The notes under the pieces: model-generated
Told to the model about the DNA's origin: nothing
Database searches by the model: none
What the model saw: the letters and a program-made list of their open reading frames with translations, nothing else
Position numbers and translations under genes: made by a program
IMG/VR virus record: IMGVR_UViG_3300050138_000571
Span: 32,293-96,292 of that record
Origin: a virus
DNA length: 64,000 nucleotides
Reading direction: 5' to 3' (one strand)
In this document: positions 1-64,000 of the stretch, in pieces
Layout: each line of letters opens with the position of its first letter
Position numbering within the stretch: the stretch's first letter is position 1

Positions 1-1
1 C

Positions 2-79
2 TCTCAGACGAGTTCGGGTGAGCGCATCGACGAGGCCTATCGCAGTGGCCGTCTCGGCGATACCAAAGTTCAACGGTAA
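2..79 (+). CDS. 3' end of a gene entering from the left edge
   Basis: The frame is open from the window edge for 25 codons and stops with TAA at 77-79; the last residues read TKVQR. No start codon is visible, so the gene begins before the window. Too little is present to suggest a product. The next gene starts 53 bp later with its own ribosome binding site. Confidence 0.5.
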   Translation, partial: SQTSSGERIDEAYRSGRLGDTKVQR

Positions 80-132
80 CAGAGCGTCGTCGCGCGTCGC
101 GGGCGACAAAAACCAAACAAGGAGATTCAAGC

Positions 133-828
133 ATGGGTTCAGGAACTGGAAAGAAAGTGATGTCGGCTCTTCAACGGCTCGATCGGGCGGAGGCCCAGAT
201 CGCCCTCCTGAACGAGGACCGGATGAAGTTCATCGAGGCCGTCAACGGAGCCGTTGCCCAACAGGGTGAGAAGTCGTCGACCATCGAGGGCGTCGTCAAC
301 GCGATCGTAGACGTTCTGGACAAGACGACGTCCAACTTGGTCGCGAGCAAGACCCTTACGATCAGTCCAGGGACGGTCCTGGAGGTCTTGAAGTCGCACC
401 TCGCGATCCGCCGCGCGGCCCAGATCGAGCGAGACAAGGCGGCCATCGTGGCCCTGACCGAAAACGGCTCCCTGGTGGTGTCTGATGCGATCTCCGAAAA
501 CTCGCTGATCGTCGGCGAGGAAGGGGACGAGAGCGCTGGCGGCCCCGGATGGGTGCAGATGGAGTTCGGCAACATCCTGGAGGAGTTCCAAGCTCTCTTG
601 ATCGGGAAGCACGTCGGCGACGAAGTCCAACTCGGGAAGCACAAGCTCGTCGTGAAGGAGATCTACACGATCGTTCCGAAGGATCCCAACCCTACGACTG
701 CTCGCCACGATGCCGTGATGGAAAAGATGCTGGTCGGCCAACTGGAGGTCCCGGAAACCTCGGGTTACGTCGCCCAGACGTTCGCCGAGGCCACCGCCAA
801 CGACAGCTCCACCAACGAGGTCGCCTAG
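133..828 (+). CDS. Hypothetical protein, possible FKBP/GreA-C-like domain
   Basis: A 231-residue protein. The start is supported by AAGGAG at 119-124, 8 nt upstream. The N-terminal half is helical and charged. Around residues 155-185 the pattern LIGKHVGDEVQLG followed by KLVVKEIY resembles the strand-loop-strand of the FKBP-like fold seen in the GreA/GreB C-terminal domain; this is a loose pattern match only. The C-terminus is acidic and Ser/Asn/Thr rich. It lies 4 bp before the metallophosphoesterase gene and is probably co-transcribed with it. Function unknown. Confidence 0.7.
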   Translation: MGSGTGKKVMSALQRLDRAEAQIALLNEDRMKFIEAVNGAVAQQGEKSSTIEGVVNAIVDVLDKTTSNLVASKTLTISPGTVLEVLKSHLAIRRAAQIERDKAAIVALTENGSLVVSDAISENSLIVGEEGDESAGGPGWVQMEFGNILEEFQALLIGKHVGDEVQLGKHKLVVKEIYTIVPKDPNPTTARHDAVMEKMLVGQLEVPETSGYVAQTFAEATANDSSTNEVA

Positions 829-832
829 TTCC

Positions 833-2440
833 ATGGAGAACGCCCCCAAATGTCCCAACTGCGAAGGGGACATGAAGCCCCGCTCGAAGTCGCCCGGCGG
901 TAAGACCCGCTGGGAGTGCAGGACGAAGAAGGGTGGGGTCGAGACGTATTGCTACTCGACGACCAACCCCAACGCTCCGGCCAAGGCTTCGAACGGGCGC
1001 TCCAAGGGGGCGAAGAAGCATCCGGTGTTCAAGCGCAAGCTGAAGGACACCCAGGTCTACATCATCACGTCGGCCCAGAACGCGACGCCCGTTCACGACG
1101 TGTTCTGGGGCTGCCTGCGGACGATGGCGAAACACCGTGGCGCCGAGCTGCTGGTGGTTCCGATCCGCTACAAGAACCCGACCAGCCGCTGGACAGATTC
1201 ACAGGCGAATGCCGAGGTCTGGCCAGAGCAGGTGCGACCGTACCTCTGGAATCAGCGCAAGGTCCTCAACCAAAACCTGGTGCTGTTGGGCGACATCAAG
1301 ACGCAACCCACCGCGGTCAGCCCGCTCTCCGGCTTCGACGGCATCTCGGGAGCGTCGAGCGCCATCTTAGGCCACACCAAGTTGGAGCTGAATTCAGTCG
1401 CCACGCCGTCCAATCAGATGGCGAAGATCATGACGACGACTGGCGCCTGCACGGTGCCAAACTACACGGACAGCAAGGCGGGGCGGCTTGGTAAATTCCA
1501 CCACGCGCTGGCTGCCGTGGTTGTCGAGGTCGTGGGGAAGACGTTCTTCCTGCGGCACCTGAACTTCGATACGAAGTCGGAGAGCTTCACCGACCTCGAA
1601 ACCCGCTACCACGAGGACCGTCACGAGCCGGCTCCGCGTGCCCTCGCCCTCATCATGGGAGATACCCACACCGACTTCATTTCGAAGGGGGTAGAGACCG
1701 CCACCTTTGGACCCGGCGGCATCGTCGAGACCATCAAGCCCGAGCACCTGGTGTGGCACGACTTGCTCGACGGCTACGCAGTGAATCCGCACCACAAGGG
1801 CAATCCCTTCAACAGTATTGCCAAGATCCAGGGCGGTCGAGCCGGCATCAAAGCCGAGGTCGAGCGGGCATGCCACTTCGTCAAGGACCATACGCCGCCA
1901 GACACGCTCTCGGTGATTGTGCCCAGCAACCACGACGACTTTCTCCGGCGCTGGATCGTCACCGCGGACTGGAAGACGGAGCCCGGCAACGCGCTCTTCT
2001 ACCTGGAGACCGCAGCCGAGATGGTCAGGCGGACTCGGTTCGTTGAGGGCTTTGGGACCTGGTACCCGAGCCCGTTCCCGATGATCTTCAAAAGGACGGT
2101 CGACTGCAGCAACGTCGAGCTGCTGGAATCGGATCCGGAGCGCCCAGAGAAGCCATTCACATTGGCAGGAATCGAGCTGAGCATGCACGGGGATCGAGGT
2201 CCGAACGGATCTCGCGGCAGCATCCAGAACCACAAGCGGCTGGGCGTCCGCTGCGTCATCGGCCACAGCCACAGCCCCGGCATCAAAGAGGGCGCGTACC
2301 AGTGTGGCACCAGCACGAACCTGCGACTGGAGTACACGACCGGTCCCAGCAGCTGGCTCAATTGCCATTGCATCATCAACGCGGACGGCAAGCGCCAGCT
2401 CCTCATCATCGTCGGGGACAATTGGCGGGGCAACATCTAA
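833..2440 (+). CDS. Calcineurin-like metallophosphoesterase with N-terminal zinc ribbon
   Basis: A 535-residue protein. Residues 7-30 contain CPNC and a later Cys in a zinc-ribbon-like arrangement. The C-terminal half carries the metal-binding series of the calcineurin-like superfamily: GDTHTD (about residue 275), SNHDD (about 365), MHGD (about 450) and GHSHSP (about 475). Such enzymes hydrolyse phosphomono- or diesters with two metal ions; phage members can act as nucleases or phosphatases. The middle region (PSNQMAKIMTTTGAC and after) is not recognised. Its place before the replication genes suggests nucleic-acid metabolism. The substrate is unknown. Confidence 0.8.
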   Translation: MENAPKCPNCEGDMKPRSKSPGGKTRWECRTKKGGVETYCYSTTNPNAPAKASNGRSKGAKKHPVFKRKLKDTQVYIITSAQNATPVHDVFWGCLRTMAKHRGAELLVVPIRYKNPTSRWTDSQANAEVWPEQVRPYLWNQRKVLNQNLVLLGDIKTQPTAVSPLSGFDGISGASSAILGHTKLELNSVATPSNQMAKIMTTTGACTVPNYTDSKAGRLGKFHHALAAVVVEVVGKTFFLRHLNFDTKSESFTDLETRYHEDRHEPAPRALALIMGDTHTDFISKGVETATFGPGGIVETIKPEHLVWHDLLDGYAVNPHHKGNPFNSIAKIQGGRAGIKAEVERACHFVKDHTPPDTLSVIVPSNHDDFLRRWIVTADWKTEPGNALFYLETAAEMVRRTRFVEGFGTWYPSPFPMIFKRTVDCSNVELLESDPERPEKPFTLAGIELSMHGDRGPNGSRGSIQNHKRLGVRCVIGHSHSPGIKEGAYQCGTSTNLRLEYTTGPSSWLNCHCIINADGKRQLLIIVGDNWRGNI

Positions 2441-2872
2441 GTGACCGCTCTCGACGAAATCTGTTTTCTTGAGCAGCAGATTCACGACCTGGTCCGCTCA
2501 TCGCAGGAGTACGAAGGCCGCGCGGTCCGGGCGCGGATGGACATCAAGAAACTTCAGACCGTCCTGGAGACCGCGGCAAGAGATCTGAAGTTTCACGAAA
2601 ACAACATCCTTCACGTCAAAGGAGCCGACAGCGAGCTGCCAATCAACCTCAACGAGTTCGCCAAGTCCAAGAAGAACCGCCAAAAGGCACAGATCAGTTA
2701 CGAGAACGCGAAGGTTGGGATCCTGCAAGCGGAAGGGGCCATCGCGAGGTGCCAAGAGGAAGTGGACAGGAACACTAGGCGCCTCGACGAGATCAAGGGC
2801 CGGTTGTCCGAGTACGGACAGATCATCGAATTCCCGGCGAATCGCAAGGAGTCATCAACCGATGGAAATTAA
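2441..2872 (+). CDS. Coiled-coil hypothetical protein
   Basis: A 143-residue protein starting with GTG immediately after the TAA of the metallophosphoesterase gene, so translation is probably coupled. It is rich in Glu, Lys, Arg and Gln with long heptad-like stretches and is predicted to be an almost continuous coiled coil. No catalytic motif is visible. Its last 11 bp overlap the next gene. Confidence 0.75.
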   Translation: MTALDEICFLEQQIHDLVRSSQEYEGRAVRARMDIKKLQTVLETAARDLKFHENNILHVKGADSELPINLNEFAKSKKNRQKAQISYENAKVGILQAEGAIARCQEEVDRNTRRLDEIKGRLSEYGQIIEFPANRKESSTDGN

Positions 2873-3119
2873 TGAAACGAACGCCGCCGAGCAGCCAGCT
2901 TTTCGAGTAAAGGCAGAGGATCCGCGCGAGCGCGTGTTGCGGAAATACGATTTTGTGAACGCCAAGCGGATGAACAATTCGCTGACGGTCGCCGAGGAGA
3001 GGTACCCAGACGGGGCCCCCGATCACGTCATTGCCACGTTGTTGGCGATCACCGTCGAAGAGGTCGAGCGGGAGAACAAAGAGATCACTAACAAGCTCCG
3101 GCGTCTGATGAAGGTTTAA
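2862..3119 (+). CDS. Small hypothetical protein
   Basis: An 85-residue charged protein. The start at 2862 is chosen because AAGGAG lies 10 nt upstream, inside the end of the preceding gene. The sequence RERVLRKYDFVNAKRMNNSLTVAE and the helical C-terminus give no recognised family; a small DNA-binding or accessory protein is possible. It sits in the same operon as the flanking genes. Confidence 0.7.
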   Translation: MEINETNAAEQPAFRVKAEDPRERVLRKYDFVNAKRMNNSLTVAEERYPDGAPDHVIATLLAITVEEVERENKEITNKLRRLMKV

Positions 3120-3134
3120 CAAGGAGACATGAAC

Positions 3135-3431
3135 ATGGGAAAGAGAAAAGTAGCAGTCACGAGTCTGACCGAGAGAGAGATCCGTGGCCTGCTTGATGAT
3201 GCGATGGCTGAATGTGCACGGCTTAGGGAGGCGCTTGACGAGGCCCGGGTGCGACGCCAGGAGATCCCTCGGCCGCAGTTTTCTCAGATGACGGACTCGG
3301 AGATGGAGATCGCCATGCTCAATCTTGCCCAACGGCAATCGGCCGGTGGAATTGCGCACCTGGGACTCGTGGATGCTCCGTCCGCCTTGGAAATGGCGGG
3401 GATCAGCATCGATGAGGAAGAGGAAACGTAA
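3135..3431 (+). CDS. Small hypothetical protein
   Basis: A 98-residue acidic protein. Two ATGs are in frame (3129 and 3135). AAGGAG at 3121-3126 is 8 nt from 3135 but only 2 nt from 3129, so 3135 is preferred. The N-terminal half is helical (RGLLDDAMAECARLREALDE) and the end is acidic. No family recognised. It closes the first operon before the polymerase promoter. Confidence 0.7.
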   Translation: MGKRKVAVTSLTEREIRGLLDDAMAECARLREALDEARVRRQEIPRPQFSQMTDSEMEIAMLNLAQRQSAGGIAHLGLVDAPSALEMAGISIDEEEET

Positions 3432-3440
3432 AGCCCGAGG

Positions 3441-3453
3441 GCGTTCGCTATAG
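3441..3453 (+). promoter_or_regulatory. Class A start-associated motif before split polymerase gene 1
   Basis: GCGTTCGCTATAG, 9 nt before the ATG at 3463. This is the first of 24 copies and heads the replication operon. No Shine-Dalgarno sequence lies between it and the start codon. Confidence 0.8.
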
Positions 3454-3462
3454 ACCTGGTAG

Positions 3463-5253
3463 ATGTCCCGTCGCTTCGCCAATTTCGTAAGTTGTCATGT
3501 CCATCCGAACAGCCTCGACAGCGGATCTACTCCGGAGTCGTTCGCTGAACGTGAGGCTGAGCTAGAGACCGGCGCCATCACGTGCACGGATCACGGGACG
3601 CTCCAGGCCGCTCCCAAGATTTACGATCTCGGAAAAGAGAAGGGGCTGACGCCGATCGTCGGCATCGAGGCGTATTTCCGGGATGACGAGTGCAGCATCC
3701 TGACCGCCAACGGCTACCAGAAGAACGAGCGCGGAGGATTCATCAGCGCGCCGAAATACATGCACATCACTTTGCACGCGATGGACTACCTCGCGTACCG
3801 GTGCATGGTCCGGCTGATCTCTCGCGCCGACACCCGCCTCGAAGCTGACAAAGAGCGGATGGAGCCCGTCCACCGGAAAATGGGCAGTGAACGGAAGGCT
3901 TTGTTCCGCTGGGCCGACCTAGAGGAACTGGGCACGCACAATGTGACGGCGACATCAGGCTGCATGACCGGCGTCTGCAAGCGCCACATCCTCGACAATG
4001 ATGACCCGAAAACTGCAATTCAGTACTTCGAGCGCCTCAAGTCCACGTTCAAGCCCGGTAACTTCTACGTCGAGCTGAACCCCCACGACACCAGTCACGA
4101 CTGGATCCAGGGCGTCTTCATCACAACGATCGACGGGACCGAACACAAGCTCTATGACGGGAAGATCGTCATGACGGACGCCGGGGAAATCCGGGCCGGC
4201 CAGCTGGCGAAGGAGTGGACGTTCGGGAAGCATCACATCCTCAAGTCAATCAAGGACCGCAGCAAGTGGCGGGAGATGGCTGAGGCCCAGATAGTCAAGG
4301 TGGAGCAGCGAGAGGGGTTCGACCGCAACGAGTGTCGGCCCTGGGCGCAGGACGGCAACTACGAGGCCGCCTTGAACCGATTCATGTTCATCCTCGCGAA
4401 GAAGCATGGGGTTCCCATCACCATCGGGGACGACTCGCATTACTCGACCGCGGGCTTGGCCATCGTTCAGGACGTGCGGCTCTCTCAGAAAGGGCCGTGG
4501 CGCTTTTACACCGGCGGCAAGCACAACACCTACCACCGGATGACGAGCGACGAGGCCTGGACTCATTTCCAGTCCATGCCGGGAGTCGGTGAGAAGGAAT
4601 TCGAGAGCTGGATCGCCAACTCTCACGACCATGCCAGCCGCTTCAAAGACTTCAAGTTCGAGTCGGTGCCGTCGTTACCGACCAGATTCTACGAGGCCGA
4701 GTACCAAAAGCGGCCCTGGTACGTGACCGGGAAGGCCGACAACAGCATCCGCTACACCATGGAGCTGATCCGCAAGCAAGGCCGGATGCGCTGGGACGAC
4801 GCGAAGTACGTGAGGCGTCTCCGGCAAGAGATCGACTTGCTGCACGGCAACGGAACCATCGATCTGCTGCCGTATTTCATGATCGACGAGGACGTCTGTT
4901 CCACGTACGAGCTGGCAGAGGAGTTGACGGGTCCGGGCCGAGGTTCGGCGGCCGGCGCGCTCATCAGCTATCTCCTCGGGATCACCCACGTCGACCCGCT
5001 CAAGTACGACCTGTCGCTCGACCGCTTCCTGACGAAGGACCGTATCAGCTCGGGGCGCTTGCCCGACATTGACCAGGATCTAAGTAGCCGCGACCTGCTG
5101 ACCGGTGGCGACGGGTCCAACTACGTCGAAATCGAACTGGACGATGGATCGAAAAAGATCGCGCGAGCGACAGCCAAGGTCACCACCGACGAAGGCGAAG
5201 TCACCGTGCAGGAAGCGTTCGATCGCGGCCTCGACATTCGGAGTTGGACATGA
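3463..5253 (+). CDS. dnaE: DNA polymerase III alpha subunit, N-terminal part (PHP and first half of palm)
   Basis: A 596-residue replicative polymerase fragment. The PHP domain begins at once (CHVHPNS, TCTDHG, GIEAYF). The palm contains PGRGSAAGALISYLLG and PDIDQDL, which supplies the first two catalytic aspartates. After SRDLLTGGDG the protein does not continue as a normal DnaE. It has about 45 extra, strand-rich residues (from SNYVEIELDDG to LDIRSWT) and then stops. The third catalytic aspartate is on the next gene, whose ATG overlaps this stop. The two products must therefore associate or be joined to make an active enzyme. Confidence 0.9.
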   Translation: MSRRFANFVSCHVHPNSLDSGSTPESFAEREAELETGAITCTDHGTLQAAPKIYDLGKEKGLTPIVGIEAYFRDDECSILTANGYQKNERGGFISAPKYMHITLHAMDYLAYRCMVRLISRADTRLEADKERMEPVHRKMGSERKALFRWADLEELGTHNVTATSGCMTGVCKRHILDNDDPKTAIQYFERLKSTFKPGNFYVELNPHDTSHDWIQGVFITTIDGTEHKLYDGKIVMTDAGEIRAGQLAKEWTFGKHHILKSIKDRSKWREMAEAQIVKVEQREGFDRNECRPWAQDGNYEAALNRFMFILAKKHGVPITIGDDSHYSTAGLAIVQDVRLSQKGPWRFYTGGKHNTYHRMTSDEAWTHFQSMPGVGEKEFESWIANSHDHASRFKDFKFESVPSLPTRFYEAEYQKRPWYVTGKADNSIRYTMELIRKQGRMRWDDAKYVRRLRQEIDLLHGNGTIDLLPYFMIDEDVCSTYELAEELTGPGRGSAAGALISYLLGITHVDPLKYDLSLDRFLTKDRISSGRLPDIDQDLSSRDLLTGGDGSNYVEIELDDGSKKIARATAKVTTDEGEVTVQEAFDRGLDIRSWT

Positions 5254-7688
5254 AAATCACGTCCTTGAAGGTCGTGTCGGACGCCGAGAGCGGCTGGCTC
5301 CATCGCAGGTTCGGGGACCATGTCGCCCAGATCTCGGTCGAGACGAAGATGAAGATGCGGCTCGCAGTCCGCGACGTCTCCCGCCAACAGAGAGGCTACG
5401 TTAACCCTGAAATCGAGCTTTTGGCCAAGAAGTTCCCGGAGCCGCCTCAAGGCGTGGAGGACCTCGACTTCGTCCTCGGATACGACAATGACGAGGGGCA
5501 CCAGCAAGGCGCCATCGAGGTCGATGCGGCCATCCAGGAGTACGTACGCCTCTACCCCGGGGACTGGGAGATCGTGCAGCAGTGCCTCGGGTTGGCGCGG
5601 CAGCGCTCCCGGCACGCGTGCGCCTACGTCATCGGCAATGAACCCATAGAGCAGATGATCCCGCTCACCACCGTCGGTGGAGTGCGAGTCACGGCCTACA
5701 ACGCTCCTGCCGTCGAGGCCGTTGGGGGCCTCAAGATGGACTTCTTGGTCGTCAACTCGCTGAAGGACATCGGCGACTGCATCAAGCTGATCCAGAAGCG
5801 GCACCCGGAGTTCGAGTACAAAGAGAGTTCGATCAACGGGCTCCGGGTGCCCCGGTTTCGCCAGATCCCGGCCCCCGGCGGCCTGGCCGACATCTGGGAT
5901 CTTCCGGACGATCAAAACGTGTTCATGGACGTGTCGCAAGGCCGCACGGAGACCGTCTTCCAGTTCAACACCGAGGGCGCAATCAAGTGGTTGAAGCACT
6001 TCAACTACAAGAAGCCCAACGGGAACTTCGCGATCGATTCGATCGCAACGATGGCCTATTTCACCGCGCTCGACCGTCCCGGCCCCCTCAACGCCTACGT
6101 GTCCAACCCCGAAGAAGAGGACGCCAAGCACAACATGCTCGTCGAGTATGCGCGTCGCGCCCGCGGAGCCCCGAAGAGCCCAGACATTCTGCCGATCTTC
6201 GACGAGCTGCTCCCCCACATGAACGGCATCATGATCACGCAGGAAGCGATGCAGTACATGTACCAGACCCTAACAGGGTGTTCTGGTCCCGAGGCCGAGG
6301 AGTTTCGCTCGAACGTCGCCAAGAAGAAGATGACGAAGGTCGAGAAAGCCTACCTACCATTCATCGAGTCCGCGGCCCGGAAGATCGGCAAAGAGAACGC
6401 CGAGGCCGTGTGGAAGAACTTCATCACGTTCGGCCAGTACGGCTTCAATTTCAGCCACGCCGTCTGCTACTCCGTCATAGGCTATGCCTGTGCCTACCTG
6501 AAGCACCACTATCCGCTGGAGTGGTGGGCGTCCGTGCTCTCGAACGCCTCGAAAAACGAGGTGTCCGACAAGTTCTGGGTGCATTGCGGGCAGCTCATCA
6601 AGCTTCCCGACGTCACGAAGTCCGGGGACAGGTTCACGATCGCAGGGGACTACATTCAGGCCCCGCTGAACGTGATCAAAGGGGTCGGCGACGGCGCCCA
6701 CGCTCAGCTCTCGAAGTACGGGCCCTACATGGACATCCTCGATTTCTGCCGAAAGATAGAGAAGCACCGCGTGGCCGGCGGCGGATACGTCATGAAGACG
6801 GTGAAGTACAAGGACAAAGACAACAAGGTCCTTAATCCGGAAACCGGTCGACTGGTTTCGACCGACGCCACCAAGGAGAAGCGGACGTTCAAAAGGGGAC
6901 CCAACGCGCTCAATGCTGGCGTCGTCAACGTGTTGATGGCGTCTGGCGCAATGGACGGCCTGTTTGCGGAAGGTCTCACCCTCGCAGAACAGATGGTCGA
7001 ATACGAGGCCGCGATGGCCGCGGCAGAGACCGAGACCAACATGGCCAAGGCAGAAAAAGGGGAGGTCGTCCGCCCCGTTAAACCAAAGAAGGTGGATCCG
7101 AGCGACTTCAACCTCAATGGTTTACAGCAGTACCAGTCCCGCAAGGCCGTGTTGCCGATCTATGGCGCCGACCTCATCCCTATGGTGATTCGCTCGGGCA
7201 AACTCGATACCCTCAAGCAGTACCCGGGCCGTGCACTTATGGAGTGGACCTCACCGTTCAACGGAAAGGCCAGCGTCATCAAAGTGATTAACGCCGACGA
7301 GTTGTCTCACGACGAGGACTTTGTCGTAAAGGACAAGAAATCGATCAATGTGGCAGTCGCCGCGTACATCGAAGACGTCGAGATCCGTAAGTATGGACCG
7401 CTGCTAAAAGAAATGGTTAAGGTCAAGCTCGACGTTGAAGGAGCGCGCTTCGAGTTGGTCAAATTCTCCGGCAAAGCAGGCCTAGTCCCAGATTGCTTCC
7501 GGCAACCGCTGAAGGGGGCAATCGCGATCGTGGTCCTGAATAAGTGGACAAACGATCGTCCTTTTGGGCCCGAAGCCGTGTTCGTGATCGAGCCACCAAT
7601 GTCCCACTCAAGGGCAGGAGCGGAGGATTGCGGGCCCGCGACCCCCTCAGCCAACAATGACGGGAGCGAGGCCTCGGAGGTTCCGTAG
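5250..7688 (+). CDS. dnaE: DNA polymerase III alpha subunit, C-terminal part
   Basis: An 812-residue continuation of the split polymerase. The ATG at 5250 overlaps the TGA of the first part (ATGA). About 13 non-homologous residues (MKITSLKVVSDAE) come before SGWLHRRFGDHVAQIS, which picks up the alpha-subunit alignment just after the break. LKMDFLVV supplies the third palm aspartate. Fingers motifs (RPGPL; TQEAMQ; YGFNFSHAVCYSVIGY) and an HhH-like GVGDGA segment are intact. The C-terminal third diverges and lacks an obvious tau-binding tail. Start and stop suggest translational coupling at roughly equal levels. Confidence 0.9.
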   Translation: MKITSLKVVSDAESGWLHRRFGDHVAQISVETKMKMRLAVRDVSRQQRGYVNPEIELLAKKFPEPPQGVEDLDFVLGYDNDEGHQQGAIEVDAAIQEYVRLYPGDWEIVQQCLGLARQRSRHACAYVIGNEPIEQMIPLTTVGGVRVTAYNAPAVEAVGGLKMDFLVVNSLKDIGDCIKLIQKRHPEFEYKESSINGLRVPRFRQIPAPGGLADIWDLPDDQNVFMDVSQGRTETVFQFNTEGAIKWLKHFNYKKPNGNFAIDSIATMAYFTALDRPGPLNAYVSNPEEEDAKHNMLVEYARRARGAPKSPDILPIFDELLPHMNGIMITQEAMQYMYQTLTGCSGPEAEEFRSNVAKKKMTKVEKAYLPFIESAARKIGKENAEAVWKNFITFGQYGFNFSHAVCYSVIGYACAYLKHHYPLEWWASVLSNASKNEVSDKFWVHCGQLIKLPDVTKSGDRFTIAGDYIQAPLNVIKGVGDGAHAQLSKYGPYMDILDFCRKIEKHRVAGGGYVMKTVKYKDKDNKVLNPETGRLVSTDATKEKRTFKRGPNALNAGVVNVLMASGAMDGLFAEGLTLAEQMVEYEAAMAAAETETNMAKAEKGEVVRPVKPKKVDPSDFNLNGLQQYQSRKAVLPIYGADLIPMVIRSGKLDTLKQYPGRALMEWTSPFNGKASVIKVINADELSHDEDFVVKDKKSINVAVAAYIEDVEIRKYGPLLKEMVKVKLDVEGARFELVKFSGKAGLVPDCFRQPLKGAIAIVVLNKWTNDRPFGPEAVFVIEPPMSHSRAGAEDCGPATPSANNDGSEASEVP

Positions 7689-7690
7689 GG

Positions 7691-7703
7691 GCGTTCGCTA
7701 TAG
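7691..7703 (+). promoter_or_regulatory. Class A motif, long spacing
   Basis: GCGTTCGCTATAG directly after the polymerase stop codon. The next start codon is 25 nt away and is preceded by AAAGGA. This is one of only two copies without a start codon within 9 nt. Confidence 0.75.
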
Positions 7704-7728
7704 AGAGAGACAACATTCAAAGGACCCA

Positions 7729-8514
7729 ATGAACAAACGACCTCTCAAGACAATCCTCGCCGACATCGCCGACAACGACGAGACCATGGCGCGCGACCTG
7801 GAGGCCCTTCCCCCGAGCGTCCGCCCTGGTCACCAGGGCGCGATCCGCCGTGCTCAGGAGGCGGCCCCCGTGCTTCTGCAGGAGTACCGGGATGCGGTGC
7901 TCGCCAACTCCCTGGCCTTCTTCGTATCGGGAGGCGCGGAGGGTGCCATCGAACAGTTCGCGGAGATCGCCTACAACGAGGGAGCGCTGCCGGCTGACTT
8001 CGGTGAGATGTACGCCACCCTGGCCGAACGGCTGGGGCCCCTTATGGGCAAATCCACGGACTTTGGGATGGATCAGGTCGTGCGCCTGGACTTTCTTCTC
8101 CGGGGTATCGCCACCGTGTCCAGGTTCGGCCGCGCCGTCGACCTGCCGCGCGGCGGAGCCTCAGCGAACCACGCGATCAAAAGCAAGCAGGACCTGGTCG
8201 ACCACATCCGGAAGCTCGCCGAGACGACAGCAGATGGGCCCAAGCTGAACATCCTCGTAACGACCAAAAAACTGATCGAGGCGGCGGTGGCGCATCAGTT
8301 CGCGCGGAAGACTTTCAAGGTCGTGGTCATCAACGCAAGCGCGGCCGACCGCGCGCTCTTGGAGCCCCTGTTTACCAGAAACGTTACGGTCGATCTGACC
8401 AACGTTGCAACGATCGACGCCGGCTTCGTTGTCGGGACGTTCAAACAGGGGCGCAACGAGACGCCACCGGGTGTGCCGACTGTTGTGCCCCCGGCCCCCG
8501 ACGCGACGCCCTAG
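7729..8514 (+). CDS. Hypothetical protein in the replication operon
   Basis: A 261-residue protein with an AAAGGA ribosome binding site 6 nt before ATG. The N-terminal 100 residues are helical and acidic; residues 140-240 alternate strands and helices (LNILVTTKKLIEAAV, FKVVVINAS, VTVDLTNVATIDAGFVVGTF), suggesting a small alpha/beta fold. The tail is Pro-rich. Its place between the polymerase and the ssDNA-binding candidate suggests a replication accessory role. No family recognised. Confidence 0.7.
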   Translation: MNKRPLKTILADIADNDETMARDLEALPPSVRPGHQGAIRRAQEAAPVLLQEYRDAVLANSLAFFVSGGAEGAIEQFAEIAYNEGALPADFGEMYATLAERLGPLMGKSTDFGMDQVVRLDFLLRGIATVSRFGRAVDLPRGGASANHAIKSKQDLVDHIRKLAETTADGPKLNILVTTKKLIEAAVAHQFARKTFKVVVINASAADRALLEPLFTRNVTVDLTNVATIDAGFVVGTFKQGRNETPPGVPTVVPPAPDATP

Positions 8515-8517
8515 GGG

Positions 8518-8530
8518 GCGTTCGCTATAG
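8518..8530 (+). promoter_or_regulatory. Class A motif, long spacing
   Basis: GCGTTCGCTATAG just after the TAG of the preceding gene. The start codon at 8576 is 45 nt downstream and has GGAG 7 nt before it, giving a normal leader. Confidence 0.75.
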
Positions 8531-8575
8531 GTAGATCGAAACGATAACGCAACGAGACACGCAACGGAGAAATGA

Positions 8576-9820
8576 ATGAGCAACGTTTTCGGTACCCCCA
8601 AGTTCGGCAATTCAGGCGGTGACTTCAAGAAGACCCGGACGGTCGGAGCAGGAGACACCTATTTCCGCGCGCTGCCGCCGATGTTCTCGCTTCGCGAGAG
8701 CGGCGATTGGAGGAAGTACTTCGCCACGCACTGGGGCTACGAGGCAGTCAGCGAGCGTGACCCGTCGAAGACGTTCCAGAAGCCGTTCCGCTGCATCCTC
8801 GACAAGGACCGGCGCACGGGCCTCGTTCGTCAGGAATGCCCTGGCTGCATGAAGCGCGCTGAGGTCGAGAAGGAGCTGGCAGACAAAGAGAAGGCGATCC
8901 GCGCCGAGATGGTCGGAAAAGACGAGGCCGTGATCGTTGCCCGCCTGACCAAGGAGCTGGCCTCGATCAACGAGTGGCTGGAGGACCATCGGGTCGATGG
9001 CAAGTGGTACATCAACGCCAAATTCAAGGACGGGACGTTCGGCAGCATCAAGCTGAATCACAAGTTCCACATGGCGCGAATGATCGAGATCATCAATGGA
9101 AAGCCGGCAACCGCGACGACTGCGGCGGTGCCGGGCCTGATGGAAGCCGAAGGGATCAATCCGCTAGACCCGAGCCAGGGCGTGTGGTTCGTGGTGTCAC
9201 GTACCGGATCCAAGCGGTCGGTCGTCGACACGATGAACTACGAGGTGGAGAACGTGCTCGCCGAGGTCGAGGTGAATGGTGTGAAGCAGAAGCGGACGCT
9301 CAAGCAGATCGTCCTGGCGCCCCTCACCGACGAAGAGTGCGAGAAAGCCGGCGTCGACTGCGAGGACTTGGCGTCCCTCGGCGGGGCAGCTCTCACGTAC
9401 GAGCAGATCGATGCGCTCGTGAACGGCGCCCCCTCGGTCGAGGTTGATCCGGAGCCGTCGCTGGCCGAGCAGGTGGCCGAACGCCGGGCCAGAGAGACCG
9501 CGATGGCCGAGGCCACGATCGAAGCCGACAAGGTAGCTAAGGCTGCCGCCAAGGAGGCTGAGGCGAAGAAGGTCGCGGCAGCGACTGTTCCGGCCCCCGA
9601 GGCAAAGAAGCAGGAACCCGCGGTCATCGCCGCGCAGAGCGAGGCCATAAAGAAGCGCCTGGCCGAGATCGCCGCCCGTGAAGCTGCGAAGAAGGCCGAG
9701 GAAGAGGCCACGCGACAGGCCGCTGCAGCCGCAGCGGAGCCAGCCGCCGTCGCCGACATCGCCGCCATGAGCGACGCCGACTTCCTGCGGGACTTCGGTC
9801 CGGGCGCGGGGATGGCGTAA
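8576..9820 (+). CDS. Probable single-stranded DNA-binding protein (gp32-like)
   Basis: A 414-residue protein. Residues 1-200 contain aromatic and basic strands (YFRALPPMFSL, YEAVSERDPSK, WYINAKFKDG) and a CxnCxxC cluster ending in ECPGC near residue 85, as in zinc-bearing T4 gp32-type proteins. The C-terminal 120 residues are Ala/Glu/Lys-rich, low complexity and helical, and end in an acidic stretch (MSDADFLRDFG) like the protein-interaction tail of SSBs. Its position between polymerase and RecA-like genes supports the call. It is adjacent to the next gene with no gap. Confidence 0.6.
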   Translation: MSNVFGTPKFGNSGGDFKKTRTVGAGDTYFRALPPMFSLRESGDWRKYFATHWGYEAVSERDPSKTFQKPFRCILDKDRRTGLVRQECPGCMKRAEVEKELADKEKAIRAEMVGKDEAVIVARLTKELASINEWLEDHRVDGKWYINAKFKDGTFGSIKLNHKFHMARMIEIINGKPATATTAAVPGLMEAEGINPLDPSQGVWFVVSRTGSKRSVVDTMNYEVENVLAEVEVNGVKQKRTLKQIVLAPLTDEECEKAGVDCEDLASLGGAALTYEQIDALVNGAPSVEVDPEPSLAEQVAERRARETAMAEATIEADKVAKAAAKEAEAKKVAAATVPAPEAKKQEPAVIAAQSEAIKKRLAEIAAREAAKKAEEEATRQAAAAAAEPAAVADIAAMSDADFLRDFGPGAGMA

Positions 9821-10408
9821 ATGATCGAGTCCACGGACCTGATCGTTCCCTTGGGGGACGGATCCGCCGAGCTGCGGATCTCTCTCGGGGACATCCTGAC
9901 CTCCGAGATCAGGCAGGACGAAGTCGCCTTCGTGACCCCGGGCAAAGCGCCGGAGCTGCTCTCCACCTACAACCGGGCGTGGCGCGAGACGCATCAATGG
10001 ATCTCACGTCTGGAGGCGGAGAAGAACCGAGCAGAGAAGGCCCTTCGGAAAAGAAAGGGCGTCCTCATTCTGGAGGTCATCCCGGAGAAGCTGAAGGCGA
10101 TGGACATGAAGTCGAGTGCCGACATCCGAGAGGCCGTCATCGATACGGACGCCGAGTACGACCTGCTTACGGACCGCGTCGACCAAATCAAGGCCGCCAT
10201 CATGTTCTTGAAAGGCAAGCTGGAGTCGTTCGAGAACGCTTTCACGTCCGTCAAGAAGATCATGGGAGAGAGTACGTACTCATTCAGCGGCCCCACTCTG
10301 CCGGCCGGCACCGGTACCGGGCGAGTCGGCGGCAACGGACCGACACCGGCCGAACGTCCGGCCAGCCCCTCCCGCGGTGGCAGCGTGTTCGGCCAACCGA
10401 AGTTCTAA
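9821..10408 (+). CDS. Coiled-coil protein, possible recombination or replication mediator
   Basis: A 195-residue protein whose ATG follows the TAA of the previous gene without a gap. Residues 45-150 are strongly helical with heptads. The Gly/Pro-rich tail ends in VFGQPKF, nearly the same as VFGTPKF at the N-terminus of the upstream ssDNA-binding candidate. Position between SSB-like and RecA-like genes is compatible with a UvsY-like mediator, but there is no sequence proof. Confidence 0.65.
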   Translation: MIESTDLIVPLGDGSAELRISLGDILTSEIRQDEVAFVTPGKAPELLSTYNRAWRETHQWISRLEAEKNRAEKALRKRKGVLILEVIPEKLKAMDMKSSADIREAVIDTDAEYDLLTDRVDQIKAAIMFLKGKLESFENAFTSVKKIMGESTYSFSGPTLPAGTGTGRVGGNGPTPAERPASPSRGGSVFGQPKF

Positions 10409-10438
10409 ATCACTCAGCGACTTGAAGGAGATTCACGT

Positions 10439-11536
10439 ATGGCGAAGAAATGGCTGACGGCGTTGCAGAAGATGGACGGGGCTGTATTGGGGAACTACAA
10501 CCCCAACGATCACGTGCTGCGGAGCCCGTCTCCGTCGTTCAATTTCATGTTCGGCAACGGACACGGATTGGCGCAGGGGTTCACTATGGTCCTGGGTGGC
10601 GTCCCCAAGGGCGGCAAGAGCGTCATCTGCAACTCGATGATCGGGCAGCTCCACAAGGATGACCCGGAAGCAATCGCCATCAAGTTCGACACCGAGTTCC
10701 GAGAGTCGGGACAGCTCACCGACGAGCAGTCGAGCCTGTGGGGCATCGATCGCGATCGATACATCTGCTACCAGCTCAACGCCGCCACAGAGGTGTTCGA
10801 TCGAATCGAGAAGGAGATCGCGGCGATGTGCCAGGAGGGGATGCCCCTCAAGATGATCATCATCGACTCGATCAATGCTCTCATGGGCGTCCGCAGCCAG
10901 AACTCGGATGGACTCGAAGCGCAGGTAAACCAGTTCGGCGACCTCGCCCGCGCGCTCCCCGAGGCCTTCAAGCGGATCGTCGGGATGCAGCGGAAATACC
11001 GCATCGGCCTGATCTTGACGTGTCACGTTCGCGCGGAGATGGACGCGAAGGAAGTGATGCGGACAGGGTCCAAGACGAGGCTGGCGCTCCCGTTCGGCGC
11101 CGCCCACTTCGCAGAGACCTTCGTCTCCGTCGAGCCGAATCGCAACAAGGATGCCAAAACGGACCTCTCCGGCAACGAGTTCAGGGACGAGTCCCTGGGC
11201 GACATCGCAGACAACGCCGAGCAGACCGGCCACAAGATCCGGGCGAAGGTCGTGAACGCCTCGATGGGACCCAAGGGCCGCGTGGCCGAGTTCACCCTCG
11301 ACTACCACAAAGGGATCATCAACACCCACGAAGAGGTCTTCCTCCTTGGCAAGAACCGCGGCGTCCTGAAGCAGCCGAACCAGCTATCGTATGAGTTCGA
11401 GGGTCAGAAGTGGGTCGGCAAGCAGGCGATGCTGGACGCGCTGGCGAAGGACAAAACCCTCTACGACAAGGTCCTCGCTGAGGTCTACCGCCAGGACACG
11501 AACCACAACGAGCCCGAAGACGCTGCGGCGGCCTAG
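10439..11536 (+). CDS. RecA/UvsX-like recombinase
   Basis: A 365-residue ATPase with the RecA core. The Walker A site is GVPKGGKS (about residues 53-61). The Walker B strand is MIIIDSINAL near residue 140. LILTCHVRAEMD looks like the strand after Walker B. AAGGAG lies 8 nt before the ATG. It should form filaments on ssDNA for strand exchange in phage replication and repair. It ends the rightward replication block. Its stop codon overlaps that of the convergent gene. Confidence 0.85.
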   Translation: MAKKWLTALQKMDGAVLGNYNPNDHVLRSPSPSFNFMFGNGHGLAQGFTMVLGGVPKGGKSVICNSMIGQLHKDDPEAIAIKFDTEFRESGQLTDEQSSLWGIDRDRYICYQLNAATEVFDRIEKEIAAMCQEGMPLKMIIIDSINALMGVRSQNSDGLEAQVNQFGDLARALPEAFKRIVGMQRKYRIGLILTCHVRAEMDAKEVMRTGSKTRLALPFGAAHFAETFVSVEPNRNKDAKTDLSGNEFRDESLGDIADNAEQTGHKIRAKVVNASMGPKGRVAEFTLDYHKGIINTHEEVFLLGKNRGVLKQPNQLSYEFEGQKWVGKQAMLDALAKDKTLYDKVLAEVYRQDTNHNEPEDAAAA

Positions 11537-12597
11537 ACGACCTCCTCGGCCACGGACTCGCCCAAGGAGACCGGACCCGGGCAGTGGATGCAGCCCCCTT
11601 CCTTGTGGCGCTCCAGCCGCTTCTCGGCCTCTCGGCGGGCGTCGGGATGGATGCGATCGTTTCCCACCACGTTCGTCAGGGTCTCGACCATCTTGTCGTG
11701 CCCCATGTCCGAGAGCCGGTCCGAAAGCTCCTGGCCGATGACGGCCGCCCGTTGGGCAACCGCCTCCGCGATGGAGCGCTTGGCGTCATCGTCCAGGTCC
11801 TCTCCATAGCTCTCTTCCTTCTCGACCTCAGGGGCTGCAATCCAATTGATCGGAGACAAGCGCTCTTTAGACCCGTCCTTGTGACCCGGCCCATAGTCCT
11901 TGCGCTCGCGGGAGTAGCCGTACAGGGCGATGCTGGCGTCGTCTGGCTTGACCAGCTCGTTGCGACCCCTGTTGATGAGGATGGTGCGGAACTCGTTGAA
12001 GCGCTGAATGAGGTAGGAGTGGAGAAGCTTGTCGTTCTCGGTCTGCGTCAGGTCTTGGCGCTCGTAGAGCCCGATGAAGTTACAGGTCCAGACGGCTGCA
12101 TGGCTCTTGAGGTCGTCGATGTCCAGCATGTGGTTCTGGCAGCGCCACTGGTCGCGGGAGAGGAACTCTTTGCTGGCCTGGTTGATGAGCCACTGGTAGC
12201 TGGCGAGCTTCTCGTCCGAGGGGTTGGGGACGCGACGGAACTCGGTGTGGCGCAAGGCGGCCAGATCGGAGTCCTCGCCGTTGCTCAGCTTGCGGTCCAG
12301 GACGGGGCCGCGGTTGACCGGGCTCGACGCCTCGAACCCGAGGGCGACCTGCAGCTCTGCGAATGCCGCCAGGGCCGTGGAGAGCTTCCGGTGCGTCAAA
12401 CGTTTGACGTCGACGACGCAAGGACCGGTTTCTCCGTCGACGGCAAGGGCCACGCGCCGTTCCATTCCTGTCGCATCTGTGACGACCAGGGTCGTAACGT
12501 GCCGTTCCAGAACCTTGATGCCAGAACTCTGGCACCAGGTCGCCAGGAGGTTCATCGCTCGCGAAATGATCTGGGGGCTGGTGCGGGTGATGGACAT
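11533..12597 (-). CDS. Leftward hypothetical protein with possible sigma-like region
   Basis: A 354-residue protein and the only sizeable leftward gene in the left arm. Residues about 140-185 (FLSRDQWRCQ, LDIDDLKSHAAVWTCNF) have the Asp-Asp-Leu plus aromatic helix pattern that recalls sigma factor region 2, but no clear region 4 is seen. A CIHCPGP motif lies near the C-terminus. The start at 12597 has no strong ribosome binding site. A 235 bp leader separates it from the divergent gene. If it is a sigma factor it could read one of the two repeated motifs; this is speculation. Confidence 0.7.
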   Translation of the reverse strand: MSITRTSPQIISRAMNLLATWCQSSGIKVLERHVTTLVVTDATGMERRVALAVDGETGPCVVDVKRLTHRKLSTALAAFAELQVALGFEASSPVNRGPVLDRKLSNGEDSDLAALRHTEFRRVPNPSDEKLASYQWLINQASKEFLSRDQWRCQNHMLDIDDLKSHAAVWTCNFIGLYERQDLTQTENDKLLHSYLIQRFNEFRTILINRGRNELVKPDDASIALYGYSRERKDYGPGHKDGSKERLSPINWIAAPEVEKEESYGEDLDDDAKRSIAEAVAQRAAVIGQELSDRLSDMGHDKMVETLTNVVGNDRIHPDARREAEKRLERHKEGGCIHCPGPVSLGESVAEEVV

Positions 12598-12713
12598 GTA
12601 ATTCTGCTCCGTTAGAGTGGGTGAGGTAAGACCGCGTGCGTTACTCTGGTTTTAGAGAGGCAATGCGGCTTACATTTCCAAGATACTGGAACGTGGAAAA
12701 GTTGGCAAGGCTC

Positions 12714-12762
12714 TTTCGTCACGCAGTTACGAAATAGTGTCACAGCGTGGCATTTCTGTGAC
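12714..12762. promoter_or_regulatory. Two interrupted palindromes, candidate operators
   Basis: TTTCGT-N9-ACGAAA at 12714-12734 and GTCACAG-N10-CTGTGAC at 12739-12762 lie between divergent genes. The second has perfect 7-bp arms, typical of a dimeric repressor site. They fall within the leftward micro-ORF and between the 11.5 kb gene and two facing class A motifs. Confidence 0.45.
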
Positions 12763-12783
12763 GGAATACTTGATCGCTGCCAT
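12727..12783 (-). CDS. Candidate 18-residue micro-ORF
   Basis: ATG at 12783-12781 reads MAAIKYSVTEMPRCDTIS and ends with TAA at 12729-12727. It lies exactly 7 nt after a leftward class A motif, the commonest spacing for that motif. It may be a leader peptide for the gene at 12597 or a genuine micropeptide. Only position supports it. Confidence 0.4.
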   Translation of the reverse strand: MAAIKYSVTEMPRCDTIS

Positions 12784-12790
12784 GATCCGC

Positions 12791-12803
12791 CTATAGCGAA
12801 CGC
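12791..12803 (-). promoter_or_regulatory. Class A motif, leftward
   Basis: GCGTTCGCTATAG on the minus strand, followed after 7 nt by the micro-ORF ATG and about 190 nt later by the 354-residue gene. It lies back to back with the rightward copy at 12814, forming a divergent pair. Confidence 0.8.
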
Positions 12804-12813
12804 CCCCGGCACC

Positions 12814-12825
12814 CGTTCGCTATAG
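12814..12825 (+). promoter_or_regulatory. Class A motif, rightward
   Basis: CGTTCGCTATAG, 7 nt before the ATG of the ClpP-like gene. Only 10 bp separate it from the leftward copy. Confidence 0.8.
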
Positions 12826-12832
12826 GTGAGAT

Positions 12833-13390
12833 ATGGATGAAGCTTCAGCCCCGGCCGACGACTCCAAGCCTCGCGTCATTTTTCTGTTCGGGGCCCTCGA
12901 CGGAGAAGAAGCGTGCGGAGTGGCGGTCGGGCTACGCCAGCTTCAGGAGCAGGGACCGGAACCAATCCAGATCGTTCTCTGCTCAGGAGGCGGCAGCGAA
13001 GGCGCCGGCTGGGCAATTTACGACGCTATCCGGAGCTGCCCGAACCACATCACCGTGGATGCGCTGGGCTTTGTCGGCAGCATGGCCGTGGCAGTCCTAC
13101 AGGCCGCAGACACGCGACGGATGGCGCCCGAGTGCAGGTTGATGGTGCATGCGGGGAGCGCGTCGCTTGGCGAGTCGATCGACCAGAAAACCTTCATCGC
13201 CCTCGGCCGCGAGGCCGAACTGACAAATCGTCAGTACCAGAAGATGTTGGTACGGCACACCGGGCTGTCCCTCAAGCGGATCGTCAAGTACTGCAACACC
13301 GAGGCCTTCTTCTCGGCCAAAGAAGCCCTAAGGCTCGGCTTCGTGGACGAAATCCTCCCGTACGCAAAGAAAAAGAAGGGGTCGCGATAG
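12833..13390 (+). CDS. ClpP-like serine protease
   Basis: A 185-residue protein of the ClpP/crotonase fold. Ser83 sits in GFVGSMA and His106 in RLMVHAG, matching the ClpP nucleophile and histidine motifs. In the third site the family pattern aligns a Glu (Glu157 in NTEAFFSAKEA) with the usual Asp. The C-terminus KEALRLGFVDEIL is typical of ClpP. It is shorter than housekeeping ClpP. Phage versions often mature the prohead, but here the gene is away from structural genes, so an intracellular proteolysis role is equally possible. Confidence 0.8.
   Translation: MDEASAPADDSKPRVIFLFGALDGEEACGVAVGLRQLQEQGPEPIQIVLCSGGGSEGAGWAIYDAIRSCPNHITVDALGFVGSMAVAVLQAADTRRMAPECRLMVHAGSASLGESIDQKTFIALGREAELTNRQYQKMLVRHTGLSLKRIVKYCNTEAFFSAKEALRLGFVDEILPYAKKKKGSR
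13379..13390 (+). promoter_or_regulatory. Degenerate class A motif
   Basis: The sequence GGGTCGCGATAG matches GGTTCGCTATAG with small changes. Its TAG is the stop codon of the ClpP-like gene, and the next ATG follows after 6 nt, as at intact copies. Confidence 0.4.
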
Positions 13391-13396
13391 GTCCGC

Positions 13397-13906
13397 ATGG
13401 AGATCCGACTCACCAAAGGCCAAGTAACGCAGATCGACGACGTCGACGCCGATTTGGGGGCGTACAAGTGGCACGCATCGAAGAAGGGAAAGACCTTCTA
13501 CGCGCGGCGCAACGTCCAAAGATCAGATGGCAGTCGGACCACTGTATATCTCCACCAAGAAATCGCCCGAGGTATGGGCATAGTTGGTGATCCCGACCAT
13601 ATAGACCGGGACGGCCTGAACAATCGCCGGGACAACCTGCGGCCTGATCCAAACGGCCGGAATATGGCCAACCGGGATAGATTCGCCAACAACACCAGCG
13701 GTTACAAGGGCGTGTATCCCAACAAGCGCCTTGGCAAGTGGGTATCCCAAATTACAGTGGACGGCAAGCAGCTCTACCTCGGCATTTTTGTCGACAAGAT
13801 CAAGGCCGCCATAGCCTACGACCGTGCCGCCATCGAGCGCTTCGGGGAGTTCGCTGTTCTCAATTTCCCGGAACAACAAACAGACACATCAGGAGCCACT
13901 CAATGA
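13397..13906 (+). CDS. HNH endonuclease with AP2 domain (homing type), copy 1
   Basis: A 169-residue protein. The middle carries the HNH core (DHIDRDGLNNRRDNLRP, then NRDRFANNTSGYKGV). The C-terminal AP2-like DNA-binding domain includes GVYPNKRLGKWVSQI, LGIFVDKIKAAIAYDRAA and an FGEFAVLNFP ending. It is clearly related to the gene at 21530-22072. Such free-standing enzymes cut specific DNA and spread by homing. It overlaps the next gene by ATGA. Confidence 0.85.
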   Translation: MEIRLTKGQVTQIDDVDADLGAYKWHASKKGKTFYARRNVQRSDGSRTTVYLHQEIARGMGIVGDPDHIDRDGLNNRRDNLRPDPNGRNMANRDRFANNTSGYKGVYPNKRLGKWVSQITVDGKQLYLGIFVDKIKAAIAYDRAAIERFGEFAVLNFPEQQTDTSGATQ

Positions 13907-14514
13907 CCGCCACGTCCAGTAAATTCGCCAAAGTCGCTATCGTCATCGCCCTCGTCATCGGAGGCTACGGCTTCGGTCGGTACGCACAGCCGGCGAAGGT
14001 CGTGGTGACCGAGAAAATCGTCACCGTCGAGCACCAAGTCGTCGTCACTCAGACCGTCACGAAGACCGAGGTCCAGATCGTCAAGGTCCACGACGTGCAG
14101 AAGGACGTACACAAGGTCGCGGTCACTGAGGTGAAGTCGGACGGCACGAAGGTCGTCACGGTCACCACTGACGATAAATCGAAGACGGAGACGGACATCA
14201 ACGCGAACGCCAACACCTCCACCCAACACAACACTGTGGCCACCCTGGACGTCACGAAAGATCAGGAAAAGACCAAAACCACCACCTTCGGCAACAAGCC
14301 GCAGTGGTCGCTGGTCTTGCAACCCGGCTTCGAATTCGGAGAGGCCCTTGGTGTGACCAGCGGATCCTACAACCTGCTCTCCAAAGCGCTTCCGATGGCC
14401 CCACGCCTGATGGCCAACGTCGGCATCGAGCACCGGTTCATCGGCCCCATCTTCCTCGGTGCCTGGGCAAACACGCGGCTCGATGCCGGGTTGTCCATTC
14501 GTTTGGAATGGTGA
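13903..14514 (+). CDS. Membrane-anchored hypothetical protein
   Basis: A 203-residue protein whose ATG overlaps the preceding TGA. Residues 10-25 (VAIVIALVIGGYGFGRY) form one transmembrane helix or signal anchor. A Val/Thr/Lys-rich periplasmic stalk with repeated strand-like TVTKTE and VQKDVHKV segments follows. The end resembles outer-membrane beta strands (IFLGAWANTRLDAGLSIRLEW). It could be an envelope or spanin-like protein. Function not established. Confidence 0.7.
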   Translation: MTATSSKFAKVAIVIALVIGGYGFGRYAQPAKVVVTEKIVTVEHQVVVTQTVTKTEVQIVKVHDVQKDVHKVAVTEVKSDGTKVVTVTTDDKSKTETDINANANTSTQHNTVATLDVTKDQEKTKTTTFGNKPQWSLVLQPGFEFGEALGVTSGSYNLLSKALPMAPRLMANVGIEHRFIGPIFLGAWANTRLDAGLSIRLEW

Positions 14515-15191
14515 TGGACCGTCACTCTGAGCTGGAGTTCAAGTTCCTGGCCGACCACGTCGATCCTGGCGCGTTCAAGTCCTGGTGCATGAGCCTGGGG
14601 CCAACTCGCTTCAATTCAGCCGCGTTCCCGGACGTCTACTGGCGCCGCGGCGACAATGTGGTCCGGCATAGGCTGTTGTGGGGGGCGGGCGAGCTGACGG
14701 TCAAGAGACGTAAGAGTGCGGACAGCATCACTGACCGCCAGGAGATCGATCTTCGGTTCTCTCCCGAGACTACCCCCCAGGACGTCAGCGCGTTTCTGCT
14801 GGCCGCGGGCTGGGCGCTAGAGTTCACGCTCCAGAAGCACTTCTCGTACCCGTTCTGGTTCAAACACGGCGACGCCAGCATCGTCGTCTCGCTCTACGAG
14901 GTCGCGCGACAGCCGTTCAAGAGCCGTCGATTCCTTGAGGTAGAGGTCGAGAAAGAGTCCAACGTTAGCGACCAGGTCGCCCGCAATCTCCTGACGCTCT
15001 GGAGTTCCTACGCAGCCCGCGAATTCGACCTCGGCGACCCCTGTGCGCTGTCTATCTATGAAATGTACAGCGGGCGCCCGTACCCAAATGTTGTAGAAGC
15101 GCCTCCGACCTGCACTCGACCCCCAGATGGCTGGCGATGCACTAGGGGCTCTCACGAAGATGGGCCCTGCGCCGCGGTACCGGTGCGTTAG
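14514..15191 (+). CDS. CYTH-domain (triphosphate tunnel) protein
   Basis: A 225-residue protein. ELEFK at residues 6-10 is the ExExK signature of the CYTH superfamily (thiamine triphosphatases, inorganic triphosphatases, class IV adenylyl cyclases). Further charged strands follow: VVRHRLL, ELTVKRRK, RQEIDL and FLEVEVEKE. The enzyme should act on a triphosphate substrate with Mg or Mn. The C-terminal 30 residues (CTRPPDGWRC and GPCAAVP) are a separate Cys-containing tail. Starts at 14508 and 14511 are also possible; 14514 overlaps the preceding stop. Confidence 0.75.
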   Translation: MDRHSELEFKFLADHVDPGAFKSWCMSLGPTRFNSAAFPDVYWRRGDNVVRHRLLWGAGELTVKRRKSADSITDRQEIDLRFSPETTPQDVSAFLLAAGWALEFTLQKHFSYPFWFKHGDASIVVSLYEVARQPFKSRRFLEVEVEKESNVSDQVARNLLTLWSSYAAREFDLGDPCALSIYEMYSGRPYPNVVEAPPTCTRPPDGWRCTRGSHEDGPCAAVPVR

Positions 15192-15197
15192 CCCCCA

Positions 15198-15833
15198 ATG
15201 AAATCTCAGGACATGAAGGCTGCGGCCCTGCAGTGGCTGCGATTCGTTCGTCGTTACGAGATCGTTTGCACCGAGGCAGGGACCATTGGCCTCGCCGACG
15301 TCATCGGGGTCTGCCCGACCTCGGCTGTCGAAATGGAGATCAAAGTCTCGAAAGCAGATCTGCGCCGGGAGTTCACGGAGAAGGCTCACAAGCACCGCTA
15401 TTACAAGAGCGTGAGCGGCGGAGCGTCGCCCAACTACTTCTACTTCATGGTTCCGGAACAGCTCGTCGAAGCCGCGGTAGCGCTTGCCCTCGAACATAAC
15501 CCGAAGTACGGCGTCGTCTCGATGCCAGAAGGCGGGAACTACCAGACGCTGACGGTGACCCGCAAGGCCCAGCGCCTGCACAGCGAGAAGCCAGGCCCCG
15601 GGATGATCCGGGTGGCGACGATGAGGATGTCGTCGGAGCTTGCGACTCTGTACGCCGCCAACCGAGAGCTGGCGGCGAAGGTCGTTCATGCGTTCGAGGT
15701 GGGCGTCAACCAGGTCGTTCAACAGGCGATCTTGCCATTCGCGGCCGAGCCCGATCTGCCGCTCGAAACGAATGATGGTCCCGATCCTCTCTTCCTGGAG
15801 ACGGACCCTGGCGCACAGCAGCGTTCGCTATAG
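15198..15833 (+). CDS. PD-(D/E)XK nuclease-like protein
   Basis: A 211-residue protein. LADVIGV...VEMEIKVSKADL (Asp34, Glu47-Ile-Lys49) is a typical D...ExK active site, and NYFYFMVPEQL is the strand commonly following in MmcB/Holliday-junction-resolvase-like proteins. It probably cleaves DNA, perhaps in repair or recombination. The C-terminus RSL and stop are encoded by the class A motif that starts the next gene. Confidence 0.7.
   Translation: MKSQDMKAAALQWLRFVRRYEIVCTEAGTIGLADVIGVCPTSAVEMEIKVSKADLRREFTEKAHKHRYYKSVSGGASPNYFYFMVPEQLVEAAVALALEHNPKYGVVSMPEGGNYQTLTVTRKAQRLHSEKPGPGMIRVATMRMSSELATLYAANRELAAKVVHAFEVGVNQVVQQAILPFAAEPDLPLETNDGPDPLFLETDPGAQQRSL
15821..15833 (+). promoter_or_regulatory. 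Class A motif overlapping a stop codon
   Basis: GCGTTCGCTATAG; its final TAG is the stop of the nuclease-like gene. The next ATG is 7 nt downstream. Confidence 0.8.
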
Positions 15834-15840
15834 GCAGGAT

Positions 15841-16143
15841 ATGGAAAAGGAAACCCTCAAAGAGATCGTCACCTTCGAGCTGGAAGCCTACTGCCCGGAG
15901 TCCGCGGACATCGAACGATGTTCCGAGGGCATCGCCGAGAAGCTGGGAGACGACTTCGCGCCTAGCTACTTCCGGGTCCGCAACGTCGTCCTCGACGGCC
16001 TCCAGGCCCTCGAAGCCTGCCTCGTCGAGGCGGAGATGGAGCAACTGGCAGGAGAGATCGCGGAAAAGCTCTGCGCCGGCTCTGACGAAGACGAGGTCGA
16101 AGAAGACTTCCTGATCGAGGACTGCGCCGAGGACTGCGAGTGA
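15841..16143 (+). CDS. Acidic hypothetical protein
   Basis: A 100-residue, strongly acidic protein with a helical core and the C-terminal run DEDEVEEDFLIEDCAEDCE. The start is the ATG 7 nt after the class A motif. No family recognised. Very acidic phage proteins of this size can be DNA mimics, but nothing specific supports that here. Confidence 0.7.
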   Translation: MEKETLKEIVTFELEAYCPESADIERCSEGIAEKLGDDFAPSYFRVRNVVLDGLQALEACLVEAEMEQLAGEIAEKLCAGSDEDEVEEDFLIEDCAEDCE

Positions 16144-16391
16144 CCCGAACCGTGAGAGTCGTGGACATCGGGGACCACGTAACGCCCCTACGGCGACATT
16201 TCCTTGTGATCGCCGACGACCGCTCGGGCCCCTCGGTCAGCGACATCAATGCTCGGCTCGTGACGTTCCTGCAGGAGGTGCTGGTCATGCCCAGTCTCCT
16301 GGCGGTCGGACCTGTGTCCACCCCGCATTATTCGATTTCACACGACGGCGAGAAGTGGGTGCTGAGAGGGGAAGGCGAGTCCGCCACCTAG
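16140..16391 (+). CDS. Small hypothetical protein
   Basis: An 83-residue protein starting with GTG that overlaps the preceding TGA (GTGA). It has an alternating strand-helix-strand pattern (HFLVIADD, SVSDINARLVTFLQEVL, HYSISHDGEKWVLRG). No family recognised. Confidence 0.6.
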   Translation: MTRTVRVVDIGDHVTPLRRHFLVIADDRSGPSVSDINARLVTFLQEVLVMPSLLAVGPVSTPHYSISHDGEKWVLRGEGESAT

Positions 16392-16404
16392 GCGTTCGCT
16401 ATAG
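16392..16404 (+). promoter_or_regulatory. Class A motif
   Basis: GCGTTCGCTATAG with the spacer GCAGATC before ATG, the most frequent spacer sequence. It follows the preceding stop codon by 1 nt. Confidence 0.8.
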
Positions 16405-16411
16405 GCAGATC

Positions 16412-16765
16412 ATGGACAAGTTCTTCACCGGCACCGGCAACATTCGTAAGGACCACTTCGGCAGGATCGTCATCGACAACTGTCCGTCCGATTCCGAACA
16501 CCTGTGCGATTCCGAACACCTGTGCGATTCGAAGACGGACCCGGTTCAGAACCGACCGCTCTGCAGGAAGCTCGTCGAGGAAGCCTTCGAGGGGTTTCTT
16601 GGGAAAACGGGAACGCTGGTCCTGACGATTTCTCTCAAAGAAGAGAGTGTGGGGGCCGTCCCCACCGAGACCCATACCGCCAAAACTGTCAAGTACAGCG
16701 TAGCGGCCCCTGGAGCGCTGGCGGAGGCCGTGGTCGCGGCCCTGGAGCAGCTCGATGGCAATTAA
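16412..16765 (+). CDS. Hypothetical protein with DSEHLC tandem repeat
   Basis: A 117-residue protein starting 7 nt after a class A motif. Residues 27-38 are two identical DSEHLC units from an exact 18-bp DNA duplication. The second half has strands (GTLVLTISL, KTVKYSVAAPG) and a helix. No family recognised. It overlaps the next gene by 11 bp. Confidence 0.65.
   Translation: MDKFFTGTGNIRKDHFGRIVIDNCPSDSEHLCDSEHLCDSKTDPVQNRPLCRKLVEEAFEGFLGKTGTLVLTISLKEESVGAVPTETHTAKTVKYSVAAPGALAEAVVAALEQLDGN
16490..16525 (+). repeat. Exact 18-bp tandem duplication
   Basis: GATTCCGAACACCTGTGC occurs twice head to tail inside a coding region and keeps frame. A third partial unit (GATTCG) follows. Confidence 0.9.
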
Positions 16766-17336
16766 GTCCCATTCAAGGGCACGAGGGAATGATTGTGGGC
16801 CAGCGCCTAAAAAGGCCCACAAGAAGCCCGTCTCCTACGCGCAGCACAAGTGGGACACGCTTTGGAAGTCCCTCCTCACCACGAACGGCCGCATCGACAA
16901 GGCAAAATTGATGATCGAGCTGGCGGACTACTCGATCCTGATGGAAGAGGCAGGCAAAGTCTACGAGTACGTCACCGGCGGTCGAGTCAATACCGTCAGG
17001 ACGATGTCCGCCGACGTCATCAACGCGGCCGTCGAGGCCGACAACGAAACTCTCGGGGAAATCCTCACCGACGAGAAGGAACAGTGGGAGCAGGATCGCG
17101 GGGCCCGGGATCCGGTCGTCGAACGACTCGAAAATGTTTGCTACGTGCGCCTCGGCAGCCCGACGGCGAGCTTCGAGGGACGCCACATCCACATCACGAT
17201 CCCCGGGGGTACGTACTCCGCGGCCTGGTGCTCGACGACCGAGCAGCTCTTCCTCGACACGGCCTCACCTCTGCCCGCGGATTGGGTAGACACGGCGAAA
17301 GAAGCCGCCAAAGCGTTACTGAGCAAGGAGCAATAG
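16755..17336 (+). CDS. Hypothetical protein
   Basis: A 193-residue protein with a basic N-terminus, a helical middle (residues 30-130) and a strand-rich part (HIHITIPGGTYSAAWCSTTEQLF). It overlaps the preceding gene and is adjacent to the next. No family recognised. Confidence 0.65.
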   Translation: MAIKSHSRARGNDCGPAPKKAHKKPVSYAQHKWDTLWKSLLTTNGRIDKAKLMIELADYSILMEEAGKVYEYVTGGRVNTVRTMSADVINAAVEADNETLGEILTDEKEQWEQDRGARDPVVERLENVCYVRLGSPTASFEGRHIHITIPGGTYSAAWCSTTEQLFLDTASPLPADWVDTAKEAAKALLSKEQ

Positions 17337-17969
17337 ATGTTCACCAAGGACGAGTACAACAAGCTGAATGAGCTGGTTTTCCGCGATGACTATTCCGGCT
17401 ACAAGCCGACGGTCCTGGAGATCCCCAACGGTGACAGCAAGGTCGACGCCGAGAAGCGTTACGCGCATGTTGCAACAAAGTACTTCACGACGGCCCAGCA
17501 ACGGATCGACCTGATGCCATTCCTGCAGAAGGCCCACAAGCTGGCAATGGACATCGCGGTCGCCATTCGGATGCCGCCCGAGTTCCATCCGCAGATGGAG
17601 GTAAGCGCCCTTCGCGTTCTGGAGTACCCACCTGGAGCATTCAGCAACGAACACTGCGATTTTGACCTGTTTACCCTGTCGCTCTACCGAGACCAACCCG
17701 ATCGGTTCGTCTCAAAGAGCATGGGCAACGACACTCTCCGCTACGTTCGGTACTACAATTTGCAGGCGCACATGGGCGAGCTGGGTACGGAGATCGGGCT
17801 CGGAGAGGCGACTCCCCACTCGGTACTGCCGAGCGAGACGGTACAGCGCTCGATCGTCTACTTCGCGATCCCGGCCTGGGACGCGACCCTCCCGTCGGGC
17901 GTCAAGGTTCGAGACTGGCTGAACTCCAGAATGGCCAGGAGCCGTACAGAATTCAAGACGTACGAATGA
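17337..17969 (+). CDS. 2-oxoglutarate/Fe(II)-dependent oxygenase-like protein
   Basis: A 210-residue protein with the facial triad His106-x-Asp108 (EHCDFD) and distal His161 (ATPHSVLP), followed by Arg171 (QRSIVYFAIP), which normally binds 2-oxoglutarate. The arrangement fits the double-stranded beta-helix oxygenases. Phage members may hydroxylate nucleobases, proteins or small molecules; the substrate cannot be told. ATG directly follows the TAG of the previous gene. Confidence 0.7.
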   Translation: MFTKDEYNKLNELVFRDDYSGYKPTVLEIPNGDSKVDAEKRYAHVATKYFTTAQQRIDLMPFLQKAHKLAMDIAVAIRMPPEFHPQMEVSALRVLEYPPGAFSNEHCDFDLFTLSLYRDQPDRFVSKSMGNDTLRYVRYYNLQAHMGELGTEIGLGEATPHSVLPSETVQRSIVYFAIPAWDATLPSGVKVRDWLNSRMARSRTEFKTYE

Positions 17970-18509
17970 CAAAAAAGTGCAGGGGATGTCCACAAACAGA
18001 TGACGACCGGACAAAATTTCACGGGCACCCCAAAAACAAGAACCGCCTCCAGTCCTGGTGCATAGCGTGCGCGAAGGCGCAGGCCGCCCTTCCAGAAAAC
18101 AAGGCACAGCGCAATGCCCGCCTGGCTCTTCCAGAAAACAGGGCAAAGAAGGCCGTCTACTGCTCCGATTACAACGCTCGCCCCGAAGTCAAAAGTGAAG
18201 AACGCCGACAACTACCTTCGTCGTTTCTACAAAATAAGCCTAGCGCAGCGCGACGCCCTGCTGGAGTCACAGGGTGGCCGATGCGCCAATCCGGGTTGCC
18301 GCACTGACACTCCTGGAGGCAACAAGACGTTCCATCTAGACCACGACCACTCCTGCTGCCCAGGCGATGAATCATGCGGTAAGTGCATACGAGGACTGCT
18401 CTGCCACGACTGCAACGTAGGGAGCGGACTTTTCGATGACGATCCCGTCAAACTCCAGGGGCACGCTGACTACCTGAAAGCGTGGGCGGATCGGAAGGCC
18501 GGCAAATGA
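17966..18509 (+). pseudogene. HNH endonuclease (endonuclease VII-like), frameshifted
   Basis: The first frame from 17966 encodes a Cys-rich N-terminus (CRGCP, WCIACAKAQ) and runs out of homology near 18190. The next frame then gives the catalytic part: GGRCANPGCR, HLDHDHSCC, CIRGLLCHDCN. One extra A in the AAAA run at 18191-18194 accounts for the shift, since removing it yields a continuous 180-residue endonuclease VII-type protein. It is either a decayed homing gene, a sequence error or, less likely, a +1 programmed frameshift. The rest shows no decay. Confidence 0.7.
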
Positions 18510-18676
18510 TCGTCGATCTGCTCAGGTCCCCGCGGTTCTTTCCGGGGGTCATCATCGTGCTGCAGGCCTGCGCGGCGATCCGCTGGGGAGTTGCCGGCAG
18601 CGCCTGGAATGCGTTCTATTGGGCCTTTGCCGTCGGCCTCAACACGATCTGCACCTTCGGGAAGCTCGGCCAGTAG
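18506..18676 (+). CDS. Small membrane protein
   Basis: A 56-residue protein whose ATG overlaps the preceding TGA. Two hydrophobic segments (FFPGVIIVLQACAAI and NAFYWAFAVGLNTICTF) suggest two short membrane helices. A holin-like or modulating role is possible but unsupported. Confidence 0.6.
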   Translation: MIVDLLRSPRFFPGVIIVLQACAAIRWGVAGSAWNAFYWAFAVGLNTICTFGKLGQ

Positions 18677-18689
18677 GCGTTCGCTATAG
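18677..18689 (+). promoter_or_regulatory. Class A motif before dut
   Basis: GCGTTCGCTATAG then GCAGATC and ATG. It fixes the dUTPase start at 18697. Confidence 0.8.
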
Positions 18690-18696
18690 GCAGATC

Positions 18697-19188
18697 ATGG
18701 GCAAACCAGTCACAGTCAAAATCAAGAAGTTGCACAAAGACGCCAAGTTGCCGGTTTTCTCGACGGAAGGCGCGGCCGGAGCAGATCTCCACGCGTACAT
18801 CCCCAGAGACGGACACTCGGCCCAGTTCGCCGATTCGAAGGGCCCATTCACCCGCATCTACGCGGACGACCACGCAGTCATCGGCTGTGGCATCGCCATC
18901 GAGGTGCCCGAAGGCTACGAGGCGCAGGTCCGGCCGCGATCGGGGCTCGCCGCAAAGCTAGGGATCTCCATCGTGAACTCCCCCGGCACCATCGACAGCG
19001 ACTTCCGCGGTGAGATCGGAGCCATCCTCATCAACCATGGTGCGCTCCCCTTCGACGTCTACACCGGCGACCGCATCGCCCAGATTGTGGTGGTGCCGAT
19101 CCCCAAAGTCTGCTTCGTGGAGGCCAACGAGCTGACGGAAACGAAGCGCGGCGCCGGTGGCATGGGAAGCACGGGGGTGTCGTCATGA
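18697..19188 (+). CDS. dut: dUTPase
   Basis: A 163-residue trimeric-type dUTP diphosphatase, the usual size. Motif 1 is GAAGADLHAY, motif 2 is RPRSGLA, motif 3 is NSPGTIDSDFRGEI, motif 4 is GDRIAQIVV and the C-terminal motif 5 is RGAGGMGSTG, with Met in place of the usual aromatic residue. It hydrolyses dUTP to dUMP and PPi, limiting uracil in phage DNA and feeding dTMP synthesis. The frame is open upstream, but the conserved N-terminus and the motif spacing support 18697. Confidence 0.93.
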   Translation: MGKPVTVKIKKLHKDAKLPVFSTEGAAGADLHAYIPRDGHSAQFADSKGPFTRIYADDHAVIGCGIAIEVPEGYEAQVRPRSGLAAKLGISIVNSPGTIDSDFRGEIGAILINHGALPFDVYTGDRIAQIVVVPIPKVCFVEANELTETKRGAGGMGSTGVSS

Positions 19189-19469
19189 AGACCATCGAGA
19201 TGAAATGGTGGATGCCAGAAGCCATCAACACCGCCTCCGACAACGAGATCCTCATCAAAGACATTGTTCAGGCCCTGAGCGGCCAGGAACCGGGGACGAA
19301 CACGGTATCGATCGGAGGCGACACACTCGTCTTCGGCGCCGTCGATGCTGACGGAGACATCTGCATCTACGAGTCCACCATCCGCCGCGCCTCCGCGAAC
19401 GTGGCCTCGGACATCGTCCCGGAAGGCTGTGTAGGGACAAACGTCACAAAGCAGACGAACTTCTCGTAG
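19185..19469 (+). CDS. Small hypothetical protein
   Basis: A 94-residue protein overlapping dut by ATGA. It has a strand-rich centre (NTVSIGGDTLVFGAVDADGD) and a short helical start. No family recognised. Co-transcription with dut is likely. Confidence 0.6.
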   Translation: MKTIEMKWWMPEAINTASDNEILIKDIVQALSGQEPGTNTVSIGGDTLVFGAVDADGDICIYESTIRRASANVASDIVPEGCVGTNVTKQTNFS

Positions 19470-19551
19470 ACTCACGAGAGTTAGTGGGCCGGCTACGGGG
19501 CCTTGTGGTTGAGCTGGGTACGATTTGTGCATCACCGAGATGTGTCTGGCG

Positions 19552-19560
19552 TGCTACAAT
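19552..19560 (+). promoter_or_regulatory. Candidate extended -10 promoter
   Basis: TGCTACAAT fits TGnTATAAT with one mismatch. The hexamer ends 5 nt before ATG, so transcription would start at or near the start codon. No good -35 was found. Confidence 0.45.
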
Positions 19561-19565
19561 AGAGA

Positions 19566-19928
19566 ATGTTCGAAACTCGACTAGAAGACAGCCGCAGCCC
19601 CTTAGAGGCTGTGAGACTTAAAATTGAGGGGCTTATAGCGGCCAGGCTGGGTATCCTACACTGCGAGGCGTCAGATCTGGCGGCTGACATGGAGGCGCTG
19701 ATCGGGCGCCTACGTGGCAAGGGCCACTTGGCCAAGGTCGACGATCTCAAGGCAGGTAGATGGTACCGCACGGCCTCAGACCTCCGGCTCCTACAAGAGC
19801 TGTACACGTTCGTCTGTCAGGTCAGCGGGGTAAAGGAGTCGGCGATCGAGATGGAGATCGTAGACGACGAGAGCGGCCCCAGCGAGATCGAAGACGAGGT
19901 CACGGAAAGCCACCGGATCCGGAGGTAG
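19566..19928 (+). CDS. Hypothetical protein
   Basis: A 120-residue mostly helical protein with an acidic C-terminus. No Shine-Dalgarno sequence is present; a TACAAT box lies 5 nt upstream. The preceding 96 bp intergenic stretch holds only that box. No family recognised. Confidence 0.6.
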   Translation: MFETRLEDSRSPLEAVRLKIEGLIAARLGILHCEASDLAADMEALIGRLRGKGHLAKVDDLKAGRWYRTASDLRLLQELYTFVCQVSGVKESAIEMEIVDDESGPSEIEDEVTESHRIRR

Positions 19929-19929
19929 G

Positions 19930-19942
19930 GCGTTCGCTATAG
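19930..19942 (+). promoter_or_regulatory. Class A motif
   Basis: GCGTTCGCTATAG with a 6-nt spacer to the ATG at 19949, just after the preceding stop codon. Confidence 0.8.
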
Positions 19943-19948
19943 AAAGGC

Positions 19949-20503
19949 ATGGGACAACTCCTGCGCCTTTGGGTGGATGATGAGCGACCTGCGCCTGATG
20001 GTTGGGCCCGGGTAACGACGGCCGCGGAAGCGATCCGCATCCTCGGGGCCTATGAAGTCCATGATATGTCGCTCGACCACGACCTCGGGCACTGCGAAAA
20101 GTGCGTCGGCTGCAAGGGCTACAAGTCCAAGTGCGGGTGCCAGTGTCACTGGTCCGGATACTCGGTCGCCCTCTTCATGGCGACCACCGGCCGCTGGCCC
20201 GAGAAAAAGCCGACCTGCCACAGTGCAAACCCGGCCGGCAAAGCGAACATCGAGGCGACGATCGAACGCTATTTTGGCAAGCAGCTCGCGTCTTCACCTG
20301 GCGAGTTCCGGCTGACGTGGAGAGAGCTGGAGATGGCCCAGCGCTTCACCAAGCGCCATGTCGAGCGCCACCGCAAACAGAAGCAGGCGGCGATCGGTGG
20401 CCGGTTCACCTACAGCTTCACGCCGACGGGTCTCGGTGAGATCGCTGCCATCCACTGCGCGTGCGGCAAGAAGAAGACCCTGACCGACTTCTCGGAGTGG
20501 TAG
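19949..20503 (+). CDS. Cyclic-phosphate-processing receiver-domain-like protein
   Basis: A 184-residue protein. LWVDDERPAPDGW, SLDHDLG, GYSVALFMATTG and HSANPAGKANIE follow the pattern of the cyclic-phosphate-processing receiver domain, a receiver-like fold predicted to act on cyclic or terminal phosphates. A Cys-rich insert (CEKCVGCKGYKSKCGCQCHW) in the loop could bind zinc and is unusual. The C-terminal 60 residues are basic. It is the last rightward gene before the convergent structural block. Confidence 0.65.
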   Translation: MGQLLRLWVDDERPAPDGWARVTTAAEAIRILGAYEVHDMSLDHDLGHCEKCVGCKGYKSKCGCQCHWSGYSVALFMATTGRWPEKKPTCHSANPAGKANIEATIERYFGKQLASSPGEFRLTWRELEMAQRFTKRHVERHRKQKQAAIGGRFTYSFTPTGLGEIAAIHCACGKKKTLTDFSEW

Positions 20504-20506
20504 GGG

Positions 20507-20587
20507 CTAGAACGCGATCGGCGACTTGATCGGCGCGCGCCGAATGGGTCCGGTGCCGGGGATCCAGTTGCGGGTCTCGCCCTTCAT
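20507..20587 (-). CDS. Candidate 26-residue ORF after the last structural gene
   Basis: MKGETRNWIPGTGP continues to SPIAF and TAG. The ATG is 3 nt after the TAA of the upstream gene, so it could be translated by reinitiation. It ends 3 bp before the convergent gene's stop. Basic and Pro-rich. Confidence 0.4.
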   Translation of the reverse strand: MKGETRNWIPGTGPIRRAPIKSPIAF

Positions 20588-20590
20588 CGC

Positions 20591-20929
20591 TTAGACGCCG
20601 GTGCGGCGGGTGTAGGCGGGGTCGACCGGAGCGACCTGCGTCTCGATGCACAGCGTGGCGCTACCGTTGTAGGCGCTGACGTCGATCGGGTTGTTGGACT
20701 GGGACGAGAAGCCGTTCTTCCCGACCACCGGATCCGCGTTCCCCACCGTGAGGGTGGTCGCCGTGGGACAGGACAGGATCTTGACGTGGACCTGCGCCAA
20801 CGCGTCGTTCAGGGTCAGCCAAGCGGTCGTGCCTGGGAACAGCGAAGCGGTCTCGTCAACCGTCAGCACGCCGCCGGAAGTGGCTGCCGTGACGGCCTTC
20901 GAGGACTTGAAGATGGGTATGCCGGCCAT
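20591..20929 (-). CDS. Small structural-type protein
   Basis: A 112-residue protein rich in Thr, Ala and Val with a beta-rich pattern (GTTAWLTLNDALAQVHVKIL, TATTLTVGNADPVVG) typical of small virion or decoration proteins. The start is ATG, 6 nt after a class B motif. No specific family recognised. It is the leftmost sizeable gene of the leftward structural block. Confidence 0.6.
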   Translation of the reverse strand: MAGIPIFKSSKAVTAATSGGVLTVDETASLFPGTTAWLTLNDALAQVHVKILSCPTATTLTVGNADPVVGKNGFSSQSNNPIDVSAYNGSATLCIETQVAPVDPAYTRRTGV

Positions 20930-20935
20930 GACTTG

Positions 20936-20942
20936 ATGATTG
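20936..20942 (-). promoter_or_regulatory. Class B start-associated motif
   Basis: CAATCAT on the minus strand, 6 nt before the ATG at 20929. It lies in a 21-nt gap between leftward genes. Confidence 0.6.
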
Positions 20943-20950
20943 GTGCCGGA

Positions 20951-21526
20951 TTAGATCCAGGCCCAGATGCGGTGCCAGGTGCGCGCAATCCATCCAGAAG
21001 CGACGTTTGCGTCTTCCTTGGCCCGGGCCTCCAGCTCCTTGGCGGCGGCCACAGCGGCTTCCTGGGTGGCCTTGGCGGCCATGGCAGCCGTGGAGTCGAC
21101 AACGGCGACGACCACGGGGTTCTTGAGGTGGCCTACCACCGTCTCCAGCTCCTTGATCACCCTGGACTTGTCGGCCTCAGCCTTGACAGAGTTGACGAAG
21201 GCGGTCAACGCGGTCTCGACGCCCTTGATGGCAGCGTGCGCGTCGGCGTTCAGCTTCTCTTCGACGGCTTTCGCGTCGGCCACAACCTTCGCGGCTTCCG
21301 CTTTCGCGTCAGCATCCATCTTCTCGCAGGCGGTGCAGACGAACTTGCAGCCCTTAGCGACGATCTTCTCGGCCTCGGCGACACCCAGGCGCATATCCTT
21401 GAGGGCGTCCGCCACGATGGCCTTGGCGTCCTTGACGACGACGGTCTCGACCTTTTGGACCTCGCCAACGACGGCAGTTTCGGCCGATTTGATGGCCCCT
21501 TCAACTTCTTGAACCAAATTACTCAT
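20951..21526 (-). CDS. Ala-rich helical protein
   Basis: A 191-residue protein of Ala, Val, Lys and Glu in long amphipathic helices, with CKFVCTACEKMD in the middle (a possible metal or disulfide site) and a Trp-rich end (WIARTWHRIWAWI). It looks like an extended coiled-coil or apolipophorin-like helix bundle. A virion or membrane-associated role is possible. No family recognised. Confidence 0.65.
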   Translation of the reverse strand: MSNLVQEVEGAIKSAETAVVGEVQKVETVVVKDAKAIVADALKDMRLGVAEAEKIVAKGCKFVCTACEKMDADAKAEAAKVVADAKAVEEKLNADAHAAIKGVETALTAFVNSVKAEADKSRVIKELETVVGHLKNPVVVAVVDSTAAMAAKATQEAAVAAAKELEARAKEDANVASGWIARTWHRIWAWI

Positions 21527-21529
21527 AGT

Positions 21530-22072
21530 TCATATGATTGAGAGTGTGTTTGTATAGAGACGTAACTGTCGCGCAATGGCCTCAGTCCTGGGGTCCAGTT
21601 TGAAATTGATGCGCGAGAACTCCCCGAATGCCGCCAGCGCGGCCCGGTCGTAGGCGAGCGCGGCCTGGACCGGGGAGAGGAAGTAGCCAAGGTGACGGAG
21701 CTTGCCGTTGCTCCTGACGTAGGCCCTCCACTTATTTTGTCGGCTCCCCCAAGAGACCCCCTTGAACCCGCTGGTATTATTCGCCTGACGGTCGCGGTTC
21801 GCGCTGTTCAGGTCGCGGGGGTCGGGTCTCAGGTTGCTCTCTCGATTGTTCAGACCGTTGCGGTCGACGTGATCAGGCGGTCCGACAATGCCCATTCTGC
21901 GGGCGATGACCTGATGGAGCGCAACGGTCGTCCGGGTGCCGTCCGGATTACGGACGGAGCGCTGAGCATAGACGGTCTTGTTGCCCTTTTTTGCACACCA
22001 ATTAAATGCGATCAGATCGGCGTGTTTGTCGTCGATCGTTGTGACCTTGCCCTGAGTGAGTTGGATCTCCAC
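21530..22072 (-). CDS. HNH endonuclease with AP2 domain (homing type), copy 2
   Basis: A 180-residue paralogue of the gene at 13397. It shares the N-terminal MEIxLTxGxVTxIDD, the HNH core (DHVDRNGLNNRESNLRP) and the AP2-like domain (GVSWGSRQNKWRAYV, AALAYDRAALAAFGEF). The start is GTG. Unlike its structural neighbours it is preceded by a class A motif, so it probably arrived with its own promoter. It is inserted between two virion-type genes. Confidence 0.85.
   Translation of the reverse strand: MEIQLTQGKVTTIDDKHADLIAFNWCAKKGNKTVYAQRSVRNPDGTRTTVALHQVIARRMGIVGPPDHVDRNGLNNRESNLRPDPRDLNSANRDRQANNTSGFKGVSWGSRQNKWRAYVRSNGKLRHLGYFLSPVQAALAYDRAALAAFGEFSRINFKLDPRTEAIARQLRLYTNTLSII
21534..21540 (-). 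promoter_or_regulatory. Class B motif
   Basis: CAATCAT, 7 nt before the ATG at 21526. It overlaps the last bases after the HNH gene's stop codon, showing how tightly the insertion is fitted. Confidence 0.6.
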
Positions 22073-22078
22073 ACCAAC

Positions 22079-22091
22079 CTATAGCGAACGC
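22079..22091 (-). promoter_or_regulatory. Class A motif in the structural block
   Basis: GCGTTCGCTATAG on the minus strand, 6 nt before the GTG start of the second AP2-HNH gene. It is the only class A copy between 20 and 43.6 kb. Confidence 0.8.
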
Positions 22092-22092
22092 C

Positions 22093-22560
22093 CTATCGAT
22101 CTGGGGGCACGACGGTGAACGCGCTGCCGAGCGAGACCGTCGGCCTCTCGTACGCGAACTTGTAATTCGTCCCGTTCTCGACCAGATCGCCAGAGATGGT
22201 CTGCGTGGAGACGACGGTAGTCGATGGGGCCTGCCCCATCGACCTTCCGCACTTCGAGCAGGCCGGGGGCGTGATGCTCATCCAGACCTGCGGGAATTCG
22301 TGGCTGCCGCCCATCGGGCACATGTCGTTGTAAATGATCTGCGGCCACGGGAGGGGGTACTGCGGCTGGTATGGCGCATCTTTCGAGCCCTTCATCAGCT
22401 CGTCGATGAGTTTCCCGATGCTTCCCATGTCCCCGAGGCCGGGGCAGGCAGGGGCCGTCTTGATGGTGATCGGCGCCGAATCGATGAAGGGTCCCAGCTC
22501 AGCGGCCGTGCCCTCTAATTCGATTATTGTGCCGTCTTTCTTCGTGATCTTTGCTTTCAT
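22093..22560 (-). CDS. Hypothetical protein with CxxC motif
   Basis: A 155-residue protein. The start at 22560 is supported by GAAGGG 6 nt upstream; an upstream in-frame ATG at 22653 is less likely. The N-terminus (ITKKDGTIIELEGTAAEL) recalls short phage proteins with a small beta domain, and the middle has PACSKCGRS, a possible zinc knuckle. No family recognised. Confidence 0.6.
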   Translation of the reverse strand: MKAKITKKDGTIIELEGTAAELGPFIDSAPITIKTAPACPGLGDMGSIGKLIDELMKGSKDAPYQPQYPLPWPQIIYNDMCPMGGSHEFPQVWMSITPPACSKCGRSMGQAPSTTVVSTQTISGDLVENGTNYKFAYERPTVSLGSAFTVVPPDR

Positions 22561-22693
22561 TGGTCGCCCTTCGTGATGGATCGTAGCTCTGCTCGGACCC
22601 TGGTTCGTTCCCGCCCTCGGCCTCGATACGCTTTGTCGGGGCAACAGCCGCAAAGCAGCCGTCCCCGCTCCCGACGGTTACTACCGTAGGCCG

Positions 22694-23023
22694 TCACGGC
22701 GTAGACACCGTCTCGATTCGGAGGTTTTCTGTACGCATTAGGTCATCCACCTTCCGATCGATGGACGCGTACCCCTCGGCAATCACCGCGGCCTGGGTAT
22801 GGGCCCATCTGACAAACTTGGGGTTGATGGACAACCGCCGGAGCGCCTCCCTGCGATTCTGATGCTGGGACCGCTGCGACTCCGATTCCCCGATGGCGCC
22901 GGACGGCTCGTGGGTAAACCGGATCGCGGAGGAGGTCTTGTTGCGCTTCTGGCCGCCGGCCCCCGATCCCCGGTACTGCTCTTCTCGCAGGTCAGATGGC
23001 TTGATGGAGAAAAGAACGGGCAT
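22694..23023 (-). CDS. GGQ-containing release-factor-like protein
   Basis: A 109-residue protein made of little more than the RF-1 catalytic domain. [11 protein letters not shown] (GGQ at residues 23-25), [12 protein letters not shown] and [13 protein letters not shown] match class I release factors and ribosome-rescue hydrolases of the ArfB type. It has no codon-recognition domain and no long basic tail like ArfB. It could hydrolyse peptidyl-tRNA on stalled or terminating ribosomes. A phage copy is uncommon. A class B motif lies 9 nt before the ATG. Confidence 0.75.
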
Positions 23024-23032
23024 CGCGCCTGA

Positions 23033-23039
23033 ATGATTG
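23033..23039 (-). promoter_or_regulatory. Class B motif
   Basis: CAATCAT, 9 nt before the ATG of the GGQ protein gene, within the 22-nt gap after the endolysin-like gene. Confidence 0.6.
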
Positions 23040-23045
23040 GGACGA

Positions 23046-23540
23046 TTACGCGATGCGGACGTATCCTACTCGGTTCGAGTCGCTGGTCGTCCTGCGGTCG
23101 AGCGCCCAGACCCCAGTGCCCTCGCGTGAGCCCTGGGGGTCGGAGTTCGGATCGACCGTCTGCAGCTTCCCCGTGTCGTCCATGCCTACGACGAGAAAAG
23201 CGTGTCCATGGATCTTGTCGTCATCGATATTGATGCCGACAACCGGGAGCATGTCCGGGGTCAGGTCGGCGGGCGCGATCTGCAGGTCGGGGTTGTTCGA
23301 CCACAGGTGCAAGGCGGACCCGGCCTTCTTGAACGTAGGGGCGACACCCAGCTCGGCAGCGGCTTCGTGCACCCAGAGGGAGCAGGCAGACGCGCAGTAG
23401 GCGGATCCGTGGGGGATCCCCGTGTAATCTTGGTACTGCTCGATGCGGGGGCCCAGGTTTGACTTGGGCGGGGTCTCCAAGATGCCGACGTCGTGCGAAG
23501 CGATTTCGGAGGTCTTTGTGGCGAGGGCAGTTGCTTCCAT
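23046..23540 (-). CDS. CHAP/NlpC-like cysteine peptidase, probable endolysin or tail lysin
   Basis: A 164-residue protein. [17 protein letters not shown] places a nucleophile at Cys49 at the start of a helix, [10 protein letters not shown] gives His113, and a polar residue follows in DPNSDP. This is the papain-like arrangement of CHAP and NlpC/P60 peptidoglycan hydrolases. There is no signal peptide. Location among tail genes allows either host lysis or local wall digestion at infection. It starts 6 nt after a class B motif. Confidence 0.7.
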
Positions 23541-23546
23541 GCCCCA

Positions 23547-23553
23547 ATGATTG
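23547..23553 (-). promoter_or_regulatory. Class B motif within a palindrome
   Basis: CAATCAT sits inside the perfect palindrome CCCCAATGATTGGGG (23543-23557) and ends 6 nt before the ATG at 23540. Confidence 0.6.
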
Positions 23554-23582
23554 GGGGCCCGCCGGCCTAAGACCGCGAATCC

Positions 23583-25463
23583 TTACGACAGGCCGCCCTG
23601 AACCCAGTTGGTGCCGTCGTAGTGGAGGACCAGCAAGCTGTTGGCGCTGACCGTGGTCACGTTGGCGCCGGCCTGGAGCAGGATCGAGGCCGTGCCGGCC
23701 GGGGGCGATGCGGCTTTGTGGTGGACGACGACACCGGCCGCGACGCGCAAATACAGCGTGCTGCCGAGCTGCCACGGCGCGATCGTGATGAACGAGAACG
23801 CTCCAGTACCGCCGCCAACCGAGTTCCAGTTTTGGGTGAATGTCAGCGTCGTGGCGCCGGATTGCGCGGACACGAAAGTGGCGTTGACGATGATCGTGCT
23901 CGAATTGAGCGAGAGCCCGTTGATGCCTGGAGCCGTAATGGACACAGGTCCGCTGACGGATTGGATCGTGAGGGCGCCGCCGGAACTGCCACCTGCCTGA
24001 AGCAACAGGTCGCCGTTGTTGGCGAGAAGGGTGAGAAGCGCGTTGTCTGAACGGAGCGTGGCCGGGCCAGCGCCGTTGGTGCGGATCATGATGCTGGAAT
24101 CGTTAATGCCCCCGCCGATCAGGAGCTGACCGATTCCCAGGGCTCCGAAGAGAACGCCACTCCCGCTGCCGCCGCCGCCGCGGGAGATGCCGGTGGCATA
24201 GGCGAGGCCCTCCAGGTCAACGGCTACGACCCTAGGATCGCTGCCGCTGTCGAGGCTGGTGGTGAGCGCCGACAGCTTGATAGTGCCGGAGCTGCTATCC
24301 GTGGCCAGTTTGAAGCTGGATCCGACCGCGTAGGATTGGTCGCGGACAAAAATGCTGGCGCCGTAGCGCCACGCCAGAACCCAGCGGCTGCCGGGAACCG
24401 CTGGCGTCCCGAGCAACGACAGCGACGTTTTTTGGGCATTCAGTGACGTGACACCAGCCCGGGTTCTGGTCACTGTCCGGTCCAGGTCGACGTAGATGCA
24501 CTCGCCGTCCGCGAGATCCGTCAAACCGGCGGAGTCAGTGGTCTGGTCGGTGATCTCGTTGTAGACCCCAGTACTGTTGGCGAACGTGATGGTCAAGCCT
24601 TGCCAGTGCAAGTTGCTTGATACCCACTCGAAATGCTCTCCGCTTGACGAGAACGAACTCCCGGTCCGGGCCATGACCACGTTGCGGTCCGAGGTCGGGC
24701 TGTACCAGTATTCGCCGCCGCCAAGCTCCCAGACGCGAGTCATTGTCGCGTCCATCCACGACTTCATGCTGCCGATGGCCTTGTCGCCGCCGAGAAACGG
24801 ATCCGCGGAACTGGTCTCGTTTCGGCCGGCCGGCCACGAGTACGTGTTCTTGACGTTGGGAGTTGAGCCGCCAGTGCCCAGGCGCCACAGGATGTTCCGG
24901 GCGTCCTGCACGGACGTGATGCTGCTGTTGGCGTCGAGGGTGACCTTTGCCAGCGGGCAGACGCCGCTGTTGGAGTCGAAGTCCGACGCGGAAATGATAA
25001 TCGTGTAGTCGATCGTGCGGGCGAGGGGGATCGACTTGGTGACCTCTGCGCCTTGGTCCGGATCGAAAAACTGTACGGCATCGGTCGTCGTGGGATCATT
25101 CGCGCGCGAGAAGTCCAGGCCGATGTAATTCGTTTGGCTTGGGAGGAAGGAGCCCCGGATCTTGGGGTTGGTGCTCGCCAGCACTTCGTTGGGGCGGTTG
25201 GCGTCTACCTGGAAGACGGTGCCGGCGTCGGTGGCGTAATAGTGCATCAGCACGCCGCCCGCCACCTGGATCTGGAGGGCGCCGGGCTGCGTGACGCCGG
25301 ACGTGATCAGGTTGAACCCAGCTACGATGGCCGGGATGCGGTTGGCCATGATGGTTCCGGCCAACAGGTCGAAGTCGGCCGCGACCGCGCTTTCGATGGC
25401 CCGCAAAAATGGGACATCGACTCTTTGCTGGGCGTTCCAGGAGACCTGCCGTTTGACTGCCAC
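23583..25463 (-). CDS. Tail fibre or receptor-binding-type protein
   Basis: A 626-residue protein starting with GTG. The N-terminal 150 residues (WNAQQRVDVPFLRAIESAV) look like the virion attachment part of phage fibre proteins. The rest is Ser/Thr/Gly/Asn-rich beta structure with repeated LTLLANNGDLLLQAGG-type strands and a C-terminal part like fibre tips (LYLRVAAGVVVHHKA, LVLHYDGTNWVQGG). It probably contacts the cell surface. No chaperone or enzymatic domain is visible. Confidence 0.65.
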   Translation of the reverse strand: MAVKRQVSWNAQQRVDVPFLRAIESAVAADFDLLAGTIMANRIPAIVAGFNLITSGVTQPGALQIQVAGGVLMHYYATDAGTVFQVDANRPNEVLASTNPKIRGSFLPSQTNYIGLDFSRANDPTTTDAVQFFDPDQGAEVTKSIPLARTIDYTIIISASDFDSNSGVCPLAKVTLDANSSITSVQDARNILWRLGTGGSTPNVKNTYSWPAGRNETSSADPFLGGDKAIGSMKSWMDATMTRVWELGGGEYWYSPTSDRNVVMARTGSSFSSSGEHFEWVSSNLHWQGLTITFANSTGVYNEITDQTTDSAGLTDLADGECIYVDLDRTVTRTRAGVTSLNAQKTSLSLLGTPAVPGSRWVLAWRYGASIFVRDQSYAVGSSFKLATDSSSGTIKLSALTTSLDSGSDPRVVAVDLEGLAYATGISRGGGGSGSGVLFGALGIGQLLIGGGINDSSIMIRTNGAGPATLRSDNALLTLLANNGDLLLQAGGSSGGALTIQSVSGPVSITAPGINGLSLNSSTIIVNATFVSAQSGATTLTFTQNWNSVGGGTGAFSFITIAPWQLGSTLYLRVAAGVVVHHKAASPPAGTASILLQAGANVTTVSANSLLVLHYDGTNWVQGGLS

Positions 25464-25473
25464 TGTAGCCTTT

Positions 25474-25480
25474 ATGATTG
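25474..25480 (-). promoter_or_regulatory. Class B motif
   Basis: CAATCAT, 10 nt before the GTG of the fibre gene; AAAGG lies between, so a short leader with a ribosome binding site is also possible. Confidence 0.55.
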
Positions 25481-25487
25481 CAACGGC

Positions 25488-25910
25488 TTAAGCCGTGGTC
25501 TCGTTCTTGGCGTCAATCGACAAAAACGTAATCGTGCCCTTTACGATCCCCCGCTCGGGCACGCTCCAGGACTGTCCCGAAATTGCCACACGGGTCGACT
25601 CAAACAGGACCCGGCTGGACCGGCGCTCCAATAAAACGAGCGACACGTATCGAGTCTTCCCGACGTCGATCAGCGGTGCCGTAAGTCCAGCCCCCTCGGC
25701 CCCGCCGTCATTGAGCGTCCGCAGCACGTACAGGGTCCCCCCGACCGAAGTCGTTGAGTTAGCGAGTTCGTACGGTTGCGGAGAGTCAACCCCTCGAAGC
25801 TCTTCGATCGGCGTCGAGATGTCCCAGTCGATCCCGGCCACGCGTCCGTAAGGGACTGCGTTCACGAGCAGAATGACCTGCGCGTTGGAAATTGTGATGG
25901 ACTGGCTCAT
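25488..25910 (-). CDS. Tail or baseplate structural protein
   Basis: A 140-residue beta-rich protein (ITISNAQVILLVNAVPYGRVAGIDW, TSVGGTLYVLRT, VSLVLLERRSS, GIVKGTITFLSIDAKNE). The pattern is like small tail-tube or hub-type proteins, but no family can be named with certainty. The start lies directly after the TAA of the kelch protein gene, with GAGGG upstream. Confidence 0.6.
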   Translation of the reverse strand: MSQSITISNAQVILLVNAVPYGRVAGIDWDISTPIEELRGVDSPQPYELANSTTSVGGTLYVLRTLNDGGAEGAGLTAPLIDVGKTRYVSLVLLERRSSRVLFESTRVAISGQSWSVPERGIVKGTITFLSIDAKNETTA

Positions 25911-28900
25911 TTAGTCGCCCTCTCGGAGCGTCGCCAGCTCATCCTCAAGGGAGTCACCACCCCAAACCACGACAGCGTCAGAGAGCTTCTGCGCTCCCGA
26001 GGTGGGGTCTCCGGCATTGCCCAGGCCCACGTCCGACGGATAGACGACGGACCTCTCGATGGCGAGCCCCGAAGCCTGGATGTCGTCCAGGGCTGCCCCG
26101 GCGGCGATGCGGCCGGCAGCGGAGGAAGTGAGGTAGAAGTTGCCAGTCAAAGGATCCGCGTTGGGATCCGGCACGAAGGGTAGGTTGGACTGCAGGAGCG
26201 TAACAGTGACGCCGGCCGGAATGGAGGCCGGGAAGCGGAAGGAAGCGTCGAGCTTGAGCGAGACGTTGTCTAGGCGGCCGATGTACTTCACGGGCCCGAC
26301 CTGGCCCTTGAAGCCGAAATTGAATACCAGGTACCCGACCTGATCGGGGAATAGGAGCGCGGGATTCGAGTCGCTGCCGGTGTCGAGGGCGAAGGTGGCG
26401 TGGCTTTGGTTGCCGTTGATGGCTTGCCCCAACACCGCCACGATCCCGGTGACCGAGAGCCCGGCCCTGGGATCGTACGAGAACGGCCCGGGCAGGCCCG
26501 CAGGCGCGGGGAGCGCTCTTTCGGGGGTGATGGTCGCCCCGGCAGTCTCGATGTACGGGGTTCCGCGGGAGATGGTGTCCGAAACCGAGTAAGTGAACGC
26601 GGTCGGGCTCGGGACCGACGTGATGGAGGCTTGACGGTTCATGCCACCCGCCCGAACGACGTCCGAGCCCGGCACGACTACGTAGTTGAGCTTGGCGGTG
26701 TTATTGGCGGCTTGGAGGCCACCGACCACCACGAAGGCGTCCGTTGCAGCCAGGCCTCCGCTGGACAGCGTGAGCGCAGTGCCAAGAACCGCCCGCGACG
26801 TCCGCCAGCGCATGATGGCGATGTCGAGCGTCTCAACGACGGGGCTTCCCCCGCCCGCCACGAAGACGGCATTGCGCGTCGGCAAGTAGCTGACGACTGG
26901 ATTCACGCGGCCGACAGACATCGGGGGCAACGCGGCCCAGAGCCCGGTGCTCGGGTCGTAGATCTCGCAGCTCGCAAGCGTGTTGTTGTAGGAGTGCTGG
27001 GTGGCGTTGCCGCCGGTGCCGCCGACAACGAGTACGCGGCCATCGGGCAGGACCAGCGAGCCGAAGTCGCGGCGCGCGTCCGTCATGGAAGCGGCCGTAG
27101 CCCAGGTGTGCCCGGCGACGGAGTAGGATTCGACCGAGTTCAAGATGTTCGAGGCCCCGTCGACGCCCCCGATTGCGAGTCCGTTTCCGTTGGCGAGACC
27201 GACGAGCTGGTGCCACATGCGCGCCCTGATCATGCTCCCTCGCGCGGTCCAGGTGCCGGTGCCAGGATCGAAAGTGTAGGAGGTCGCGACCACGGCGCCT
27301 CCACTCCAGCCGCCGCCGATTAGGGCATTGCCGCCGGTCAGGGTACATTGGCCGTGACCAGCCTTCACCGCCGGCAAGGTCCCACTCGTCAGCAGGTTCT
27401 GCGCGGGCACGTTCGTGTACGTGTAGAGGTCCCAGGCGTTCAGGGCGGTGCCCGAGACGTCGGTGTCGCTGTTGGTGCCGCCAGTGACCAGGACGCGGCC
27501 GTCAATGAGCGCGGAGGCCCCGATGCCGCGTTTGCCGACCGTCTGCGTGTGTGTGACGAGATTGGTCCATTTGTACCCGAGAGCCCGGCCTCCGTTGCCG
27601 AGTACGGTGTCGCTCGTAATCTCGAAGATCTTGGGATTGACGATGGCGGCGTCAGTGCCAGGCGAGGTCTGGGTCATGCCTCCGACCAACATCAGCAGGC
27701 CTTCGGCCGTGCGAACCATCCTGTGATTCACGGCTTGGACGGTGTCCGCCTCGCTGGCCATCGACTGCAGGGACGCGCTCGTGGTGCCGGTCGCAATGTT
27801 CGAGCTGAAGTCGCCGCTGATCGTGCCGGCGGTGATGGGCGGCGCCGCCCCAGTCGGGATCGCCCCGTCGATGAATACCTGATCCCCAACCGCCATCCCG
27901 TGGGTGGTCGACGTCACGCCCGTCACGACTCCGCTGGGAGCCCGGATCAGAGAAGTGAGGGTAATGGGGGCCTGCACGTTTACGTATGCTCCGGTGCCGG
28001 GACCGCGCCGAACGATGTTCGTAGTGGCCGGTAGCTCGACCTTCCCGAGCTGCGTCACGATCACGTGTCGTTGCTGGTCGTATAGCGTCGCCTTCGTGGG
28101 GCGGAAAAACATTGTGGTCGTGAAGTCCGTTTGCGCGTACGTGCCAACCGGAACAGCCACGTAGGCGATTTCGAAGTACTGATGTACGGGTGGCGACATC
28201 GACGCCACCACGTAGTACTTGTCGACCGCGGTCACTGGGAATGTCCCCTGGATCCCGGCAACGGCAAAGGGATCGGTCGGGTCCCCGTAGATGTGCACGA
28301 GGTCGCCGATGCGCAGCTTCCCAAAATCGAATCCCCCCGAGGCCGTTGAGAATCGGGCAACCCCTGGAGCCGGGGCTGTGACCGTCCACGTGGTCGCGGA
28401 GAAGTCGCTGATGTCGAAGACTGGCGTCGGGAATTTGAGCCACCGCTGCGCTGACCCCCCGACCACTCGGACACTGGAGGAAAGGCCTCGGCTGCCGCTG
28501 TAGACGCGGACAAAGGTCGAGCGGGCGGTCGGGTCAGTGTACGCGATGGCGTAAGCGTTGCTTCCGGCCTCGTTGAAGGCCCGGTTGATCTCACCACTCA
28601 CTTCCAGGGCCGTCGCCGCCGCGACCTCGGTGTAGTGGGTGCGATCGAAGGTAACAGTGACCGTGACCTTCTCGTCGAGAAGCAGCACCAACGTGTCCTG
28701 GTCAACCAGAGAGAACGGCTCGGCGCCGGTGGACGTGGAGACGCCGCGGACGGCATCAGGCCCGTAGAAGACCTCCAGGACCTCCAGGAAGGCCTCTTGG
28801 GTCAGCTTCTTGTTCTTCTTGATGATCGACAGTGCCCGGAAAACGTCATCGGACATTCCGACCGAAGCCGGCTTTACCTCTCCGAAGTTCGCCGCCGCTC

Positions 28901-29141
28901 GCTCCAGGTATTTGCCCGAAGCCGTGGAGATGAATAGCTGGTCAAAGGCTGCGAGGGCGTTGTCCCAATTCGTCTGATCTCCGGTCGCGATGGCGGAGAT
29001 CAGTGCGTCCCATCCAGGCCCAACCAAGGAAGGGTTTGTGAACTTCCGAAGCACCTCCTCGGCAGAATCGTTGGACGTGCCGGCCGCCAGGCCACTCTGG
29101 GTCTGGACCTGGTCGACCTGGAAAGTAAAACTAGATGCCAT
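25911..29141 (-). CDS. Baseplate/tail protein with kelch beta-propeller
   Basis: A 1076-residue protein. Start 29141 (ATG) is preferred over TTG at 29147. Residues 1-130 are helical and tail-protein-like. Residues about 470-820 hold six or so kelch units such as RVLVTGGTNSD, GNALIGGG, RVLVVGGTGG and AVFVAGGG, with the usual paired glycines and aromatic residues. The C-terminal 250 residues are beta-rich. Kelch propellers bind glycans or proteins, so the domain may decorate the baseplate for adsorption. It is followed by a small structural gene and is long for a baseplate protein. Confidence 0.75.
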   Translation of the reverse strand: MASSFTFQVDQVQTQSGLAAGTSNDSAEEVLRKFTNPSLVGPGWDALISAIATGDQTNWDNALAAFDQLFISTASGKYLERAAANFGEVKPASVGMSDDVFRALSIIKKNKKLTQEAFLEVLEVFYGPDAVRGVSTSTGAEPFSLVDQDTLVLLLDEKVTVTVTFDRTHYTEVAAATALEVSGEINRAFNEAGSNAYAIAYTDPTARSTFVRVYSGSRGLSSSVRVVGGSAQRWLKFPTPVFDISDFSATTWTVTAPAPGVARFSTASGGFDFGKLRIGDLVHIYGDPTDPFAVAGIQGTFPVTAVDKYYVVASMSPPVHQYFEIAYVAVPVGTYAQTDFTTTMFFRPTKATLYDQQRHVIVTQLGKVELPATTNIVRRGPGTGAYVNVQAPITLTSLIRAPSGVVTGVTSTTHGMAVGDQVFIDGAIPTGAAPPITAGTISGDFSSNIATGTTSASLQSMASEADTVQAVNHRMVRTAEGLLMLVGGMTQTSPGTDAAIVNPKIFEITSDTVLGNGGRALGYKWTNLVTHTQTVGKRGIGASALIDGRVLVTGGTNSDTDVSGTALNAWDLYTYTNVPAQNLLTSGTLPAVKAGHGQCTLTGGNALIGGGWSGGAVVATSYTFDPGTGTWTARGSMIRARMWHQLVGLANGNGLAIGGVDGASNILNSVESYSVAGHTWATAASMTDARRDFGSLVLPDGRVLVVGGTGGNATQHSYNNTLASCEIYDPSTGLWAALPPMSVGRVNPVVSYLPTRNAVFVAGGGSPVVETLDIAIMRWRTSRAVLGTALTLSSGGLAATDAFVVVGGLQAANNTAKLNYVVVPGSDVVRAGGMNRQASITSVPSPTAFTYSVSDTISRGTPYIETAGATITPERALPAPAGLPGPFSYDPRAGLSVTGIVAVLGQAINGNQSHATFALDTGSDSNPALLFPDQVGYLVFNFGFKGQVGPVKYIGRLDNVSLKLDASFRFPASIPAGVTVTLLQSNLPFVPDPNADPLTGNFYLTSSAAGRIAAGAALDDIQASGLAIERSVVYPSDVGLGNAGDPTSGAQKLSDAVVVWGGDSLEDELATLREGD

Positions 29142-29152
29142 AGGCAAGTCTT

Positions 29153-29159
29153 ATGATTG
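29153..29159 (-). promoter_or_regulatory. Class B motif
   Basis: CAATCAT, 11 nt before the ATG at 29141, immediately after a GC-rich hairpin. Confidence 0.55.
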
Positions 29160-29166
29160 CCATCGC

Positions 29167-29183
29167 CTGCGGGGGGCCCGCAG
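29167..29183 (-). terminator. GC-rich hairpin between fibre and kelch genes
   Basis: CTGCGGG-GGG-CCCGCAG is a perfect 7-bp stem in the 64-nt gap. No U-tract follows, so termination would not be classical; it may insulate the class B promoter beyond it. Confidence 0.3.
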
Positions 29184-29205
29184 CTTCGAGGGGGGCGGGA
29201 CCTCG

Positions 29206-32200
29206 TTAGAGGGTCGTGGACCCGTCTGCGGACATGATATTGCTCCCAGATAGCGTCCACTTGCCTTGACTTAGGGGTGCGGCTAGAAGGCAGTCGATCG
29301 ACTTTGCGTCACCGCGAACGGGAAGCGCCGCGATCACGTAAGTGACGTCGTTCCCCGACAGCGTATAGTTCGCCGGGTGGAGGGCGTCGGCTGCCGCGGT
29401 AGGGTCCACGGCCTGTGGGGGGTAGCTGAACTGAACTCGGACGGTCGACAGCCCGATCAGCTTGATACCTTGGATGAAGAAGCCCGTCGCTGGCGGCGGG
29501 AACACTTGGATCGTGGCCTGCGCCGTGTTCCCGAGGTCGTCTGCGACCTGGACGATATCAGTGGTGGAGGAGACAGTGCCGGCGGTGTACACGCCGGTGC
29601 TGCTGTTGATCGAACCACCGCTGTGGTTCTGGACCAGGGAGAAGGTAATTCCAGTCCCGCTACCTCCGGCATCCGTGAACGTGTGAGACCTTGACACATT
29701 GATGTCGAGTGTCGTTGGGCTGATCGTGAGGTTCGGGCCAACCGTGATGGTCGCGTTCGCGGTATTTCCGAGGTCGTCAGTGACTCTGACGGTGTCAGTA
29801 ACGGAGCCCGTGGCCCCGGCCGTGTAGGCGCCGGTCGACGTATTGAGCGAACCACCGCTGTTGTTGGTGACGAACGAGAACACGATGCCCGTCCCAGAGC
29901 CTCCGGCATGCGAGAACGTCTGGCTGGCGCGAGGCGCCTTCGTAACAGATGCCGGGCTGATGGAGAGGTTCGGACCGACCGTGATGATGCAGGCGCCTGT
30001 GTTCCCGAGGGAGTCGATGGCCTGGATCGCGTCGGTGACGCCACCGGTCGCGCCGGCAATGTAGTGGCCGGAGGAATCGATCGAACCACCGCTGTTGTTG
30101 GTGACGAACGAGAACGTGATGCCGGTGCCGCTGCCGCCTGCCGCCGTGAAGTTGTGGTGGGCCCGCGGCGCCAGCGTGATCGACGGCGGACTGATGGCGA
30201 CGGGGGGAATGTGGACGGTGGCGTCGCCGGACTCGGCGACGGAGCTGTTCCCGAGGGAGTCGGTTACCGTGACGACGTCGTCCAGGGCCACGGAACCAGC
30301 GATATAGGCGCCGGTGCTTGAATTGATGGAGCCGCCCGACTGATTGTCGTTGAAAGCGAAGACGTAGCCGGTGCCGCTGCCGCCGGACGCGGTGAAGGTC
30401 TGGGTGCCGAGGGGCGCCTTCGTAACGGAGGTCGGCGAGATCGAGACGCCGGGGCCGACGGTCACAACCGCGTCGGCGGTCCCGCTGAACGTGTCCGAGA
30501 CCCGGACCGTATCACTGCAGTCCGGAGTCGAACCGGCGGTGTACACTCCGGTCGAGCTGTTGACTGAGCCACCGCTGTTGTTGGTGTGGATCGTAAATAC
30601 GTAGGGGCCGGTGCCGTCGGCCGCGGTAAACAGCTGGGTAGCAAGCGGGCTCAGGCTGACCGGGGTCGGCGCAATGCTGAGGGCGGGCGGAGTGAGAACG
30701 GTGATGGTGCAGTCTGCGGTTGCAGAGCTGAGGTCGGTGACGCGTACGATGTCAGTGCCGTCGGTGGGACCCGCATCCCACTCTGCGGTGCCGTCGCCGT
30801 TGTCAGTGAGAGAGCCCCCGCTCTGGTTCTGAAAGGTTGAAAATACGTAGTTGGCGGGGTTGCCACCGTCGTTACCACCTCCGGCGGTGATGCTGAACAC
30901 CGAGGTCAGGGGTGGGATCGTGGTGGCAGTCGGAGTGATCGCGAGCGGGCTGGCGAGGTACCTTGTCGTGAGATACGCCTCAACCGCCGCCCGGTCGGCA
31001 CCGCTCAAAACATGATCGTAGATGAGGATTTCGCAGATGTCGCCGTGGAACGGAAAGACAAGCGAGCCTCCGGAGTCGACCCGCGCGCCGATAGAGGGTT
31101 GATCTGTGCCGACGCGCACGAGCAAATTGGAGGCAACGACTGTGCCGGCTCCATTGATCAGGCCAGTGTAATTAGCTGGTGTACTGTTCGTGCCGCCGTT
31201 GTACGAGCTTTCCCAAATCGTCGGCGACGTGGTCACGGCCGTCGCGAGCCCGACGGCGCTGGTCGTACTCGTGAGGTCGTTTACGAACGTATACGGCTGA
31301 TATCCAGGGGAGACAAAATCGACCACCAGTTCGGCCCATGCGGGTCCCGATAGCCCCTTCATGCTAATGAGAGAAAAGCCACTGTGCGGAGTCGAGGCGG
31401 CCTGATGGACGATGAACAGGTGGCTGGCGCCCTGTAAATCGGGTCCGCCGATCATCCTCGACGTGGAACCGTTGAACGTGATGCCCGGCAGTCCGTTGAT
31501 CGAACTCGTGTTCAGCACACACGACAGACCGGGCGCCGTTACGTTGTTGCCGTTGCCAGACTGGTCAGCCCAGGCCGTGACATTCGAGCCCGAGAGCGTG
31601 ATGCCGGCGCCGGCAGTGAGCCAGAGCTTCAGGCCGGTGGTAGGCAGACCGACTGCGACCACGGCGTCTGCGGTATTTCCTACCGAGTCGGTGACTCTGA
31701 CGGTGTCAGTAACGGAGCCGGTGGACCCGGCCGTGTACACTCCGGTCGAGCTGTTGATCGAGCAACCGCTGTTGTTGGCATTAATCGAATAGACGTAGCC
31801 AGCACCTGATCCATTGCTGCCGGTGAAGGTTTGCGATGCGCCCGTGGCCACGATAGGCGACGGTGGCGAGATGGACAGCGCCGTGATTCCGAGGCTAATG
31901 GCGTACTTGGTTTGGAGATACGCCCGTACCTGCTGAAGATCGCCGCTGCTGAGAACGCTGTCGTAGATGAGGATTTCGCAGATGTCACCGTTGAACGGCC
32001 AGGTGGCATGATCTCCCCGTACGCCGATGGCAGTACCAGTGCCGCCGGTATCGCTTGTGACGTTGGAACCAGCAAAGCTCCCAAGGGTCTGGGTGACTGC
32101 ATTCAGATTGACGACCGGCGGTGATCCAACCTGTGCCTTCCATTCCCAAACCTGGCCAGATCCAGTGAGCCTGGGGGTGGCCGCGTCTGTTAGAAGGACA

Positions 32201-32589
32201 GTGAGGCTGTCTCCGTAGAGAAGCGTGGCCCCTCCTATGTGCACCTCGTCTACGGACGCATTGAAGGTCGTCCCCGTACGTTGAGCCGTAATCGTGCCGC
32301 CGGCACCTGTGGCAGCCTTGATTACGGCTACGATCGTACGATCGTGTCCCACCGCCATCAGGTCGAGGGCGGCGGACAGATACGTCCCACTGGCAAACGT
32401 TAGGCCCGGCAGGCCATTTACAGAACTGGCAGTGAATGCGGGCTGCAGGCCTGGGCTCGCCTGCAGGACGTCATTGCCATTACCTGACTGATCCGCCCAG
32501 TTGCTGACGGTACCGCCGGACTGGGTTATCCCGACGCCGGCTTTGAGCCAGAGCTTGAGGCCGGCGACCGTAGTATTGGTGAAGCCCAT
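29206..32589 (-). CDS. Modular fibre/adhesin with two LamG-like and seven Ig-like repeats
   Basis: A 1127-residue protein. Two concanavalin-like modules (about residues 1-235 and 318-555) each open with GLKLWL and WADQSGNGN and end with GDICEILIYD. One Ig-like unit lies between them and six follow to about residue 1030. Units show SISP, GGSGTG, SGGSINSSTG and TDTVRVTD with about 75-residue spacing. A distinct C-terminal domain of about 95 residues closes the protein. It should be an extended surface-binding fibre. The near-identical repeats invite recombination. Confidence 0.75.
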   Translation of the reverse strand: MGFTNTTVAGLKLWLKAGVGITQSGGTVSNWADQSGNGNDVLQASPGLQPAFTASSVNGLPGLTFASGTYLSAALDLMAVGHDRTIVAVIKAATGAGGTITAQRTGTTFNASVDEVHIGGATLLYGDSLTVLLTDAATPRLTGSGQVWEWKAQVGSPPVVNLNAVTQTLGSFAGSNVTSDTGGTGTAIGVRGDHATWPFNGDICEILIYDSVLSSGDLQQVRAYLQTKYAISLGITALSISPPSPIVATGASQTFTGSNGSGAGYVYSINANNSGCSINSSTGVYTAGSTGSVTDTVRVTDSVGNTADAVVAVGLPTTGLKLWLTAGAGITLSGSNVTAWADQSGNGNNVTAPGLSCVLNTSSINGLPGITFNGSTSRMIGGPDLQGASHLFIVHQAASTPHSGFSLISMKGLSGPAWAELVVDFVSPGYQPYTFVNDLTSTTSAVGLATAVTTSPTIWESSYNGGTNSTPANYTGLINGAGTVVASNLLVRVGTDQPSIGARVDSGGSLVFPFHGDICEILIYDHVLSGADRAAVEAYLTTRYLASPLAITPTATTIPPLTSVFSITAGGGNDGGNPANYVFSTFQNQSGGSLTDNGDGTAEWDAGPTDGTDIVRVTDLSSATADCTITVLTPPALSIAPTPVSLSPLATQLFTAADGTGPYVFTIHTNNSGGSVNSSTGVYTAGSTPDCSDTVRVSDTFSGTADAVVTVGPGVSISPTSVTKAPLGTQTFTASGGSGTGYVFAFNDNQSGGSINSSTGAYIAGSVALDDVVTVTDSLGNSSVAESGDATVHIPPVAISPPSITLAPRAHHNFTAAGGSGTGITFSFVTNNSGGSIDSSGHYIAGATGGVTDAIQAIDSLGNTGACIITVGPNLSISPASVTKAPRASQTFSHAGGSGTGIVFSFVTNNSGGSLNTSTGAYTAGATGSVTDTVRVTDDLGNTANATITVGPNLTISPTTLDINVSRSHTFTDAGGSGTGITFSLVQNHSGGSINSSTGVYTAGTVSSTTDIVQVADDLGNTAQATIQVFPPPATGFFIQGIKLIGLSTVRVQFSYPPQAVDPTAAADALHPANYTLSGNDVTYVIAALPVRGDAKSIDCLLAAPLSQGKWTLSGSNIMSADGSTTL

Positions 32590-32634
32590 TTATCCGCGCC
32601 TGCGAACGGACTCAAAAAGATGGCTCACCCCCCA

Positions 32635-32641
32635 ATGATTG
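32635..32641 (-). promoter_or_regulatory. Class B motif, long spacing
   Basis: CAATCAT, 45 nt before the ATG of the modular fibre gene, 11 nt after the stop of the giant baseplate gene. Confidence 0.5.
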
Positions 32642-32652
32642 CGGGCCCCGAC

Positions 32653-35600
32653 TTAGACTCCGAGGAATGTCACGCCGATGTCAGTGGTCAGAGAGAGGAT
32701 GAGCGGCTTTTCATTGGCGTTGACCGAGATGCTATCGCTTCCCACACCGTACGAGGGAGACACAATGGTGACCGCCAGGACCCCGACGACCTTGGCGGCG
32801 GCGGCAATGATCGCGCTCAACGCAATCGACTGTCCTACTCCCGTCTGATTCACGACCGTGGCCACGGCCGAGCGCACCCGGTCCGCGATTCCGTCCTGGG
32901 AGACGCCCGAGCGGACCCGAAGAAGGAGCGAAACCGAGATGCGCTTGATAAGCGGACCCGCGATGTCGACGTTGGCGCCTTCGGATGCCTCCCCGGGGTA
33001 GGTCGTGGGGTCCGCGGGGTCGCCGTAGATGACCTTGTTGGCTTCCGCGATGAGCCCGGTCGAATAACGGTACCCGTCCGAACCGGACGCGAACGTGAGA
33101 GGGAACGAGAGCTTGTCCAGGACCTTGATGACGGAGCCGGCGCTGCTGCCCATCGCCGAGTACTGAGAAAGCTGGTCCCAGCGGATATCGGTAAGGGTGC
33201 CGTCGACTTGGTTCGGGGCGATGCCGTCGACTTTGAGGATGAAGCTGGTCGGGCGGTTCTCGATCAGGTAAACTAGGCCGGCGGTGGTCGAGGTCAGGGC
33301 AGGGCCCGAGCCCTGGGGCACGGGAGTGCGCGTGCTGACGTCGACCGTGAATCGGTCAAGGTGCGTGAATTGGTCGCCCGAGCCCGCGCTCGTCTCGCCC
33401 ACGGCCTTGACTTTCCACGTGCCCTGTTTTCCGTTGCCCCAGATCGGGGTCGAAATCACGAACAAGTCGCCCGGCATCACGCCGTTTGACGTGTAGATAG
33501 CGATCTCGCACTCGACGGTCTCGTCGATGGAGTCGGCGTTCTCAATGAACAGCCCCCCTGCGGCGCCGGTCTCCACGTTTACCGTGCGCAGGACCCGATA
33601 GATGCCCTGGTTCGTGGAAGAGACCTGGGGGAAGCCTCCGGTCGGCGAGACCGCGGGCGTAATCCGGACGTAGGCGCCGGCCTGAGCCGACGACAGCCCG
33701 ATGTTGCCGGCCAAGCCCATGTCCGAAACGAACACGAAGTCGCCCTGACGCTCGATCCGGACTTTCGCCTGGGTCGCGGCCACGATGGGACCGACGACCG
33801 GGGCGCTGAACGTGACGAGGCCAGCTGAGTTCCAGCCGGTGATGGCGAGGCCGACTCCGAAGTTGTTGATGATCGGCAACGGGGTCGCGTTGTCGACGCG
33901 GCACCAAAAGCCCTTGCTGATGCCGACCGCGTCCGAGGTCTTGATGGTAGAAGCCCCCTTCGCGAGCAGGCTTTGCAGGGAGCCGATGATCGGCACCAGG
34001 ACAGTATTGGCGAGGCCGCCCTGGACCTGGACGCCGCCGGCAGAGCCCGGGGTCAGAGATGCGATTTGGACCTTGGTGCCGTCGTCTGACGCCTGGATGC
34101 TGCACGCGGTGAAGAGGCCGGTGATGGTCGGCGTCTTCAGCCAATTCACGACGTTCTTGGTCGTGGACGGAGCGATGTGGATGACCTCGTCCTGCCAGGC
34201 CGCGTTCGCTGACAGGGTCCCGTTGATCGGCTTCTTGAACGTGAGCTGGTAGTTGCTGCCGGGCAGCACGGTGACCTGGACCCAGTTCACGCCGTCGGAC
34301 AGTGAGTACCAGCCCTTGCTGTTGTCAAGGGTGTCGGTGGTCGGATTGACGATGGTGCCGCTGCCGTTGCCGAGTACGGCGGCGGTGATCGGGCACGTCG
34401 AGTTCGGGACAGCGGCCAGCGCGTTGATGGCGGCGACAACGGCCGTGCACGTCTGCGGCGTGTTGGTCATCACCTGCAGGTTCGTGGAGACTCCGAGCGG
34501 CTGCCAGACCAGCGTCCCGCTGGGGGTGAGCCCAGATCCGTCGAGCTGATCGCCAGACAGGGTAGTGACGCTGCCGCCGCCAGCGGCGACGGCCGAGATC
34601 TGGAAAGTCAGGTTGCTGAATGCGCTGGTGCCTGCGTTGCAGCGGAAGAAGTCGGTGACCGCGGTCGAGCTGCCCGAGAACGTGGCTTCCCCGGCGGAGT
34701 CATAGGAGACGTCTCCGATGTTGGCGTCGGGCCCTGCGTTCGCGGCGGTCTCGGCGTACGAGATCGTGGTCGCGGAGCGGGAAGTGATGGTCTTCTGGCC
34801 CGAGCTGAAGTCGACGCTCGTGCTCTGGACCCAGACAACTGCACCGACCAGGAGACCATGGTCGGTCACGCCTGCGGGCAGTGTCAGCGTCAGCGTGTCG
34901 ACGTTCGAAGTGCGGCTGGCGCTTCCGATCGCCAGGTTCAGGACCTGGAGAATGGTGGCGGTACCGCCGCCGTCGACGGCGGTTGCGGTCTGGCCGAGAA
35001 ACGTCGTGTTGCGGACGGTCGGCGTGCGCAGGGCCCCCGAGGCCAGCCGGACGGTGACGTCGGTCTTGTCCGCCGCCATCGTCGTGGTGACGTTGAGCGC
35101 AGTGTTCGGGGCCACGGGGTTGCCAAAGCGGACGCGGGCCGTGTCGCCTTCGGGCCCGAGCCTGTAGAAGCGGAAGAGCAATGACCGCGTCGAATCGCCG
35201 CTGAAGGCGACGGCGCGCGAGTTCATGTAGACGGAGAAATCGTTGAAGTCGTAGGTGCTCCCGAACGTGTTCTGGAGACCGGTGCTTGCGTCCGCGTCCG
35301 TGAACGTGTTCGTCTGCAGGTAGGTGTTGCCCACCGGCGCCAGCGCTCTCCACATCTTGATGGAGAAGCGCTTGGAGACGTCATTGTCGACAATGACCGT
35401 GAGGTCGTCCGAGGGCCCGATTGCGAACGGGGCCGCGAGGTAAGCGCGATCGAGAGGCGCCCAGGGCTCGACGCTCGGATCGCGGAGGTCGATGCGGGAG
35501 AGGTCGGTGTAGGCCTGCGTTCCCGTGATCCGGGTCCGGAAGCCCTGGTTGCTACCTGCGCGTGCGTAGAAGAACGTGGGCGAGTAAGCGCTGGTCCCGT

Positions 35601-38600
35601 CCGAGCCGCGCCACCAGTTGTGGAGACCGACGAGGGAGTAAGCTACGTCTACGAACGAGGCGCCGACGACGACGCTGCCTGCGGCCGTGTTTGCGCGCAC
35701 GTTGATGTCATTGAAGGCCGGCGCCCCCAGCTCGCTCTTCGACTCTACCGAGCCCACGTGGTCGGTGAGGTTCTCGATGGCGGAGGCGGGCGTGAGCCCG
35801 AAGCCGGCGGCGGCCGGGTTCTGGGCGACTAGGGCGATGTCGCCGTACTGGGCGTGCGTGTTGGTCGTGATCCGGACCCTGTTGGTCTGGTAGATGGTGG
35901 CGGTGGCTCCGGTGAGTGCAGGCGGCAGCGAGAGGCCGGCCAGTCCCGGGTTCGAGGCGTCGGCGTTGACGACGGCAGCAAACGTGCTGGCGGTGTAGTT
36001 GGTGGCGACCGGGACATCGACCTCGCGGACGAGACCTGCGGTTCTGACGACGGCGGCGCCGTTCCCCGTCAGGGTGACGGTGCCGAGGGCCGGATCAGGC
36101 AGCGACCATGAGTCGGCGGTGTTGTCGTACTGCTCGATGGTGGCGGACGGCAGGAAGCCCCAAGCGGTCGAGAGCTGGACGGCGCCGCCGATAGCGACGA
36201 TCCGGTTCTTGATGGTGGCAGACCCGTTCGCGATGGCGACGGACTGGACCCTCCACCTTCCCGAGGTGTCGCGGGTGACGGTGTCGGAGGCGATGGTGGT
36301 GAAGGTCGTGCCGTCGTACTGGAAACCGACCGAGGACGCGAGGTCGCTGGAGGTGCCGTTCAGGCCGACGACGTGTCCGTTCGGCAAAGAAACGAGGTCG
36401 TTCTCTTCGAAATTCATCGTGCTCGGGAGCGCGGTCTCTGCGCCCCAGAGGCCGGTGCCAATCGTGTAGATCTCGTACGTGCCCTTGCCCGTGGCTCCGA
36501 ATTTTGCGCCGGCTGCGAGAACGGCGGTCGGAGAGGTCCCGACGCCCGCGAGCCCGAACGAAGACCGGGGCCGGGTCATGGACCCGGTGGCCGTGCACAG
36601 CAGCGTGCCTGCGGACCAGATCTCGGCCGTTGCCAGGTCGGCGCCGAGGTTGCTGACGCCGCCAACGATCAAGACGTTGTTGTTCGGCAGCCGAACCTGC
36701 CTGTGGCTGCGGCGCGCCGCTACCATGGAGCCGGTGGTGGCGAAGCTGTCGGAGCCAGGAACGTAGTCATAGAAAGCGATGACAGCGCCCGACAGACCCT
36801 GGCCGCCGGTGATGAGGACGTTGTTGTTCGCGAGCAACGTGGCCTGATGCCGCATCACGCCCGCCGTCAATACCGAGGCCTTCGTGGTCCAGGTGTTGGA
36901 GGTCGGGTTGTAGACCTCCATCGAAGTCAGGAAGTTGCCGGCATCGTCCATGCCGCCGGTCACGAGGACGGTGCCGTCCGCGAGCAGGGTAGCCGTGTGG
37001 TACGCGCGCGCCGTCGACATGGGCGCGCAAGGCGTCGACAGGCTCGTGTTTGGGTCGTAGATCTCGCAGCTATCGGTGACGCCGACTGGGTTGGACGACA
37101 TCGACGAAAGCGGGCTCACGCTGCCCCCGGTCGTCAACACTTTCGAGATCGAGGCCCCGGAGCCCGGAAGCGCCACTGAACGATGTCCAACTCGCAGGGC
37201 TGCGCCGAGACGGCGCTCGACCACGATCGCGGTGCCGGTGGCGGAGACGACGCGGAACGCGCCCTGCAGAGATGCGTTCAGGGCCGGGTCCCAGAGGACC
37301 AGCCAGTCTCCGGCTTGAATGTTCACGAACGGAGTGCCGGCGCTCGCGAGCAGTCGGACGGTATGTCCCCAGTCGTGCATCGCGTAGACGCTGACGGTGA
37401 TCGAGGTCGCGCTGTTGATGCCGGTCGTGACGATTTGCGCGTCCCCGTCGACCACGAACCACATCTTGGCCACGCTCGACAGCGTCGTCGGCGAGATGAC
37501 ATTGGACTGGGAGAAGGCTCGCGTATTGAGCGAGCCCAGCGACAGCCGATCGCCCGCCGTCAGAGCCGAAGTGAGTGTGATCTGTGATGCGTTCCGGTTG
37601 AGGACGAAATCCGGCGCCGCGCCCTGGGCGCTGACGACCGAGAACAGCTTGTTGGTGACCAACGTCGAGCCATTGAGGATGCTGACCGCCGACTTGTTGC
37701 TGGCGCCGGAGTTGCTCGTCAGCACGATGCGGCCATTGCCATTGCTGGCGGTGACCCCGGGGACGGCCGCGTTGATGACCGAGACCCAGGCGTCGACGGT
37801 ATTGCGCCCCATGCTGGTGAAGCCGGTCCCGGCGTCGATGAAGTTCTGGCCCGAAAAAGTGAAAGTGATCGATGGAGTCCCGTCGACTGACAGGATCAAG
37901 GTCTGGGTCCCCGAGAGCGTGTCCCAATCGGAGAAGGCGAGGCCGGCGACGGAAGCAACGGTGCCGTCCTTGGTCATCAGGCGATCGTTCTTGTAGAGCT
38001 GGACCGTGTAGACGATGTTCGGAGGGAACAGGAGGGCGGCGTTCGCGTCGGTGCCGGCGCTGGCGATCACCTCGACGTCCTCATTGGTGTCCGTTTTGGC
38101 GAAGACGACGACCTGGGAGCCGCCCAGGGTCCTGGCCTGGAACGTTAGCTGCGGGTTCGCGTTGATCGAGGCGACGACCTCGTAAGCCGACGCGTTGCCG
38201 ATCGAGGCGAAGCCGCTGGAGTCGAAGACGTGGACCGAGGTCGTGCCGGCCACTTTGACCGACAGCACCGCGCCCTGAGACAGGGCGAATGGGGCGGTGT
38301 TCTGCGTCAGGCAGAAGGCCTTGGCGACCGGGCGCTGGGAGATCGAGATGTCCTGCTCGCCGCCAGCCGCGGAGTCGATGAGGATCTCGATGGCTACCGG
38401 GGACGTCTGCTCCTCGTACCCGGTGCCGTCGTCGACGTAGAGGGTCGAGGTGTCCTTGCGGCGGATGATGTTGGAAGAAGAGACGCGCTTGTTCTCGTCG
38501 GTGGCAGTGATCCCCAAGACAGCGTTCTTGAGCGCGAGGGTGGTGCCGGTCTGGCGCGACTCGGCAACGGCGCGGATGCGCTCGCGGTAGGGGTCGTCCA

Positions 38601-39405
38601 GCTCGGTGTCGACGCCGTTGGAGAAAGGGAGGGGATTGGTGACGGTCGCTCCGGAGAAAGGCGGCTGCACGAACTGCACGATCGAGTTCGCGAGCACGTT
38701 GCCGACGGTCCCCTTGAGCTGTGCGACGACCGTGACTCCGGTGACTGAGGTCTCGCCGTCTAGTACCAGGGCCTTGTAGAGTGTGCGGAACTGGACCGCG
38801 GACGCCACGTTCGCCTGGGGTGTCTGGCAGACAGTGCCCGGGCCAATGGTGCGGGCACCACCCTGGGCCAGAACCACGGTCTCGGTCGTGTTGTGGAACG
38901 AGGTGGTGCCGGTCGCGAGCGACAGCGTCCAGTGGGTCCCGACGTTGGTCTTGGAGGTGTAGGCGATGGGGCCTTCGTAGTTCGTTGTCCCGCGGCCGAT
39001 ATAGACGGAGCCTGTGGAGGGGAACGAAGTCGCATCGACAAGAGAGAGAACGGTGCTGCCCACGATCGGGGCCGAACCGCCTTGGAAGAGCGCGGTCGAC
39101 TTTTTCGTGAACGAGCTATCGGAGATGGTGACGTTACCGCTGGACGCCGACTCCTGGAGCCGAGGGCACTGCTCGTCCTTGCCCCTGCGGTCGAGAGCGG
39201 TCTTGGTCGAGTTGTCCAGTGAGGTCGAGTTCAGGACCCCAAACGTGTCTTGAGAGGAACGGAGATCGCTGCGGGCCGCAGCTTCGAGCATAGACAGGAT
39301 TCCGCCGCCAACGCGGAGGTTTTTCACGCCGACCTTTGACCTGAACCCGTCTACGAGATCGGACAGGATCTGCTGGTACGACCTTGGGGTCGGGATAGTT
39401 CCCAT
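32653..39405 (-). CDS. Giant baseplate J-like protein with internal kelch domain
   Basis: A 2250-residue protein. The N-terminus (YQQILSDLVDGFRSK, NSTSLDNSTKTALDRRG) and DTELDDPYRERIRAVAES near residue 265 are characteristic of baseplate J/gp47-like wedge proteins. The last 120 residues (KRISVSLLLRVRSG, VVGVLAVTIVSP) match the usual C-terminus. Between them is about 1800 residues of insertion, with kelch units at about 760-1015 and beta-rich repeats elsewhere. Typical family members are 300-400 residues. The start is ATG, 8 nt after a class B motif. The product assembles the baseplate wedge. Confidence 0.85.
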   Translation of the reverse strand: MGTIPTPRSYQQILSDLVDGFRSKVGVKNLRVGGGILSMLEAAARSDLRSSQDTFGVLNSTSLDNSTKTALDRRGKDEQCPRLQESASSGNVTISDSSFTKKSTALFQGGSAPIVGSTVLSLVDATSFPSTGSVYIGRGTTNYEGPIAYTSKTNVGTHWTLSLATGTTSFHNTTETVVLAQGGARTIGPGTVCQTPQANVASAVQFRTLYKALVLDGETSVTGVTVVAQLKGTVGNVLANSIVQFVQPPFSGATVTNPLPFSNGVDTELDDPYRERIRAVAESRQTGTTLALKNAVLGITATDENKRVSSSNIIRRKDTSTLYVDDGTGYEEQTSPVAIEILIDSAAGGEQDISISQRPVAKAFCLTQNTAPFALSQGAVLSVKVAGTTSVHVFDSSGFASIGNASAYEVVASINANPQLTFQARTLGGSQVVVFAKTDTNEDVEVIASAGTDANAALLFPPNIVYTVQLYKNDRLMTKDGTVASVAGLAFSDWDTLSGTQTLILSVDGTPSITFTFSGQNFIDAGTGFTSMGRNTVDAWVSVINAAVPGVTASNGNGRIVLTSNSGASNKSAVSILNGSTLVTNKLFSVVSAQGAAPDFVLNRNASQITLTSALTAGDRLSLGSLNTRAFSQSNVISPTTLSSVAKMWFVVDGDAQIVTTGINSATSITVSVYAMHDWGHTVRLLASAGTPFVNIQAGDWLVLWDPALNASLQGAFRVVSATGTAIVVERRLGAALRVGHRSVALPGSGASISKVLTTGGSVSPLSSMSSNPVGVTDSCEIYDPNTSLSTPCAPMSTARAYHTATLLADGTVLVTGGMDDAGNFLTSMEVYNPTSNTWTTKASVLTAGVMRHQATLLANNNVLITGGQGLSGAVIAFYDYVPGSDSFATTGSMVAARRSHRQVRLPNNNVLIVGGVSNLGADLATAEIWSAGTLLCTATGSMTRPRSSFGLAGVGTSPTAVLAAGAKFGATGKGTYEIYTIGTGLWGAETALPSTMNFEENDLVSLPNGHVVGLNGTSSDLASSVGFQYDGTTFTTIASDTVTRDTSGRWRVQSVAIANGSATIKNRIVAIGGAVQLSTAWGFLPSATIEQYDNTADSWSLPDPALGTVTLTGNGAAVVRTAGLVREVDVPVATNYTASTFAAVVNADASNPGLAGLSLPPALTGATATIYQTNRVRITTNTHAQYGDIALVAQNPAAAGFGLTPASAIENLTDHVGSVESKSELGAPAFNDINVRANTAAGSVVVGASFVDVAYSLVGLHNWWRGSDGTSAYSPTFFYARAGSNQGFRTRITGTQAYTDLSRIDLRDPSVEPWAPLDRAYLAAPFAIGPSDDLTVIVDNDVSKRFSIKMWRALAPVGNTYLQTNTFTDADASTGLQNTFGSTYDFNDFSVYMNSRAVAFSGDSTRSLLFRFYRLGPEGDTARVRFGNPVAPNTALNVTTTMAADKTDVTVRLASGALRTPTVRNTTFLGQTATAVDGGGTATILQVLNLAIGSASRTSNVDTLTLTLPAGVTDHGLLVGAVVWVQSTSVDFSSGQKTITSRSATTISYAETAANAGPDANIGDVSYDSAGEATFSGSSTAVTDFFRCNAGTSAFSNLTFQISAVAAGGGSVTTLSGDQLDGSGLTPSGTLVWQPLGVSTNLQVMTNTPQTCTAVVAAINALAAVPNSTCPITAAVLGNGSGTIVNPTTDTLDNSKGWYSLSDGVNWVQVTVLPGSNYQLTFKKPINGTLSANAAWQDEVIHIAPSTTKNVVNWLKTPTITGLFTACSIQASDDGTKVQIASLTPGSAGGVQVQGGLANTVLVPIIGSLQSLLAKGASTIKTSDAVGISKGFWCRVDNATPLPIINNFGVGLAITGWNSAGLVTFSAPVVGPIVAATQAKVRIERQGDFVFVSDMGLAGNIGLSSAQAGAYVRITPAVSPTGGFPQVSSTNQGIYRVLRTVNVETGAAGGLFIENADSIDETVECEIAIYTSNGVMPGDLFVISTPIWGNGKQGTWKVKAVGETSAGSGDQFTHLDRFTVDVSTRTPVPQGSGPALTSTTAGLVYLIENRPTSFILKVDGIAPNQVDGTLTDIRWDQLSQYSAMGSSAGSVIKVLDKLSFPLTFASGSDGYRYSTGLIAEANKVIYGDPADPTTYPGEASEGANVDIAGPLIKRISVSLLLRVRSGVSQDGIADRVRSAVATVVNQTGVGQSIALSAIIAAAAKVVGVLAVTIVSPSYGVGSDSISVNANEKPLILSLTTDIGVTFLGV

Positions 39406-39408
39406 CGC

Positions 39409-40182
39409 TTACGATGATTGAGGTCGGTGGGTGTGAGCGTGAATTCTGTCGATATGAGAAAGGAACGCTTCGACGCCCATCTCCCATTTCATGATGTTGC
39501 AAGGGGAGCAGCACGGGACCGCATTGACGATATCGTACCCTAATGCGTTGTCGACCCTGTCGACTCCGTTGGCTACATATGGGTGTTGGGTCTTTCGGCT
39601 GTAGACCATGTTAGGGGCGGCCCCGCAATAACGGCAAGATGCTGAGGTGAGGGACGCGAACTCCTCTATAGTTAGGTTCCACGACAAACTGCGGTCGCGG
39701 GCCCCCGCCTTATAGTGGGTGAACATAAACCTGACCCCTCCCGTGAGCCCTCCACTGGAAACATATTTTTGATGACCCAGCTCCCGCAACCTGTCCGCCG
39801 CCCCACACCCGCAGGACTGTATGCCGTTCGCAATCTTTAACTGCGCCGCACTCGTCACGAACTCGGCTCTGCAATCGCAAGTACAAGCAGCCTGGGCCAG
39901 GCGTTTACCCGATACCGATTGGCACATCCCGTCGACCACCAATTTGCCATAGCGTTTGCCCGTCAGATCTCCGGTTTTGGCGTACGCGAGGTCCCGCTTC
40001 AGGCACCCGCAAGACCTGACGGCGCCTTTCTTTAGGTTGTACCCAGGGCAGAGGGTAGACCCGCCGCACTCGCAAGCGCACTCCCACAGCGTATTGGTAA
40101 AGCGGTCCTTGCCGGCCCTACCCTTCACGGTTAGGCGGCCGAAGTGTAGTCCCGTATAATCAGTGCCTCTCGCTGGTTTCAT
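39409..40182 (-). CDS. HNH endonuclease, inserted between baseplate genes
   Basis: A 257-residue protein. Start at 40182 gives MKPARGTDYTG, 8 nt after a class B motif; longer starts run through that motif. Two CxCG-type zinc modules (CACECGG, RSCGCLKRD; CTCDC, QSCGCGAAD) come before the HNH part (CRYCGAAPN, NGVDRVDNALGYD, AVPCCSPCNIMKWEMG). The latter is a well-known homing-endonuclease ending. It ends 3 bp from the start of the giant baseplate gene. Confidence 0.8.
   Translation of the reverse strand: MKPARGTDYTGLHFGRLTVKGRAGKDRFTNTLWECACECGGSTLCPGYNLKKGAVRSCGCLKRDLAYAKTGDLTGKRYGKLVVDGMCQSVSGKRLAQAACTCDCRAEFVTSAAQLKIANGIQSCGCGAADRLRELGHQKYVSSGGLTGGVRFMFTHYKAGARDRSLSWNLTIEEFASLTSASCRYCGAAPNMVYSRKTQHPYVANGVDRVDNALGYDIVNAVPCCSPCNIMKWEMGVEAFLSHIDRIHAHTHRPQSS
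39414..39420 (-). promoter_or_regulatory. Class B motif
   Basis: CAATCAT, 8 nt before the ATG of the giant baseplate gene. It lies inside the 3' end of the HNH coding sequence. Confidence 0.6.
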
Positions 40183-40190
40183 GTCGAAAC

Positions 40191-40197
40191 ATGATTG
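40191..40197 (-). promoter_or_regulatory. Class B motif
   Basis: CAATCAT, 8 nt before the ATG at 40182, in the 37-nt gap after the LysM baseplate gene. Confidence 0.6.
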
Positions 40198-40219
40198 GGG
40201 CACCCGATGTACGGAGGGA

Positions 40220-42715
40220 TTAGCTGTCCGTAGCGATACCGTCACTCACGTCGAATCCGATGGGAACGTTCGTCCCTCCCGCGCCGGCCAGCTGTACTAC
40301 GATGCCTAGCTGTGCGGTGGGACCGTTGATCGAGACCGTGGCCGCCTTGACTCCGGCGAACGTGGGGTTACCAGCAAAGAGGTCCTGGGTGGCCCGTGAA
40401 ATGTCTGTCGCAGACAGATCCGCGATGCTCATACCTGGAGCCAGGGGAAGGCCGTACTGCGGGTGACCTAAAAGTGTACCTCTCCGAGTCAGGAGAGCGC
40501 CGCGGATCATCTGCGTAATATTCGTTAGGCCCACTGCCCATCGGTTGTCGCCGTCGGGAGTGACGACCAAGTCGTTCTTGGGGGTCAGCAGGAAGTCGAT
40601 GCCGCCGATGGCCAGAAGGGGATCGTACGAGTCGACTCCCACAATAGTTTTCGTGCGGAAGTCCTCGTTGCTCTGGGGGTCTTGGTCCGAGGGAATGTAG
40701 ATGATCTGCTGGGAATTGACCGTGTTCGGCAGGAAGCCCTGCAAGGTGGCGGCGGCCAGAACCGTGTAGAGGTTCATATTGGGCAGCCCGTCGACCACAA
40801 CCAGGTGCTGGCTCGGGGAGAGGTCCACGATCTTTGTGATGCGGCGGCACGTGCGCGCGGTCCCGCGAGATGAGATCCAAACCGGCTGACCGACGCACAG
40901 ATACGAGGTGTCAGCGACCATGAGCGTGTCGTCGGCGCCGTTGATCAACAGCGGCAGCTCGAAGCCCTCCTCGTCGACATACGGGGACTGAAGACCGTTG
41001 AGCGCGACGATTTCGTGCCACCGAAGCGGGTCGCCCAAATATCTGTTCGCCAACATCTCGATCGTGGACCCGTAAGGGAACGGGACAGCGAACTTGGACT
41101 TCGGTTTCGTGAACGCGATCCCGGAGCGGGCGGCGAGCCCAGCCACAGCGGAGATGGAGTCGAGCTTGGGGTTCAGGTCGTTGTCGGTGTTGACGATCAG
41201 GCGCTCGAATTCGATCTGGAGCTGGCTGAGGGAAAAGAGAACGTCGAAGTCCTGATCGGTCGGCTGCTCCAAAACGGTTGGCGTAGACGAAACACCGTAC
41301 GTTTCGTTGAAGGTACCGCTCCCGAGCCCGATTGCGTTAGCGAACAAAGTCGAGGTGGCGTCCACGGCGGCGTGCCGGTTCTGAAAATCGGTCCCGGTCA
41401 GCCGTCGGGCTCGGGTCCGCTCGTTTGCGATGGCGATGGTCACCTTGGGCTGCAGGCGCAGGTCACCGATATTGATGCCGTTGAACAGGTTGTAGTTGTC
41501 GGACGGGACCAGGAACGGATCATTGGCCGGGTGCGCGTCGCGGCTTTGCAGCGACAACGGGTCTCCGGTCTGTTCGGCGGCCAGATCCAAGAGATCGCTG
41601 ACGGCATCGGCGACGGCGGTGATGCCGTTCGTGAAAATGCGGCGGGCGGCGCCCGGCGCGGACATCAAGTCGAGGATCGCAGGCTTCAGGGCCTGAATAA
41701 TCGAGTCCGGCATGTCGGCAACGGCCAACGGGACCGAAAGCGCGTCCTTTGCGAACAAAGTCAGGTCTCGCATCGGCTCGTAGAGGCCGTTGTGGACGTC
41801 GCCGCCGACAGCCGCGATCGTCGCGCTCGCGTCTTGGACGACGGCCCGGACCTGGGAGACCGTCCGGAGCATCGCGGAGAGCTTCGACGGGTTCTTTTGG
41901 ACCGGAACGTAGCCGAAGATCGATCCAGCGTTGCCGGTGCCGATCTGGATGCGCTTGTACGCCTTCAGTTGGAGGTCGTAGTTGTACTTGTAGGCGCTTT
42001 TGGAGGTTTTCGTGACCAGGAACTCGCCGGTGGGAGCAACAAGCCACACCGCCTCCTCTTTCCACGTAGTAAAGGCCAGGCGCGCGGTCCTACCTGCCTT
42101 GGTCCGCTTCAATTGGAGGTACGCCTCCAAGAACAGGGTCATCAGGCGCATCTGGTAGTAGCCCGTGAGGTTTTCCAGGTCGGCGCCGGGGTTAAAATCG
42201 GCGTCCGTGACCGTGTTGAACACCACGGAACCCGTGGATCCGATCAATGCCGCCGCCGCCGCGGTCGCGCTGGCCGCAGTCAGGGTCCCACCAAAGATAT
42301 TGGGGCCGAAAGAGCTGATCGGGGACTGGGCGTTGCTGCGCCCGAACAGGACGCCGGTGGTCCCTGACACATGGATCATGCGGATCGGGGCCCCGCCATG
42401 CTCTTCTACGACACCGCCAAGGGTTACGTTGGTCGTGATCGCAAATGGCATTGAAATCGTGACTGATTCTGGCGGTATCGGCAGGTTGAACGTCCAAGAC
42501 GTGCCGTTAGTTGCGGTTTTTGGGGTGTAAGTGTTGTCGTCCTGGCGCTCGACGACCATGAGCGCATAGGGGTAGGCCTTGCACCATCTGAGACCGTCGA
42601 TGGTCGCAGGTCTCGGGAAGTTAACTTCGGTAGCCTGGACCGGAGGGAGCGCGTTTCTTTGCGCCATATCGATGAAATTTGCTGGCGTGTAGGGCGCCGG
42701 AGGAGTGAATGCCAT
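40220..42715 (-). CDS. LysM and gp25/XkdS-like baseplate protein
   Basis: An 831-residue protein that seems to fuse modules usually on separate genes. Residues 1-290 resemble the N-terminal part of LysM tail proteins (strand-rich, with a long insert). A LysM-like segment is near 560 (YGSTIEMLANRYLGDPLRWHEIVALNG). The last 130 residues (GDNRWAVGLTNITQMIRGALLTRRG, HPQYGLPL) match the gp25/XkdS-like sheath-initiating baseplate family. It probably links tube, hub and wedge. It abuts the truncated HNH gene by 3 bp. Confidence 0.75.
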   Translation of the reverse strand: MAFTPPAPYTPANFIDMAQRNALPPVQATEVNFPRPATIDGLRWCKAYPYALMVVERQDDNTYTPKTATNGTSWTFNLPIPPESVTISMPFAITTNVTLGGVVEEHGGAPIRMIHVSGTTGVLFGRSNAQSPISSFGPNIFGGTLTAASATAAAAALIGSTGSVVFNTVTDADFNPGADLENLTGYYQMRLMTLFLEAYLQLKRTKAGRTARLAFTTWKEEAVWLVAPTGEFLVTKTSKSAYKYNYDLQLKAYKRIQIGTGNAGSIFGYVPVQKNPSKLSAMLRTVSQVRAVVQDASATIAAVGGDVHNGLYEPMRDLTLFAKDALSVPLAVADMPDSIIQALKPAILDLMSAPGAARRIFTNGITAVADAVSDLLDLAAEQTGDPLSLQSRDAHPANDPFLVPSDNYNLFNGINIGDLRLQPKVTIAIANERTRARRLTGTDFQNRHAAVDATSTLFANAIGLGSGTFNETYGVSSTPTVLEQPTDQDFDVLFSLSQLQIEFERLIVNTDNDLNPKLDSISAVAGLAARSGIAFTKPKSKFAVPFPYGSTIEMLANRYLGDPLRWHEIVALNGLQSPYVDEEGFELPLLINGADDTLMVADTSYLCVGQPVWISSRGTARTCRRITKIVDLSPSQHLVVVDGLPNMNLYTVLAAATLQGFLPNTVNSQQIIYIPSDQDPQSNEDFRTKTIVGVDSYDPLLAIGGIDFLLTPKNDLVVTPDGDNRWAVGLTNITQMIRGALLTRRGTLLGHPQYGLPLAPGMSIADLSATDISRATQDLFAGNPTFAGVKAATVSINGPTAQLGIVVQLAGAGGTNVPIGFDVSDGIATDS

Positions 42716-42718
42716 GGA

Positions 42719-43081
42719 TTAAGCCGCCATCCTTGCGCCCTTGGCCAGATTCTGTTCGGCCCAGAGCGGCTGCAGACGCACGGACAGCTTGTAGTTCAGG
42801 TTATCGCGGTACCGAGTGCGGCTCCATTCTCGCTTCTGGGGGAGGTGGTCTCGCCTGTAGTTTTGGTGATACGCCTTGAATTTGTCAGCGTTGGCTTCTT
42901 GATATCGCTTCTTGCGCTCTGCCTGTTCAGCGCATTTGTCGGCAGGCCGGGACGCTAGATAGGCGGCGTTCCCCTCTTTTAAACAAGCCCTGCAGCGGCT
43001 TTGCCTGCCAGATGGGCGATCCTTGCGCCTGTTGAACTCGCCCTCGTCCTTAGGGAGCATGCACTTGGTGCAGGTCTTCAC
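42719..43081 (-). pseudogene. Internally deleted HNH endonuclease remnant
   Basis: A 120-residue frame starting with GTG. The N-terminal zinc part (CTKCMLPKDEGEF, CRACLKE) parallels the intact gene at 45631. After NYKLSV it jumps straight to RLQPLWAEQNLAKGA; in the intact gene these segments are separated by about 100 residues that hold the HIDHKRPL catalytic core. The catalytic histidines are therefore missing. The final 41 bp shared with the intact gene are identical, so the loss or exchange is recent. A class B motif is still upstream. Confidence 0.7.
42735..42775 (-). repeat. 41-bp exact repeat, copy in HNH remnant
   Basis: Read on the minus strand this is identical to 46336-46376 on the plus strand. 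It encodes LQPLWAEQNLAKGA. Confidence 0.9.
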
Positions 43082-43087
43082 TCACCA

Positions 43088-43094
43088 ATGATTG
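43088..43094 (-). promoter_or_regulatory. Class B motif
   Basis: CAATCAT, 6 nt before the GTG start of the HNH remnant. Confidence 0.55.
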
Positions 43095-43169
43095 CCGTTG
43101 ACGGCACCGGGCTTTGGGGCTAGACGAGTAAGAGCGCCCCAATGTCGGGGTGACGATTGGGGGTACGAA

Positions 43170-43487
43170 ATGGCGAAAAACACAAACGTGAGCGACTTGG
43201 TCAACGAGTTCGTACAGAAATTGACGGACGCTCTCCAGCGCCAGACCGAGACGCGAGCCCGGGAGGCGGTACTGAGTGCGTTCGGGGGCGGCCCAGCGGC
43301 CCCTAGGGGCGTCCAACGGCCGAGGAAGGCAGGTAGCTCCCACCTCAGGCTAGCGGGCCGCTACATGGGGCTCATCCGCAGGATGAAAAAGGGAGAGCAG
43401 AAGCAGATCAAGGGCGTTCGCGCCACCCAGGGCGTCGAGGCGGCGATCACCTTGATGAACCAGATGACGGCGGCGAGGGGCGCGTAA
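43170..43487 (+). CDS. Small basic, possibly DNA-binding protein
   Basis: A 105-residue rightward gene inside the leftward block. The N-terminal helix (VNEFVQKLTDALQRQTETRAREAVLSAFGGG) followed by a basic Pro/Arg/Lys linker resembles small nucleoid-type proteins with a helical head. The C-terminal half is helical and basic. The start at 43170 follows a GGGGG stretch by 5 nt; a longer upstream start is possible. It may be a regulator at the boundary. Function unproven. Confidence 0.55.
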   Translation: MAKNTNVSDLVNEFVQKLTDALQRQTETRAREAVLSAFGGGPAAPRGVQRPRKAGSSHLRLAGRYMGLIRRMKKGEQKQIKGVRATQGVEAAITLMNQMTAARGA

Positions 43488-43499
43488 AGAAAGGTAGCG

Positions 43500-43546
43500 C
43501 CCTCGTAAGAGCCAACTTCACTTTGCGGGTGATGCTCTTACGAGGG
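43500..43546. repeat. Inverted repeat with 13-bp arms
   Basis: CCCTCGTAAGAGC (43500-43512) is exactly inverted at 43534-43546, with a 21-nt loop. No U-tract is present on either side. It lies just past the rightward gene's stop and past the micro-ORF on the other strand, so it could be a bidirectional terminator, a processing site or a protein-binding site. Confidence 0.7.
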
Positions 43547-43621
43547 CCAGCGGACACGGGGAACACTGTGGCAGACGTGGAGTCCGCGGTCTGCCGGCGC
43601 GGTGGAAAAAGAGCGAGACGA

Positions 43622-43681
43622 TTACTGGGGGTAGGATTCCCCGGCCAACCCACTTTTCTTCGTCTCGTTCTCCCACTCCAT
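43622..43681 (-). CDS. Candidate 19-residue micro-ORF
   Basis: ATG at 43681-43679 reads MEWENETKKSGLAGESYPQ and ends with TAA at 43624-43622. It begins 8 nt after a leftward class A motif and has no other gene downstream for that motif, since the next gene on this strand is over 400 bp away. Confidence 0.4.
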   Translation of the reverse strand: MEWENETKKSGLAGESYPQ

Positions 43682-43689
43682 CACTAAGC

Positions 43690-43701
43690 CTATAGCGAAC
43701 G
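43690..43701 (-). promoter_or_regulatory. Class A motif without a long gene
   Basis: CGTTCGCTATAG on the minus strand, 8 nt before the micro-ORF ATG. It is placed just after the tandem terminators, as a fresh start of transcription. Confidence 0.75.
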
Positions 43702-43716
43702 TCGGGCAAAGGAAAA

Positions 43717-43748
43717 ACCTCCGGAGGATTACAAGGCCCTCCGGAGGT
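43717..43748 (-). terminator. Leftward rho-independent terminator
   Basis: ACCTCCGGAGG and CCTCCGGAGGT form an 11-bp stem with a 10-nt loop; on the minus strand the stem runs straight into TTTTT. Each arm is itself near-palindromic. Confidence 0.75.
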
Positions 43749-43769
43749 AAGTTTAGGCTATAAAATCCG

Positions 43770-43786
43770 GCCCATCAGAGATGGGC
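43770..43786 (-). terminator. Upstream leftward terminator-like hairpin
   Basis: GCCCATC-AGA-GATGGGC, 7-bp stem with 3-nt loop, followed on the minus strand after CGGA by TTTTAT. It acts in series with the stronger hairpin at 43717. Confidence 0.6.
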
Positions 43787-43850
43787 TGGACAGGCACTAT
43801 TGTCCCCAATTCGAGGGATGCCCTTCGGCCTCAGCCGACGTGCTTGGGTC

Positions 43851-44264
43851 TTACGATTGGTGGATCAGGATGAACTGGCACACCTTCGCGGACAGGTCCG
43901 TTGCGGTGGTCTGCTGGATGTGGCCGGCCACGGTGATGGTCGACTCGAACCCGGCGGTCCGGTCGAGCGGGGTCGTCAGGTCGGTCACGGCCATGACCTT
44001 GTCGCCGACTACCGCGCCCGCGAGCACGAGCGAACCAGCGGCGGCGGCGCCGTCCTGGCTCACGACGAGGAACGGGTTGCCCGCAAGGATCGTGGCGCCG
44101 GCCTTGGTGATGCCACCGGCAAAGTCGACCGCGGTGCCGAATCTCCAGGATCCGTCCTCGTCGCTGATCTTGGCGGTTTGAATGGCACGCCCGCCGAAGA
44201 CGCGGGTGCTGAATTTGAAGGTGGTGGGGTATCCGGGGGTGGTGAGAATCGTCGATCCGGCCAT
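43851..44264 (-). CDS. Small virion or decoration-type protein
   Basis: A 137-residue beta-rich protein (ILTTPGYPTTFKFSTRVFGG, NPFLVVSQDGAAAAGSLVLAGAVVGDKVMAVTDLT). The start at 44264 is fixed by AAGGAGA 8 nt upstream. The composition fits a small structural or head-decoration protein. It is the first structural gene after the integrase on this strand and is followed by two terminators. No family recognised. Confidence 0.6.
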   Translation of the reverse strand: MAGSTILTTPGYPTTFKFSTRVFGGRAIQTAKISDEDGSWRFGTAVDFAGGITKAGATILAGNPFLVVSQDGAAAAGSLVLAGAVVGDKVMAVTDLTTPLDRTAGFESTITVAGHIQQTTATDLSAKVCQFILIHQS

Positions 44265-44322
44265 AGTGAGTCTCCTTGAGCGGGTGTGGGTTTTGGGTGC
44301 CCCCAGAGGGGCGGTCAAGGAG

Positions 44323-44329
44323 ATGATTG
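44323..44329 (-). promoter_or_regulatory. Class B motif, long spacing
   Basis: CAATCAT, 58 nt before the ATG at 44264, just past the integrase stop. The gene it precedes has a strong Shine-Dalgarno sequence. Confidence 0.5.
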
Positions 44330-44333
44330 GTAC

Positions 44334-45560
44334 TCAGTTGGCGGGTCGCGTTTCCTCCTGGACAACGACGCCCAACGTCGTCGGGACCTCGATCTGGATG
44401 CGGCCGCGGTCGGCGGCGGTGAAGCGACCCGGGAGCAGGTGGCTGTAGCGCTCCGTCGTGACCACCGAGCTATGGCCCATGACCTCTTGGAGCTTCTCTA
44501 AGGTCCCGCCGCCGAGCACCCATTGCGACGCAAACGTGTGCCGGGTCGCGCGGTACCAGATCATGGGCTCGATTCCCAGCTCGGTCAGGGTCTGGCGCAG
44601 CTCCTCTCCCATTCTGTGATCGCCCAGGAAGCGTCGCAGGGGGCCGGTGGCGGCGCCGCCCCGCATCCCGAGCATGGGCGGGCAGACCAAACCGGCGCCG
44701 CCCGTGATTACCCTGTGCTTCTCCAGCAGCGGGTACAGGGAGTCTAGGATCGGGACGATGCGGATCTCGCCGTCCTTGACCTTTGCCCGGCCGTCCGCGG
44801 TCAGCCGGGCGGCAGCCTTCCCCTTGCGCCTCTGGACCTGCTCTCGGACTGCGATCGTGCGCGAGATCAGGTTGACGGAGGCCCAGTCGAGGGCGCGGAC
44901 CTCTGACGTACGGAGGCCGCCCAGGGCGCCAACGGCGTAGGCGATGGCGATGCTGGTGTGTTTTTTGTACAGGCTCTCGTAGACGCGAAAGATGTCGGCG
45001 GCGTCCTTGATAAAAGGTACGTCCTTGGGATCGTGGTCGGATTTGAGGAACTCGCGCCGGGTTTTCTTGGACAGCATCCGGGTCGGGTTCATTTTGGCGT
45101 GCCCGTCCTCCACGAGATCCGAGTACAGGGACGAGAGCAGGGCCATGCATAGCTTGACCGTGGCCTTGCTCAAGCCCTTGGTGCGGAGGGCGGCCATCGT
45201 AGTCTTGAGGACCGACACATCGACCTCGTTTGGCGCCAAGTCGCCGATGAGAGGCTTGAGGTGGTTCGTCCAGCGGCTCGCGTCATCATAATGACTCTCG
45301 TGTGCGGTCCGCGCCGCCAGCCAGGTCACGGCCAGGGCACCTAGACTTGCGAGGTCCGTCCGGCTGCCCTCTCCGAGACCGTAGATCCCGTCCTGGACTC
45401 GCTTGGTGACCTGGTCGAGCAGGCGGCGGGCGGTGTCGGCGTCCGGCAGGGACTTCGTGCGACGTTTGCCGTCAACGTCATAAAATTGGATAATGGTCCG
45501 GTTGCCGACGGTCCTGATCGACCCGGCCCCGTGCGGTCTGCGGCGCTTCTTGCGTGCCAT
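44334..45560 (-). CDS. int: Tyrosine integrase
   Basis: A 408-residue site-specific recombinase. An AP2-like/arm-binding start (GSIRTVGNRTIIQFYDVDGKR) and a SAM-like core-binding domain come before the catalytic domain. Catalytic residues: Arg217 (GGLRTSEVRALDW), Arg340 in RATRHTFASQWV, His363 in MGHSS and Tyr372 in ERYSHL. The position normally holding the box II His, three residues before Arg340, is Arg. It is expected to integrate and excise phage DNA with an excisionase. A class A motif, not a class B, lies 9 nt before the ATG. Confidence 0.9.
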   Translation of the reverse strand: MARKKRRRPHGAGSIRTVGNRTIIQFYDVDGKRRTKSLPDADTARRLLDQVTKRVQDGIYGLGEGSRTDLASLGALAVTWLAARTAHESHYDDASRWTNHLKPLIGDLAPNEVDVSVLKTTMAALRTKGLSKATVKLCMALLSSLYSDLVEDGHAKMNPTRMLSKKTRREFLKSDHDPKDVPFIKDAADIFRVYESLYKKHTSIAIAYAVGALGGLRTSEVRALDWASVNLISRTIAVREQVQRRKGKAAARLTADGRAKVKDGEIRIVPILDSLYPLLEKHRVITGGAGLVCPPMLGMRGGAATGPLRRFLGDHRMGEELRQTLTELGIEPMIWYRATRHTFASQWVLGGGTLEKLQEVMGHSSVVTTERYSHLLPGRFTAADRGRIQIEVPTTLGVVVQEETRPAN

Positions 45561-45569
45561 TACGTAGGA

Positions 45570-45581
45570 CTATAGCGAACC
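45570..45581 (-). promoter_or_regulatory. Class A motif before int
   Basis: GGTTCGCTATAG on the minus strand, 9 nt before the integrase ATG. The first bases vary from the common form. Confidence 0.75.
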
Positions 45582-45630
45582 TCGTGAGTTAGCGCAATCG
45601 ATTTCGGCATAGATCAAATGGCCCGCAACC

Positions 45631-46404
45631 ATGTTACGGGTGAAGACCTGTCTAAAATGCGACTTACCTAAGGAAGACGACGAGTTCGGTCGGATGGCGG
45701 CCAACAAAGACGGCCTGCATCGCTGGTGCCGCCCCTGCAAGCGCCTGTACGAAAATTCCAGGGCACCAAGCACCACTGACGAACCGCCTCTCGCCAAGGT
45801 GTGCTCTGCATGCGGTGAAGAGAAAATCCTGGACGAGTTCAATCTGCACCGGAGGCGCCGAGATGGGCGCCATCCCCAGTGCAAGGCCTGCATGTCGCTC
45901 TATCAGCGCGGCCAGCGCCTGCTAAATTCGAAGGGGAGGCTCCCCAAAACGCCTGCCCACCTCAAGAAGCAGCGAGCTGTAAGGTCCAAACGTTTTCGGA
46001 GTCGGCACCCGGAGCGCGCTCGCGACTATCGACGTAAGAGATACGACTCCGATCTGAGCTTCAAACTATCGGTACTGTTGCGCTCGCGAATCGCCCACGC
46101 GGTCGAGGCCACGCCCGGCCTCAAGGGAGGCTCCGCGGTTAAGGACCTTGGCTGTACCGTCGGCGAGCTGAGGATGTGGCTGGAGTCCAAGTTCTACCCG
46201 CACCCTGAGACGGGCGAGCAGATGACGTGGGGGAATCATTCTAAGGACGGCTGGCACATCGACCACAAACGCCCGCTCAAGGAATTTGACCTCACGGATC
46301 GTGAACAGTTCCTGCAGGCCTGCCATTACACGAACCTGCAGCCGCTCTGGGCCGAACAGAATCTGGCCAAGGGCGCCAAGGAGGAGTGGGAACGGGCTGC
46401 CTAG
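45631..46404 (+). CDS. HNH endonuclease with two zinc modules
   Basis: A 257-residue protein. Two CxxC modules (CLKCDLPKEDDEF with CRPC, and CSACGEEKILDEF with CKAC) are followed by a basic linker and an HNH-type core: GWHIDHKRPL and NLQPLWAEQNLAKGAK. GTG at 45640 is an alternative start that matches the GTG of the deleted paralogue at 43081. It is divergent from int. It is a probable homing endonuclease and the parent-type sequence of the remnant at 42719. Confidence 0.8.
   Translation: MLRVKTCLKCDLPKEDDEFGRMAANKDGLHRWCRPCKRLYENSRAPSTTDEPPLAKVCSACGEEKILDEFNLHRRRRDGRHPQCKACMSLYQRGQRLLNSKGRLPKTPAHLKKQRAVRSKRFRSRHPERARDYRRKRYDSDLSFKLSVLLRSRIAHAVEATPGLKGGSAVKDLGCTVGELRMWLESKFYPHPETGEQMTWGNHSKDGWHIDHKRPLKEFDLTDREQFLQACHYTNLQPLWAEQNLAKGAKEEWERAA
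46336..46376 (+). repeat. 41-bp exact repeat, copy in intact HNH gene
   Basis: It is identical to the minus strand of 42735-42775, in inverted orientation 3.6 kb away, across the integrase. Confidence 0.9.
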
Positions 46405-46405
46405 A

Positions 46406-46418
46406 GCGTTCGCTATAG
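46406..46418 (+). promoter_or_regulatory. Class A motif
   Basis: GCGTTCGCTATAG then GCAGGTC and ATG at 46426. It begins the long right-arm gene series. Confidence 0.8.
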
Positions 46419-46425
46419 GCAGGTC

Positions 46426-47061
46426 ATGGACCTCTTCGTGGCATTCCTACCCCTCCTGGCCTGGGCAGCTTTTGTGACTTGCATGATCGCCGCGATCATG
46501 TGGCCCCGCAAAACGAAGGTCTCGATCAAGGTCGACCCCGACCCCCTGGCGAAGGCCCAGCAGCAGATCCGAGACCTGCAGGATGCCCTTCGCTTCTACG
46601 TGGACCGACACGACGAAGCCAGCGAACAACTGGAGCTGGCAGTCGCTCGAATCGACATGCTGAGGCGCCACAAGGCGGAGATCGTCGAGCGCGTGGAGGG
46701 CATCTTCCACATGGCCCGCTGGATCCAGGAGGACCGGGATACGGCTGAGGCCGAGGTCGTCAGACTCAAGGAGATGGTCGAGCGCCTGCGAGGGATTTGG
46801 TCGCAGACCGGCAAGATCGCCGCCCGCCGCCTCGGCGACCTCATCCGGGCCAAGCTGGAAATCGAGCAATTGACCTTGCAGATGGTCGGCATCAGCTCGG
46901 CCGCAATGGGCTGGATGGACGCTCCCGTCCTACGCGGCGATTACGTCTGGTCGGTGCCGTACCAGGACGTGCTGGTCCTGCGCCAACGCTATGAGAAGCT
47001 GCGAACCTTTATCCACCCCGATCTCCTCCAGGAAATCGAGCAGTCGTCGAGCGGCCAATGA
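46426..47061 (+). CDS. Membrane-anchored coiled-coil protein
   Basis: A 211-residue protein. Residues 3-26 (FVAFLPLLAWAAFVTCMIAAIMW) form one membrane helix, and residues 40-165 form a long coiled coil facing the cytoplasm. Such architecture suits a membrane scaffold or superinfection-exclusion protein, but no family is recognised. It overlaps the next gene by ATGA. Confidence 0.65.
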   Translation: MDLFVAFLPLLAWAAFVTCMIAAIMWPRKTKVSIKVDPDPLAKAQQQIRDLQDALRFYVDRHDEASEQLELAVARIDMLRRHKAEIVERVEGIFHMARWIQEDRDTAEAEVVRLKEMVERLRGIWSQTGKIAARRLGDLIRAKLEIEQLTLQMVGISSAAMGWMDAPVLRGDYVWSVPYQDVLVLRQRYEKLRTFIHPDLLQEIEQSSSGQ

Positions 47062-47405
47062 ACAAGGATCAGGCGCGGATGAACGCGCTGGCCATCACGA
47101 CCGTGATGGAGGCGATTCTCTCCATACCTTTGGAGCTGCAGGGGATGAAAGCAGAGATTGCAGAGCTTCGGCGTCAGATTTCTGTCCTGCAGGCGGTACA
47201 GCCGCTGGCGATCGTCGCCGTTCCAGAGGCTGCCGAACGCCTCGGTGTGACGCAAAGGACGGTACGGAGGATGCTGAAGTCGGGGCGCCTGAAGTCGGTT
47301 CGGATAGGGAATCGGGTTCGGGTCGACCTGAGCACGGTGCAGTCCGCTCTTTTGATGACGGCAGACAGCGCATTTGGCATTGACAGCAAAACCCAAGCAG
47401 CCTAG
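47058..47405 (+). CDS. Helix-turn-helix protein, candidate excisionase or regulator
   Basis: A 115-residue protein. A short coiled coil precedes a MerR/excisionase-type winged helix: VPEAAERLGVTQRTVRRMLKSGRL, then VRIGNRVRVDLSTV. The family recognises DNA as excisionases or plasmid/phage regulators. Its place 1.5 kb from the integrase fits a recombination directionality factor, but an ordinary regulator is possible. Confidence 0.7.
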   Translation: MNKDQARMNALAITTVMEAILSIPLELQGMKAEIAELRRQISVLQAVQPLAIVAVPEAAERLGVTQRTVRRMLKSGRLKSVRIGNRVRVDLSTVQSALLMTADSAFGIDSKTQAA

Positions 47406-47415
47406 CATCAAAATC

Positions 47416-47589
47416 ATGAACTTCTACGTTACCTGGATGACCTCAAGTCGGATCTCGCTGCAGGAGCGGATCGGGCCTTTCCTCATGCGGGAGTCCGCCG
47501 AGCGCGAGGTCGACTTCGTGCTTTCGGACCCCCGGATCCTGGTGAGAGACATCGACATCGAGGTCGTAGAGGAGAACGCACATGGATAA
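47416..47589 (+). CDS. Small hypothetical protein
   Basis: A 57-residue protein (MNFYVTWMTSSRISLQER to VVEENAHG). It begins at ATG 47416; an upstream in-frame ATG would overlap the previous gene. No family recognised. Confidence 0.55.
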   Translation: MNFYVTWMTSSRISLQERIGPFLMRESAEREVDFVLSDPRILVRDIDIEVVEENAHG

Positions 47590-47860
47590 AGAGAAGACGC
47601 TGACGATGTACGTGACGAAGTACTGGGCAACCCAGGGGATCTTCAAGGTGAGGGGACGAGTCACAGGAGAGGGAGATCGTTATTTCACCTCTGGCCCCGT
47701 CTTCGTGCGGATTGGGAAGGACGCCTTCGAGACCGAGGACGAGGCACAGATCCAGGTTCGCAGAGCAGCCGAGAAGAAGCACACAAGCCTCATGAAGGAA
47801 GCGGCCAAGATTGCCAGAATAGAATTGTACGGCGTCGCGGTTGTGGACAGGCTCAAGTAG
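47582..47860 (+). CDS. Small hypothetical protein
   Basis: A 92-residue protein overlapping the previous gene by 8 bp. Strands at 8-50 (LTMYVTKYWATQGIFKVRGRV, PVFVRIGKDAFETEDEA) are followed by a basic helix. This is a common phage small-protein pattern without assigned function. Confidence 0.6.
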   Translation: MDKEKTLTMYVTKYWATQGIFKVRGRVTGEGDRYFTSGPVFVRIGKDAFETEDEAQIQVRRAAEKKHTSLMKEAAKIARIELYGVAVVDRLK

Positions 47861-47868
47861 GCCGACTG

Positions 47869-48324
47869 ATGCGACTGCAGCGTGCACCATTTCTCTGTGG
47901 CCCACTCGCGATCCTGAATGGCGCACGTGCGCTCGGGATCCGACTCACGGAGCGAGAAATCCGGCTGCACACTGGCACCACCAAGAAGGACGGCACCAAC
48001 GCCTTCGGGATGCTCAGCGCCCTCGAAAGGTTGGGGCTCGAATTCCGAGAGATGAACGGCACCAAGGCGACCGCGTTTGACCACCTGCTGGAGAGCATTA
48101 TCGAGGGCTACGTTGGCGCCCTCTGTGTGGAGGAAGGAAATCACTGGATCGCCGCGATTGGCGCCGTAGGGAATCGGATTGTCACATTTGACTCCTGGAA
48201 CTCGTTCATGAACAAGAAGGAGTGCGGAGTCGATGTCCTGAACCAAAAGCAGCTCATACAGTGGTGGGCCCACGGACCCACGAACGAGTACTACGGAATT
48301 TTGTTCAAGAAGGGACCCCGATGA
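47869..48324 (+). CDS. Papain-like (C39-type) cysteine peptidase-like protein
   Basis: A 151-residue protein. Cys10 in FLCGPLAILNGARALG begins the first helix, His92 lies in GNHWIAAIG and Asp108 in VTFDSWN, the order found in C39-like peptidases and related papain-fold enzymes. A role in processing a peptide or attacking a host protein is possible. There is no secretion signal and no ABC transporter nearby. It overlaps the next gene by ATGA. Confidence 0.65.
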   Translation: MRLQRAPFLCGPLAILNGARALGIRLTEREIRLHTGTTKKDGTNAFGMLSALERLGLEFREMNGTKATAFDHLLESIIEGYVGALCVEEGNHWIAAIGAVGNRIVTFDSWNSFMNKKECGVDVLNQKQLIQWWAHGPTNEYYGILFKKGPR

Positions 48325-48656
48325 GAAACCTCGAAGACAGACCACTGCACACGGCCGCGGACCGCGCGACCGCGAATCTGCGCGCTCTCGGCCTCAACGT
48401 GAAACCCGCGGTCGACGGCGCCGTCAAAGCCTACCTGGAGGCCATAATGCATCCCGACAGCTTGGTCCGGGTGACAGTGGTGGCCGAAGACGAGATGGCA
48501 CTCTTCGACTACATTGTGAACATAGACAAGAACGGCCGCAACAATATCGACTGGTCGAAGACCTGCAGGTCGACGGCCGAGCGCCCGGAGCTGGAGCTGC
48601 TCATCGAGTTCAAGAATGGATCCGGGATCGAGCTGGTGAGGCCACGTTCGCTATAG
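48321..48656 (+). CDS. Hypothetical protein ending in class A motif
   Basis: A 111-residue alpha/beta protein (VRVTVVAEDEMALFDYIVN, ELELLIEFKNGSGIELV). Its last three residues RSL and stop come from the motif at 48644. No family recognised. Confidence 0.6.
   Translation: MRNLEDRPLHTAADRATANLRALGLNVKPAVDGAVKAYLEAIMHPDSLVRVTVVAEDEMALFDYIVNIDKNGRNNIDWSKTCRSTAERPELELLIEFKNGSGIELVRPRSL
48644..48656 (+). promoter_or_regulatory. Class A motif overlapping a stop codon
   Basis: ACGTTCGCTATAG with TAG as the upstream gene's stop and ATG 7 nt further. Confidence 0.8.
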
Positions 48657-48663
48657 ACAGGGA

Positions 48664-49320
48664 ATGAACGACTTCCTGGATCGTGTCCCCCAAGCGCCCG
48701 AACCAAAAGACGACCTGGCCGCCGAGAAGCACCATCAGATGCCGTCGCTGATCAACCAGCTGATGATGGGCGCCGACGCCTGGATGCAGCTGGCGAATCA
48801 GAACCTACCCGGCCTCACGCCCGAGCAAGGTCGGTGGCTCTACGAAGAGCGGGCTCAGCGAGCAACCGAGTACCGGGAGCGCGCCGAGCGCATTCGCTAC
48901 TGGATAGCCAGGGCAGAGGCCTTTCGCGACAACCCGAATGTGCCCCTCGACGACATGAGCGGACCTATCGTCTGCTCGATGCTCGAAATCATCTGCGGAC
49001 CTGTCCCTCGTGAGCTGTATCGAGACGCAGAGTGGTTGATCGTGGCCGCGCATCTGTCGACTCAGGGCGTGACCTATTTCTGGGCCCCGAAGTTCTCGGG
49101 GTACACCAGCAATCTTGCGAAGGCGGGTCGGTACACGGAAGAAGAGGCGAAACGTCGAGAGATATGGTCCGAGCGAATGGAGGTCGCCGTCCTCCTCACA
49201 GAGGCCGAGGCGATGTCGTTCCGGGCCGTATCTGATGTCAATGCACACCGCTGGTTCCACGACCGTTTCCCCGGCAATCGAGCGGACCACGATCTGAACT
49301 TCGTCCCCGGAGAGACCTAG
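48664..49320 (+). CDS. Hypothetical protein
   Basis: A 218-residue mostly helical protein with many aromatic and charged residues (WLYEERAQRATEYRERAERIRYWIARAEAF). It has no membrane segment or known motif. Confidence 0.6.
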   Translation: MNDFLDRVPQAPEPKDDLAAEKHHQMPSLINQLMMGADAWMQLANQNLPGLTPEQGRWLYEERAQRATEYRERAERIRYWIARAEAFRDNPNVPLDDMSGPIVCSMLEIICGPVPRELYRDAEWLIVAAHLSTQGVTYFWAPKFSGYTSNLAKAGRYTEEEAKRREIWSERMEVAVLLTEAEAMSFRAVSDVNAHRWFHDRFPGNRADHDLNFVPGET

Positions 49321-49336
49321 CGCTCGTAGGCAAGCA

Positions 49337-49444
49337 ATGCACGACATCCTAAGTCTTTGGGCCGTCAACATCTTCCTGGTGGTGCCAGTGATAGGGATCT
49401 GGGAGCTGACCAAGTGGCTGTGGCGGGGTCTGGGTAGATGGTAA
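49337..49444 (+). CDS. 35-residue single-pass membrane peptide
   Basis: MHDILSLWAVNIFLVVPVIG continues to LTKWLWRGLGRW and TAA. One hydrophobic helix with a Trp-rich basic end. No ribosome binding site is clear; it starts 17 nt after the previous stop. Confidence 0.5.
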   Translation: MHDILSLWAVNIFLVVPVIGIWELTKWLWRGLGRW

Positions 49445-49448
49445 GCCG

Positions 49449-49461
49449 GCGTTCGCTATAG
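49449..49461 (+). promoter_or_regulatory. Class A motif
   Basis: GCGTTCGCTATAG, 6 nt before ATG 49468 and 4 nt after the membrane peptide's stop. Confidence 0.8.
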
Positions 49462-49467
49462 GGAGTC

Positions 49468-49782
49468 ATGGGCAACAGCGCGGCCGCGAAAATGTTCTGG
49501 GGGTTCCCTGTCGAGGACGAGGACGTCAAGGGGAAGCTCGAAAACTGGGCCGAAAAGTACGCCGCCGCCAAGGGCGTCGCGGCGCCAGAGGGCGAGTACG
49601 ACCGCGACAAGTACCGGGCATATCTGGACGAGAAGGCGCCCGTAATGAAGGCGAAGATGGAGAAAGAACATGCGCGGCAGATCACCGAAATTCGAGCCCA
49701 TTACGAGGCCGAATTGGCGATGGCGAGAAATGCTTGCAGGTCGAGCAGGCCTTCATCGGCTATCTCTCTCCTGCGTCTGTAA
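49468..49782 (+). CDS. Hypothetical helical protein
   Basis: A 104-residue protein with an acidic helical core (residues 15-85). The last 15 residues become Ser/Arg-rich, and an overlapping frame carries on to the next motif. A small frameshift near 49730 is therefore possible. Confidence 0.55.
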   Translation: MGNSAAAKMFWGFPVEDEDVKGKLENWAEKYAAAKGVAAPEGEYDRDKYRAYLDEKAPVMKAKMEKEHARQITEIRAHYEAELAMARNACRSSRPSSAISLLRL

Positions 49783-49963
49783 GATCCGGCGCCTTCACAA
49801 GAAAGACTGCCAGTTCCGTCGCGCAGCCACATGTTCAGTCGCCATCCCCTGCGAGCCCCACGGCCGCGACACCTGCCCGATCTGCGACAAGTGCACCTGC
49901 AAATCCGCCACGGCTCAAAAGCAGGAAACCGCGCTCCAGCATCCGCGCAAGCGTTCGCTATAG
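49730..49963 (+). CDS. Possible Cys-rich small protein
   Basis: A 77-residue frame from ATG 49730, overlapping the previous gene by 53 bp. It contains IPCEPHGRDTCPICDKCTC, a plausible metal-binding cluster, and ends in RKRSL with the stop inside the class A motif, as six other genes do. An alternative reading has no gene here. Another frame over the same stretch is Pro/Ala/Ser-rich. Confidence 0.35.
   Translation: MLAGRAGLHRLSLSCVCKIRRLHKKDCQFRRAATCSVAIPCEPHGRDTCPICDKCTCKSATAQKQETALQHPRKRSL
49951..49963 (+). promoter_or_regulatory. Class A motif
   Basis: GCGTTCGCTATAG, 7 nt (ACCGATC) before the ATG of the SMR-like gene. Confidence 0.8.
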
Positions 49964-49970
49964 ACCGATC

Positions 49971-50294
49971 ATGACGTGGCCCCTCCTGCTCCTTGGCTTC
50001 CTGGGCGCGGGACTCTCTTCGGCCGCAGACGTCGTTCTCGTCAAGGCTGTCAAATACCCGCAGCAGACGTTGTGGATGGTGCTGGTAGGATCGGTGCTGC
50101 TCGGACTCGGGGGCCCCATCTGGTACGCGATGTCCAGGCTCTCCGGAGGCAAGTACGTAGAGCCCGCGATTGCCTGGACCATGGCCTCCACGATCACGGT
50201 CATCGTCGCGGTCACGATCTGCGACGGAAGCCAGTCCCCGCGGCAGTGGATAGGCTTTGCCCTGATCCTGGTCGGGGCTTTGGTGCGCGGGTAA
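49971..50294 (+). CDS. Four-helix membrane protein, SMR/DMT-like
   Basis: A 107-residue protein with four hydrophobic segments at about 3-22, 34-54, 62-83 and 90-106. Size and topology match small multidrug-resistance transporters (WPLLLLGFLGAGLSSAADVV; KYPQQTLWMVLVGSVLL). The key membrane Glu of EmrE (residue 14) is not obvious; an Asp lies at residue 20. Its role in a phage is unknown. Confidence 0.6.
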   Translation: MTWPLLLLGFLGAGLSSAADVVLVKAVKYPQQTLWMVLVGSVLLGLGGPIWYAMSRLSGGKYVEPAIAWTMASTITVIVAVTICDGSQSPRQWIGFALILVGALVRG

Positions 50295-50295
50295 C

Positions 50296-50307
50296 CGTTC
50301 GCTATAG
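50296..50307 (+). promoter_or_regulatory. Class A motif
   Basis: CGTTCGCTATAG with spacer GCAGATC before ATG 50315; it follows the previous TAA by 1 nt. Confidence 0.8.
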
Positions 50308-50314
50308 GCAGATC

Positions 50315-50803
50315 ATGACTCTTCTTGTAGCCGGCATCGTCTCCTTGTTGGTCTGGGCACTGGGATTGGGGCTCGGGTTCGGGCTCAGTGGCTTCATCCA
50401 CCTGTTCCTGGTCGCCGCCGTCGTGTTTCTTCTGTTCTGGGTTGTTCGTGGGCCCGACATCCCCTGGGAAAGTGCGGCGTCCAATACCGACTTGCGCTGG
50501 GGTGCCGCGCTCGCAGGGGTCGACCAACTGTCTGAGGAGCTAGACGCGGCCGAGGAACTGGCCGATGAACTAGAAGATGAACTAGCCGTAGCCGAAGCCC
50601 GCATCGTGGAGCTGGAGGCCCGACTCGGTCCCAAGCCCTGGTGCCCCGAGTGCGGCCACCCTTTGGCGTCCTTTCACGAAATCATTGGGTGCCAGCACCT
50701 GATCCCTGTCTACGTCAACAAGAGACTCTTGCTGCACGACAAATGCCGCTGCCGCTGCAAGAAAGTGTCCCAGACCGCGACCTACCCGGGCTGGGTCCTG
50801 TAA
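50315..50803 (+). CDS. lmo0937-like membrane protein with coiled coil and zinc ribbon
   Basis: A 162-residue protein. Two membrane helices (residues 3-25 and 28-45, LGLGFGLSGFIHLFLVAAVVFLLF) match the small lmo0937-type family. A Leu/Glu-rich coiled coil (65-105) follows, then PWCPECGHPL and CRCRC, a zinc-ribbon-like end. This fusion of three parts is unusual. Function unknown. Confidence 0.65.
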   Translation: MTLLVAGIVSLLVWALGLGLGFGLSGFIHLFLVAAVVFLLFWVVRGPDIPWESAASNTDLRWGAALAGVDQLSEELDAAEELADELEDELAVAEARIVELEARLGPKPWCPECGHPLASFHEIIGCQHLIPVYVNKRLLLHDKCRCRCKKVSQTATYPGWVL

Positions 50804-50805
50804 TC

Positions 50806-51432
50806 ATGAGCCTCTGCGTTCACGATCGCAGCGACTGCTTGTGCGGTCGACCTTCGGCCGACCGGATCGATCTTGTGCTCCAGCTCGCCGAGATGAAGTT
50901 GAAGCTTGAAGCGGCCGAGGCGCGGGTTGCCGAGCTGGAGCGCGAGTACGCTTCCGCCGCCTCGGCCCAGGAGTCCCTCCACGACCGGATCGGGCAAGCC
51001 GTCACCCTGATGCGCGAAGAGGTCCCGAACCAGATCTGCGTCATGCGCGACCCGAAGGTTGGGATCAACCAGAGCGTCGACTGCGGGCAATGCTGGTACT
51101 GCCGTGTCCGCGCGTACGTCCGCGATTACGACACCCAAAAGATTCCGGACTACGCCAAGGACGCCGGGTATGTCGTCGATGGCGCAATCCATAGCTGGTT
51201 CGAGTTGACGTACGCCCAATACCTCACGATCCCAAGGACGGCTTTGCAGTCGATGCCGCTGGAGTGGCAGGACCGCTTCGTTCGCTGTCTCGAAGAGCTG
51301 GACGTCACCCTAGACTGGCGGCCTGAGGGTGGTCGGTACTGGGTAAAGCTGAAGGACAGCAAGGGTTGGAACATGTCCGACCCTCTGTGCGACTACGAGC
51401 GCGGACGCCGCCGATTGCCGAGGAATACATGA
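50806..51432 (+). CDS. Cys-containing hypothetical protein
   Basis: A 208-residue protein. The N-terminal CVHDRSDCLCG could bind zinc, followed by a coiled coil (25-75), then DCGQCWYCRVRAYVRDYD and a mixed C-terminus. It starts 2 nt after the preceding stop and overlaps the next gene. No family recognised. Confidence 0.6.
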   Translation: MSLCVHDRSDCLCGRPSADRIDLVLQLAEMKLKLEAAEARVAELEREYASAASAQESLHDRIGQAVTLMREEVPNQICVMRDPKVGINQSVDCGQCWYCRVRAYVRDYDTQKIPDYAKDAGYVVDGAIHSWFELTYAQYLTIPRTALQSMPLEWQDRFVRCLEELDVTLDWRPEGGRYWVKLKDSKGWNMSDPLCDYERGRRRLPRNT

Positions 51433-51554
51433 GTGGAATCTTCATCTTGGTCTACGGCCCCATCACGGTGACGGTCCTGTCCGTCGCCCTCGTGCGGCTA
51501 CTGGTAAGGCCGAAGCTGTACGTTCCCTGCGAGACGAAAGAAGGCGCCGAGTGA
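51429..51554 (+). CDS. 41-residue membrane protein
   Basis: One hydrophobic helix (GIFILVYGPITVTVLSVALV) then a short basic and acidic tail. It overlaps both neighbours by ATGA/GTGA-type junctions. Confidence 0.6.
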   Translation: MSGIFILVYGPITVTVLSVALVRLLVRPKLYVPCETKEGAE

Positions 51555-52297
51555 AGAATTACGAGAAGACTCGCCAGCAGCTCAAGGAAAGGGGCTGGCG
51601 CCGCAGCGACCGGACATCGGGAAGTGTCCACCAGGAGCGGTGGTATCCGCCGCCGCGACGCGGAGACAACTTCACTCTCCCCAATGCTATGTCGTACACA
51701 AAGGCCTGTGTGAGTGAGGGGATCACGCCCGCAGCTAACTCCAACCGCAGCGACCCGCGCCCGTCGTACAAGCGCAAGAAGACGATCCAGGCCAAGCACC
51801 TGGACACCCGCAAGATCCTGGAGTTCATCGTAGATCACTGCAAGAAGACGGGACACCTCTGGACCACGTTTTACGACCTGGAGGACGGGTTCCCGGACTG
51901 GGACAAGTATCCGGACAAAGTGATCCGGGCGAAGATGCGCTCGCTGGTCAAACAGGGCTACCTCAACGGGTGCAACTGTGGCTGCCGCGGCGACTTCGAG
52001 CCCCAGGGCCTCGCCTACTACTTCCTGAGCAAAAATCGCAGCCGAGACGACATCAAGCCCGGGTTCGCCATGCACGTCGACGGCCGCGCCCTGCGCGACA
52101 TGTGGTGGGAGGGCACCACGATGTGCGCGCAGTTCCACGATACCGGCGCCATCACCAAGTTCTATGGTGCCAACTTCAAGGACTACAGCATTGGCACCAT
52201 GCAGCCCGATGGCACGGCAACCATCACCGGCACCATTCAGCCCGCGACCATCGAGTTCATCTCGATCACTTTCGTCATCGACGACAAGAAACCATGA
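51551..52297 (+). CDS. Hypothetical protein, possible winged-helix part
   Basis: A 248-residue protein starting with GTG. A basic N-terminus (residues 1-80), a winged-helix-like segment (TRKILEFIVDHCKKTGHLWT, VIRAKMRSLVKQGYLNG), CNCGC and a beta-rich C-terminal domain (TATITGTIQPATIEFISITFV). A DNA-related role is possible. No family recognised. Confidence 0.6.
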   Translation: MKNYEKTRQQLKERGWRRSDRTSGSVHQERWYPPPRRGDNFTLPNAMSYTKACVSEGITPAANSNRSDPRPSYKRKKTIQAKHLDTRKILEFIVDHCKKTGHLWTTFYDLEDGFPDWDKYPDKVIRAKMRSLVKQGYLNGCNCGCRGDFEPQGLAYYFLSKNRSRDDIKPGFAMHVDGRALRDMWWEGTTMCAQFHDTGAITKFYGANFKDYSIGTMQPDGTATITGTIQPATIEFISITFVIDDKKP

Positions 52298-52548
52298 AGG
52301 CCGAGGCTTGCTCGTTCTGGTGCAGTAAATGCAAGATCGTTCACCCCGGGGAATGTCCGCCGGGCACATACCCGGACCCCGTTGCCGCCACCTGGCGCCA
52401 CGATTGGGAGGCGCTGCCGGTCATCGATCTGTCGAACGTAAGCGTGTGCAGGCGCTGCTTTCTTCGTCACCGCGACTCTCTTGTCGACGCTCTCTCGGGC
52501 CAGGGCAAACCACGACCAGTCGACGGCTGCCCCAAGAAGCCCGTTTGA
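52294..52548 (+). CDS. Cys-rich small protein
   Basis: An 84-residue protein with CSFWCSKCK and VCRRCFLRHRD pairs that could hold one zinc. ATGA overlap with the upstream gene. No family recognised. Confidence 0.6.
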   Translation: MKAEACSFWCSKCKIVHPGECPPGTYPDPVAATWRHDWEALPVIDLSNVSVCRRCFLRHRDSLVDALSGQGKPRPVDGCPKKPV

Positions 52549-52550
52549 GG

Positions 52551-52578
52551 TTGACAGCAAACCTAGATATGATATCGT
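52551..52578 (+). promoter_or_regulatory. Candidate sigma70-type promoter
   Basis: A perfect TTGACA (52551-52556), 16 nt spacing, then TATCGT (52573-52578). The expected start of transcription is at the ATG at 52586, giving a leaderless mRNA. Confidence 0.5.
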
Positions 52579-52585
52579 AGTCAAA

Positions 52586-52840
52586 ATGAGCGCCGCCAAG
52601 AACCTCACCGTCAAAGAGCTGATCGGACAGCTTCAGGGCCTGCTCTTCGAGGGCAAGATCAGCGAAGACTCCTGGGTCGCAACCGGCGGCTGCGACTGCA
52701 ACGGACTCGCGGGCGACGTCACCGTGATTGCTGGGGAGCGGGCGCCGGAGATCTACGTCTATGACGAGGACTGCGTCATCACCGACACCGTGACAGCGCC
52801 AGGCCCCGTCGCCTTCATCGGGAGATTCAAGAACAAATGA
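52586..52840 (+). CDS. Small hypothetical protein
   Basis: An 84-residue protein. The N-terminal helix (NLTVKELIGQLQGLLFEGKI) and GGCDCNG centre resemble many phage small proteins of unknown role. No Shine-Dalgarno sequence; a TTGACA promoter lies just upstream. Confidence 0.6.
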   Translation: MSAAKNLTVKELIGQLQGLLFEGKISEDSWVATGGCDCNGLAGDVTVIAGERAPEIYVYDEDCVITDTVTAPGPVAFIGRFKNK

Positions 52841-53652
52841 ACGACGTCAAGATCATCGACTTCGGATCCTCCCCGAAGAAGCGAGCGCCGGCTGCGGATT
52901 ACCCGTGGGTCAAGAGCCTCGGCTTCGGATCCGGCCCGTACCCGGGGCCGAACGGGCTCGTCACCTGCACCCAGCTCGATCACAGCGAGTACAAGGAGTC
53001 GACGAACCACTGGAACGCCTTGGAGTGGGTCGAAGAAAAGAAGGAGTGCAAGAAATGTGGGCGGCCACCGTACCAGGAATGGTTCAAGGCCATAAACTGG
53101 AAAAGCCGAGACATCGAGTACTGGCGCGAGATCTTCCGAACCGCCGCCGACGCCGAGCGCCGATACGATGGCGGCCTTCCGTTCTTCTATTTGTGGGAGT
53201 CGAAGCGCTGGGCCGGGGAACGCACGATCATCGGGGACCAGGACTATGATCCCGGACTTGAAGTCCTGAAAACGAATTCCGGTATGCAGTTCCGGACGAA
53301 GTCCGTGCTCACGCTTCTGCACCAGCGCTACAAAAACAGTTGGCGCGAGCAACACGGTCGTCCCGGGACCTTTACTCTGGCCCAGCACATCCGGCTATCG
53401 CGCTACGATCACCGACGTCCGAAGGCCAAGGAGAACCGCTACCTGGGCTTCGACAGCCTACTTCGTATGGAGCTGGATGAAATGGCCAAGGATCTTTCCT
53501 GCGTCGACAACTATCGTGTCGCCGACGTCAGCAAGCGCAAGGATATGCGACGGTACCGGAAGCAGCGGGACAGCGGATGTTGTGGGTCGGACGACAAAGA
53601 GGTCTCGATGATGGGCCGGAAGTTCATGATCGGGATCAATTTTGGGCACTAA
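52837..53652 (+). CDS. Hypothetical protein with CxxC motif
   Basis: A 271-residue protein rich in Tyr, Trp and Arg. ECKKCGRPPY lies near residue 70, and the basic C-terminal part (RKDMRRYRKQRDSGCCG) follows a helical region. ATGA overlap with the gene before. It is one of the larger unknowns of the right arm. Confidence 0.6.
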   Translation: MNDVKIIDFGSSPKKRAPAADYPWVKSLGFGSGPYPGPNGLVTCTQLDHSEYKESTNHWNALEWVEEKKECKKCGRPPYQEWFKAINWKSRDIEYWREIFRTAADAERRYDGGLPFFYLWESKRWAGERTIIGDQDYDPGLEVLKTNSGMQFRTKSVLTLLHQRYKNSWREQHGRPGTFTLAQHIRLSRYDHRRPKAKENRYLGFDSLLRMELDEMAKDLSCVDNYRVADVSKRKDMRRYRKQRDSGCCGSDDKEVSMMGRKFMIGINFGH

Positions 53653-53655
53653 CAG

Positions 53656-53862
53656 ATGACCAAAGCTGAACGGAAGAAGCACCGGAGCGAAGTTATACGG
53701 GGTGCCGCAAACTTGCTCAGGGCCGAGGCGGACAACGGCTCCGGCTGGCTCTACTACGGCATAGGCGACGGTCTCACTGATCTGAACGAGGAGACTGTAT
53801 CGTATCGACTCTCTGTCCTGGATCGGCTGGCAGCGTCCATCGAGCGCAAGGCAGGGATCTAG
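53656..53862 (+). CDS. Small hypothetical protein
   Basis: A 68-residue helical protein (SEVIRGAANLLRAEADNGSGW, SYRLSVLDRLAASIERKAG). Common phage small-protein pattern, function unknown. Confidence 0.6.
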   Translation: MTKAERKKHRSEVIRGAANLLRAEADNGSGWLYYGIGDGLTDLNEETVSYRLSVLDRLAASIERKAGI

Positions 53863-54120
53863 ATGGGATCGAACAACGGAAGCGGCTGGCCGCTCTACTT
53901 CTGGTGCGCAGCCTGCAAGAAGAGGCCAGGCTGGGGTCAACTCTCCGTGAGGCCGGGCCGGGAAGTCGTACGTACAGGGCGCACAAAATCTTACACCGGT
54001 GGCAATCTCGGAGTCCGCGGTCTCAACACCTTCCACGAGTACTGGTGCACGGACTGCGGTCACAGGGGCTGGAGCCGTCACGTCGACATAGCTAAGAGGC
54101 CGCTCGAAACAAAGTCCTGA
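53863..54120 (+). CDS. Zinc-ribbon-like small protein
   Basis: An 85-residue protein with CAACKK near the start and CTDCGHRG near the end, a two-knuckle zinc ribbon. ATG directly follows the preceding TAG. Function unknown. Confidence 0.6.
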   Translation: MGSNNGSGWPLYFWCAACKKRPGWGQLSVRPGREVVRTGRTKSYTGGNLGVRGLNTFHEYWCTDCGHRGWSRHVDIAKRPLETKS

Positions 54121-54122
54121 GG

Positions 54123-54135
54123 GCGTTCGCTATAG
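54123..54135 (+). promoter_or_regulatory. Class A motif
   Basis: GCGTTCGCTATAG with spacer GCTGGGT, 7 nt before ATG 54143. Confidence 0.8.
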
Positions 54136-54142
54136 GCTGGGT

Positions 54143-54355
54143 ATGGACACCAGCAGCGCACCGTTCCCGCACCCGACGCAAATGGACGACGGCATCCCGG
54201 TCGCCCTCGACGATGAGGAGCCGACGGTGGCCATCAAGAACGAGACCATCGAGGAGATCGGGCTCGAAGAGCAGCGCAAGCGCCATCTCCGGGAGGAAGC
54301 GGAGCGCATGCTGTACGAGGCCAACCTACAGCTCTGCGAGGGGCTGCTGGGATGA
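54143..54355 (+). CDS. Small acidic helical protein
   Basis: A 70-residue protein with an acidic centre and a C-terminal helix (EEQRKRHLREEAERMLYEAN). ATGA overlap with the next gene. Confidence 0.55.
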   Translation: MDTSSAPFPHPTQMDDGIPVALDDEEPTVAIKNETIEEIGLEEQRKRHLREEAERMLYEANLQLCEGLLG

Positions 54356-54600
54356 GCTGCGAGGCCAAGACCTGCGTACTCGACGTACTGGAGCCTGTCT
54401 TCGGTGACGAAGCCGGCAACATCGCCATGAGCTTTACCTGCTTCCCGGCGAGCTGCGACGTAGCCAGCGAGCAAGGACGGAAGCTGGTCGAGCGCGTTGC
54501 AGTCGTTGGGAAGGTGGCCGCCCTCGCCGAGGTCCAGGACGAGATCGACGCCCAGTTTGCGGAAATAGTGGCCAAGGGGAGATTCGATGCCGATGAGTGA
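54352..54600 (+). CDS. Small hypothetical protein
   Basis: An 82-residue protein with Cys3, Cys8, Cys30 and Cys35 and a helical acidic second half. Function unknown. Confidence 0.55.
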   Translation: MSCEAKTCVLDVLEPVFGDEAGNIAMSFTCFPASCDVASEQGRKLVERVAVVGKVAALAEVQDEIDAQFAEIVAKGRFDADE

Positions 54601-55084
54601 CGAGCTTCGTGACCGCGCCCGGAAGCTGTTCCGGACACCGTTCAAATACGCGGGCGGCTACATCTGGGACGACGACGGCGAGATGCTTGCGGACAACCAC
54701 GTCGGCTTCGACGCCCCGGGCGCGACCCTCCGTGTGCGCGGATGGGGCAGGCTCGGCTACATCGCGAAGTCGCCCAAAGAAGCGGCGGCGCTCCAGGACG
54801 CCTACGGCGAGCTGATCGCGGAGGCGCTGACGGCCCACTTCAGGAAGAGAACCAACGCGGTATTGATCCCCGAAGACAAGCTGAAGGAGCTTCAGGACGA
54901 GCGCGACCACCTCACGAAAGACCTGGCAGAGGCTCGCGATCTGCTACAGACCGCGGCCACGTTTCTGAGTTGCGATCCAAGTTCCGTCGACGCAGCGGTT
55001 GTCAGAGAGTTCGGGATGCTATCGGAGGATACCCGTAGCCTGCTCGCGCTCATCACCGCCTTCTTGCCCCCAAAGACGAAATGA
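54587..55084 (+). CDS. Hypothetical protein with coiled coil
   Basis: A 165-residue protein. ATG 54587 (GGGGAG upstream) or 54593. A beta-rich first half (GGYIWDDDGEMLADNH, GATLRVRGWGRLGYI) is followed by helices. It overlaps the previous gene by 14 bp. Confidence 0.6.
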   Translation: MPMSDELRDRARKLFRTPFKYAGGYIWDDDGEMLADNHVGFDAPGATLRVRGWGRLGYIAKSPKEAAALQDAYGELIAEALTAHFRKRTNAVLIPEDKLKELQDERDHLTKDLAEARDLLQTAATFLSCDPSSVDAAVVREFGMLSEDTRSLLALITAFLPPKTK

Positions 55085-55350
55085 GCACCGTACGTGAGGC
55101 GATTCGCAATCGCTGCGAACACATTCTTCTGTCGAAGGTAGACGAATCGACCAGGCGAGCGATCGGATCATGGGTGGCTAAGATCGTTGCCGCATCAGGC
55201 GTTGCGAACGTCACCATCGAGGCCGCATACGATCCGATCGATCAAACCAGAATAGCTCTCGTCTGGCACGGCCCGGAGTTCGACCTGTCGCCCGCGGAGG
55301 CAAATCGCATCTTGGAGCGCGCCCTGCCGGAAGGGTTTCGGCTAGCATGA
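55081..55350 (+). CDS. Small hypothetical protein
   Basis: An 89-residue alpha/beta protein (STRRAIGSWVAKIVAASG, VTIEAAYDP, RIALVWHG). ATGA junctions on both sides. Confidence 0.55.
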   Translation: MSTVREAIRNRCEHILLSKVDESTRRAIGSWVAKIVAASGVANVTIEAAYDPIDQTRIALVWHGPEFDLSPAEANRILERALPEGFRLA

Positions 55351-55583
55351 ACACCGACTTCGAGACCGACTGCCTTCATTGGCGCAATCGGCTTCTGACG
55401 GGAAAGCTCGCCCATTGGTGTGGGCAATGGGACGACCTCCCGGTCGACGAGACCACGATCGAGATCGAGTGCTGTACATGCTTCACCGCGGAAGAGCGGG
55501 CGCCCGTCCAGGACATCATTGACGCCACGATCCTCGCCTTTCGCAGGGGCGACCCGACCGACGAGCTTTGTGAGGCCCAATGA
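55347..55583 (+). CDS. Small hypothetical protein
   Basis: A 78-residue acidic protein with ECCTCF in the centre. ATGA junctions on both sides. Function unknown. Confidence 0.55.
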   Translation: MNTDFETDCLHWRNRLLTGKLAHWCGQWDDLPVDETTIEIECCTCFTAEERAPVQDIIDATILAFRRGDPTDELCEAQ

Positions 55584-55960
55584 CTAATCCACAGATCATA
55601 GCTTTTCAGGAAACCTGTCGCGCAACGCATGTCGCGTGGGTCAAGTATTTCACTCAGCACCCGGACCAGCACAAGCGAGCGCTCACGGGCCTGGTGGGGA
55701 CCAAGCGCCAACACGAACGCCTGATCAAGAGCTACGACGCATCGATCCGAGCCCTGAGGCTACTACCTTCCCGATCGGGAAGAAAAGTCGCCGAGACAGC
55801 CCATGGGCGTCCCGATCTTCCCGATCGGGACGCCCGATGTTCCCGATCGGGAAGCCCGATGTTCTGCGAGCACGCCAACGAGGTGCCGCAGGTCTGCCCG
55901 TGTACGGGACCCGACTGCTACTGCAAAACCCACACCTGCAAAGATCGGGGGCAGTTCTGA
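55580..55960 (+). CDS. Hypothetical protein carrying the palindrome cluster
   Basis: A 126-residue protein. Residues 1-60 are helical and charged. Residues 62-95 are translated from three CCCGATCGGG palindromes (LPSRSGR, RPDLPDRDARCSRSGSP) and look like an insertion. The end (CEHANEVPQVCPCTGPDCYCKTHTC) is Cys-rich. An inner ATG at 55859 could give the Cys-rich part alone as a 33-residue peptide. Confidence 0.5.
   Translation: MTNPQIIAFQETCRATHVAWVKYFTQHPDQHKRALTGLVGTKRQHERLIKSYDASIRALRLLPSRSGRKVAETAHGRPDLPDRDARCSRSGSPMFCEHANEVPQVCPCTGPDCYCKTHTCKDRGQF
55767..55853 (+). repeat. Cluster of three TCCCGATCGGGA palindromes
   Basis: Copies are centred at about 55774, 55824 and 55846; the first extends to the 16-bp palindrome CTTCCCGATCGGGAAG. 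The middle one lies in a hairpin with 12-bp arms (GGGCGTCCCGAT at 55805 and its inverse at 55824, 7-nt loop). They resemble repeated dimeric operator sites or a small inserted palindromic element. Confidence 0.75.
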
Positions 55961-56280
55961 TGTGGTTCGGACCCCGACTGAAGTTCGCGCGGGCCAGAGT
56001 CAAACTGGAGGACGCAGCCGCGCTCGTCTACACGAATTGGGGCGGAGATCGTTGGGGGCATTCCGTCTACTGCAGCCCCGTCGATTACTGGTCGCATCGG
56101 CACTCGCCTGAGACTGTCTTCGCGCTCCTGCCATTGCTCGGGTCGCTCTGGAAAGAGATGTTGAAGGACCGGAGGGCGGACGAGCCGGTCTACGTCTCCC
56201 GATTCGTCCTGCGCCCACACGATGCAGTCCCCGAGGGTGAGGTGTGGTTGGTTCCAGACGAGTTCCTGGGTTCGCTATAG
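55960..56280 (+). CDS. Hypothetical protein ending in class A motif
   Basis: A 106-residue protein (ATG overlapping the preceding TGA by one base). Aromatic and basic, with VYCSPVDYWSHRH in the middle. It ends in GSL with the stop inside the class A motif. No family recognised. Confidence 0.55.
   Translation: MWFGPRLKFARARVKLEDAAALVYTNWGGDRWGHSVYCSPVDYWSHRHSPETVFALLPLLGSLWKEMLKDRRADEPVYVSRFVLRPHDAVPEGEVWLVPDEFLGSL
56268..56280 (+). promoter_or_regulatory. Class A motif overlapping a stop codon
   Basis: GGGTTCGCTATAG, a variant with GG for GC; TAG is the upstream stop and ATG follows after GTCAGAC. Confidence 0.8.
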
Positions 56281-56287
56281 GTCAGAC

Positions 56288-56827
56288 ATGATTACGACAA
56301 CGAGCCCCGTCACCGCGAGTTGGTTCGCGGCGGAGAAGCACAAAGGCCAGAAGTACGGCAATCTGCCCTACATCTACCACCTAGTGCAGGCTGTGAGCTG
56401 TCTGGAGAACAGCATCCTGAGCCTGCCGGCCCTGCGCTTCTACGACCACGACGTGTTGCGCTCTGCGGTCTGGTTGCACGATGTGGTTGAAGATACGGAG
56501 ACGTCCATTTTTGAGCTGAGCAAGCTCTTCGATCCTCGTGTCGTGGAGCTTGTCGACGCCGTCACCGACGGCCCGGGCAAGAACCGCAGCGAGCGCAAAG
56601 CGCCGATGTACAGGAAGGTGCGCGCGATCGGGACTCCGGCGCTCGCCGTCAAGCTCGCCGACCGCCTCGCCAACGCCCTCGTCTGCGGCCTCTCCAAAGA
56701 GAAGGGCCGGATGCTGGAAATGTATCAGAAGGAGCAGCACCACTTCGAGGAGGAACTGCGCTCGATCGATCCCGGCCTCATCCCGGCCTGGAACGAGCTG
56801 CGCCACCACCTGGGGCTTCCGATATGA
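56288..56827 (+). CDS. HD-domain hydrolase, RelA/SpoT (MESH1)-like
   Basis: A 179-residue protein. His31 (YIYHLVQAV), His64-Asp65 with Glu68-Asp69 (WLHDVVEDT) and Asp125 (KLADRLAN) match the metal-binding HD set of ppGpp hydrolases. It is the size of stand-alone small alarmone hydrolases and has no synthetase domain. It could remove (p)ppGpp or a related nucleotide during infection. It heads an operon with the YkgJ-like and BCS1-like genes. Confidence 0.75.
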   Translation: MITTTSPVTASWFAAEKHKGQKYGNLPYIYHLVQAVSCLENSILSLPALRFYDHDVLRSAVWLHDVVEDTETSIFELSKLFDPRVVELVDAVTDGPGKNRSERKAPMYRKVRAIGTPALAVKLADRLANALVCGLSKEKGRMLEMYQKEQHHFEEELRSIDPGLIPAWNELRHHLGLPI

Positions 56828-57306
56828 GCTGTGAACACAACAACCGCTGCTCCGGGGATTGCTGCAAGCGATTCTACCTGCCCTTCTCTCCGGACCAGCT
56901 CAAGACGATGGCGGAAACGGGCGACCACCCGCATAACAAGGAAGAGATCGTCTTCGTCGCCGACATGGTGATCCCGATCGAGGCAGCGAAGGACGCCAAA
57001 GAAGGCGTCGACGGTGGGCCGCCCCCACAAACCGGCCACTACTACACCTGCCGTCACCATGACGCTGCTACCGGCAACTGTACCACCTACGAGACCCGGC
57101 CTCGCGTCTGTCGCGACTTTCCCTTCTACGGCGCCGGGTACCGCAACCGATGCCGGTACAAGACCTGCACCTGGGAGGAAGCGCGCAACCCTCCGGTCGC
57201 GATGGATCGCCAAAGCCTAATCAGGAAGCTTCCCCGAAGCCTTGAACCCTGCAACAAGGCCCTCGAAGTTACACAGGCCGACTGTTCCGGCCAGGTGGCA
57301 GTGTAA
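56824..57306 (+). CDS. YkgJ-like Cys-cluster protein
   Basis: A 160-residue protein. CSGDCCKRFYLPF near the N-terminus, YTCRHHDAATGNCTTYETRPRVCRDFPF in the middle and further Cys residues fit the YkgJ family, thought to bind zinc or an iron-sulfur cluster. The biochemical role of the family is unsettled. ATGA overlap with the HD gene. Confidence 0.7.
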   Translation: MSCEHNNRCSGDCCKRFYLPFSPDQLKTMAETGDHPHNKEEIVFVADMVIPIEAAKDAKEGVDGGPPPQTGHYYTCRHHDAATGNCTTYETRPRVCRDFPFYGAGYRNRCRYKTCTWEEARNPPVAMDRQSLIRKLPRSLEPCNKALEVTQADCSGQVAV

Positions 57307-58562
57307 TGCAACTCCCGATCGGACCCATGCTTCCTACGGTCACGTTGATGGCAGTCGGGGCCGTCATGTACTTGCTCCGCGAGATCCCGATACGGTTGCT
57401 ACATGCGATCGGCTGGGCATCGACCGTGACGTTGACCGTCAACAACGACGACCCTTGCTTCGACTGGATCAACGAGTGGCTCGCCACCCATGCCTACGCC
57501 AAGAAAGCCAGGATGTTGAAAGTAGAGTCGGGGCGAGAATCGAGCGACCACTGGACGGTCTCTCCCGGCTACGGCACCCACTGGTTCTGGGACGGGGGCC
57601 TCGTCATCATCACGCGGTCGGCCATGGAGAGCAAAACTGTGAGCTGGCGCCGACAAGAGTCCTTCATTATCCGCACCGTCGGCCGCAACCAAAGCCGCAT
57701 CCGCAAGATCATTGACTACGCGAGCTACGTGCAGAAGCAGGCGGATAGCGTCGGGATCCGGATGTGGATCGGGGGTTCGTGGGCGAGGCTGCAGGGCAAG
57801 ACCAAGCGCTCCTTCGACACCGTATACTTGCCCGCGACCACGAAAGCGGAGCTAGTCGACTGCACGCGCTGGTTCTTCGAGGAGCCGGAGTGGTTCTCCA
57901 AACGCGGGATCCCATACCGCCAGGGCTTCCTTTTCTTCGGGCCGCCGGGCACTGGTAAGACGACCGCCGTCATCGCTCTCGCCAGCAAATTCGGCAAGCC
58001 CATCTACATCCTCAACCTTGCCACGCTCAAGGACGACAACGAGCTGATGATGGCGCTGTCTGTGGTGCCACAGGGCGCGATCGTCCTCATCGAGGACGTG
58101 GACGCGGCAAAGGCCAGCGAGATCCGGACCGAGGACGCAGAAGAAGTCAAGGTCAGCAGCGGTGTTACACTCTCTGGCCTTCTCAACGCCATCGACGGCG
58201 TTGCCGCCCCCGAAGGCCGTCTGCTCATCATGACCACGAACCACCCGGACAAGATCGACCCGGCCGTCATCCGTTCCGCGCGTGTGGACAAACGCTTCTA
58301 CTTCGGCCCCATGGATCGGGAGCTACCCATACAAATGGCGACGCGCTTCTTCCCTGACATGAATCCGGGCCTCCTCGACGCCATCGCCGCCATCTCCAAA
58401 GAGTACCCGGCCGCGTCATGGCAGGATGCGTTCATGGCGATCGAGCGCGGCGGCAACATCGCCGACCTAGAAAAAGAGCTGGCCGTAGAGCGTCCAGTGA
58501 TCTCGCCGCCACGCCCGCCCTCTGGCCCGAGCCTGGTCATGGGCGTTTCGAAGGCCCAGTAG
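57306..58562 (+). CDS. BCS1-like AAA+ ATPase
   Basis: A 418-residue protein. A membrane helix (residues 8-25) comes first, then a BCS1-type N-terminal domain (about 40-190) and the AAA+ module: Walker A GPPGTGKT (about 212-219), Walker B IVLIEDVD (about 260), sensor MTTNHPDKID and the RSARVDKR arginine-finger region. BCS1 translocates folded protein across a membrane in mitochondria; bacterial and phage relatives are little studied. ATG overlaps the preceding TAA by one base. Confidence 0.85.
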   Translation: MQLPIGPMLPTVTLMAVGAVMYLLREIPIRLLHAIGWASTVTLTVNNDDPCFDWINEWLATHAYAKKARMLKVESGRESSDHWTVSPGYGTHWFWDGGLVIITRSAMESKTVSWRRQESFIIRTVGRNQSRIRKIIDYASYVQKQADSVGIRMWIGGSWARLQGKTKRSFDTVYLPATTKAELVDCTRWFFEEPEWFSKRGIPYRQGFLFFGPPGTGKTTAVIALASKFGKPIYILNLATLKDDNELMMALSVVPQGAIVLIEDVDAAKASEIRTEDAEEVKVSSGVTLSGLLNAIDGVAAPEGRLLIMTTNHPDKIDPAVIRSARVDKRFYFGPMDRELPIQMATRFFPDMNPGLLDAIAAISKEYPAASWQDAFMAIERGGNIADLEKELAVERPVISPPRPPSGPSLVMGVSKAQ

Positions 58563-58563
58563 G

Positions 58564-58576
58564 GCGTTCGCTATAG
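58564..58576 (+). promoter_or_regulatory. Class A motif
   Basis: GCGTTCGCTATAG, spacer ACAGACC, ATG 58584. It follows the BCS1-like stop by 1 nt. Confidence 0.8.
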
Positions 58577-58583
58577 ACAGACC

Positions 58584-59123
58584 ATGAAACAGATCGATTG
58601 GCTGCAGGTGACGTCGTCGGGCGGTAAGCCGTCGCTGGACACCAACCAGGTCCGGACCTCGCTTCAACGCGCAGGGTTCAGGGAAGGGGATCTGGTCTCC
58701 GTAGTCCTAACCAGTGACTTATCCCAGGTCCCGGCGTCAGCGGAGGCCTTCGACCACGCAGCGTCATCGCAGATTTGCTCCGGCCAGCGCCGGACTCTCA
58801 ATCACGACCCTCAACTGCCCTTCACCATCATCGAGAGAGACGCCGATCTCAGTGGCTACTGGCGGGTCAAGTTCGACGACAACCCGTTCGCCCGTGAAGG
58901 CAGCTTCGGGGAGGAGTACATCGCCAAGCGCAGCACCGTCGTCGAGGAAGTACCTGCGACGGAGCCCACGACGGAACCGCCATTCCGCTGGTGGATCTGC
59001 TTTCAGGGTCACATAGGTCCGAAACGCGGGCCCATGCGCCGGGTCCTGGCCCGCACTTCAGAAGGTGCCCTTTCTCTGGCGAACGAAGGCCATGGCTACG
59101 CCGACACGGTGGTCCCTCTCTAA
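58584..59123 (+). CDS. Hypothetical protein
   Basis: A 179-residue protein with a mixed alpha/beta pattern and a C-terminal segment (RWWICFQGHIGPKRG, RVLARTSEGALSLANEGHG) that may be a small beta domain. No family recognised. Confidence 0.6.
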   Translation: MKQIDWLQVTSSGGKPSLDTNQVRTSLQRAGFREGDLVSVVLTSDLSQVPASAEAFDHAASSQICSGQRRTLNHDPQLPFTIIERDADLSGYWRVKFDDNPFAREGSFGEEYIAKRSTVVEEVPATEPTTEPPFRWWICFQGHIGPKRGPMRRVLARTSEGALSLANEGHGYADTVVPL

Positions 59124-59150
59124 ATGAAGACCCGGCACTTCGTCAAATGA
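59124..59150 (+). CDS. Candidate 8-codon leader ORF
   Basis: ATG right after the TAA at 59121-59123 reads MKTRHFVK and stops at TGA 59148-59150, overlapping the ATG of the next gene. It could pass ribosomes on by coupling. No other support. Confidence 0.25.
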   Translation: MKTRHFVK

Positions 59151-59422
59151 CCTGCGATCACTGCAGCGTTCCACTCGTCACGGTTCGAGCGATGTCCGGC
59201 AAACCCTGGCAGGCGTGCCCGTTCAGTGACTGTCCTGGCCACGGCCGCGTCCTGGAGCCGTGCTACGGGAAGATGAGATGCTACGACGAGATGGATTACG
59301 GAGACGGCGACTACGTGTGCTTCAAGGCCTGCAACGGCCACCTCTCTCAGGCCGTCTTCGACATGACTCTCTCTGGGATCTCCGCGAACCCTCGGCCACC
59401 GTACGAGCCGCGTTCGCTATAG
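59147..59422 (+). CDS. Zinc-finger-like small protein ending in class A motif
   Basis: A 91-residue protein with CDHC, CPFSDCPGHG and two further Cys (CYGKMRC), enough for a zinc site. ATG 59147 is chosen because the Cys motif begins there; the frame is open further upstream. It ends in RSL from the motif at 59410. Confidence 0.6.
   Translation: MTCDHCSVPLVTVRAMSGKPWQACPFSDCPGHGRVLEPCYGKMRCYDEMDYGDGDYVCFKACNGHLSQAVFDMTLSGISANPRPPYEPRSL
59410..59422 (+). promoter_or_regulatory. Class A motif overlapping a stop codon
   Basis: GCGTTCGCTATAG, TAG shared with the upstream gene, ATG after GCTTGGT. Confidence 0.8.
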
Positions 59423-59429
59423 GCTTGGT

Positions 59430-59768
59430 ATGACTCTTCCTCGCCGCTCCCGAGACCAGGTCACGGAGAAGATGCGCGGCGACGTACTCGCGCGTTACGG
59501 CCTCGACCTGAGCCTGGATTTTACTAACAACATCCTTGACGGCACCCCGGACCTGCTGGAAGACATGCAGGAGATGAACGTCGACACCGACAACCGTGGG
59601 TGGTTCATAGGGAAGGTGTCGGAGGAAATCGACTGCGGGAAGTGGCCGAAGGGCAACTCGACCGACGAGGACTGGGAGGCCTTCAAGGCACGACTCCGGA
59701 TCAATCTGCCCAAGCACGGCCAGCGCTATGTCGAGGTCGAGGACCGGCCGGCGAGCGTCTGGTCATGA
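59430..59768 (+). CDS. Small hypothetical protein
   Basis: A 112-residue acidic protein, mostly helical, with DNRGWFIGKVSEEIDCGKWP in the middle. No family recognised. Confidence 0.55.
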   Translation: MTLPRRSRDQVTEKMRGDVLARYGLDLSLDFTNNILDGTPDLLEDMQEMNVDTDNRGWFIGKVSEEIDCGKWPKGNSTDEDWEAFKARLRINLPKHGQRYVEVEDRPASVWS

Positions 59769-59956
59769 AGAAGACCTGCGCACCCGAGTGCGGGAAACCA
59801 TGCATCCACCTGGGGAACGCGTGGTGCACGCACACCAAGAGCGACCCGATCTGGTGGGGCACCCAGAAGTGCCGCGACGCCGGCCGCTGCGTGACCAAGC
59901 CTCGGAAGACGCCCTCGAAACCGAGTGGAAGACCTTCTTGGACGGGAAAGGGGTGA
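59765..59956 (+). CDS. Cys-rich small protein
   Basis: A 63-residue protein with CAPECGKPCIH, WCTH and CRDAGRC, then a basic Pro/Lys tail. Likely zinc-binding. ATGA overlap with the gene before. Confidence 0.55.
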   Translation: MKKTCAPECGKPCIHLGNAWCTHTKSDPIWWGTQKCRDAGRCVTKPRKTPSKPSGRPSWTGKG

Positions 59957-59960
59957 GCTG

Positions 59961-60446
59961 ATGGCCGAATTCGATATGCCGCTGGAAGTGATCCTGTCTC
60001 CTGCCCAAAAGGCTGCGGTAGTTAGGGCCGTCCATCGGGAGGCGGCCATGGAGCGTGGGCGGAGCGCCTACCACTTCGCCAAGACGGCTACGGCGAGGAA
60101 GATGAAGGACGAGGCGGTCCTGGCCGATGAGGTGGGAGGTGGCTACCGTCGCGGGTTCCTCGAAGCGAAGGCCGTGGACGAAGCCCCTCAGACATCGGCG
60201 TCAGAGTACGTCCGCGCCAAGTTCGTCCTCGATCGCCTGGGTCCGGGCCAGCGCATCGTCATCGACGTAGAGGCCTTCGGGCCCAATGGCCTGCGCAAAG
60301 AGTGTTACGCCACGCTTTACGACAAGGGCCTGGAGACGCCCGAGAACGAGGAGGGCTTCGTGGCCGCCGCCGAGGTCGTGGACATCGATGATTTGGGAGA
60401 CGTGATCACCAAGCTCTTCGAGGATCCGGACGTGGGTTCGCTATAG
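59961..60446 (+). CDS. Hypothetical protein ending in class A motif
   Basis: A 161-residue protein. A helical first half (AQKAAVVRAVHREAAMERG) and a beta-containing second half (QRIVIDVEAFGPNG). GGGG lies about 7 nt before ATG 59961. It ends in GSL from the motif. No family recognised. Confidence 0.6.
   Translation: MAEFDMPLEVILSPAQKAAVVRAVHREAAMERGRSAYHFAKTATARKMKDEAVLADEVGGGYRRGFLEAKAVDEAPQTSASEYVRAKFVLDRLGPGQRIVIDVEAFGPNGLRKECYATLYDKGLETPENEEGFVAAAEVVDIDDLGDVITKLFEDPDVGSL
60434..60446 (+). promoter_or_regulatory. Class A motif overlapping a stop codon
   Basis: GGGTTCGCTATAG, TAG shared with the upstream gene, ATG after GCTGAGC. Confidence 0.8.
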
Positions 60447-60453
60447 GCTGAGC

Positions 60454-60672
60454 ATGAAGATCGGTGACATTGTCCGGATCGTGCTCCAGCCCAAGAGCCA
60501 GTCAACCTATCTGGTCGGAGAGCGAGCGATCATCGAGGAGATGGAGGGCGGGTTCGCCGTCGCACGGAAACAGCGACAGCGTCGGATTCGAGAAGTTGCC
60601 AAGGCCCACGGCGTCAGCCCCAAGACGGCCTCAGCGATTTACAAAGCCTTGAATGTCGGAGGCGGATCATGA
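60454..60672 (+). CDS. Small protein with SH3-like start and HTH-like end
   Basis: A 72-residue protein. MKIGDIVRIV and GERAIIEEMEGGFAVAR look like a small beta barrel; RRIREVAKAHGVSPKTASAIYKAL is helix-turn-helix-like. It may bind DNA. ATGA overlap with the next gene. Confidence 0.55.
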   Translation: MKIGDIVRIVLQPKSQSTYLVGERAIIEEMEGGFAVARKQRQRRIREVAKAHGVSPKTASAIYKALNVGGGS

Positions 60673-61013
60673 GCCTCGCCCCTTGCTCTCATCCTCACCT
60701 GAAGTTCCGAAACCAGGGCTCGATCTTGGCCTGCGTCGACTGCTCGCGGGTCTATCACATGCTGATGCCGCAGATTGGCGCCCTGTACGGCGGCATCCCC
60801 GACGTCTGCTACAACCACCCTCAGCTCAGCGAGATCGAGGGCCGCCATGCCCCGTACGCTTCTCCCCGGCTCCAGCCTTTGCCCAAGAGCCCGGCGAAGC
60901 CCCTGACTCCGAAGCCGGTTCAGGTCCAGCCCGTCAAGAAGGTGGCGGCGGTGCCGGCCCCCAAGCCCCGAAGCTCGGTGACGGCTCGGGACCTGCTGCG
61001 GGGGAAGAAATGA
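60669..61013 (+). CDS. Hypothetical protein with zinc-ribbon start and Pro/Lys tail
   Basis: A 114-residue protein. CSHPHLKF with LACVDCSRVY gives a ribbon-like metal site; residues 65-114 are Pro, Lys, Val and Ala rich and disordered-looking. ATGA overlap with the next gene. Confidence 0.55.
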   Translation: MSLAPCSHPHLKFRNQGSILACVDCSRVYHMLMPQIGALYGGIPDVCYNHPQLSEIEGRHAPYASPRLQPLPKSPAKPLTPKPVQVQPVKKVAAVPAPKPRSSVTARDLLRGKK

Positions 61014-61348
61014 ACCACCCACATCCATGGAAGCTCCAGCCCGAGAACGAGGGCACCGATGACATGGGCGCGATCCTGGACGCTGACGGTGCCGAGGTCT
61101 GCGACTTCGGCGGCTGCTCCCCGTACGATAACGTGAGCGGCACGCCCCCGACCGAGCCCTACGCCACCTTGATGGTCGTGGCTCCGGAGATGGAGGACGT
61201 CCTGCGCGCCATCGTCGGCAAGGAGTGTCTGCCTGGCGAGTGCATTGAGTGCGGCTCCGACCTACAGAGGGGCGAAGATCATGACGACGACTGCAAGCTG
61301 AACAACCTCCTGGTCAAGATCGACATCGCCAGGAAGGCCGCGAAATGA
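61010..61348 (+). CDS. Acidic Cys-containing small protein
   Basis: A 112-residue protein with ECLPGECIECGSDLQRGEDHDDDC, a plausible zinc site, and an acidic N-terminal half. ATGA overlaps both sides. Confidence 0.55.
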   Translation: MNHPHPWKLQPENEGTDDMGAILDADGAEVCDFGGCSPYDNVSGTPPTEPYATLMVVAPEMEDVLRAIVGKECLPGECIECGSDLQRGEDHDDDCKLNNLLVKIDIARKAAK

Positions 61349-61602
61349 GCGATCCCAAGCTGACCGAAACCGGCATCCGGCCCCTGCGCAAATACGGGGC
61401 CGAGCTGCGGGACCTGGCCATTGACATCGTCAACCGGTTGGACGAGATGCAGAAAGAGGAAGACGGGGGCGAGCCGATCTCTTACGTCGAGACCGCGATC
61501 TGGAACGCGCTGTTCGGCTTTGACGCGACCATACCCGTCGACAAAAGGATCGCCAGCCTCCAGCGCGACCTCGACTACGCCCGAAGCAAGGCCGCGCCGT
61601 AG
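61345..61602 (+). CDS. Small helical protein
   Basis: An 85-residue acidic helical protein. It ends the operon begun at 60454. A 70-bp gap with no other feature than the next class A motif follows. Confidence 0.55.
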   Translation: MSDPKLTETGIRPLRKYGAELRDLAIDIVNRLDEMQKEEDGGEPISYVETAIWNALFGFDATIPVDKRIASLQRDLDYARSKAAP

Positions 61603-61653
61603 TCACCAGGCCTGAGTTCGCAGGAGCTGGATCAGATCTACTTCTACTTACCC

Positions 61654-61665
61654 CGTTCGCTATAG
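61654..61665 (+). promoter_or_regulatory. Class A motif
   Basis: CGTTCGCTATAG with spacer GCAGATC before ATG 61673. Confidence 0.8.
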
Positions 61666-61672
61666 GCAGATC

Positions 61673-61894
61673 ATGACCGCATCCGCAAAGCCGTACCGCC
61701 CGGCCGACTTCACGATCCCGATGCGGATTCCATGCCCCGCCTGTGGCGAGCTACACATCGACGAAGGCGAGTTCGCGACCCAGCCGCACCACACCCACGC
61801 CTGTCAGAAGTGCGGCAACGTCTGGCGTCCCGCAATCGTGCCCACCGTCGGCGTCCGCTTCCTGCCCGGCTTCAAGGACGAGGCCAAGCCATGA
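61673..61894 (+). CDS. Zinc-ribbon small protein
   Basis: A 73-residue protein with PCPACGELH and ACQKCGNVW, a clear two-knuckle zinc ribbon. It overlaps the next gene by ATGA. Confidence 0.6.
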   Translation: MTASAKPYRPADFTIPMRIPCPACGELHIDEGEFATQPHHTHACQKCGNVWRPAIVPTVGVRFLPGFKDEAKP

Positions 61895-62439
61895 CCCCCG
61901 AGCCAGGCCAGCTCTATCGGCCCCTTATGTGTCCCGACGTGCTCTGGATCGTGATGGCGGTTGAACTGGGCACCGAGTACCCGGTCAAGGTCCGACGCTG
62001 CGACGCCACCGACCAAACCCACGTCGGCAGATACTCTCTCGCGTACTTTGCTGAGGCCATGGAGCGGATGACAGTCACCCATATCCACTGCCCCGGCTGC
62101 GCCGAGACCTCCACCCTACGCGAGCAACTGGCCGAGGCCGAGCGTTATCGCGGACTGGCTAATGAGGCTGGTGACGCCGCGCTCGCCCGTCGCGTCGCCT
62201 CCCCGGCAGCGCCGATGAGCGAGGTCCATACCGAGGCGATGGAGTGGGAGTCGTGCCCGAGATGCGGGGGCCCCGCAGGCGCACCGATCATCACCGGCAA
62301 GGAAGAGGTGACGACGCCGGGATCGAAGACTCGGATCTTCGATCATAGGCTGGACGACAAAGTGATGGCGGCCCTCAGCCTCGGCAAGTCCAAGCTTCCT
62401 GCCCGATACCGGCTCCGGCTCCGGCTCCGGGGGCACTGA
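61891..62439 (+). CDS. Hypothetical protein with two CxxC sites
   Basis: A 182-residue protein. The N-terminal 65 residues are SH3-like (GQLYRPL, VLWIVMAVELGTEYPVKVRR), then HCPGCAE, a short coiled coil, SCPRCGGP and a basic Arg/Leu-rich tail. Function unknown. Confidence 0.55.
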   Translation: MTPEPGQLYRPLMCPDVLWIVMAVELGTEYPVKVRRCDATDQTHVGRYSLAYFAEAMERMTVTHIHCPGCAETSTLREQLAEAERYRGLANEAGDAALARRVASPAAPMSEVHTEAMEWESCPRCGGPAGAPIITGKEEVTTPGSKTRIFDHRLDDKVMAALSLGKSKLPARYRLRLRLRGH

Positions 62440-62471
62440 TTGCAATTTCCGCCGGTGCCGCGACCGTGATC

Positions 62472-62852
62472 ATGAAAAAGACGATGGGCTGGATCGGGGT
62501 AATCCGCTGCGGCCTTCACTCCGGCTTCCCCCGCTGCTGCATCCGGTTCTTCCTCGGGCCCTGGTCCAAGATGTCGCTAGTCGAGCGCCGCCAGTACCTG
62601 CAGTCACCCGGGCCCGGCTACGTGCCTTGCCCAGCCTGCGTTGCCGCCGACAACTTCGTCAAGGCAAAGAGCTGCCCGGTCGGCAGCCACGGCGGGAACG
62701 TAGTCGGACGTTTCGAGGCCGTGTACGAGAGGCAGGTCGACGGCACCGCGCTGCTGAAGTCGGGCGAGTACTTTTACAGGGACAAGCCCGGGAGCTTCCG
62801 ACTGCAGGTGGTGAACGGCCATTACGTCGAGATCCCGGGGCGTTCGCTATAG
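62472..62852 (+). CDS. Cys-containing hypothetical protein ending in class A motif
   Basis: A 126-residue protein with GFPRCCIRFFLGPW, PCPACVAAD and a beta-rich second half (SGEYFYRDKPGSFRLQVVNGHY). GTG 62466 is an alternative start. It ends in RSL from the motif at 62840. Confidence 0.55.
   Translation: MKKTMGWIGVIRCGLHSGFPRCCIRFFLGPWSKMSLVERRQYLQSPGPGYVPCPACVAADNFVKAKSCPVGSHGGNVVGRFEAVYERQVDGTALLKSGEYFYRDKPGSFRLQVVNGHYVEIPGRSL
62840..62852 (+). promoter_or_regulatory. Class A motif overlapping a stop codon
   Basis: GCGTTCGCTATAG, TAG shared with the upstream gene, ATG after GCTGGGC. It is the last copy in the window. Confidence 0.8.
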
Positions 62853-62859
62853 GCTGGGC

Positions 62860-63036
62860 ATGAGTAGACGCAGCCGCCGCACCAGAAAACAGCGACGCCA
62901 GAACCGGGCCGTGATGAAGCACGGACCCAGTGCCAAGCCGAGACACAAGCTGATCTCGGGGCGCACTGGGTCCTCGCACCACAAGAAGACGCCGGCAAAG
63001 GTCAGACTCCTGTCCCAGGCCGAGTCAAATTCATGA
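62860..63036 (+). CDS. 58-residue highly basic peptide
   Basis: It begins MSRRSRRTRKQRRQNR and stays rich in Arg, Lys and His to the end, so it should bind nucleic acid. The start is fixed by the class A motif 7 nt upstream. No family recognised. Confidence 0.55.
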   Translation: MSRRSRRTRKQRRQNRAVMKHGPSAKPRHKLISGRTGSSHHKKTPAKVRLLSQAESNS

Positions 63037-63221
63037 CCCCTACTTTTCCGAAACCCCCGCCAAAAATTTTTCCAGCCCCAGCTCCAAAAGTCCCGAGCCC
63101 CCGGCACCCCCTCGGCCCCCAGGTGTCCTTTCCCAAGGGCCCGATCGTGTTCAGGCCCGCACCTTCCAGCCCTACCCAGATCCCGGACCCCGGCAAGCGA
63201 TTACAGCCCCCATCAACCTGA
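63033..63221 (+). CDS. 62-residue Pro-rich peptide
   Basis: ATGA overlap with the basic peptide gene. About a third of residues are Pro (MTPTFPKPPPKIFPAPAPK). It is disordered-looking; it could also be a chance frame in the low-complexity end of the coding region. Confidence 0.4.
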   Translation: MTPTFPKPPPKIFPAPAPKVPSPRHPLGPQVSFPKGPIVFRPAPSSPTQIPDPGKRLQPPST

Positions 63222-63329
63222 CCTAGGCCTGGAGCCGTTCCCTGCCAGTAGTGCCCTTGCAGCCGATCGTACCTTCAGCGGAGTCCGATGCTGCCCAAGC
63301 TGCGGCCTCGTGGCTTGCGACTGGAGCCC

Positions 63330-63376
63330 AGTTGTGATCGGCTGGGATCTGCGCCCGACCAAGTTGCGATCGGCTG
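63330..63376 (+). repeat. Direct repeats AGTTG(T/C)GATCGGCTG
   Basis: Copies at 63330-63344 and 63362-63376, 32 bp apart, or three helical turns. An inverted GCAGCCGATCG lies at 63259-63269. Iteron-like or operator-like. Confidence 0.6.
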
Positions 63377-63883
63377 CTGTACGTTGAGCTGGACCCGATC
63401 CAATTGAAGCTGGTGCGGGCGGCGGAGCCTGTTTCGGAGGCGGCCGGGTTCTGGGTTTTGGAGTGTGTGTCTGACTGCGGGGGACCCAACCCGGGTAGGC
63501 CTGGAAAAGGGGACCCTACCGGGAAACGATACCCCACGTGTCGGCCCCACCCATGGCCAGCGCTCGCAACGCGTCAGACTCGGCGCGCTATCCTACTCCT
63601 GCCTACCCTCCTACCGGTACGCTTGGCAGCGTCTAAGCATATGCGGGCGCGCAGTAGTGCCTATGTATGTGGGATCATTAGGTGCAAGCGCGTCAAGCGG
63701 CGTACTCAAAATCCGCACCACCTACATCAATAGATCCTGTTTTTGATGACACACGGACATGTCAAGGTCGATCTGCTCCTAGACCCGATCCATCGCAAAC
63801 GACCCTATTAGGTGCCTTAGCTGCCCTAGCCGCTAGCAGCGTCGGCGCACATAGGCAGAGCGCCTCAGGCCCCAAACGCAAAA

Positions 63884-63905
63884 CGCCAGCCTGGCCAGGC
63901 TGGCG
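63884..63905 (-). terminator. 22-bp perfect palindrome with leftward T-tract
   Basis: CGCCAGCCTGG and its inverse form an 11-bp arm pair. On the minus strand TTTTGCGTTT follows, like a rho-independent terminator for leftward transcription. TACAAT lies 1 nt to the right on the plus strand. Confidence 0.5.
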
Positions 63906-64000
63906 CTACAATGTGACGCGGTACGTTGATTATTCAGGGGCTTGATCAGCTGCGCGGTACCCGAAACCGCCTCTTTCGCTTCGCTCTTTCGGCTAGTTGG

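Follow-up and report, generated by a model that had tools for sequence, protein, structure and literature searches.

Start-associated words suggest two classes of leaderless promoters in phages related to Myxococcus phage Mx1

Introduction

The late promoters of phage T4 (TATAAATA) consist of a contiguous element in the -10 region with no -35 element, and they are read by the phage sigma factor gp55 together with the host core RNA polymerase; gp55 is a diverged sigma factor without a reader of the -35 element, and it serves the virion genes. By analogy, the T4 late promoters are taken here as the working likeness of a system of two start-associated words, termed class I and class II. As in T4, only an element of the -10 region was found in the present analysis, along with a sigma factor that has no region 4.2; however, the words differ from that of T4, there are two classes of them, most would be leaderless, and the sigma factor retains region 4.1 and a part that resembles region 3. 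Furthermore, T4 late promoters serve virion genes, whereas here it is class II, and not class I, that leads such genes.

In its placement, class I recalls the start-associated sequence (SAS) of cluster K phages, a 13-bp word (GGGATAGGAGCCC) that contains AGGAG and lies 3-7 bp before the ATG of non-structural genes (PMC3203893), with 17-bp inverted repeats (SAS/ESAS) on about half of the copies (PMC3203893, PMC12699233). Class I is likewise a 13-bp asymmetric word a few nucleotides (6-9 nt) before the ATG of non-structural genes, in nearly one orientation; however, it lacks GGGATAGGAGCCC, contains no Shine-Dalgarno (SD) sequence, has no inverted repeats, occurs in an unrelated phage, and is matched by a second word for structural genes. 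Because the sequence, the SD content and the second class all differ, the class I word is not a member of the cluster K SAS, and the comparison agrees with a preliminary description of this DNA that had noted an SAS-like placement with a different sequence.

Phages phiKZ and AR9 also have two short phage-specific promoter words per genome, one early and one late (PMC5312081); both encode multisubunit RNA polymerases, and AR9 messages have leaders of 26-491 nt (PMC5312081), whereas beta' (PF04998) was not found here. T7-class promoters share the TATAGG core, but no single-subunit polymerase was found here and the inferred transcription start lies elsewhere. A search of the literature found no publication describing the class I or class II words, and for Mx1 it yielded a general review only.

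Results

The window, i.e., the whole 64,000-nt stretch that was analyzed, comprises bases 32,293-96,292 of a 96,292-bp IMG/VR virus record (G000, IMGVR_UViG_3300050138_000571). The preliminary description had reported a 13-bp motif repeated 24 times, and an exact-match count of TTCGCTATAG in the window bears this number out (24 copies; 20 on the plus strand and 4 on the minus strand). No copy with exactly one mismatch is present in the window, and shuffled sequence gave a mean of 1.24 and a maximum of 4 matches at up to one mismatch. The G before TTCGCTATAG is also invariant in 24/24 window copies, which makes the 11-mer GTTCGCTATAG the actual core; the full 13-mer GCGTTCGCTATAG, however, is exact in only 16 of the 24, its first two bases carrying one mismatch in 7 copies and two in 1. 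The coordinates given earlier were correct to within 1-3 nt, the starts of the 12-mer, the 13-mer and the core having been mixed. Upstream of the 13-mer there is no conservation across the 24 window copies, and no -35 element is conserved. Outside the window G000 holds 10 more class I copies, which brings the whole record to 34.

An ATG or GTG stands 6-9 nt past the G of the class I word in 22 of the 24 window copies, most commonly at 7 nt, and in this the recount agrees with the earlier one. On the plus strand, the ATG lies 7 nt on at 12815-12825 (a Clp-protease-like gene), 15823-15833, 16394-16404, 18679-18689 (a dUTPase-like gene), 46408-46418 (a 211-aa gene), 48646-48656 (a 218-aa gene), 49953-49963, 50297-50307, 54125-54135, 56270-56280, 58566-58576, 59412-59422, 60436-60446, 61655-61665 and 62842-62852; 6 nt on at 19932-19942 (a 184-aa gene with a cREC receiver domain in its G001 orthologue) and 49451-49461; and 9 nt on at 3443-3453, the start of the N-terminal half of DnaE. 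On the minus strand, a GTG lies 6 nt past the copy at 22079-22089 (a 180-aa gene), and an ATG lies 9 nt past the copy at 45570-45580, which precedes a 408-aa integrase gene (44337-45560, minus strand) of the tyrosine-recombinase type (PF00589, E 1.4e-11) with relatives in G001 and G002. Two of the 22 copies, both on the minus strand, open very short frames only: 12791-12801 (ATG 7 nt on, with a hyp147 homologue farther downstream), which forms a divergent pair with 12815-12825, and 43690-43700 (ATG 8 nt on). The two exceptions to the spacing, at 7694 and 8521 (7693-7703 and 8520-8530, plus strand), have their ATG 25 and 45 nt on, after the SD-like sequences AAAGGA and GGAG, respectively; the latter copy precedes an SSB-like gene.

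Relatives were found by a search with the DNA-transfer protein encoded at 833-2440 of the window, and genes in the metagenomic records were called by a simple in-house caller. The protein is 90% identical in G001 (168,646 bp), 67% in G002 (169,280 bp) and 51% in G003 (43,649 bp). The exact 11-mer occurs 53 times in G001 and 0 times in G002, and reversed-pattern controls for the class I word gave 0-2 matches, compared to 34 in G000 and 53 in G001. The preliminary description had named loss of the word at orthologous starts in close relatives as evidence against a promoter; in G001 the word is kept at 17 of the 19 comparable orthologous starts. In G002 there are 49 copies of TTCGCTAT against approximately 3 expected, mostly in the form GATTCGCTATnnG followed by pyrimidines, C and ATG, and in 22 of these copies the ATG lies exactly 9 nt past TAT. 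The AG after TAT is lost in G002 while the distance to the ATG is kept, which indicates that TTCGCTAT and the start distance, and not TATAG, are what stays constant. Of 24 class I orthologues in G002, just 10 keep the exact core, in part because the core is looser there.

The intact 11-mer is also found, in several copies each, in further IMG/VR contigs of 76-86% nucleotide identity. One contig without nucleotide similarity to the others (L186, IMGVR_UViG_3300049491_000938) has GATTCGCTATAGG-type copies before ATG and is likely a further branch of the phage group. Neither the class I nor the class II word is present in number in the 43-kb G003. Single matches to GTTCGCTATAG-N7-ATG in low-GC viral contigs (e.g., L088) look like chance and were set aside.

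Unbiased positional word counts before starts revealed a second word, CAATCAT in G000 and G001 and CAATCTT, mostly as GCAATCTT, in G002 and Mx1, typically followed by the start codon at a distance of 6-9 nt. The single start-associated class of the preliminary description, class I here, is one of two such putative promoter classes. Class II copies that are followed by a start at 5-9 nt number 13 in G000, 24 in G001, 18 in G002 and 4 in Mx1, compared to 0.8, 1.6, 0.2 and 0.8, respectively, in simulated sequence; in total, G001 holds 38 class II words beside its 53 of class I.

Within the window, every class II copy that has a start codon is found on the minus strand between 20.9 and 43.1 kb, which is the virion block, and class I has no copy between 22.1 and 43.7 kb. 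These copies lead a 112-aa gene (20936-20942, ATG 6 nt on), a 191-aa gene (21534-21540, ATG 7 nt on), a 109-aa gene (23033-23039, ATG 9 nt on), a 164-aa gene (23547-23553, ATG 6 nt on), a 626-aa gene adjoining tail-fibre (kelch) genes (25474-25480, GTG 10 nt on), a 1076-aa kelch/fibre-like gene (29153-29159, ATG 11 nt on), a 2250-aa baseplate-J-like gene (39414-39420, ATG 8 nt on), an HNH/endonuclease VII-like gene (40191-40197, ATG 8 nt on) and a 120-aa gene just upstream of a baseplate-assembly gene (43088-43094, GTG 6 nt on). A class II-like copy at 32635-32641 (minus strand) has non-canonical spacing, approximately 46 nt before the ATG of a 1127-aa virion-like gene.

Genes were labelled by homology to the Mx1 annotation and grouped by us, and with these labels the genes directly downstream of class I comprise 25 for replication or metabolism and 0 for the virion, while those directly downstream of class II comprise 23 for the virion and 1 other. 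In Mx1 itself, class II precedes the annotated portal, prohead protease, tailspike, baseplate assembly and baseplate J genes, some of the class II genes having a short leader between the word and the start. Class I has no recognizable counterpart sequence in Mx1, and a word of the type [AT]GATCAAC-N3-4-GTA is found there before ATG.

If +1 is placed at the A of the ATG, the class I word puts T at -12, A at -11 and G at -7. T at -12 and A at -11 are as in the -10 element of the sigma70 family. The -10 element proposed in the preliminary description thus fits at these two positions; it departs from an ordinary -10 element at -7, where G stands in place of T, and in the lack of a -35 element, and the GTTCGC upstream shows the same degree of invariance as TATAG. 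Class I was rejected as a housekeeping sigma70 promoter (TTGACA-N17-TATAAT), since no -35 is conserved and G occupies -7.

Among the 65 copies in which no start codon occupies +9 after TTCGCTAT, a pyrimidine-purine (Y-R) step is present at +9 in 34 (binomial p of 2e-6 against 25%), which is the offset with the most such steps. In G002 alone the step is found at +9 in 15/24 copies and at other offsets in at most 8, while in G000 and G001 alone the signal is broad, covering +9 and +10. In several G002 copies without a start at +9, an SD sequence begins exactly there, as in TTCGCTATCAGCTCTTC-AGGAGGACACG-ATG. SD-like sequences accompany 20/93 near starts but 21/32 far starts (p of 1.6e-5), and are found in 144/291 genes with neither word; 22% of near copies retain an SD-like tetramer. 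Copies within and between these genomes are not independent, and since the genomes are related, both p-values overstate independence and are indicative. The distribution of SD sequences suggests that adjacent starts are leaderless and distant starts short-leadered, and a Y-R step or SD at +9 when the start codon is absent favors the A of the ATG as the first transcribed base. Altogether, the comparative evidence supports the earlier proposal of a promoter from which transcription begins at the AUG or right beside it, and it favors a contiguous class I element from -18 to -8, with no -35.

A candidate for a phage-encoded reader is a 346-aa sigma-like protein (G000:30,423-31,463) whose gene ends 830 bp left of the window. 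It is conserved in G001 (95%), G002 (46%) and Mx1 (35%), where the orthologue (WNM70309.1) is deposited as a putative sigma factor, and also in a contig of an Elusimicrobia MAG. Single members match weakly (Pfam Sigma70_r2, E 0.003; PHROG sigma, 1e-6), whereas the family matches a PHROG sigma family at E 4e-7 and its profile matches SigA structures at E of approximately 1e-6 in an alignment that covers regions 2 and 3 and the first part of region 4 and stops before 4.2. All of the relatives end right after region 4.1, so that the region 4.2 helix-turn-helix is missing. The region 4.2 helix-turn-helix reads the -35 element, and a putative sigma factor without it is in keeping with promoters that have no -35. 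Structure prediction for the protein gave a poor model (pLDDT 55), and the top fold-search matches, which were sigma factors at E 0.19 or worse, were not relied on. In each of G000, G001 and G002, the helicase and sigma genes form a pair headed by a class I copy.

The Elusimicrobia contig (L066, JAGWUP010000007.1) is 165 kb long and is probably a phage; its sigma homologue is split by a frameshift and lies beside a helicase-like gene, and no start-associated word was found in the 21 kb examined.

Other readers were sought in the G000-G002 records, which are perhaps incomplete. No beta' (PF04998) homologue was found while 14/14 controls were positive, and on this basis a multisubunit phage polymerase was rejected. 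No second sigma factor or activator was found among ten conserved uncharacterized proteins.

Discussion

We infer from these comparisons that both words are promoters, class I acting in the early/middle period, with the sigma gene among its targets, and class II late. The class I element GTTCGCTATAG would span approximately -18 to -8 with no -35, and RNA synthesis would start 9-10 nt past TTCGCTAT, mostly at the A of the ATG, so that most class I messages would be leaderless and a minority would extend to a start codon that an SD precedes. Class I would drive replication, nucleotide-metabolism, accessory and integrase genes, while class II (CAATCAT or GCAATCTT, ending at approximately -7) would be a second leaderless class driving virion genes. 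Leaving the sigma factor aside, a class I promoter starting at the ATG and the existence of two functional classes are, on the sequence evidence, probable.

With less certainty, and by analogy with T4 gp55, the sigma factor may switch the host RNA polymerase to -10-only promoters, and in the proposed scheme it would turn the host core polymerase to the class II late promoters. We lean slightly towards class II as its target, because class II is common to all four sigma-bearing phages examined in depth, including Mx1, and because of the virion gene set that class II leads; that it reads both classes is rather unlikely. A broader version for Mx1-like phages can be put forward tentatively, in which nearly the whole genome is expressed from two -10-only leaderless classes with hardly any host-type promoters, the sigma factor lacking region 4.2 reads one or both of them, and a second phage factor or a host sigma serves the 11-mer.

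A variant that overlaps with this scheme is that the sigma factor reads class I alone, class II being read otherwise or by the sigma factor with a late co-factor. A contiguous extended -10 element is the expected target of a sigma factor with only regions 2 and 3, a class I copy lies 4 nt past the sigma stop codon in G000 and G001, and class I is commoner than class II in these genomes; however, class I is not recognizable in Mx1 although class II occurs in every one of the four sigma-bearing phages, and the sigma gene itself lies behind a class I promoter, which would be circular if the sigma factor were its sole driver. This assignment is therefore possible but doubtful.

It is considerably less probable that class I is a signal in mRNA that recruits ribosomes and acts in translation only, as was first proposed for the cluster K SAS. 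The fixed position before the ATG is compatible with such a signal, as is the minimal intergenic space, in which upstream stop codons overlap the class I word. Copies 25-60 nt from the start codon, however, tend to have an SD and keep the Y-R step at +9, copies stand divergently back to back at 12791/12815, the word has no complementarity to the anti-SD, and two words unrelated in sequence sort genes by function.

The initiator and SD pattern argues against a purely translational element and equally against a promoter of the kind used by T7-like single-subunit RNA polymerases (CACTATAGGGAGA for comparison), in which the G of TATAG would be +1; we regard such a T7-like promoter as very improbable. 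TATAGG followed by CAGA does resemble T7, and the invariance is strict; however, no PF00940 polymerase was found in the G000-G002 records while the T7 control scored 1e-110, on which ground the T7-like promoter was rejected, and moreover G002 conserves the spacing to the ATG but not the AG that follows TAT, and the initiator signal sits at +9. Least credible is an operator, stoperator or other DNA-binding site (for a repressor, packaging or replication) that happens to sit at starts, which would accord with the strict invariance and the presence of an integrase gene but would not explain why the copies are strictly oriented and kept in a 9-nt register with starts, nor the initiator signature.

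If the promoter reading is correct, sequence would reveal the promoter class at approximately 80-90 start sites in each genome and so, without experiment, the likely temporal programme in a group of phages that is unstudied, and a minimal sigma factor would be tied to leaderless messages genome-wide. The predicted leaderless genes would also form a dense set for studies of leaderless translation, and the culturable Mx1 would offer a compact system for promoter choice by a sigma factor without region 4.2.

Promoters of the host type (TTGAC-N16-18-TAnnnT) number 41 in Mx1 compared to 2, 4 and 3 in G000, G001 and G002, respectively, and were rejected as the main drivers in these three genomes, where almost none were found. 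In Mx1 (OR576727.2), approximately 41 lie on the minus strand at 69-121 kb, mostly before small genes in one block; many have GGATCT within the spacer or close to it, and together they make up a well-marked class of the early type in a phage that is in culture. In the window, a host-type TTGACA-N17-TAGCAT at 47380-47415, with an ATG 7 nt past the -10 and a small gene downstream, is kept in G001 (82894) and is a candidate immediate-early leaderless promoter.

Two further observations concern individual genes. DNA polymerase III alpha is split into two genes in the window (3463-5253 and approximately 5250-7688) and in G002 (73294-75864 and 70876-73128), while it is one intact gene in Mx1. The G002 break has the look of a canonical split intein (...KGRHA|CFPGGEAILL and ...ESGVIVHN|CAFV); the break in the window lies elsewhere in the domain, with an intein-like tail and head and no clear Cys1 or HN-Cys junction, and appears from its sequence to be an atypical or decayed split intein. 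Lastly, a transposase-like protein (IS1595-like by eye; G001:123129-124154 and G002:167737-168720) is 90% identical between the two genomes, compared to mostly 30-65% for their other proteins, which suggests a recently moved element.

Follow-up and report, generated by a model that had tools for sequence, protein, structure and literature searches.

How does a virus use a replicative DNA polymerase that is encoded by two genes and cut through the active site, and what are the additional residues at the two ends that meet at the cut? The question is raised by a 64 kb stretch out of a 96-kb virus record, in the following called the window, in which a DnaE-type polymerase is distributed over two overlapping genes (Table 1). 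In our reading, the additional residues are probably a decayed split intein that has been kept as a non-covalent docking pair for the polymerase halves, the docking itself being deduced from the evidence given below.

Table 1. Features of the split polymerase locus (positions in the window)
Feature	Positions	Strand	Basis
Gene 1: DnaE-type DNA polymerase, N-terminal half; PHP and first palm part, tail at the end	3463..5253	+	
PDIDQDL with catalytic Asp 1 and Asp 2 (D535, D537)	5062..5082	+	aligns to solved DnaE
Tail: 45 extra residues SNYVEIELDDGSKKIARATAKVTTDEGEVTVQEAFDRGLDIRSWT, homologous to the later part of a split-intein N-half (block-B hairpin and next helix)	5116..5250	+	
GGAG, putative ribosome-binding site of gene 2	5240..5243	+	sequence
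ATGA, start of gene 2 overlapping the stop of gene 1	5250..5253	+	
Gene 2: C-terminal polymerase part (remaining palm, fingers, HhH region)	5250..7688	+	
Head: 13 extra residues MKITSLKVVSDAE, placed where an intein C-half has its first strand	5250..5288	+	
Catalytic Asp 3 (gene 2 D164, within LKMDFLVV)	5739..5741	+	

Gene 1 encodes 596 amino acids and ends with RSWT before the stop codon, gene 2 encodes 812 amino acids, and its ATG at 5250 is in the -1 frame with respect to gene 1. The Pfam family DNA_pol3_alpha (PF07733) was recognised in two pieces, model positions 20-111 on gene 1 and 121-259 on gene 2, and the Pfam search of the 96-kb record yielded no C-family or PF07733 match beyond these two genes. 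Across both genes all hallmarks of the C-family (DnaE) were present: three catalytic aspartates of the palm, PHP and fingers. The first two aspartates are located in residues 534-540 of gene 1, the third on gene 2. Pfam and the DnaE alignment hence agree with the first-pass annotation that the polymerase is split inside its active site, and the split into two genes is confirmed as real. A search for a PolA-family polymerase on the 96-kb record, which may itself be fragmentary, gave no match. Translation of the two genes is likely coupled via the ATGA overlap. The GGAG lies seven to ten bases 5' of the gene 2 ATG and is retained in a relative of 92% identity.

The DnaE alignment ends at SRD(LL) in gene 1 and restarts at (G)WLHRRFG in gene 2. 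The closest annotated unsplit homologue, in Myxococcus phage Mx1, reads PDIDMDFPDRDLLIHPETGWLYRRFG at this point in a single frame; compared with it, the window has about 45 additional residues (S552-T596) on gene 1 and 13 (M1-E13) on gene 2. This comparison fixed the insertion point and bore out the numbers first proposed for the joint, with 45 residues after DLLTGGDG and 13 before SGWLHRRFG. A serine at both flanks, to which the first-pass annotation had drawn attention, is present in the window and is not conserved in the relatives; it has to be regarded as incidental. The relatives share in the tail the pattern V-E-(I/F/V)-E-x-(E/D)-D-G-(S/T), (I/V)-x-T-x-x-G, followed by a short helix. 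The head has the form MK(I/F)xxIT in most relatives, while in the window MKITSLKVVSDAE precedes S-G-W. It is placed where intein C-halves start (MKIISARI in the comparison sequence L013), and is too short for a test of sequence homology. The tail was recognised neither by Pfam nor by PHROGs, and the Pfam intein model had no match anywhere on the 96-kb record. Within the PHP insert, residues ~217-250 of gene 1 resemble the tail and were regarded as a possible second copy; this was dropped, since the match to the tail HMM was weak and unsplit relatives have a corresponding insert as well.

The split is shared by other viruses. An independent contig, 92%/91% identical to the window, had the same split and the same ends, and together with 11 further distinct contigs the set comprised 13 distinct viral contigs with the same cut point and a homologous tail and head. 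Twenty-six other relatives, Mx1 among them, had one uninterrupted gene at the cut site and lacked the end sequences, which thus occur at this PDID site in the split form only. A further scan with the tails added no new contigs. Single tails of the PDID site retrieved nothing by tblastn from 50,697 phage records; of the tails tried in this search, only that of contig L073, discussed below, led to other phages, which were SSU5-like. The halves abut or overlap in the window and in L001, L010, L020, L040, L042, L051 and L071; in others they are 238-1244 bases apart or in other frames. In the polymerase tree the split contigs fell into three groups, so either there were repeated insertions, for which homing may be responsible, or several lineages lost the interruption. 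The three split clades could represent three independent insertions and need not share one history.

Tail and head co-occurred in every split case found, and both are conserved among contigs with a polymerase identity of about 50%. Between the window and the 92% relative, dN/dS was 0.125 for the tail and 0.073 for the polymerase body of gene 1; the value for the head, 0.046, is based on 14 codons. Purifying selection acts on tail and head to a degree similar to that on the polymerase. This bears on the view that the ends are a functionless remnant which is tolerated since the halves associate via polymerase surfaces alone. From general knowledge, the interface between the split polymerase halves is large and may make docking elements unnecessary; the conservation of both ends, their selection and their joint presence in every case argue against mere tolerance, and we consider such plain decay unlikely.

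The origin of the tail was traced with an HMM built from the tails only, which was run over the collected loci in six-frame translation, 12,714 segments in all. The top matches other than tails were N-halves of inteins: the split intein of L074 was found with an E-value of 4e-10, the split inteins of L009 and L013 at 2e-4, and inteins of L015, L016 and L017 more weakly. The reversed-sequence control gave a best E-value of 4.2. The split intein of L074 is complete and resides in a different phage polymerase; its N-half ends with VYEIELEDGSTMRLTDDHMVATTDGWISVREAFEKGIEILCVNT. An hhalign comparison of the tail with intein N-halves resulted in a probability of 97.4 and a score of 57.8 over 42 co-linear columns, with a score of at most 13.9 in 40 column-shuffled profiles. 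Pfam identified Hint or intein domains in the comparison sequences of L074, L013 and L001, the latter below the curated cut-off. Judged by these profiles, the tail is homologous to the later part of a split-intein N-half, not to polymerase. The intein relationship suggested initially for the 45-residue piece is consequently supported, and the opposite expectation, extra residues that are ordinary polymerase, is not: the residues align with inteins.

Between the halves of several relatives an endonuclease ORF is located (L015, L072, L073, L078 and L120); none is left in the window. The ORF of L015 is of the Endonuclease VII type (Pfam Endonuclease_7, 1.6e-11) and is truncated in L016, whereas the endonuclease VII ORF of L072 (7e-24) is on the opposite strand. 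L073 has a related tail at a second site, another point of a bacterial-type DnaE. The split form of this site, with an HNH gene between the halves, was present in L073, L078 and L120 and in Klebsiella phage p4727 and others, whereas SSU5 itself and 26 SSU5-like viral contigs have a fused form with a single open frame. DnaE of E. coli is without the second-site module. In hhalign, the SSU5-type insert matched the tails with a probability of 95.7 and inteins more weakly (54.7). Could the ends then be non-coding sequence that was read out after an endonuclease gene had landed in the polymerase gene, with a convergent resemblance to inteins? The endonuclease ORFs between the halves are compatible with such an origin, for which the NrdA of phage Aeh1 is a documented case. 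The co-linear match of 42 columns to intein N-halves, far above the shuffled controls, however speaks against convergence. Homologous tails moreover occur at two sites and in two DnaE subfamilies, and they end at the point where natural split inteins end; a read-out origin is therefore improbable.

A structure of the joined ends was predicted for contig L010. There gene 2 follows in the frame of gene 1, directly after an in-frame TAG, thus the joined chain could be modelled by reading the stop as Gln. The join is artificial in this respect, and the alignment rows for AlphaFold2 consisted only of polymerases and included no intein. In the model, the tail forms a hairpin-helix unit with pLDDT values of 74-90 for the strands; the head strand was of low confidence, with a pLDDT of ~52 and then <50. 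Residues 104-170 of the model superposed on residues 52-114 of the Npu DnaE intein over 61 residues with an rmsd of 2.8 A and a Z of 5.5, a modest value that according to the tool's own note is alone not decisive. The natural split of Npu DnaE falls within the superposed span. The model superposed as well on gp41-1, MsmDnaB and other inteins, with the register kept across the natural split. These matches to inteins had Z values of 4-5.5 and involve the low-confidence head strand, while the expected matches to DnaE reached Z values up to 17. The modest values gain their weight from the agreement with the sequence evidence.

The elements for protein splicing were absent. Block A with the Cys/Ser/Thr nucleophile of position 1 was missing in all 13 contigs, as the tail starts at the block-B hairpin a few residues past the polymerase. 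The histidine of the block-B TxxH was replaced in 13 of 13 contigs; the position reads ATAK in the window, ASAQ in L001 and PEDF, PKDF or RGDD elsewhere. Blocks F and G with the terminal (His-)Asn and the Cys/Ser/Thr +1 were found neither in the head of the window nor in that of any relative; the heads end with DAE, DAD, TFP, AEP or YFP and have a length of 13-25 residues, compared to ~35 in a real intein C-half. With every splicing element examined missing, the ends should not splice, and the truncation of the intein halves suggests a product that should stay two chains. An unusual but active split intein, one of the initial proposals, would trans-splice the ends to yield one polymerase chain. 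Its expected features are in part there, namely the homology of the tail to split-intein N-halves and functional-looking split inteins at other places of this gene family (L009, L013, L074). Against it stand, besides the missing residues and the short head, the SSU5-like phages, in which the fused form is kept in frame without splice residues. Trans-splicing by these ends is very improbable.

A sequencing error or a programmed -1 frameshift at 5250 that would yield one protein, as the 4-base overlap in the -1 frame might suggest, can practically be dismissed: the independent 92% contig and 11 more have the same split, which excludes the error, and elsewhere the halves are separated by 238-1244 bases, are in other frames or, in L010, are divided by an in-frame TAG.

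The proposed decayed split intein that serves as a docking pair combines two of the initial proposals, a decayed intein and a docking pair: the ends correspond by homology to the middle of a split intein, are without any of the splicing elements examined, and show a conservation that is in line with docking. We infer the following order of events. A split intein would once have interrupted the polymerase gene between DLL and GWL, its halves flanking a homing-endonuclease gene. With the loss of the endonuclease gene, the two coding regions would have come to overlap. The splicing chemistry may have been lost together with the beginning of the N-half and the end of the C-half, and the part where the intein halves meet would have stayed, a beta hairpin and helix on gene 1 and a beta strand on gene 2. 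Tail and head most likely pair like the halves of a Hint domain and would join the polymerase proteins non-covalently, so that in the docked, presumably active enzyme a single active site is made up of Asp 1 and Asp 2 from one chain and Asp 3 from the other.

A bolder reading regards the unit of dock, endonuclease and dock as a stable mobile element, a relative of inteins that homes into DNA polymerase genes without splicing. The same truncated form at two sites and in combination with unrelated endonucleases (Endonuclease VII type, NUMOD3-HNH, NUMOD4-HNH) points in this direction. The host protein would then be reassembled by non-covalent docking, or resealed in frame as in the SSU5-like phages. 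We mention this mobile element as a tentative possibility, to which we incline less than to its opposite.

The closest known parallel to the split polymerase is NrdA-a/NrdA-b of phage Aeh1. The class I ribonucleotide reductase of Aeh1 is described with alpha in two chains after insertion of mobE, the active form being (alpha-a + alpha-b)2 beta2 (Crona et al. 2011, cited in PMC3267527; also PMC3653736). In both systems a mobile element cuts the catalytic region of an essential enzyme of nucleotide or DNA synthesis, and the halves carry extra end sequences for which splicing is not expected. The tails of Aeh1 NrdA were reportedly found by Crona and co-workers in 2011 to be needed for activity. 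Read by eye, the polymerase tails have no evident similarity to those of Aeh1 NrdA. Unlike in Aeh1, the polymerase ends appear to be derived from a split intein, occur in 13 contigs at one site with a second site in another DnaE group, and persist after the loss of the endonuclease. Split inteins in fractured genes, with the gene halves flanking a free-standing endonuclease, were reportedly described by Dassa and co-workers in 2009. Their arrangement of gene half and intein N-half, endonuclease, and intein C-half and gene half is seen in L015, L073 and L078, but here the intein halves are truncated and without splicing residues. The cyanobacterial split intein of Npu and Ssp DnaE likewise places a split intein fold inside a DnaE polymerase. 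It has another insertion site and splices, whereas block A, the block-B His and blocks F/G are missing in the ends described here. An intein trace has been noted between split nrdA halves of the Listeria phages A511 and P100 (PMC3653736), in a review of inteins and endonucleases in split phage genes. A description of splicing-dead split inteins that are kept as docking ends was not found in the open-licence literature.

If the decayed split intein indeed acts as a docking pair, a replicative polymerase like that of cells can function in two chains that are cut between the catalytic aspartates, and a natural route would lead from a selfish splicing element to a useful docking tag. The steps of this route are directly comparable, as closely related phages contain the module in three states: split around an endonuclease, split with no endonuclease, and fused. 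As a small ready-made tool, the docking pair may further be of use where protein halves are to be joined without splicing.

Several members of this phage polymerase family carry further insertions. The window's closest relative, L001, has an intein with an N-terminal serine (Ser1) in gene 2, the second polymerase half, with the junctions GFNQ/SIDGDT...VVTSN/SHAV; it occurs also in L002 and L007 and is absent from the window. The intein encloses a further open reading frame, read in a different frame, that weakly matches HNH endonucleases. Inteins at other sites, several of them split, were present in eight contigs (L009, L013, L017, L019, L020, L056, L071 and L074). Within the PHP domain of the window's gene 1 lies an insert, GVFITTIDGTEHKLYDGKIVMTDAGEIRAGQLAK, with a hairpin pattern faintly resembling the tail; its counterpart was found in unsplit relatives, too. 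A zinc-ribbon-like CxxC...CxxC insert was located in the palm region of three polymerases. Downstream in the replication cluster, a RecA-like recombination protein is encoded, as in Myxococcus phage Mx1.

Features of the window and related contigs
Contig	Feature	Position
Window	PHP-domain insert	4111-4212 (gene 1, residues ~217-250)
Window	RecA-like protein	10439-11536
L001	Ser1 intein	~7991-9280
L001	ORF within Ser1 intein	8265-9326
L017	ORFs between polymerase halves	4697-5940
L043	ORFs between polymerase halves	8810-9236
L010, L040, L043	CxxC...CxxC insert	gene 2, after ~residue 50
Eight intein-bearing contigs	Other intein sites	RHA/C, GFN/C, VM/C, SRG/C, DDSH region

The ORFs between the polymerase halves of L017 and L043 had no significant Pfam match and included no recognised endonuclease. 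Among the SSU5-like phages, a tail-like mini-domain is fused in frame inside DnaE in L076, L077, L079, L080 and 26 contigs, and is split around an HNH gene in their close relatives L078, L082, L120 and L130. The split genes of L122 and L120 are near-identical, yet the intervening HNH gene is present in only one of the two, which suggests that the endonuclease was lost or gained recently.

Follow-up and report, generated by a model that had tools for sequence, protein, structure and literature searches.

The late promoters of bacteriophage T4 have the consensus TATAAATA. They consist of a single element and are served by gp55, a sigma-like protein without an equivalent of region 4, and phages related to T4 use variant late consensus sequences (PMC2988020). 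In phage phiEco32, the sigma factor gp36, which has no homology to region 4, acts at middle and late promoters with the single-element consensus tAATGTAtA; six of these promoters have been mapped, and RNA starts 6-8 bp downstream of the element (PMC8948821). Homologous core genes are found in Myxococcus phage Mx1, whose genome announcement (PMC10720576) mentions neither promoters nor motifs in a word search; in the literature searched, the motif described here is mentioned nowhere.

We analysed a 64,000-nucleotide stretch of DNA (the window), which runs from base 32293 to base 96292 of a virus record 96,292 bases long (the contig). Judged by its genes, the contig is part of an Mx1-like myophage, from a family of about 165-182 kb related to Mx1: portal, terminase, baseplate, DNA polymerase III (Pol III), GroEL and sigma genes were all found to have homologues. 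Identity to Mx1 amounts to 47% for the portal, 47% for the terminase, 46% for baseplate J and 35% for the sigma factor; for Pol III, identities of 43-47% were found, and for GroEL 49%. A near-identity DNA search among phages gave no match. The comparison covered seven genomes: the contig, its close relative G001 (168,646 bases; proteins of the compared genes 84-95% identical), Mx1 (169,621 bases; core proteins roughly 30-49% identical to those of the contig) and G002, G004, G005 and G009, which are full records 169-182 kb long. About 90 further loci were gathered with portal and terminase profiles. The large terminase of G001 (L016:10527-13601) contains an inserted segment that matches Hint/LAGLIDADG and is probably an intein; the contig terminase is shorter than that of G001 and, when aligned with Mx1, has no gap of this kind.

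Two upstream motifs and the genes they precede

CAATCAT (class B; CAATCTT in relatives) occurs 12 times in the window, each time on the minus strand, whereas shuffled windows searched on both strands held a mean of 4.4 and a maximum of 10 copies, and none of 100 reached 12. The whole 96-kb contig holds 18 minus-strand and 2 plus-strand sites. For ten of these 20, a called start follows within 33 nt, where 0.28 would be expected (p = 4e-14; p-values are binomial, with sites taken as independent), the starts being those of a simple codon-usage caller that penalises GTG and TTG. All 11 CAATCAT coordinates listed in the first-pass annotation are exact, and each lies in front of a leftward gene. 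The distance given there, mostly 6-11 nt from the start, applies to nine of the 11; the sites at 32635 and 44323 are the exceptions (Table 1). Its description of the downstream genes as structural does not hold for all of them: 42719-43081 and 39409-40182 are HNH/endonuclease VII-like. That class A (GTTCGCTATAG) is missing from this block save before an inserted HNH gene proved nearly right, with sites at 22080 and 43691.

Table 1. Class B sites and examples of class A sites in the window; offset, nucleotides between motif end and start codon
Element	Position	Strand	Start codon	Offset	Downstream gene or context	Relatives
Class B	20936..20942	-	ATG 20929	6	predicted leaderless	kept in G001 at 54724
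Class B	21534..21540	-	ATG 21526	7		G001 counterpart 55325
Class B	23033..23039	-	ATG 23023	9		G001 counterpart 56127
Class B	23547..23553	-	ATG 23540	6	predicted leaderless	G001 counterpart 57164
Class B	25474..25480	-	GTG	10	gene 23583-25463	homologue of Mx1 139197-141188 (TAATCTT there)
Class B	29153..29159	-	ATG	11	gene 25911-29141	homologue of Mx1 kelch repeat protein (TAATCTT there)
Class B	32635..32641	-	ATG 32589	45	1127-aa virion gene 29206-32589; GTG at offset 6	
Class B	39414..39420	-	ATG	8	gene 32653-39405, baseplate J-like, 2250 aa	Mx1 orthologue CAATCTT
Class B	40191..40197	-	ATG 40182	8	HNH/endonuclease VII-like gene	
Class B	43088..43094	-	GTG 43081	6	endonuclease VII-like gene	
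Class B	44323..44329	-	ATG 44264	58	58-nt leader with AAGGAG	similar site G001 79752
CAATCAT	16789..16795	-			antisense within rightward gene 16755-17336; outside the range of the first-pass annotation; probably a chance match	
Class A (TTCGCTATA)	22080..22088	-			inside structural block, before AP2-domain gene 21530-22072	
Class A	43691..43699	-			second site inside structural block, before short ORF	
Class A	3444..3452	+			before DNA polymerase III alpha gene 3463-5253	

Class A has 20 plus-strand and 4 minus-strand sites in the window. In the contig it is found before numerous small genes as well as those for the polymerase, GroEL and Clp, and in relatives before recombination and nucleotide-metabolism genes. 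It has a fixed spacing of its own, the start lying at offset 8 after TATA in 35 of 75 cases (contig and G001). When the 60 nt upstream of genes were inspected in four genomes, 119 genes carried class A and 72 carried class B, and none of the 191 carried both, with about 11 expected if the two were independent. In these genomes the division follows gene function and not strand alone, which supports the earlier suggestion of two promoter classes, here called early/middle and late by the function of the genes. In G001, class A and class B stand back to back at 138726, 140841 and 146930 as divergent promoter pairs, which separate early-type from late-type genes.

Some features of the window lie beside this division. 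This large, otherwise lytic-looking myophage has a tyrosine integrase gene (44334-45560) adjoining its structural genes; the class A site in front of it (45571) falls just outside the block. The DNA polymerase III alpha gene is split (3463-5253 and 5250-7688), likewise in G001 and G002, and is a single gene in Mx1 and G005. A T7-like reading of class A, with a CTATAG core, was set aside. A search with the Pfam model of single-subunit RNA polymerases found no match in the contig or G001; as it was silent in the control genomes as well, its silence here is no evidence of absence.

The motif search upstream of genes that the first-pass annotation had proposed for the whole genome recovered class B de novo in all seven. 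Counting 7-mers upstream of called genes, with no motif preset, yielded CAATCAT in the contig (where it is the top 7-mer outside class A) and in G001, and CAATCTT in Mx1, G002, G004, G005 and G009. Upstream enrichment reaches p = 1.5e-16 for CAATCAT in G001 and 1e-7 to 4e-23 for CAATCTT in the five genomes, and only one of the two forms is enriched in each of the seven. Orthologues follow this rule: the homologues of baseplate J, the kelch protein and 139197 carry CAATCAT in the contig and CAATCTT or TAATCTT in Mx1. Class B stands upstream of structural genes in all seven genomes. In G001, 33 of 38 class B motifs are intergenic and those on the plus strand precede plus-strand genes, the motif thus tracking gene orientation; structural genes occupy different strands in G002 and G005, and there it tracks gene class and not strand. 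Lower-GC relatives contain many copies of CAATCTT within coding sequence, and near tRNA genes only isolated class B copies occur, at least 69 nt upstream. Some structural genes, that for the capsid among them, lack a class B site within 60 nt.

Spacing and shape of the class B element

Among 185 intergenic class B sites of the seven genomes, 61 are followed by ATG or GTG at exactly 6 nt, while other nearby offsets account for 3-16 sites each. A Shine-Dalgarno-like sequence is present in 41 of 66 genes that begin 12-80 nt from the motif, compared with 5 of 55 near genes (p = 7e-10). Of the sites without a near start codon, 74% have a purine at the predicted +1 (p = 6e-5), and the extension RGYCG is kept upstream of the motif. 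In the usual sigma70 numbering, the final T of the -10 element is position -7. With the last T of the motif placed there, a start codon at offset 6 falls on +1, and the mRNA is therefore predicted to be leaderless. No -35 element emerged: no column more than 5 nt upstream of the motif reaches 0.2 bits in alignments of 47 and 97 sites. Promoters of the sigma70 type were not above chance in the part of the block that was scanned, and none coincided with a class B site. Taken together, the spacing, the selective use of Shine-Dalgarno sequences, the purine at +1, the extension and the lack of a -35 element point to class B as a promoter with a -10 element only, many of whose transcripts would be leaderless, and not as a ribosome site.

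At 32635, the GTG at offset 6 starts a 12-codon ORF that ends directly before ATG 32589 (32589-32641); it may encode a leaderless leader peptide coupled to the 1127-aa virion gene.

A reduced sigma factor and a candidate cascade

In Mx1, a protein encoded beside the terminase cluster (WNM70309) is annotated as a putative sigma factor. The contig encodes a 346-aa homologue with 35% identity just outside the left end of the window (contig 30423-31463), and homologues occur in some 40 relatives. When 33 of them were combined into a profile, it matched residues 370-566 of the 613 of Escherichia coli RpoD (E ~1e-9, best chain 7.6e-11), from RpoD/SigA region 2 into the beginning of region 4.1. All 33 aligned proteins end at, or within some 20 residues past, the region 4.1 match; region 4.2 is missing. 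The PHROG sigma families 351 and 17569 are represented, with a sigma match in 26 of the 33. Searched singly, the sigma proteins of the contig and G001 gave no Pfam or PHROG sigma match, and the assignment is made because of the family profile and the 35% identity to the Mx1 protein. Likewise, Pfam Sigma70_r2 found nothing in the contig, although the homologue is present: the family has diverged too far for this model to detect. An AlphaFold model (mean pLDDT 87) has sigma-A/RpoD, the bacterial primary sigma, as its best folds (Z ~12). By profile and predicted fold, the protein is a phage-encoded sigma70-family factor. Since region 4.2 reads the -35 element, a sigma factor without it would recognise only the -10 region.

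In one relative (L116:2611-4854, L115:466-2709), an intein matched by Pfam Intein_splicing (E 3e-10) interrupts the sigma gene without breaking its reading frame. The last conserved stretch of the family (LSLFEQKLL and variants; Mx1 WNM70309, L012:2071-3078) is homologous to region 4.1; presumably it also resembles a bacterial clamp-binding motif.

Motif and sigma factor tend to occur together. Sigma-positive loci contain 32 copies of YAATCTT upstream of genes, where 2.5 would be expected. No upstream YAATCTT is present in four distant portal relatives, whose records are incomplete, and a search of the whole records of three of them found no sigma gene. A scan of host genomes for the sigma factor returned no relative. 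When sigma residues were set against the A/T position of the motif, differences appeared in regions 2.3-2.4, with a single CAATCAT lineage available for the comparison.

In the contig, a class A site (27970) is followed by a helicase gene, an HNH-like gene, a 98-aa gene and the sigma gene; the HNH-like gene (contig 29520-30110) is an insertion between the helicase and the 98-aa gene and is lacking in G001. Because the sigma gene thus lies in a class A-led operon, we propose a cascade from class A through sigma to class B. The early/middle genes under class A would be made first, sigma among them; sigma, with the host RNA polymerase core, would then open class B promoters by reading CAATCAT through its -10 region only, and late genes would be expressed. 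The class B late promoter would have the extended form of about RGYCG-CAATCAT without a -35 element, and the predicted RNA start lies 7 nt beyond its last T. At about a third of sites the start codon would be the RNA start, giving a leaderless mRNA, and more distant genes would have a leader with a Shine-Dalgarno sequence. We consider it likely, from the sequence comparisons, that CAATCAT is the -10-type core of an Mx1-like late promoter read by a phage sigma factor truncated in region 4.1, within this cascade. The transcription start, the late timing and the sigma-motif pairing are inferred, the last of them from co-occurrence. Whether both expression classes run family-wide from single-element promoters fused to start codons we put at about even chances; this estimate is a joint one, in which the late sigma factor would read CAATC(A/T)T only and start codons would be placed on the transcription start, leaderless mRNA being standard for late proteins and other late genes keeping Shine-Dalgarno leaders.

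The main competitor, which we judge unlikely, has class B promoters read by a host sigma or another phage factor and the phage sigma reading class A. Sigma and motif are paired solely by their co-occurrence, and both classes are phage-specific, as this would allow. Yet the sigma gene belongs to an operon led by class A, so that class A must work before sigma is made; class B, like sigma, is present in seven of seven genomes, whereas the class A form TTCGCTAT/TTCGATAG was recovered de novo in only four; and a single-element promoter suits a sigma factor without region 4.2. It is distinctly improbable that the motif is a translation-initiation signal, that is, an unusual ribosome site or a start-associated sequence. 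The short distances of most window sites (6-11 nt) and the lack of Shine-Dalgarno sequences in short-distance genes would fit such a signal, but the same motif and extension also stand 12-69 nt ahead of distant genes that do have one, and the spike at 6 is one base wide, narrower than usual ribosome-site spacing. Moreover, the form of the motif differs between lineages (T to A), and it is absent before internal operon genes.

Several structural genes without the motif abut or overlap the preceding gene and are thus taken to be read in operons, as would be expected if one distant promoter served all structural genes and CAATCAT were a spacer or processing signal. Sites are, however, also found before isolated and inserted genes and on both strands, and a processing site leaves the start-codon spike and the purine at the predicted +1 unexplained, which makes this account very improbable. 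A seven-letter word is short, and the window by itself offers only 12 copies against 4.4; with the upstream enrichment in the contig and the independent recovery in six other genomes, the probability of a chance or composition artefact becomes negligible. We therefore retain the late promoter read by the phage sigma factor as the preferred reading.

Relation to known late promoters

For these widespread but little studied phages of about 170 kb, whose family includes the first Myxococcus phage isolated, the analysis provides a predicted regulatory map in which late genes would be recognisable from sequence alone. The natural motif pair CAATCAT/CAATCTT, with matching sigma factors, lends itself to tests of promoter choice by a reduced sigma factor, and the predicted abundance of leaderless late mRNAs can be examined in cultured phage Mx1.

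One close counterpart is Mx1 (OR576727, PMC10720576), which shares homologous core genes and the sigma homologue WNM70309 and has CAATCTT or TAATCTT before late genes; it differs from the contig in the motif form, CAATCAT here, and in a class A consensus that is not TTCGCTATA. With T4, the locus shares a single downstream element without a -35 element, a phage protein of the sigma family that lacks region 4.2 and the proposed connection to late genes, and related phages carry variant motifs here too. In contrast to T4, CAATCAT is unrelated to TATAAATA, many starts are predicted to be leaderless, and the sigma protein, at 346 aa, is larger than gp55 and keeps regions 2-3 and part of 4.1. The likeness to phiEco32 lies in the single-element consensus, the similar distance to the predicted RNA start and a sigma factor without region 4.2, whereas the phages are unrelated, consensus and genome type differ, and dozens of promoters are predicted here against six mapped there. 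On this comparison, the design is very probably of a known type, that of T4 gp55 and phiEco32 gp36, and new for the Mx1-like virus family.
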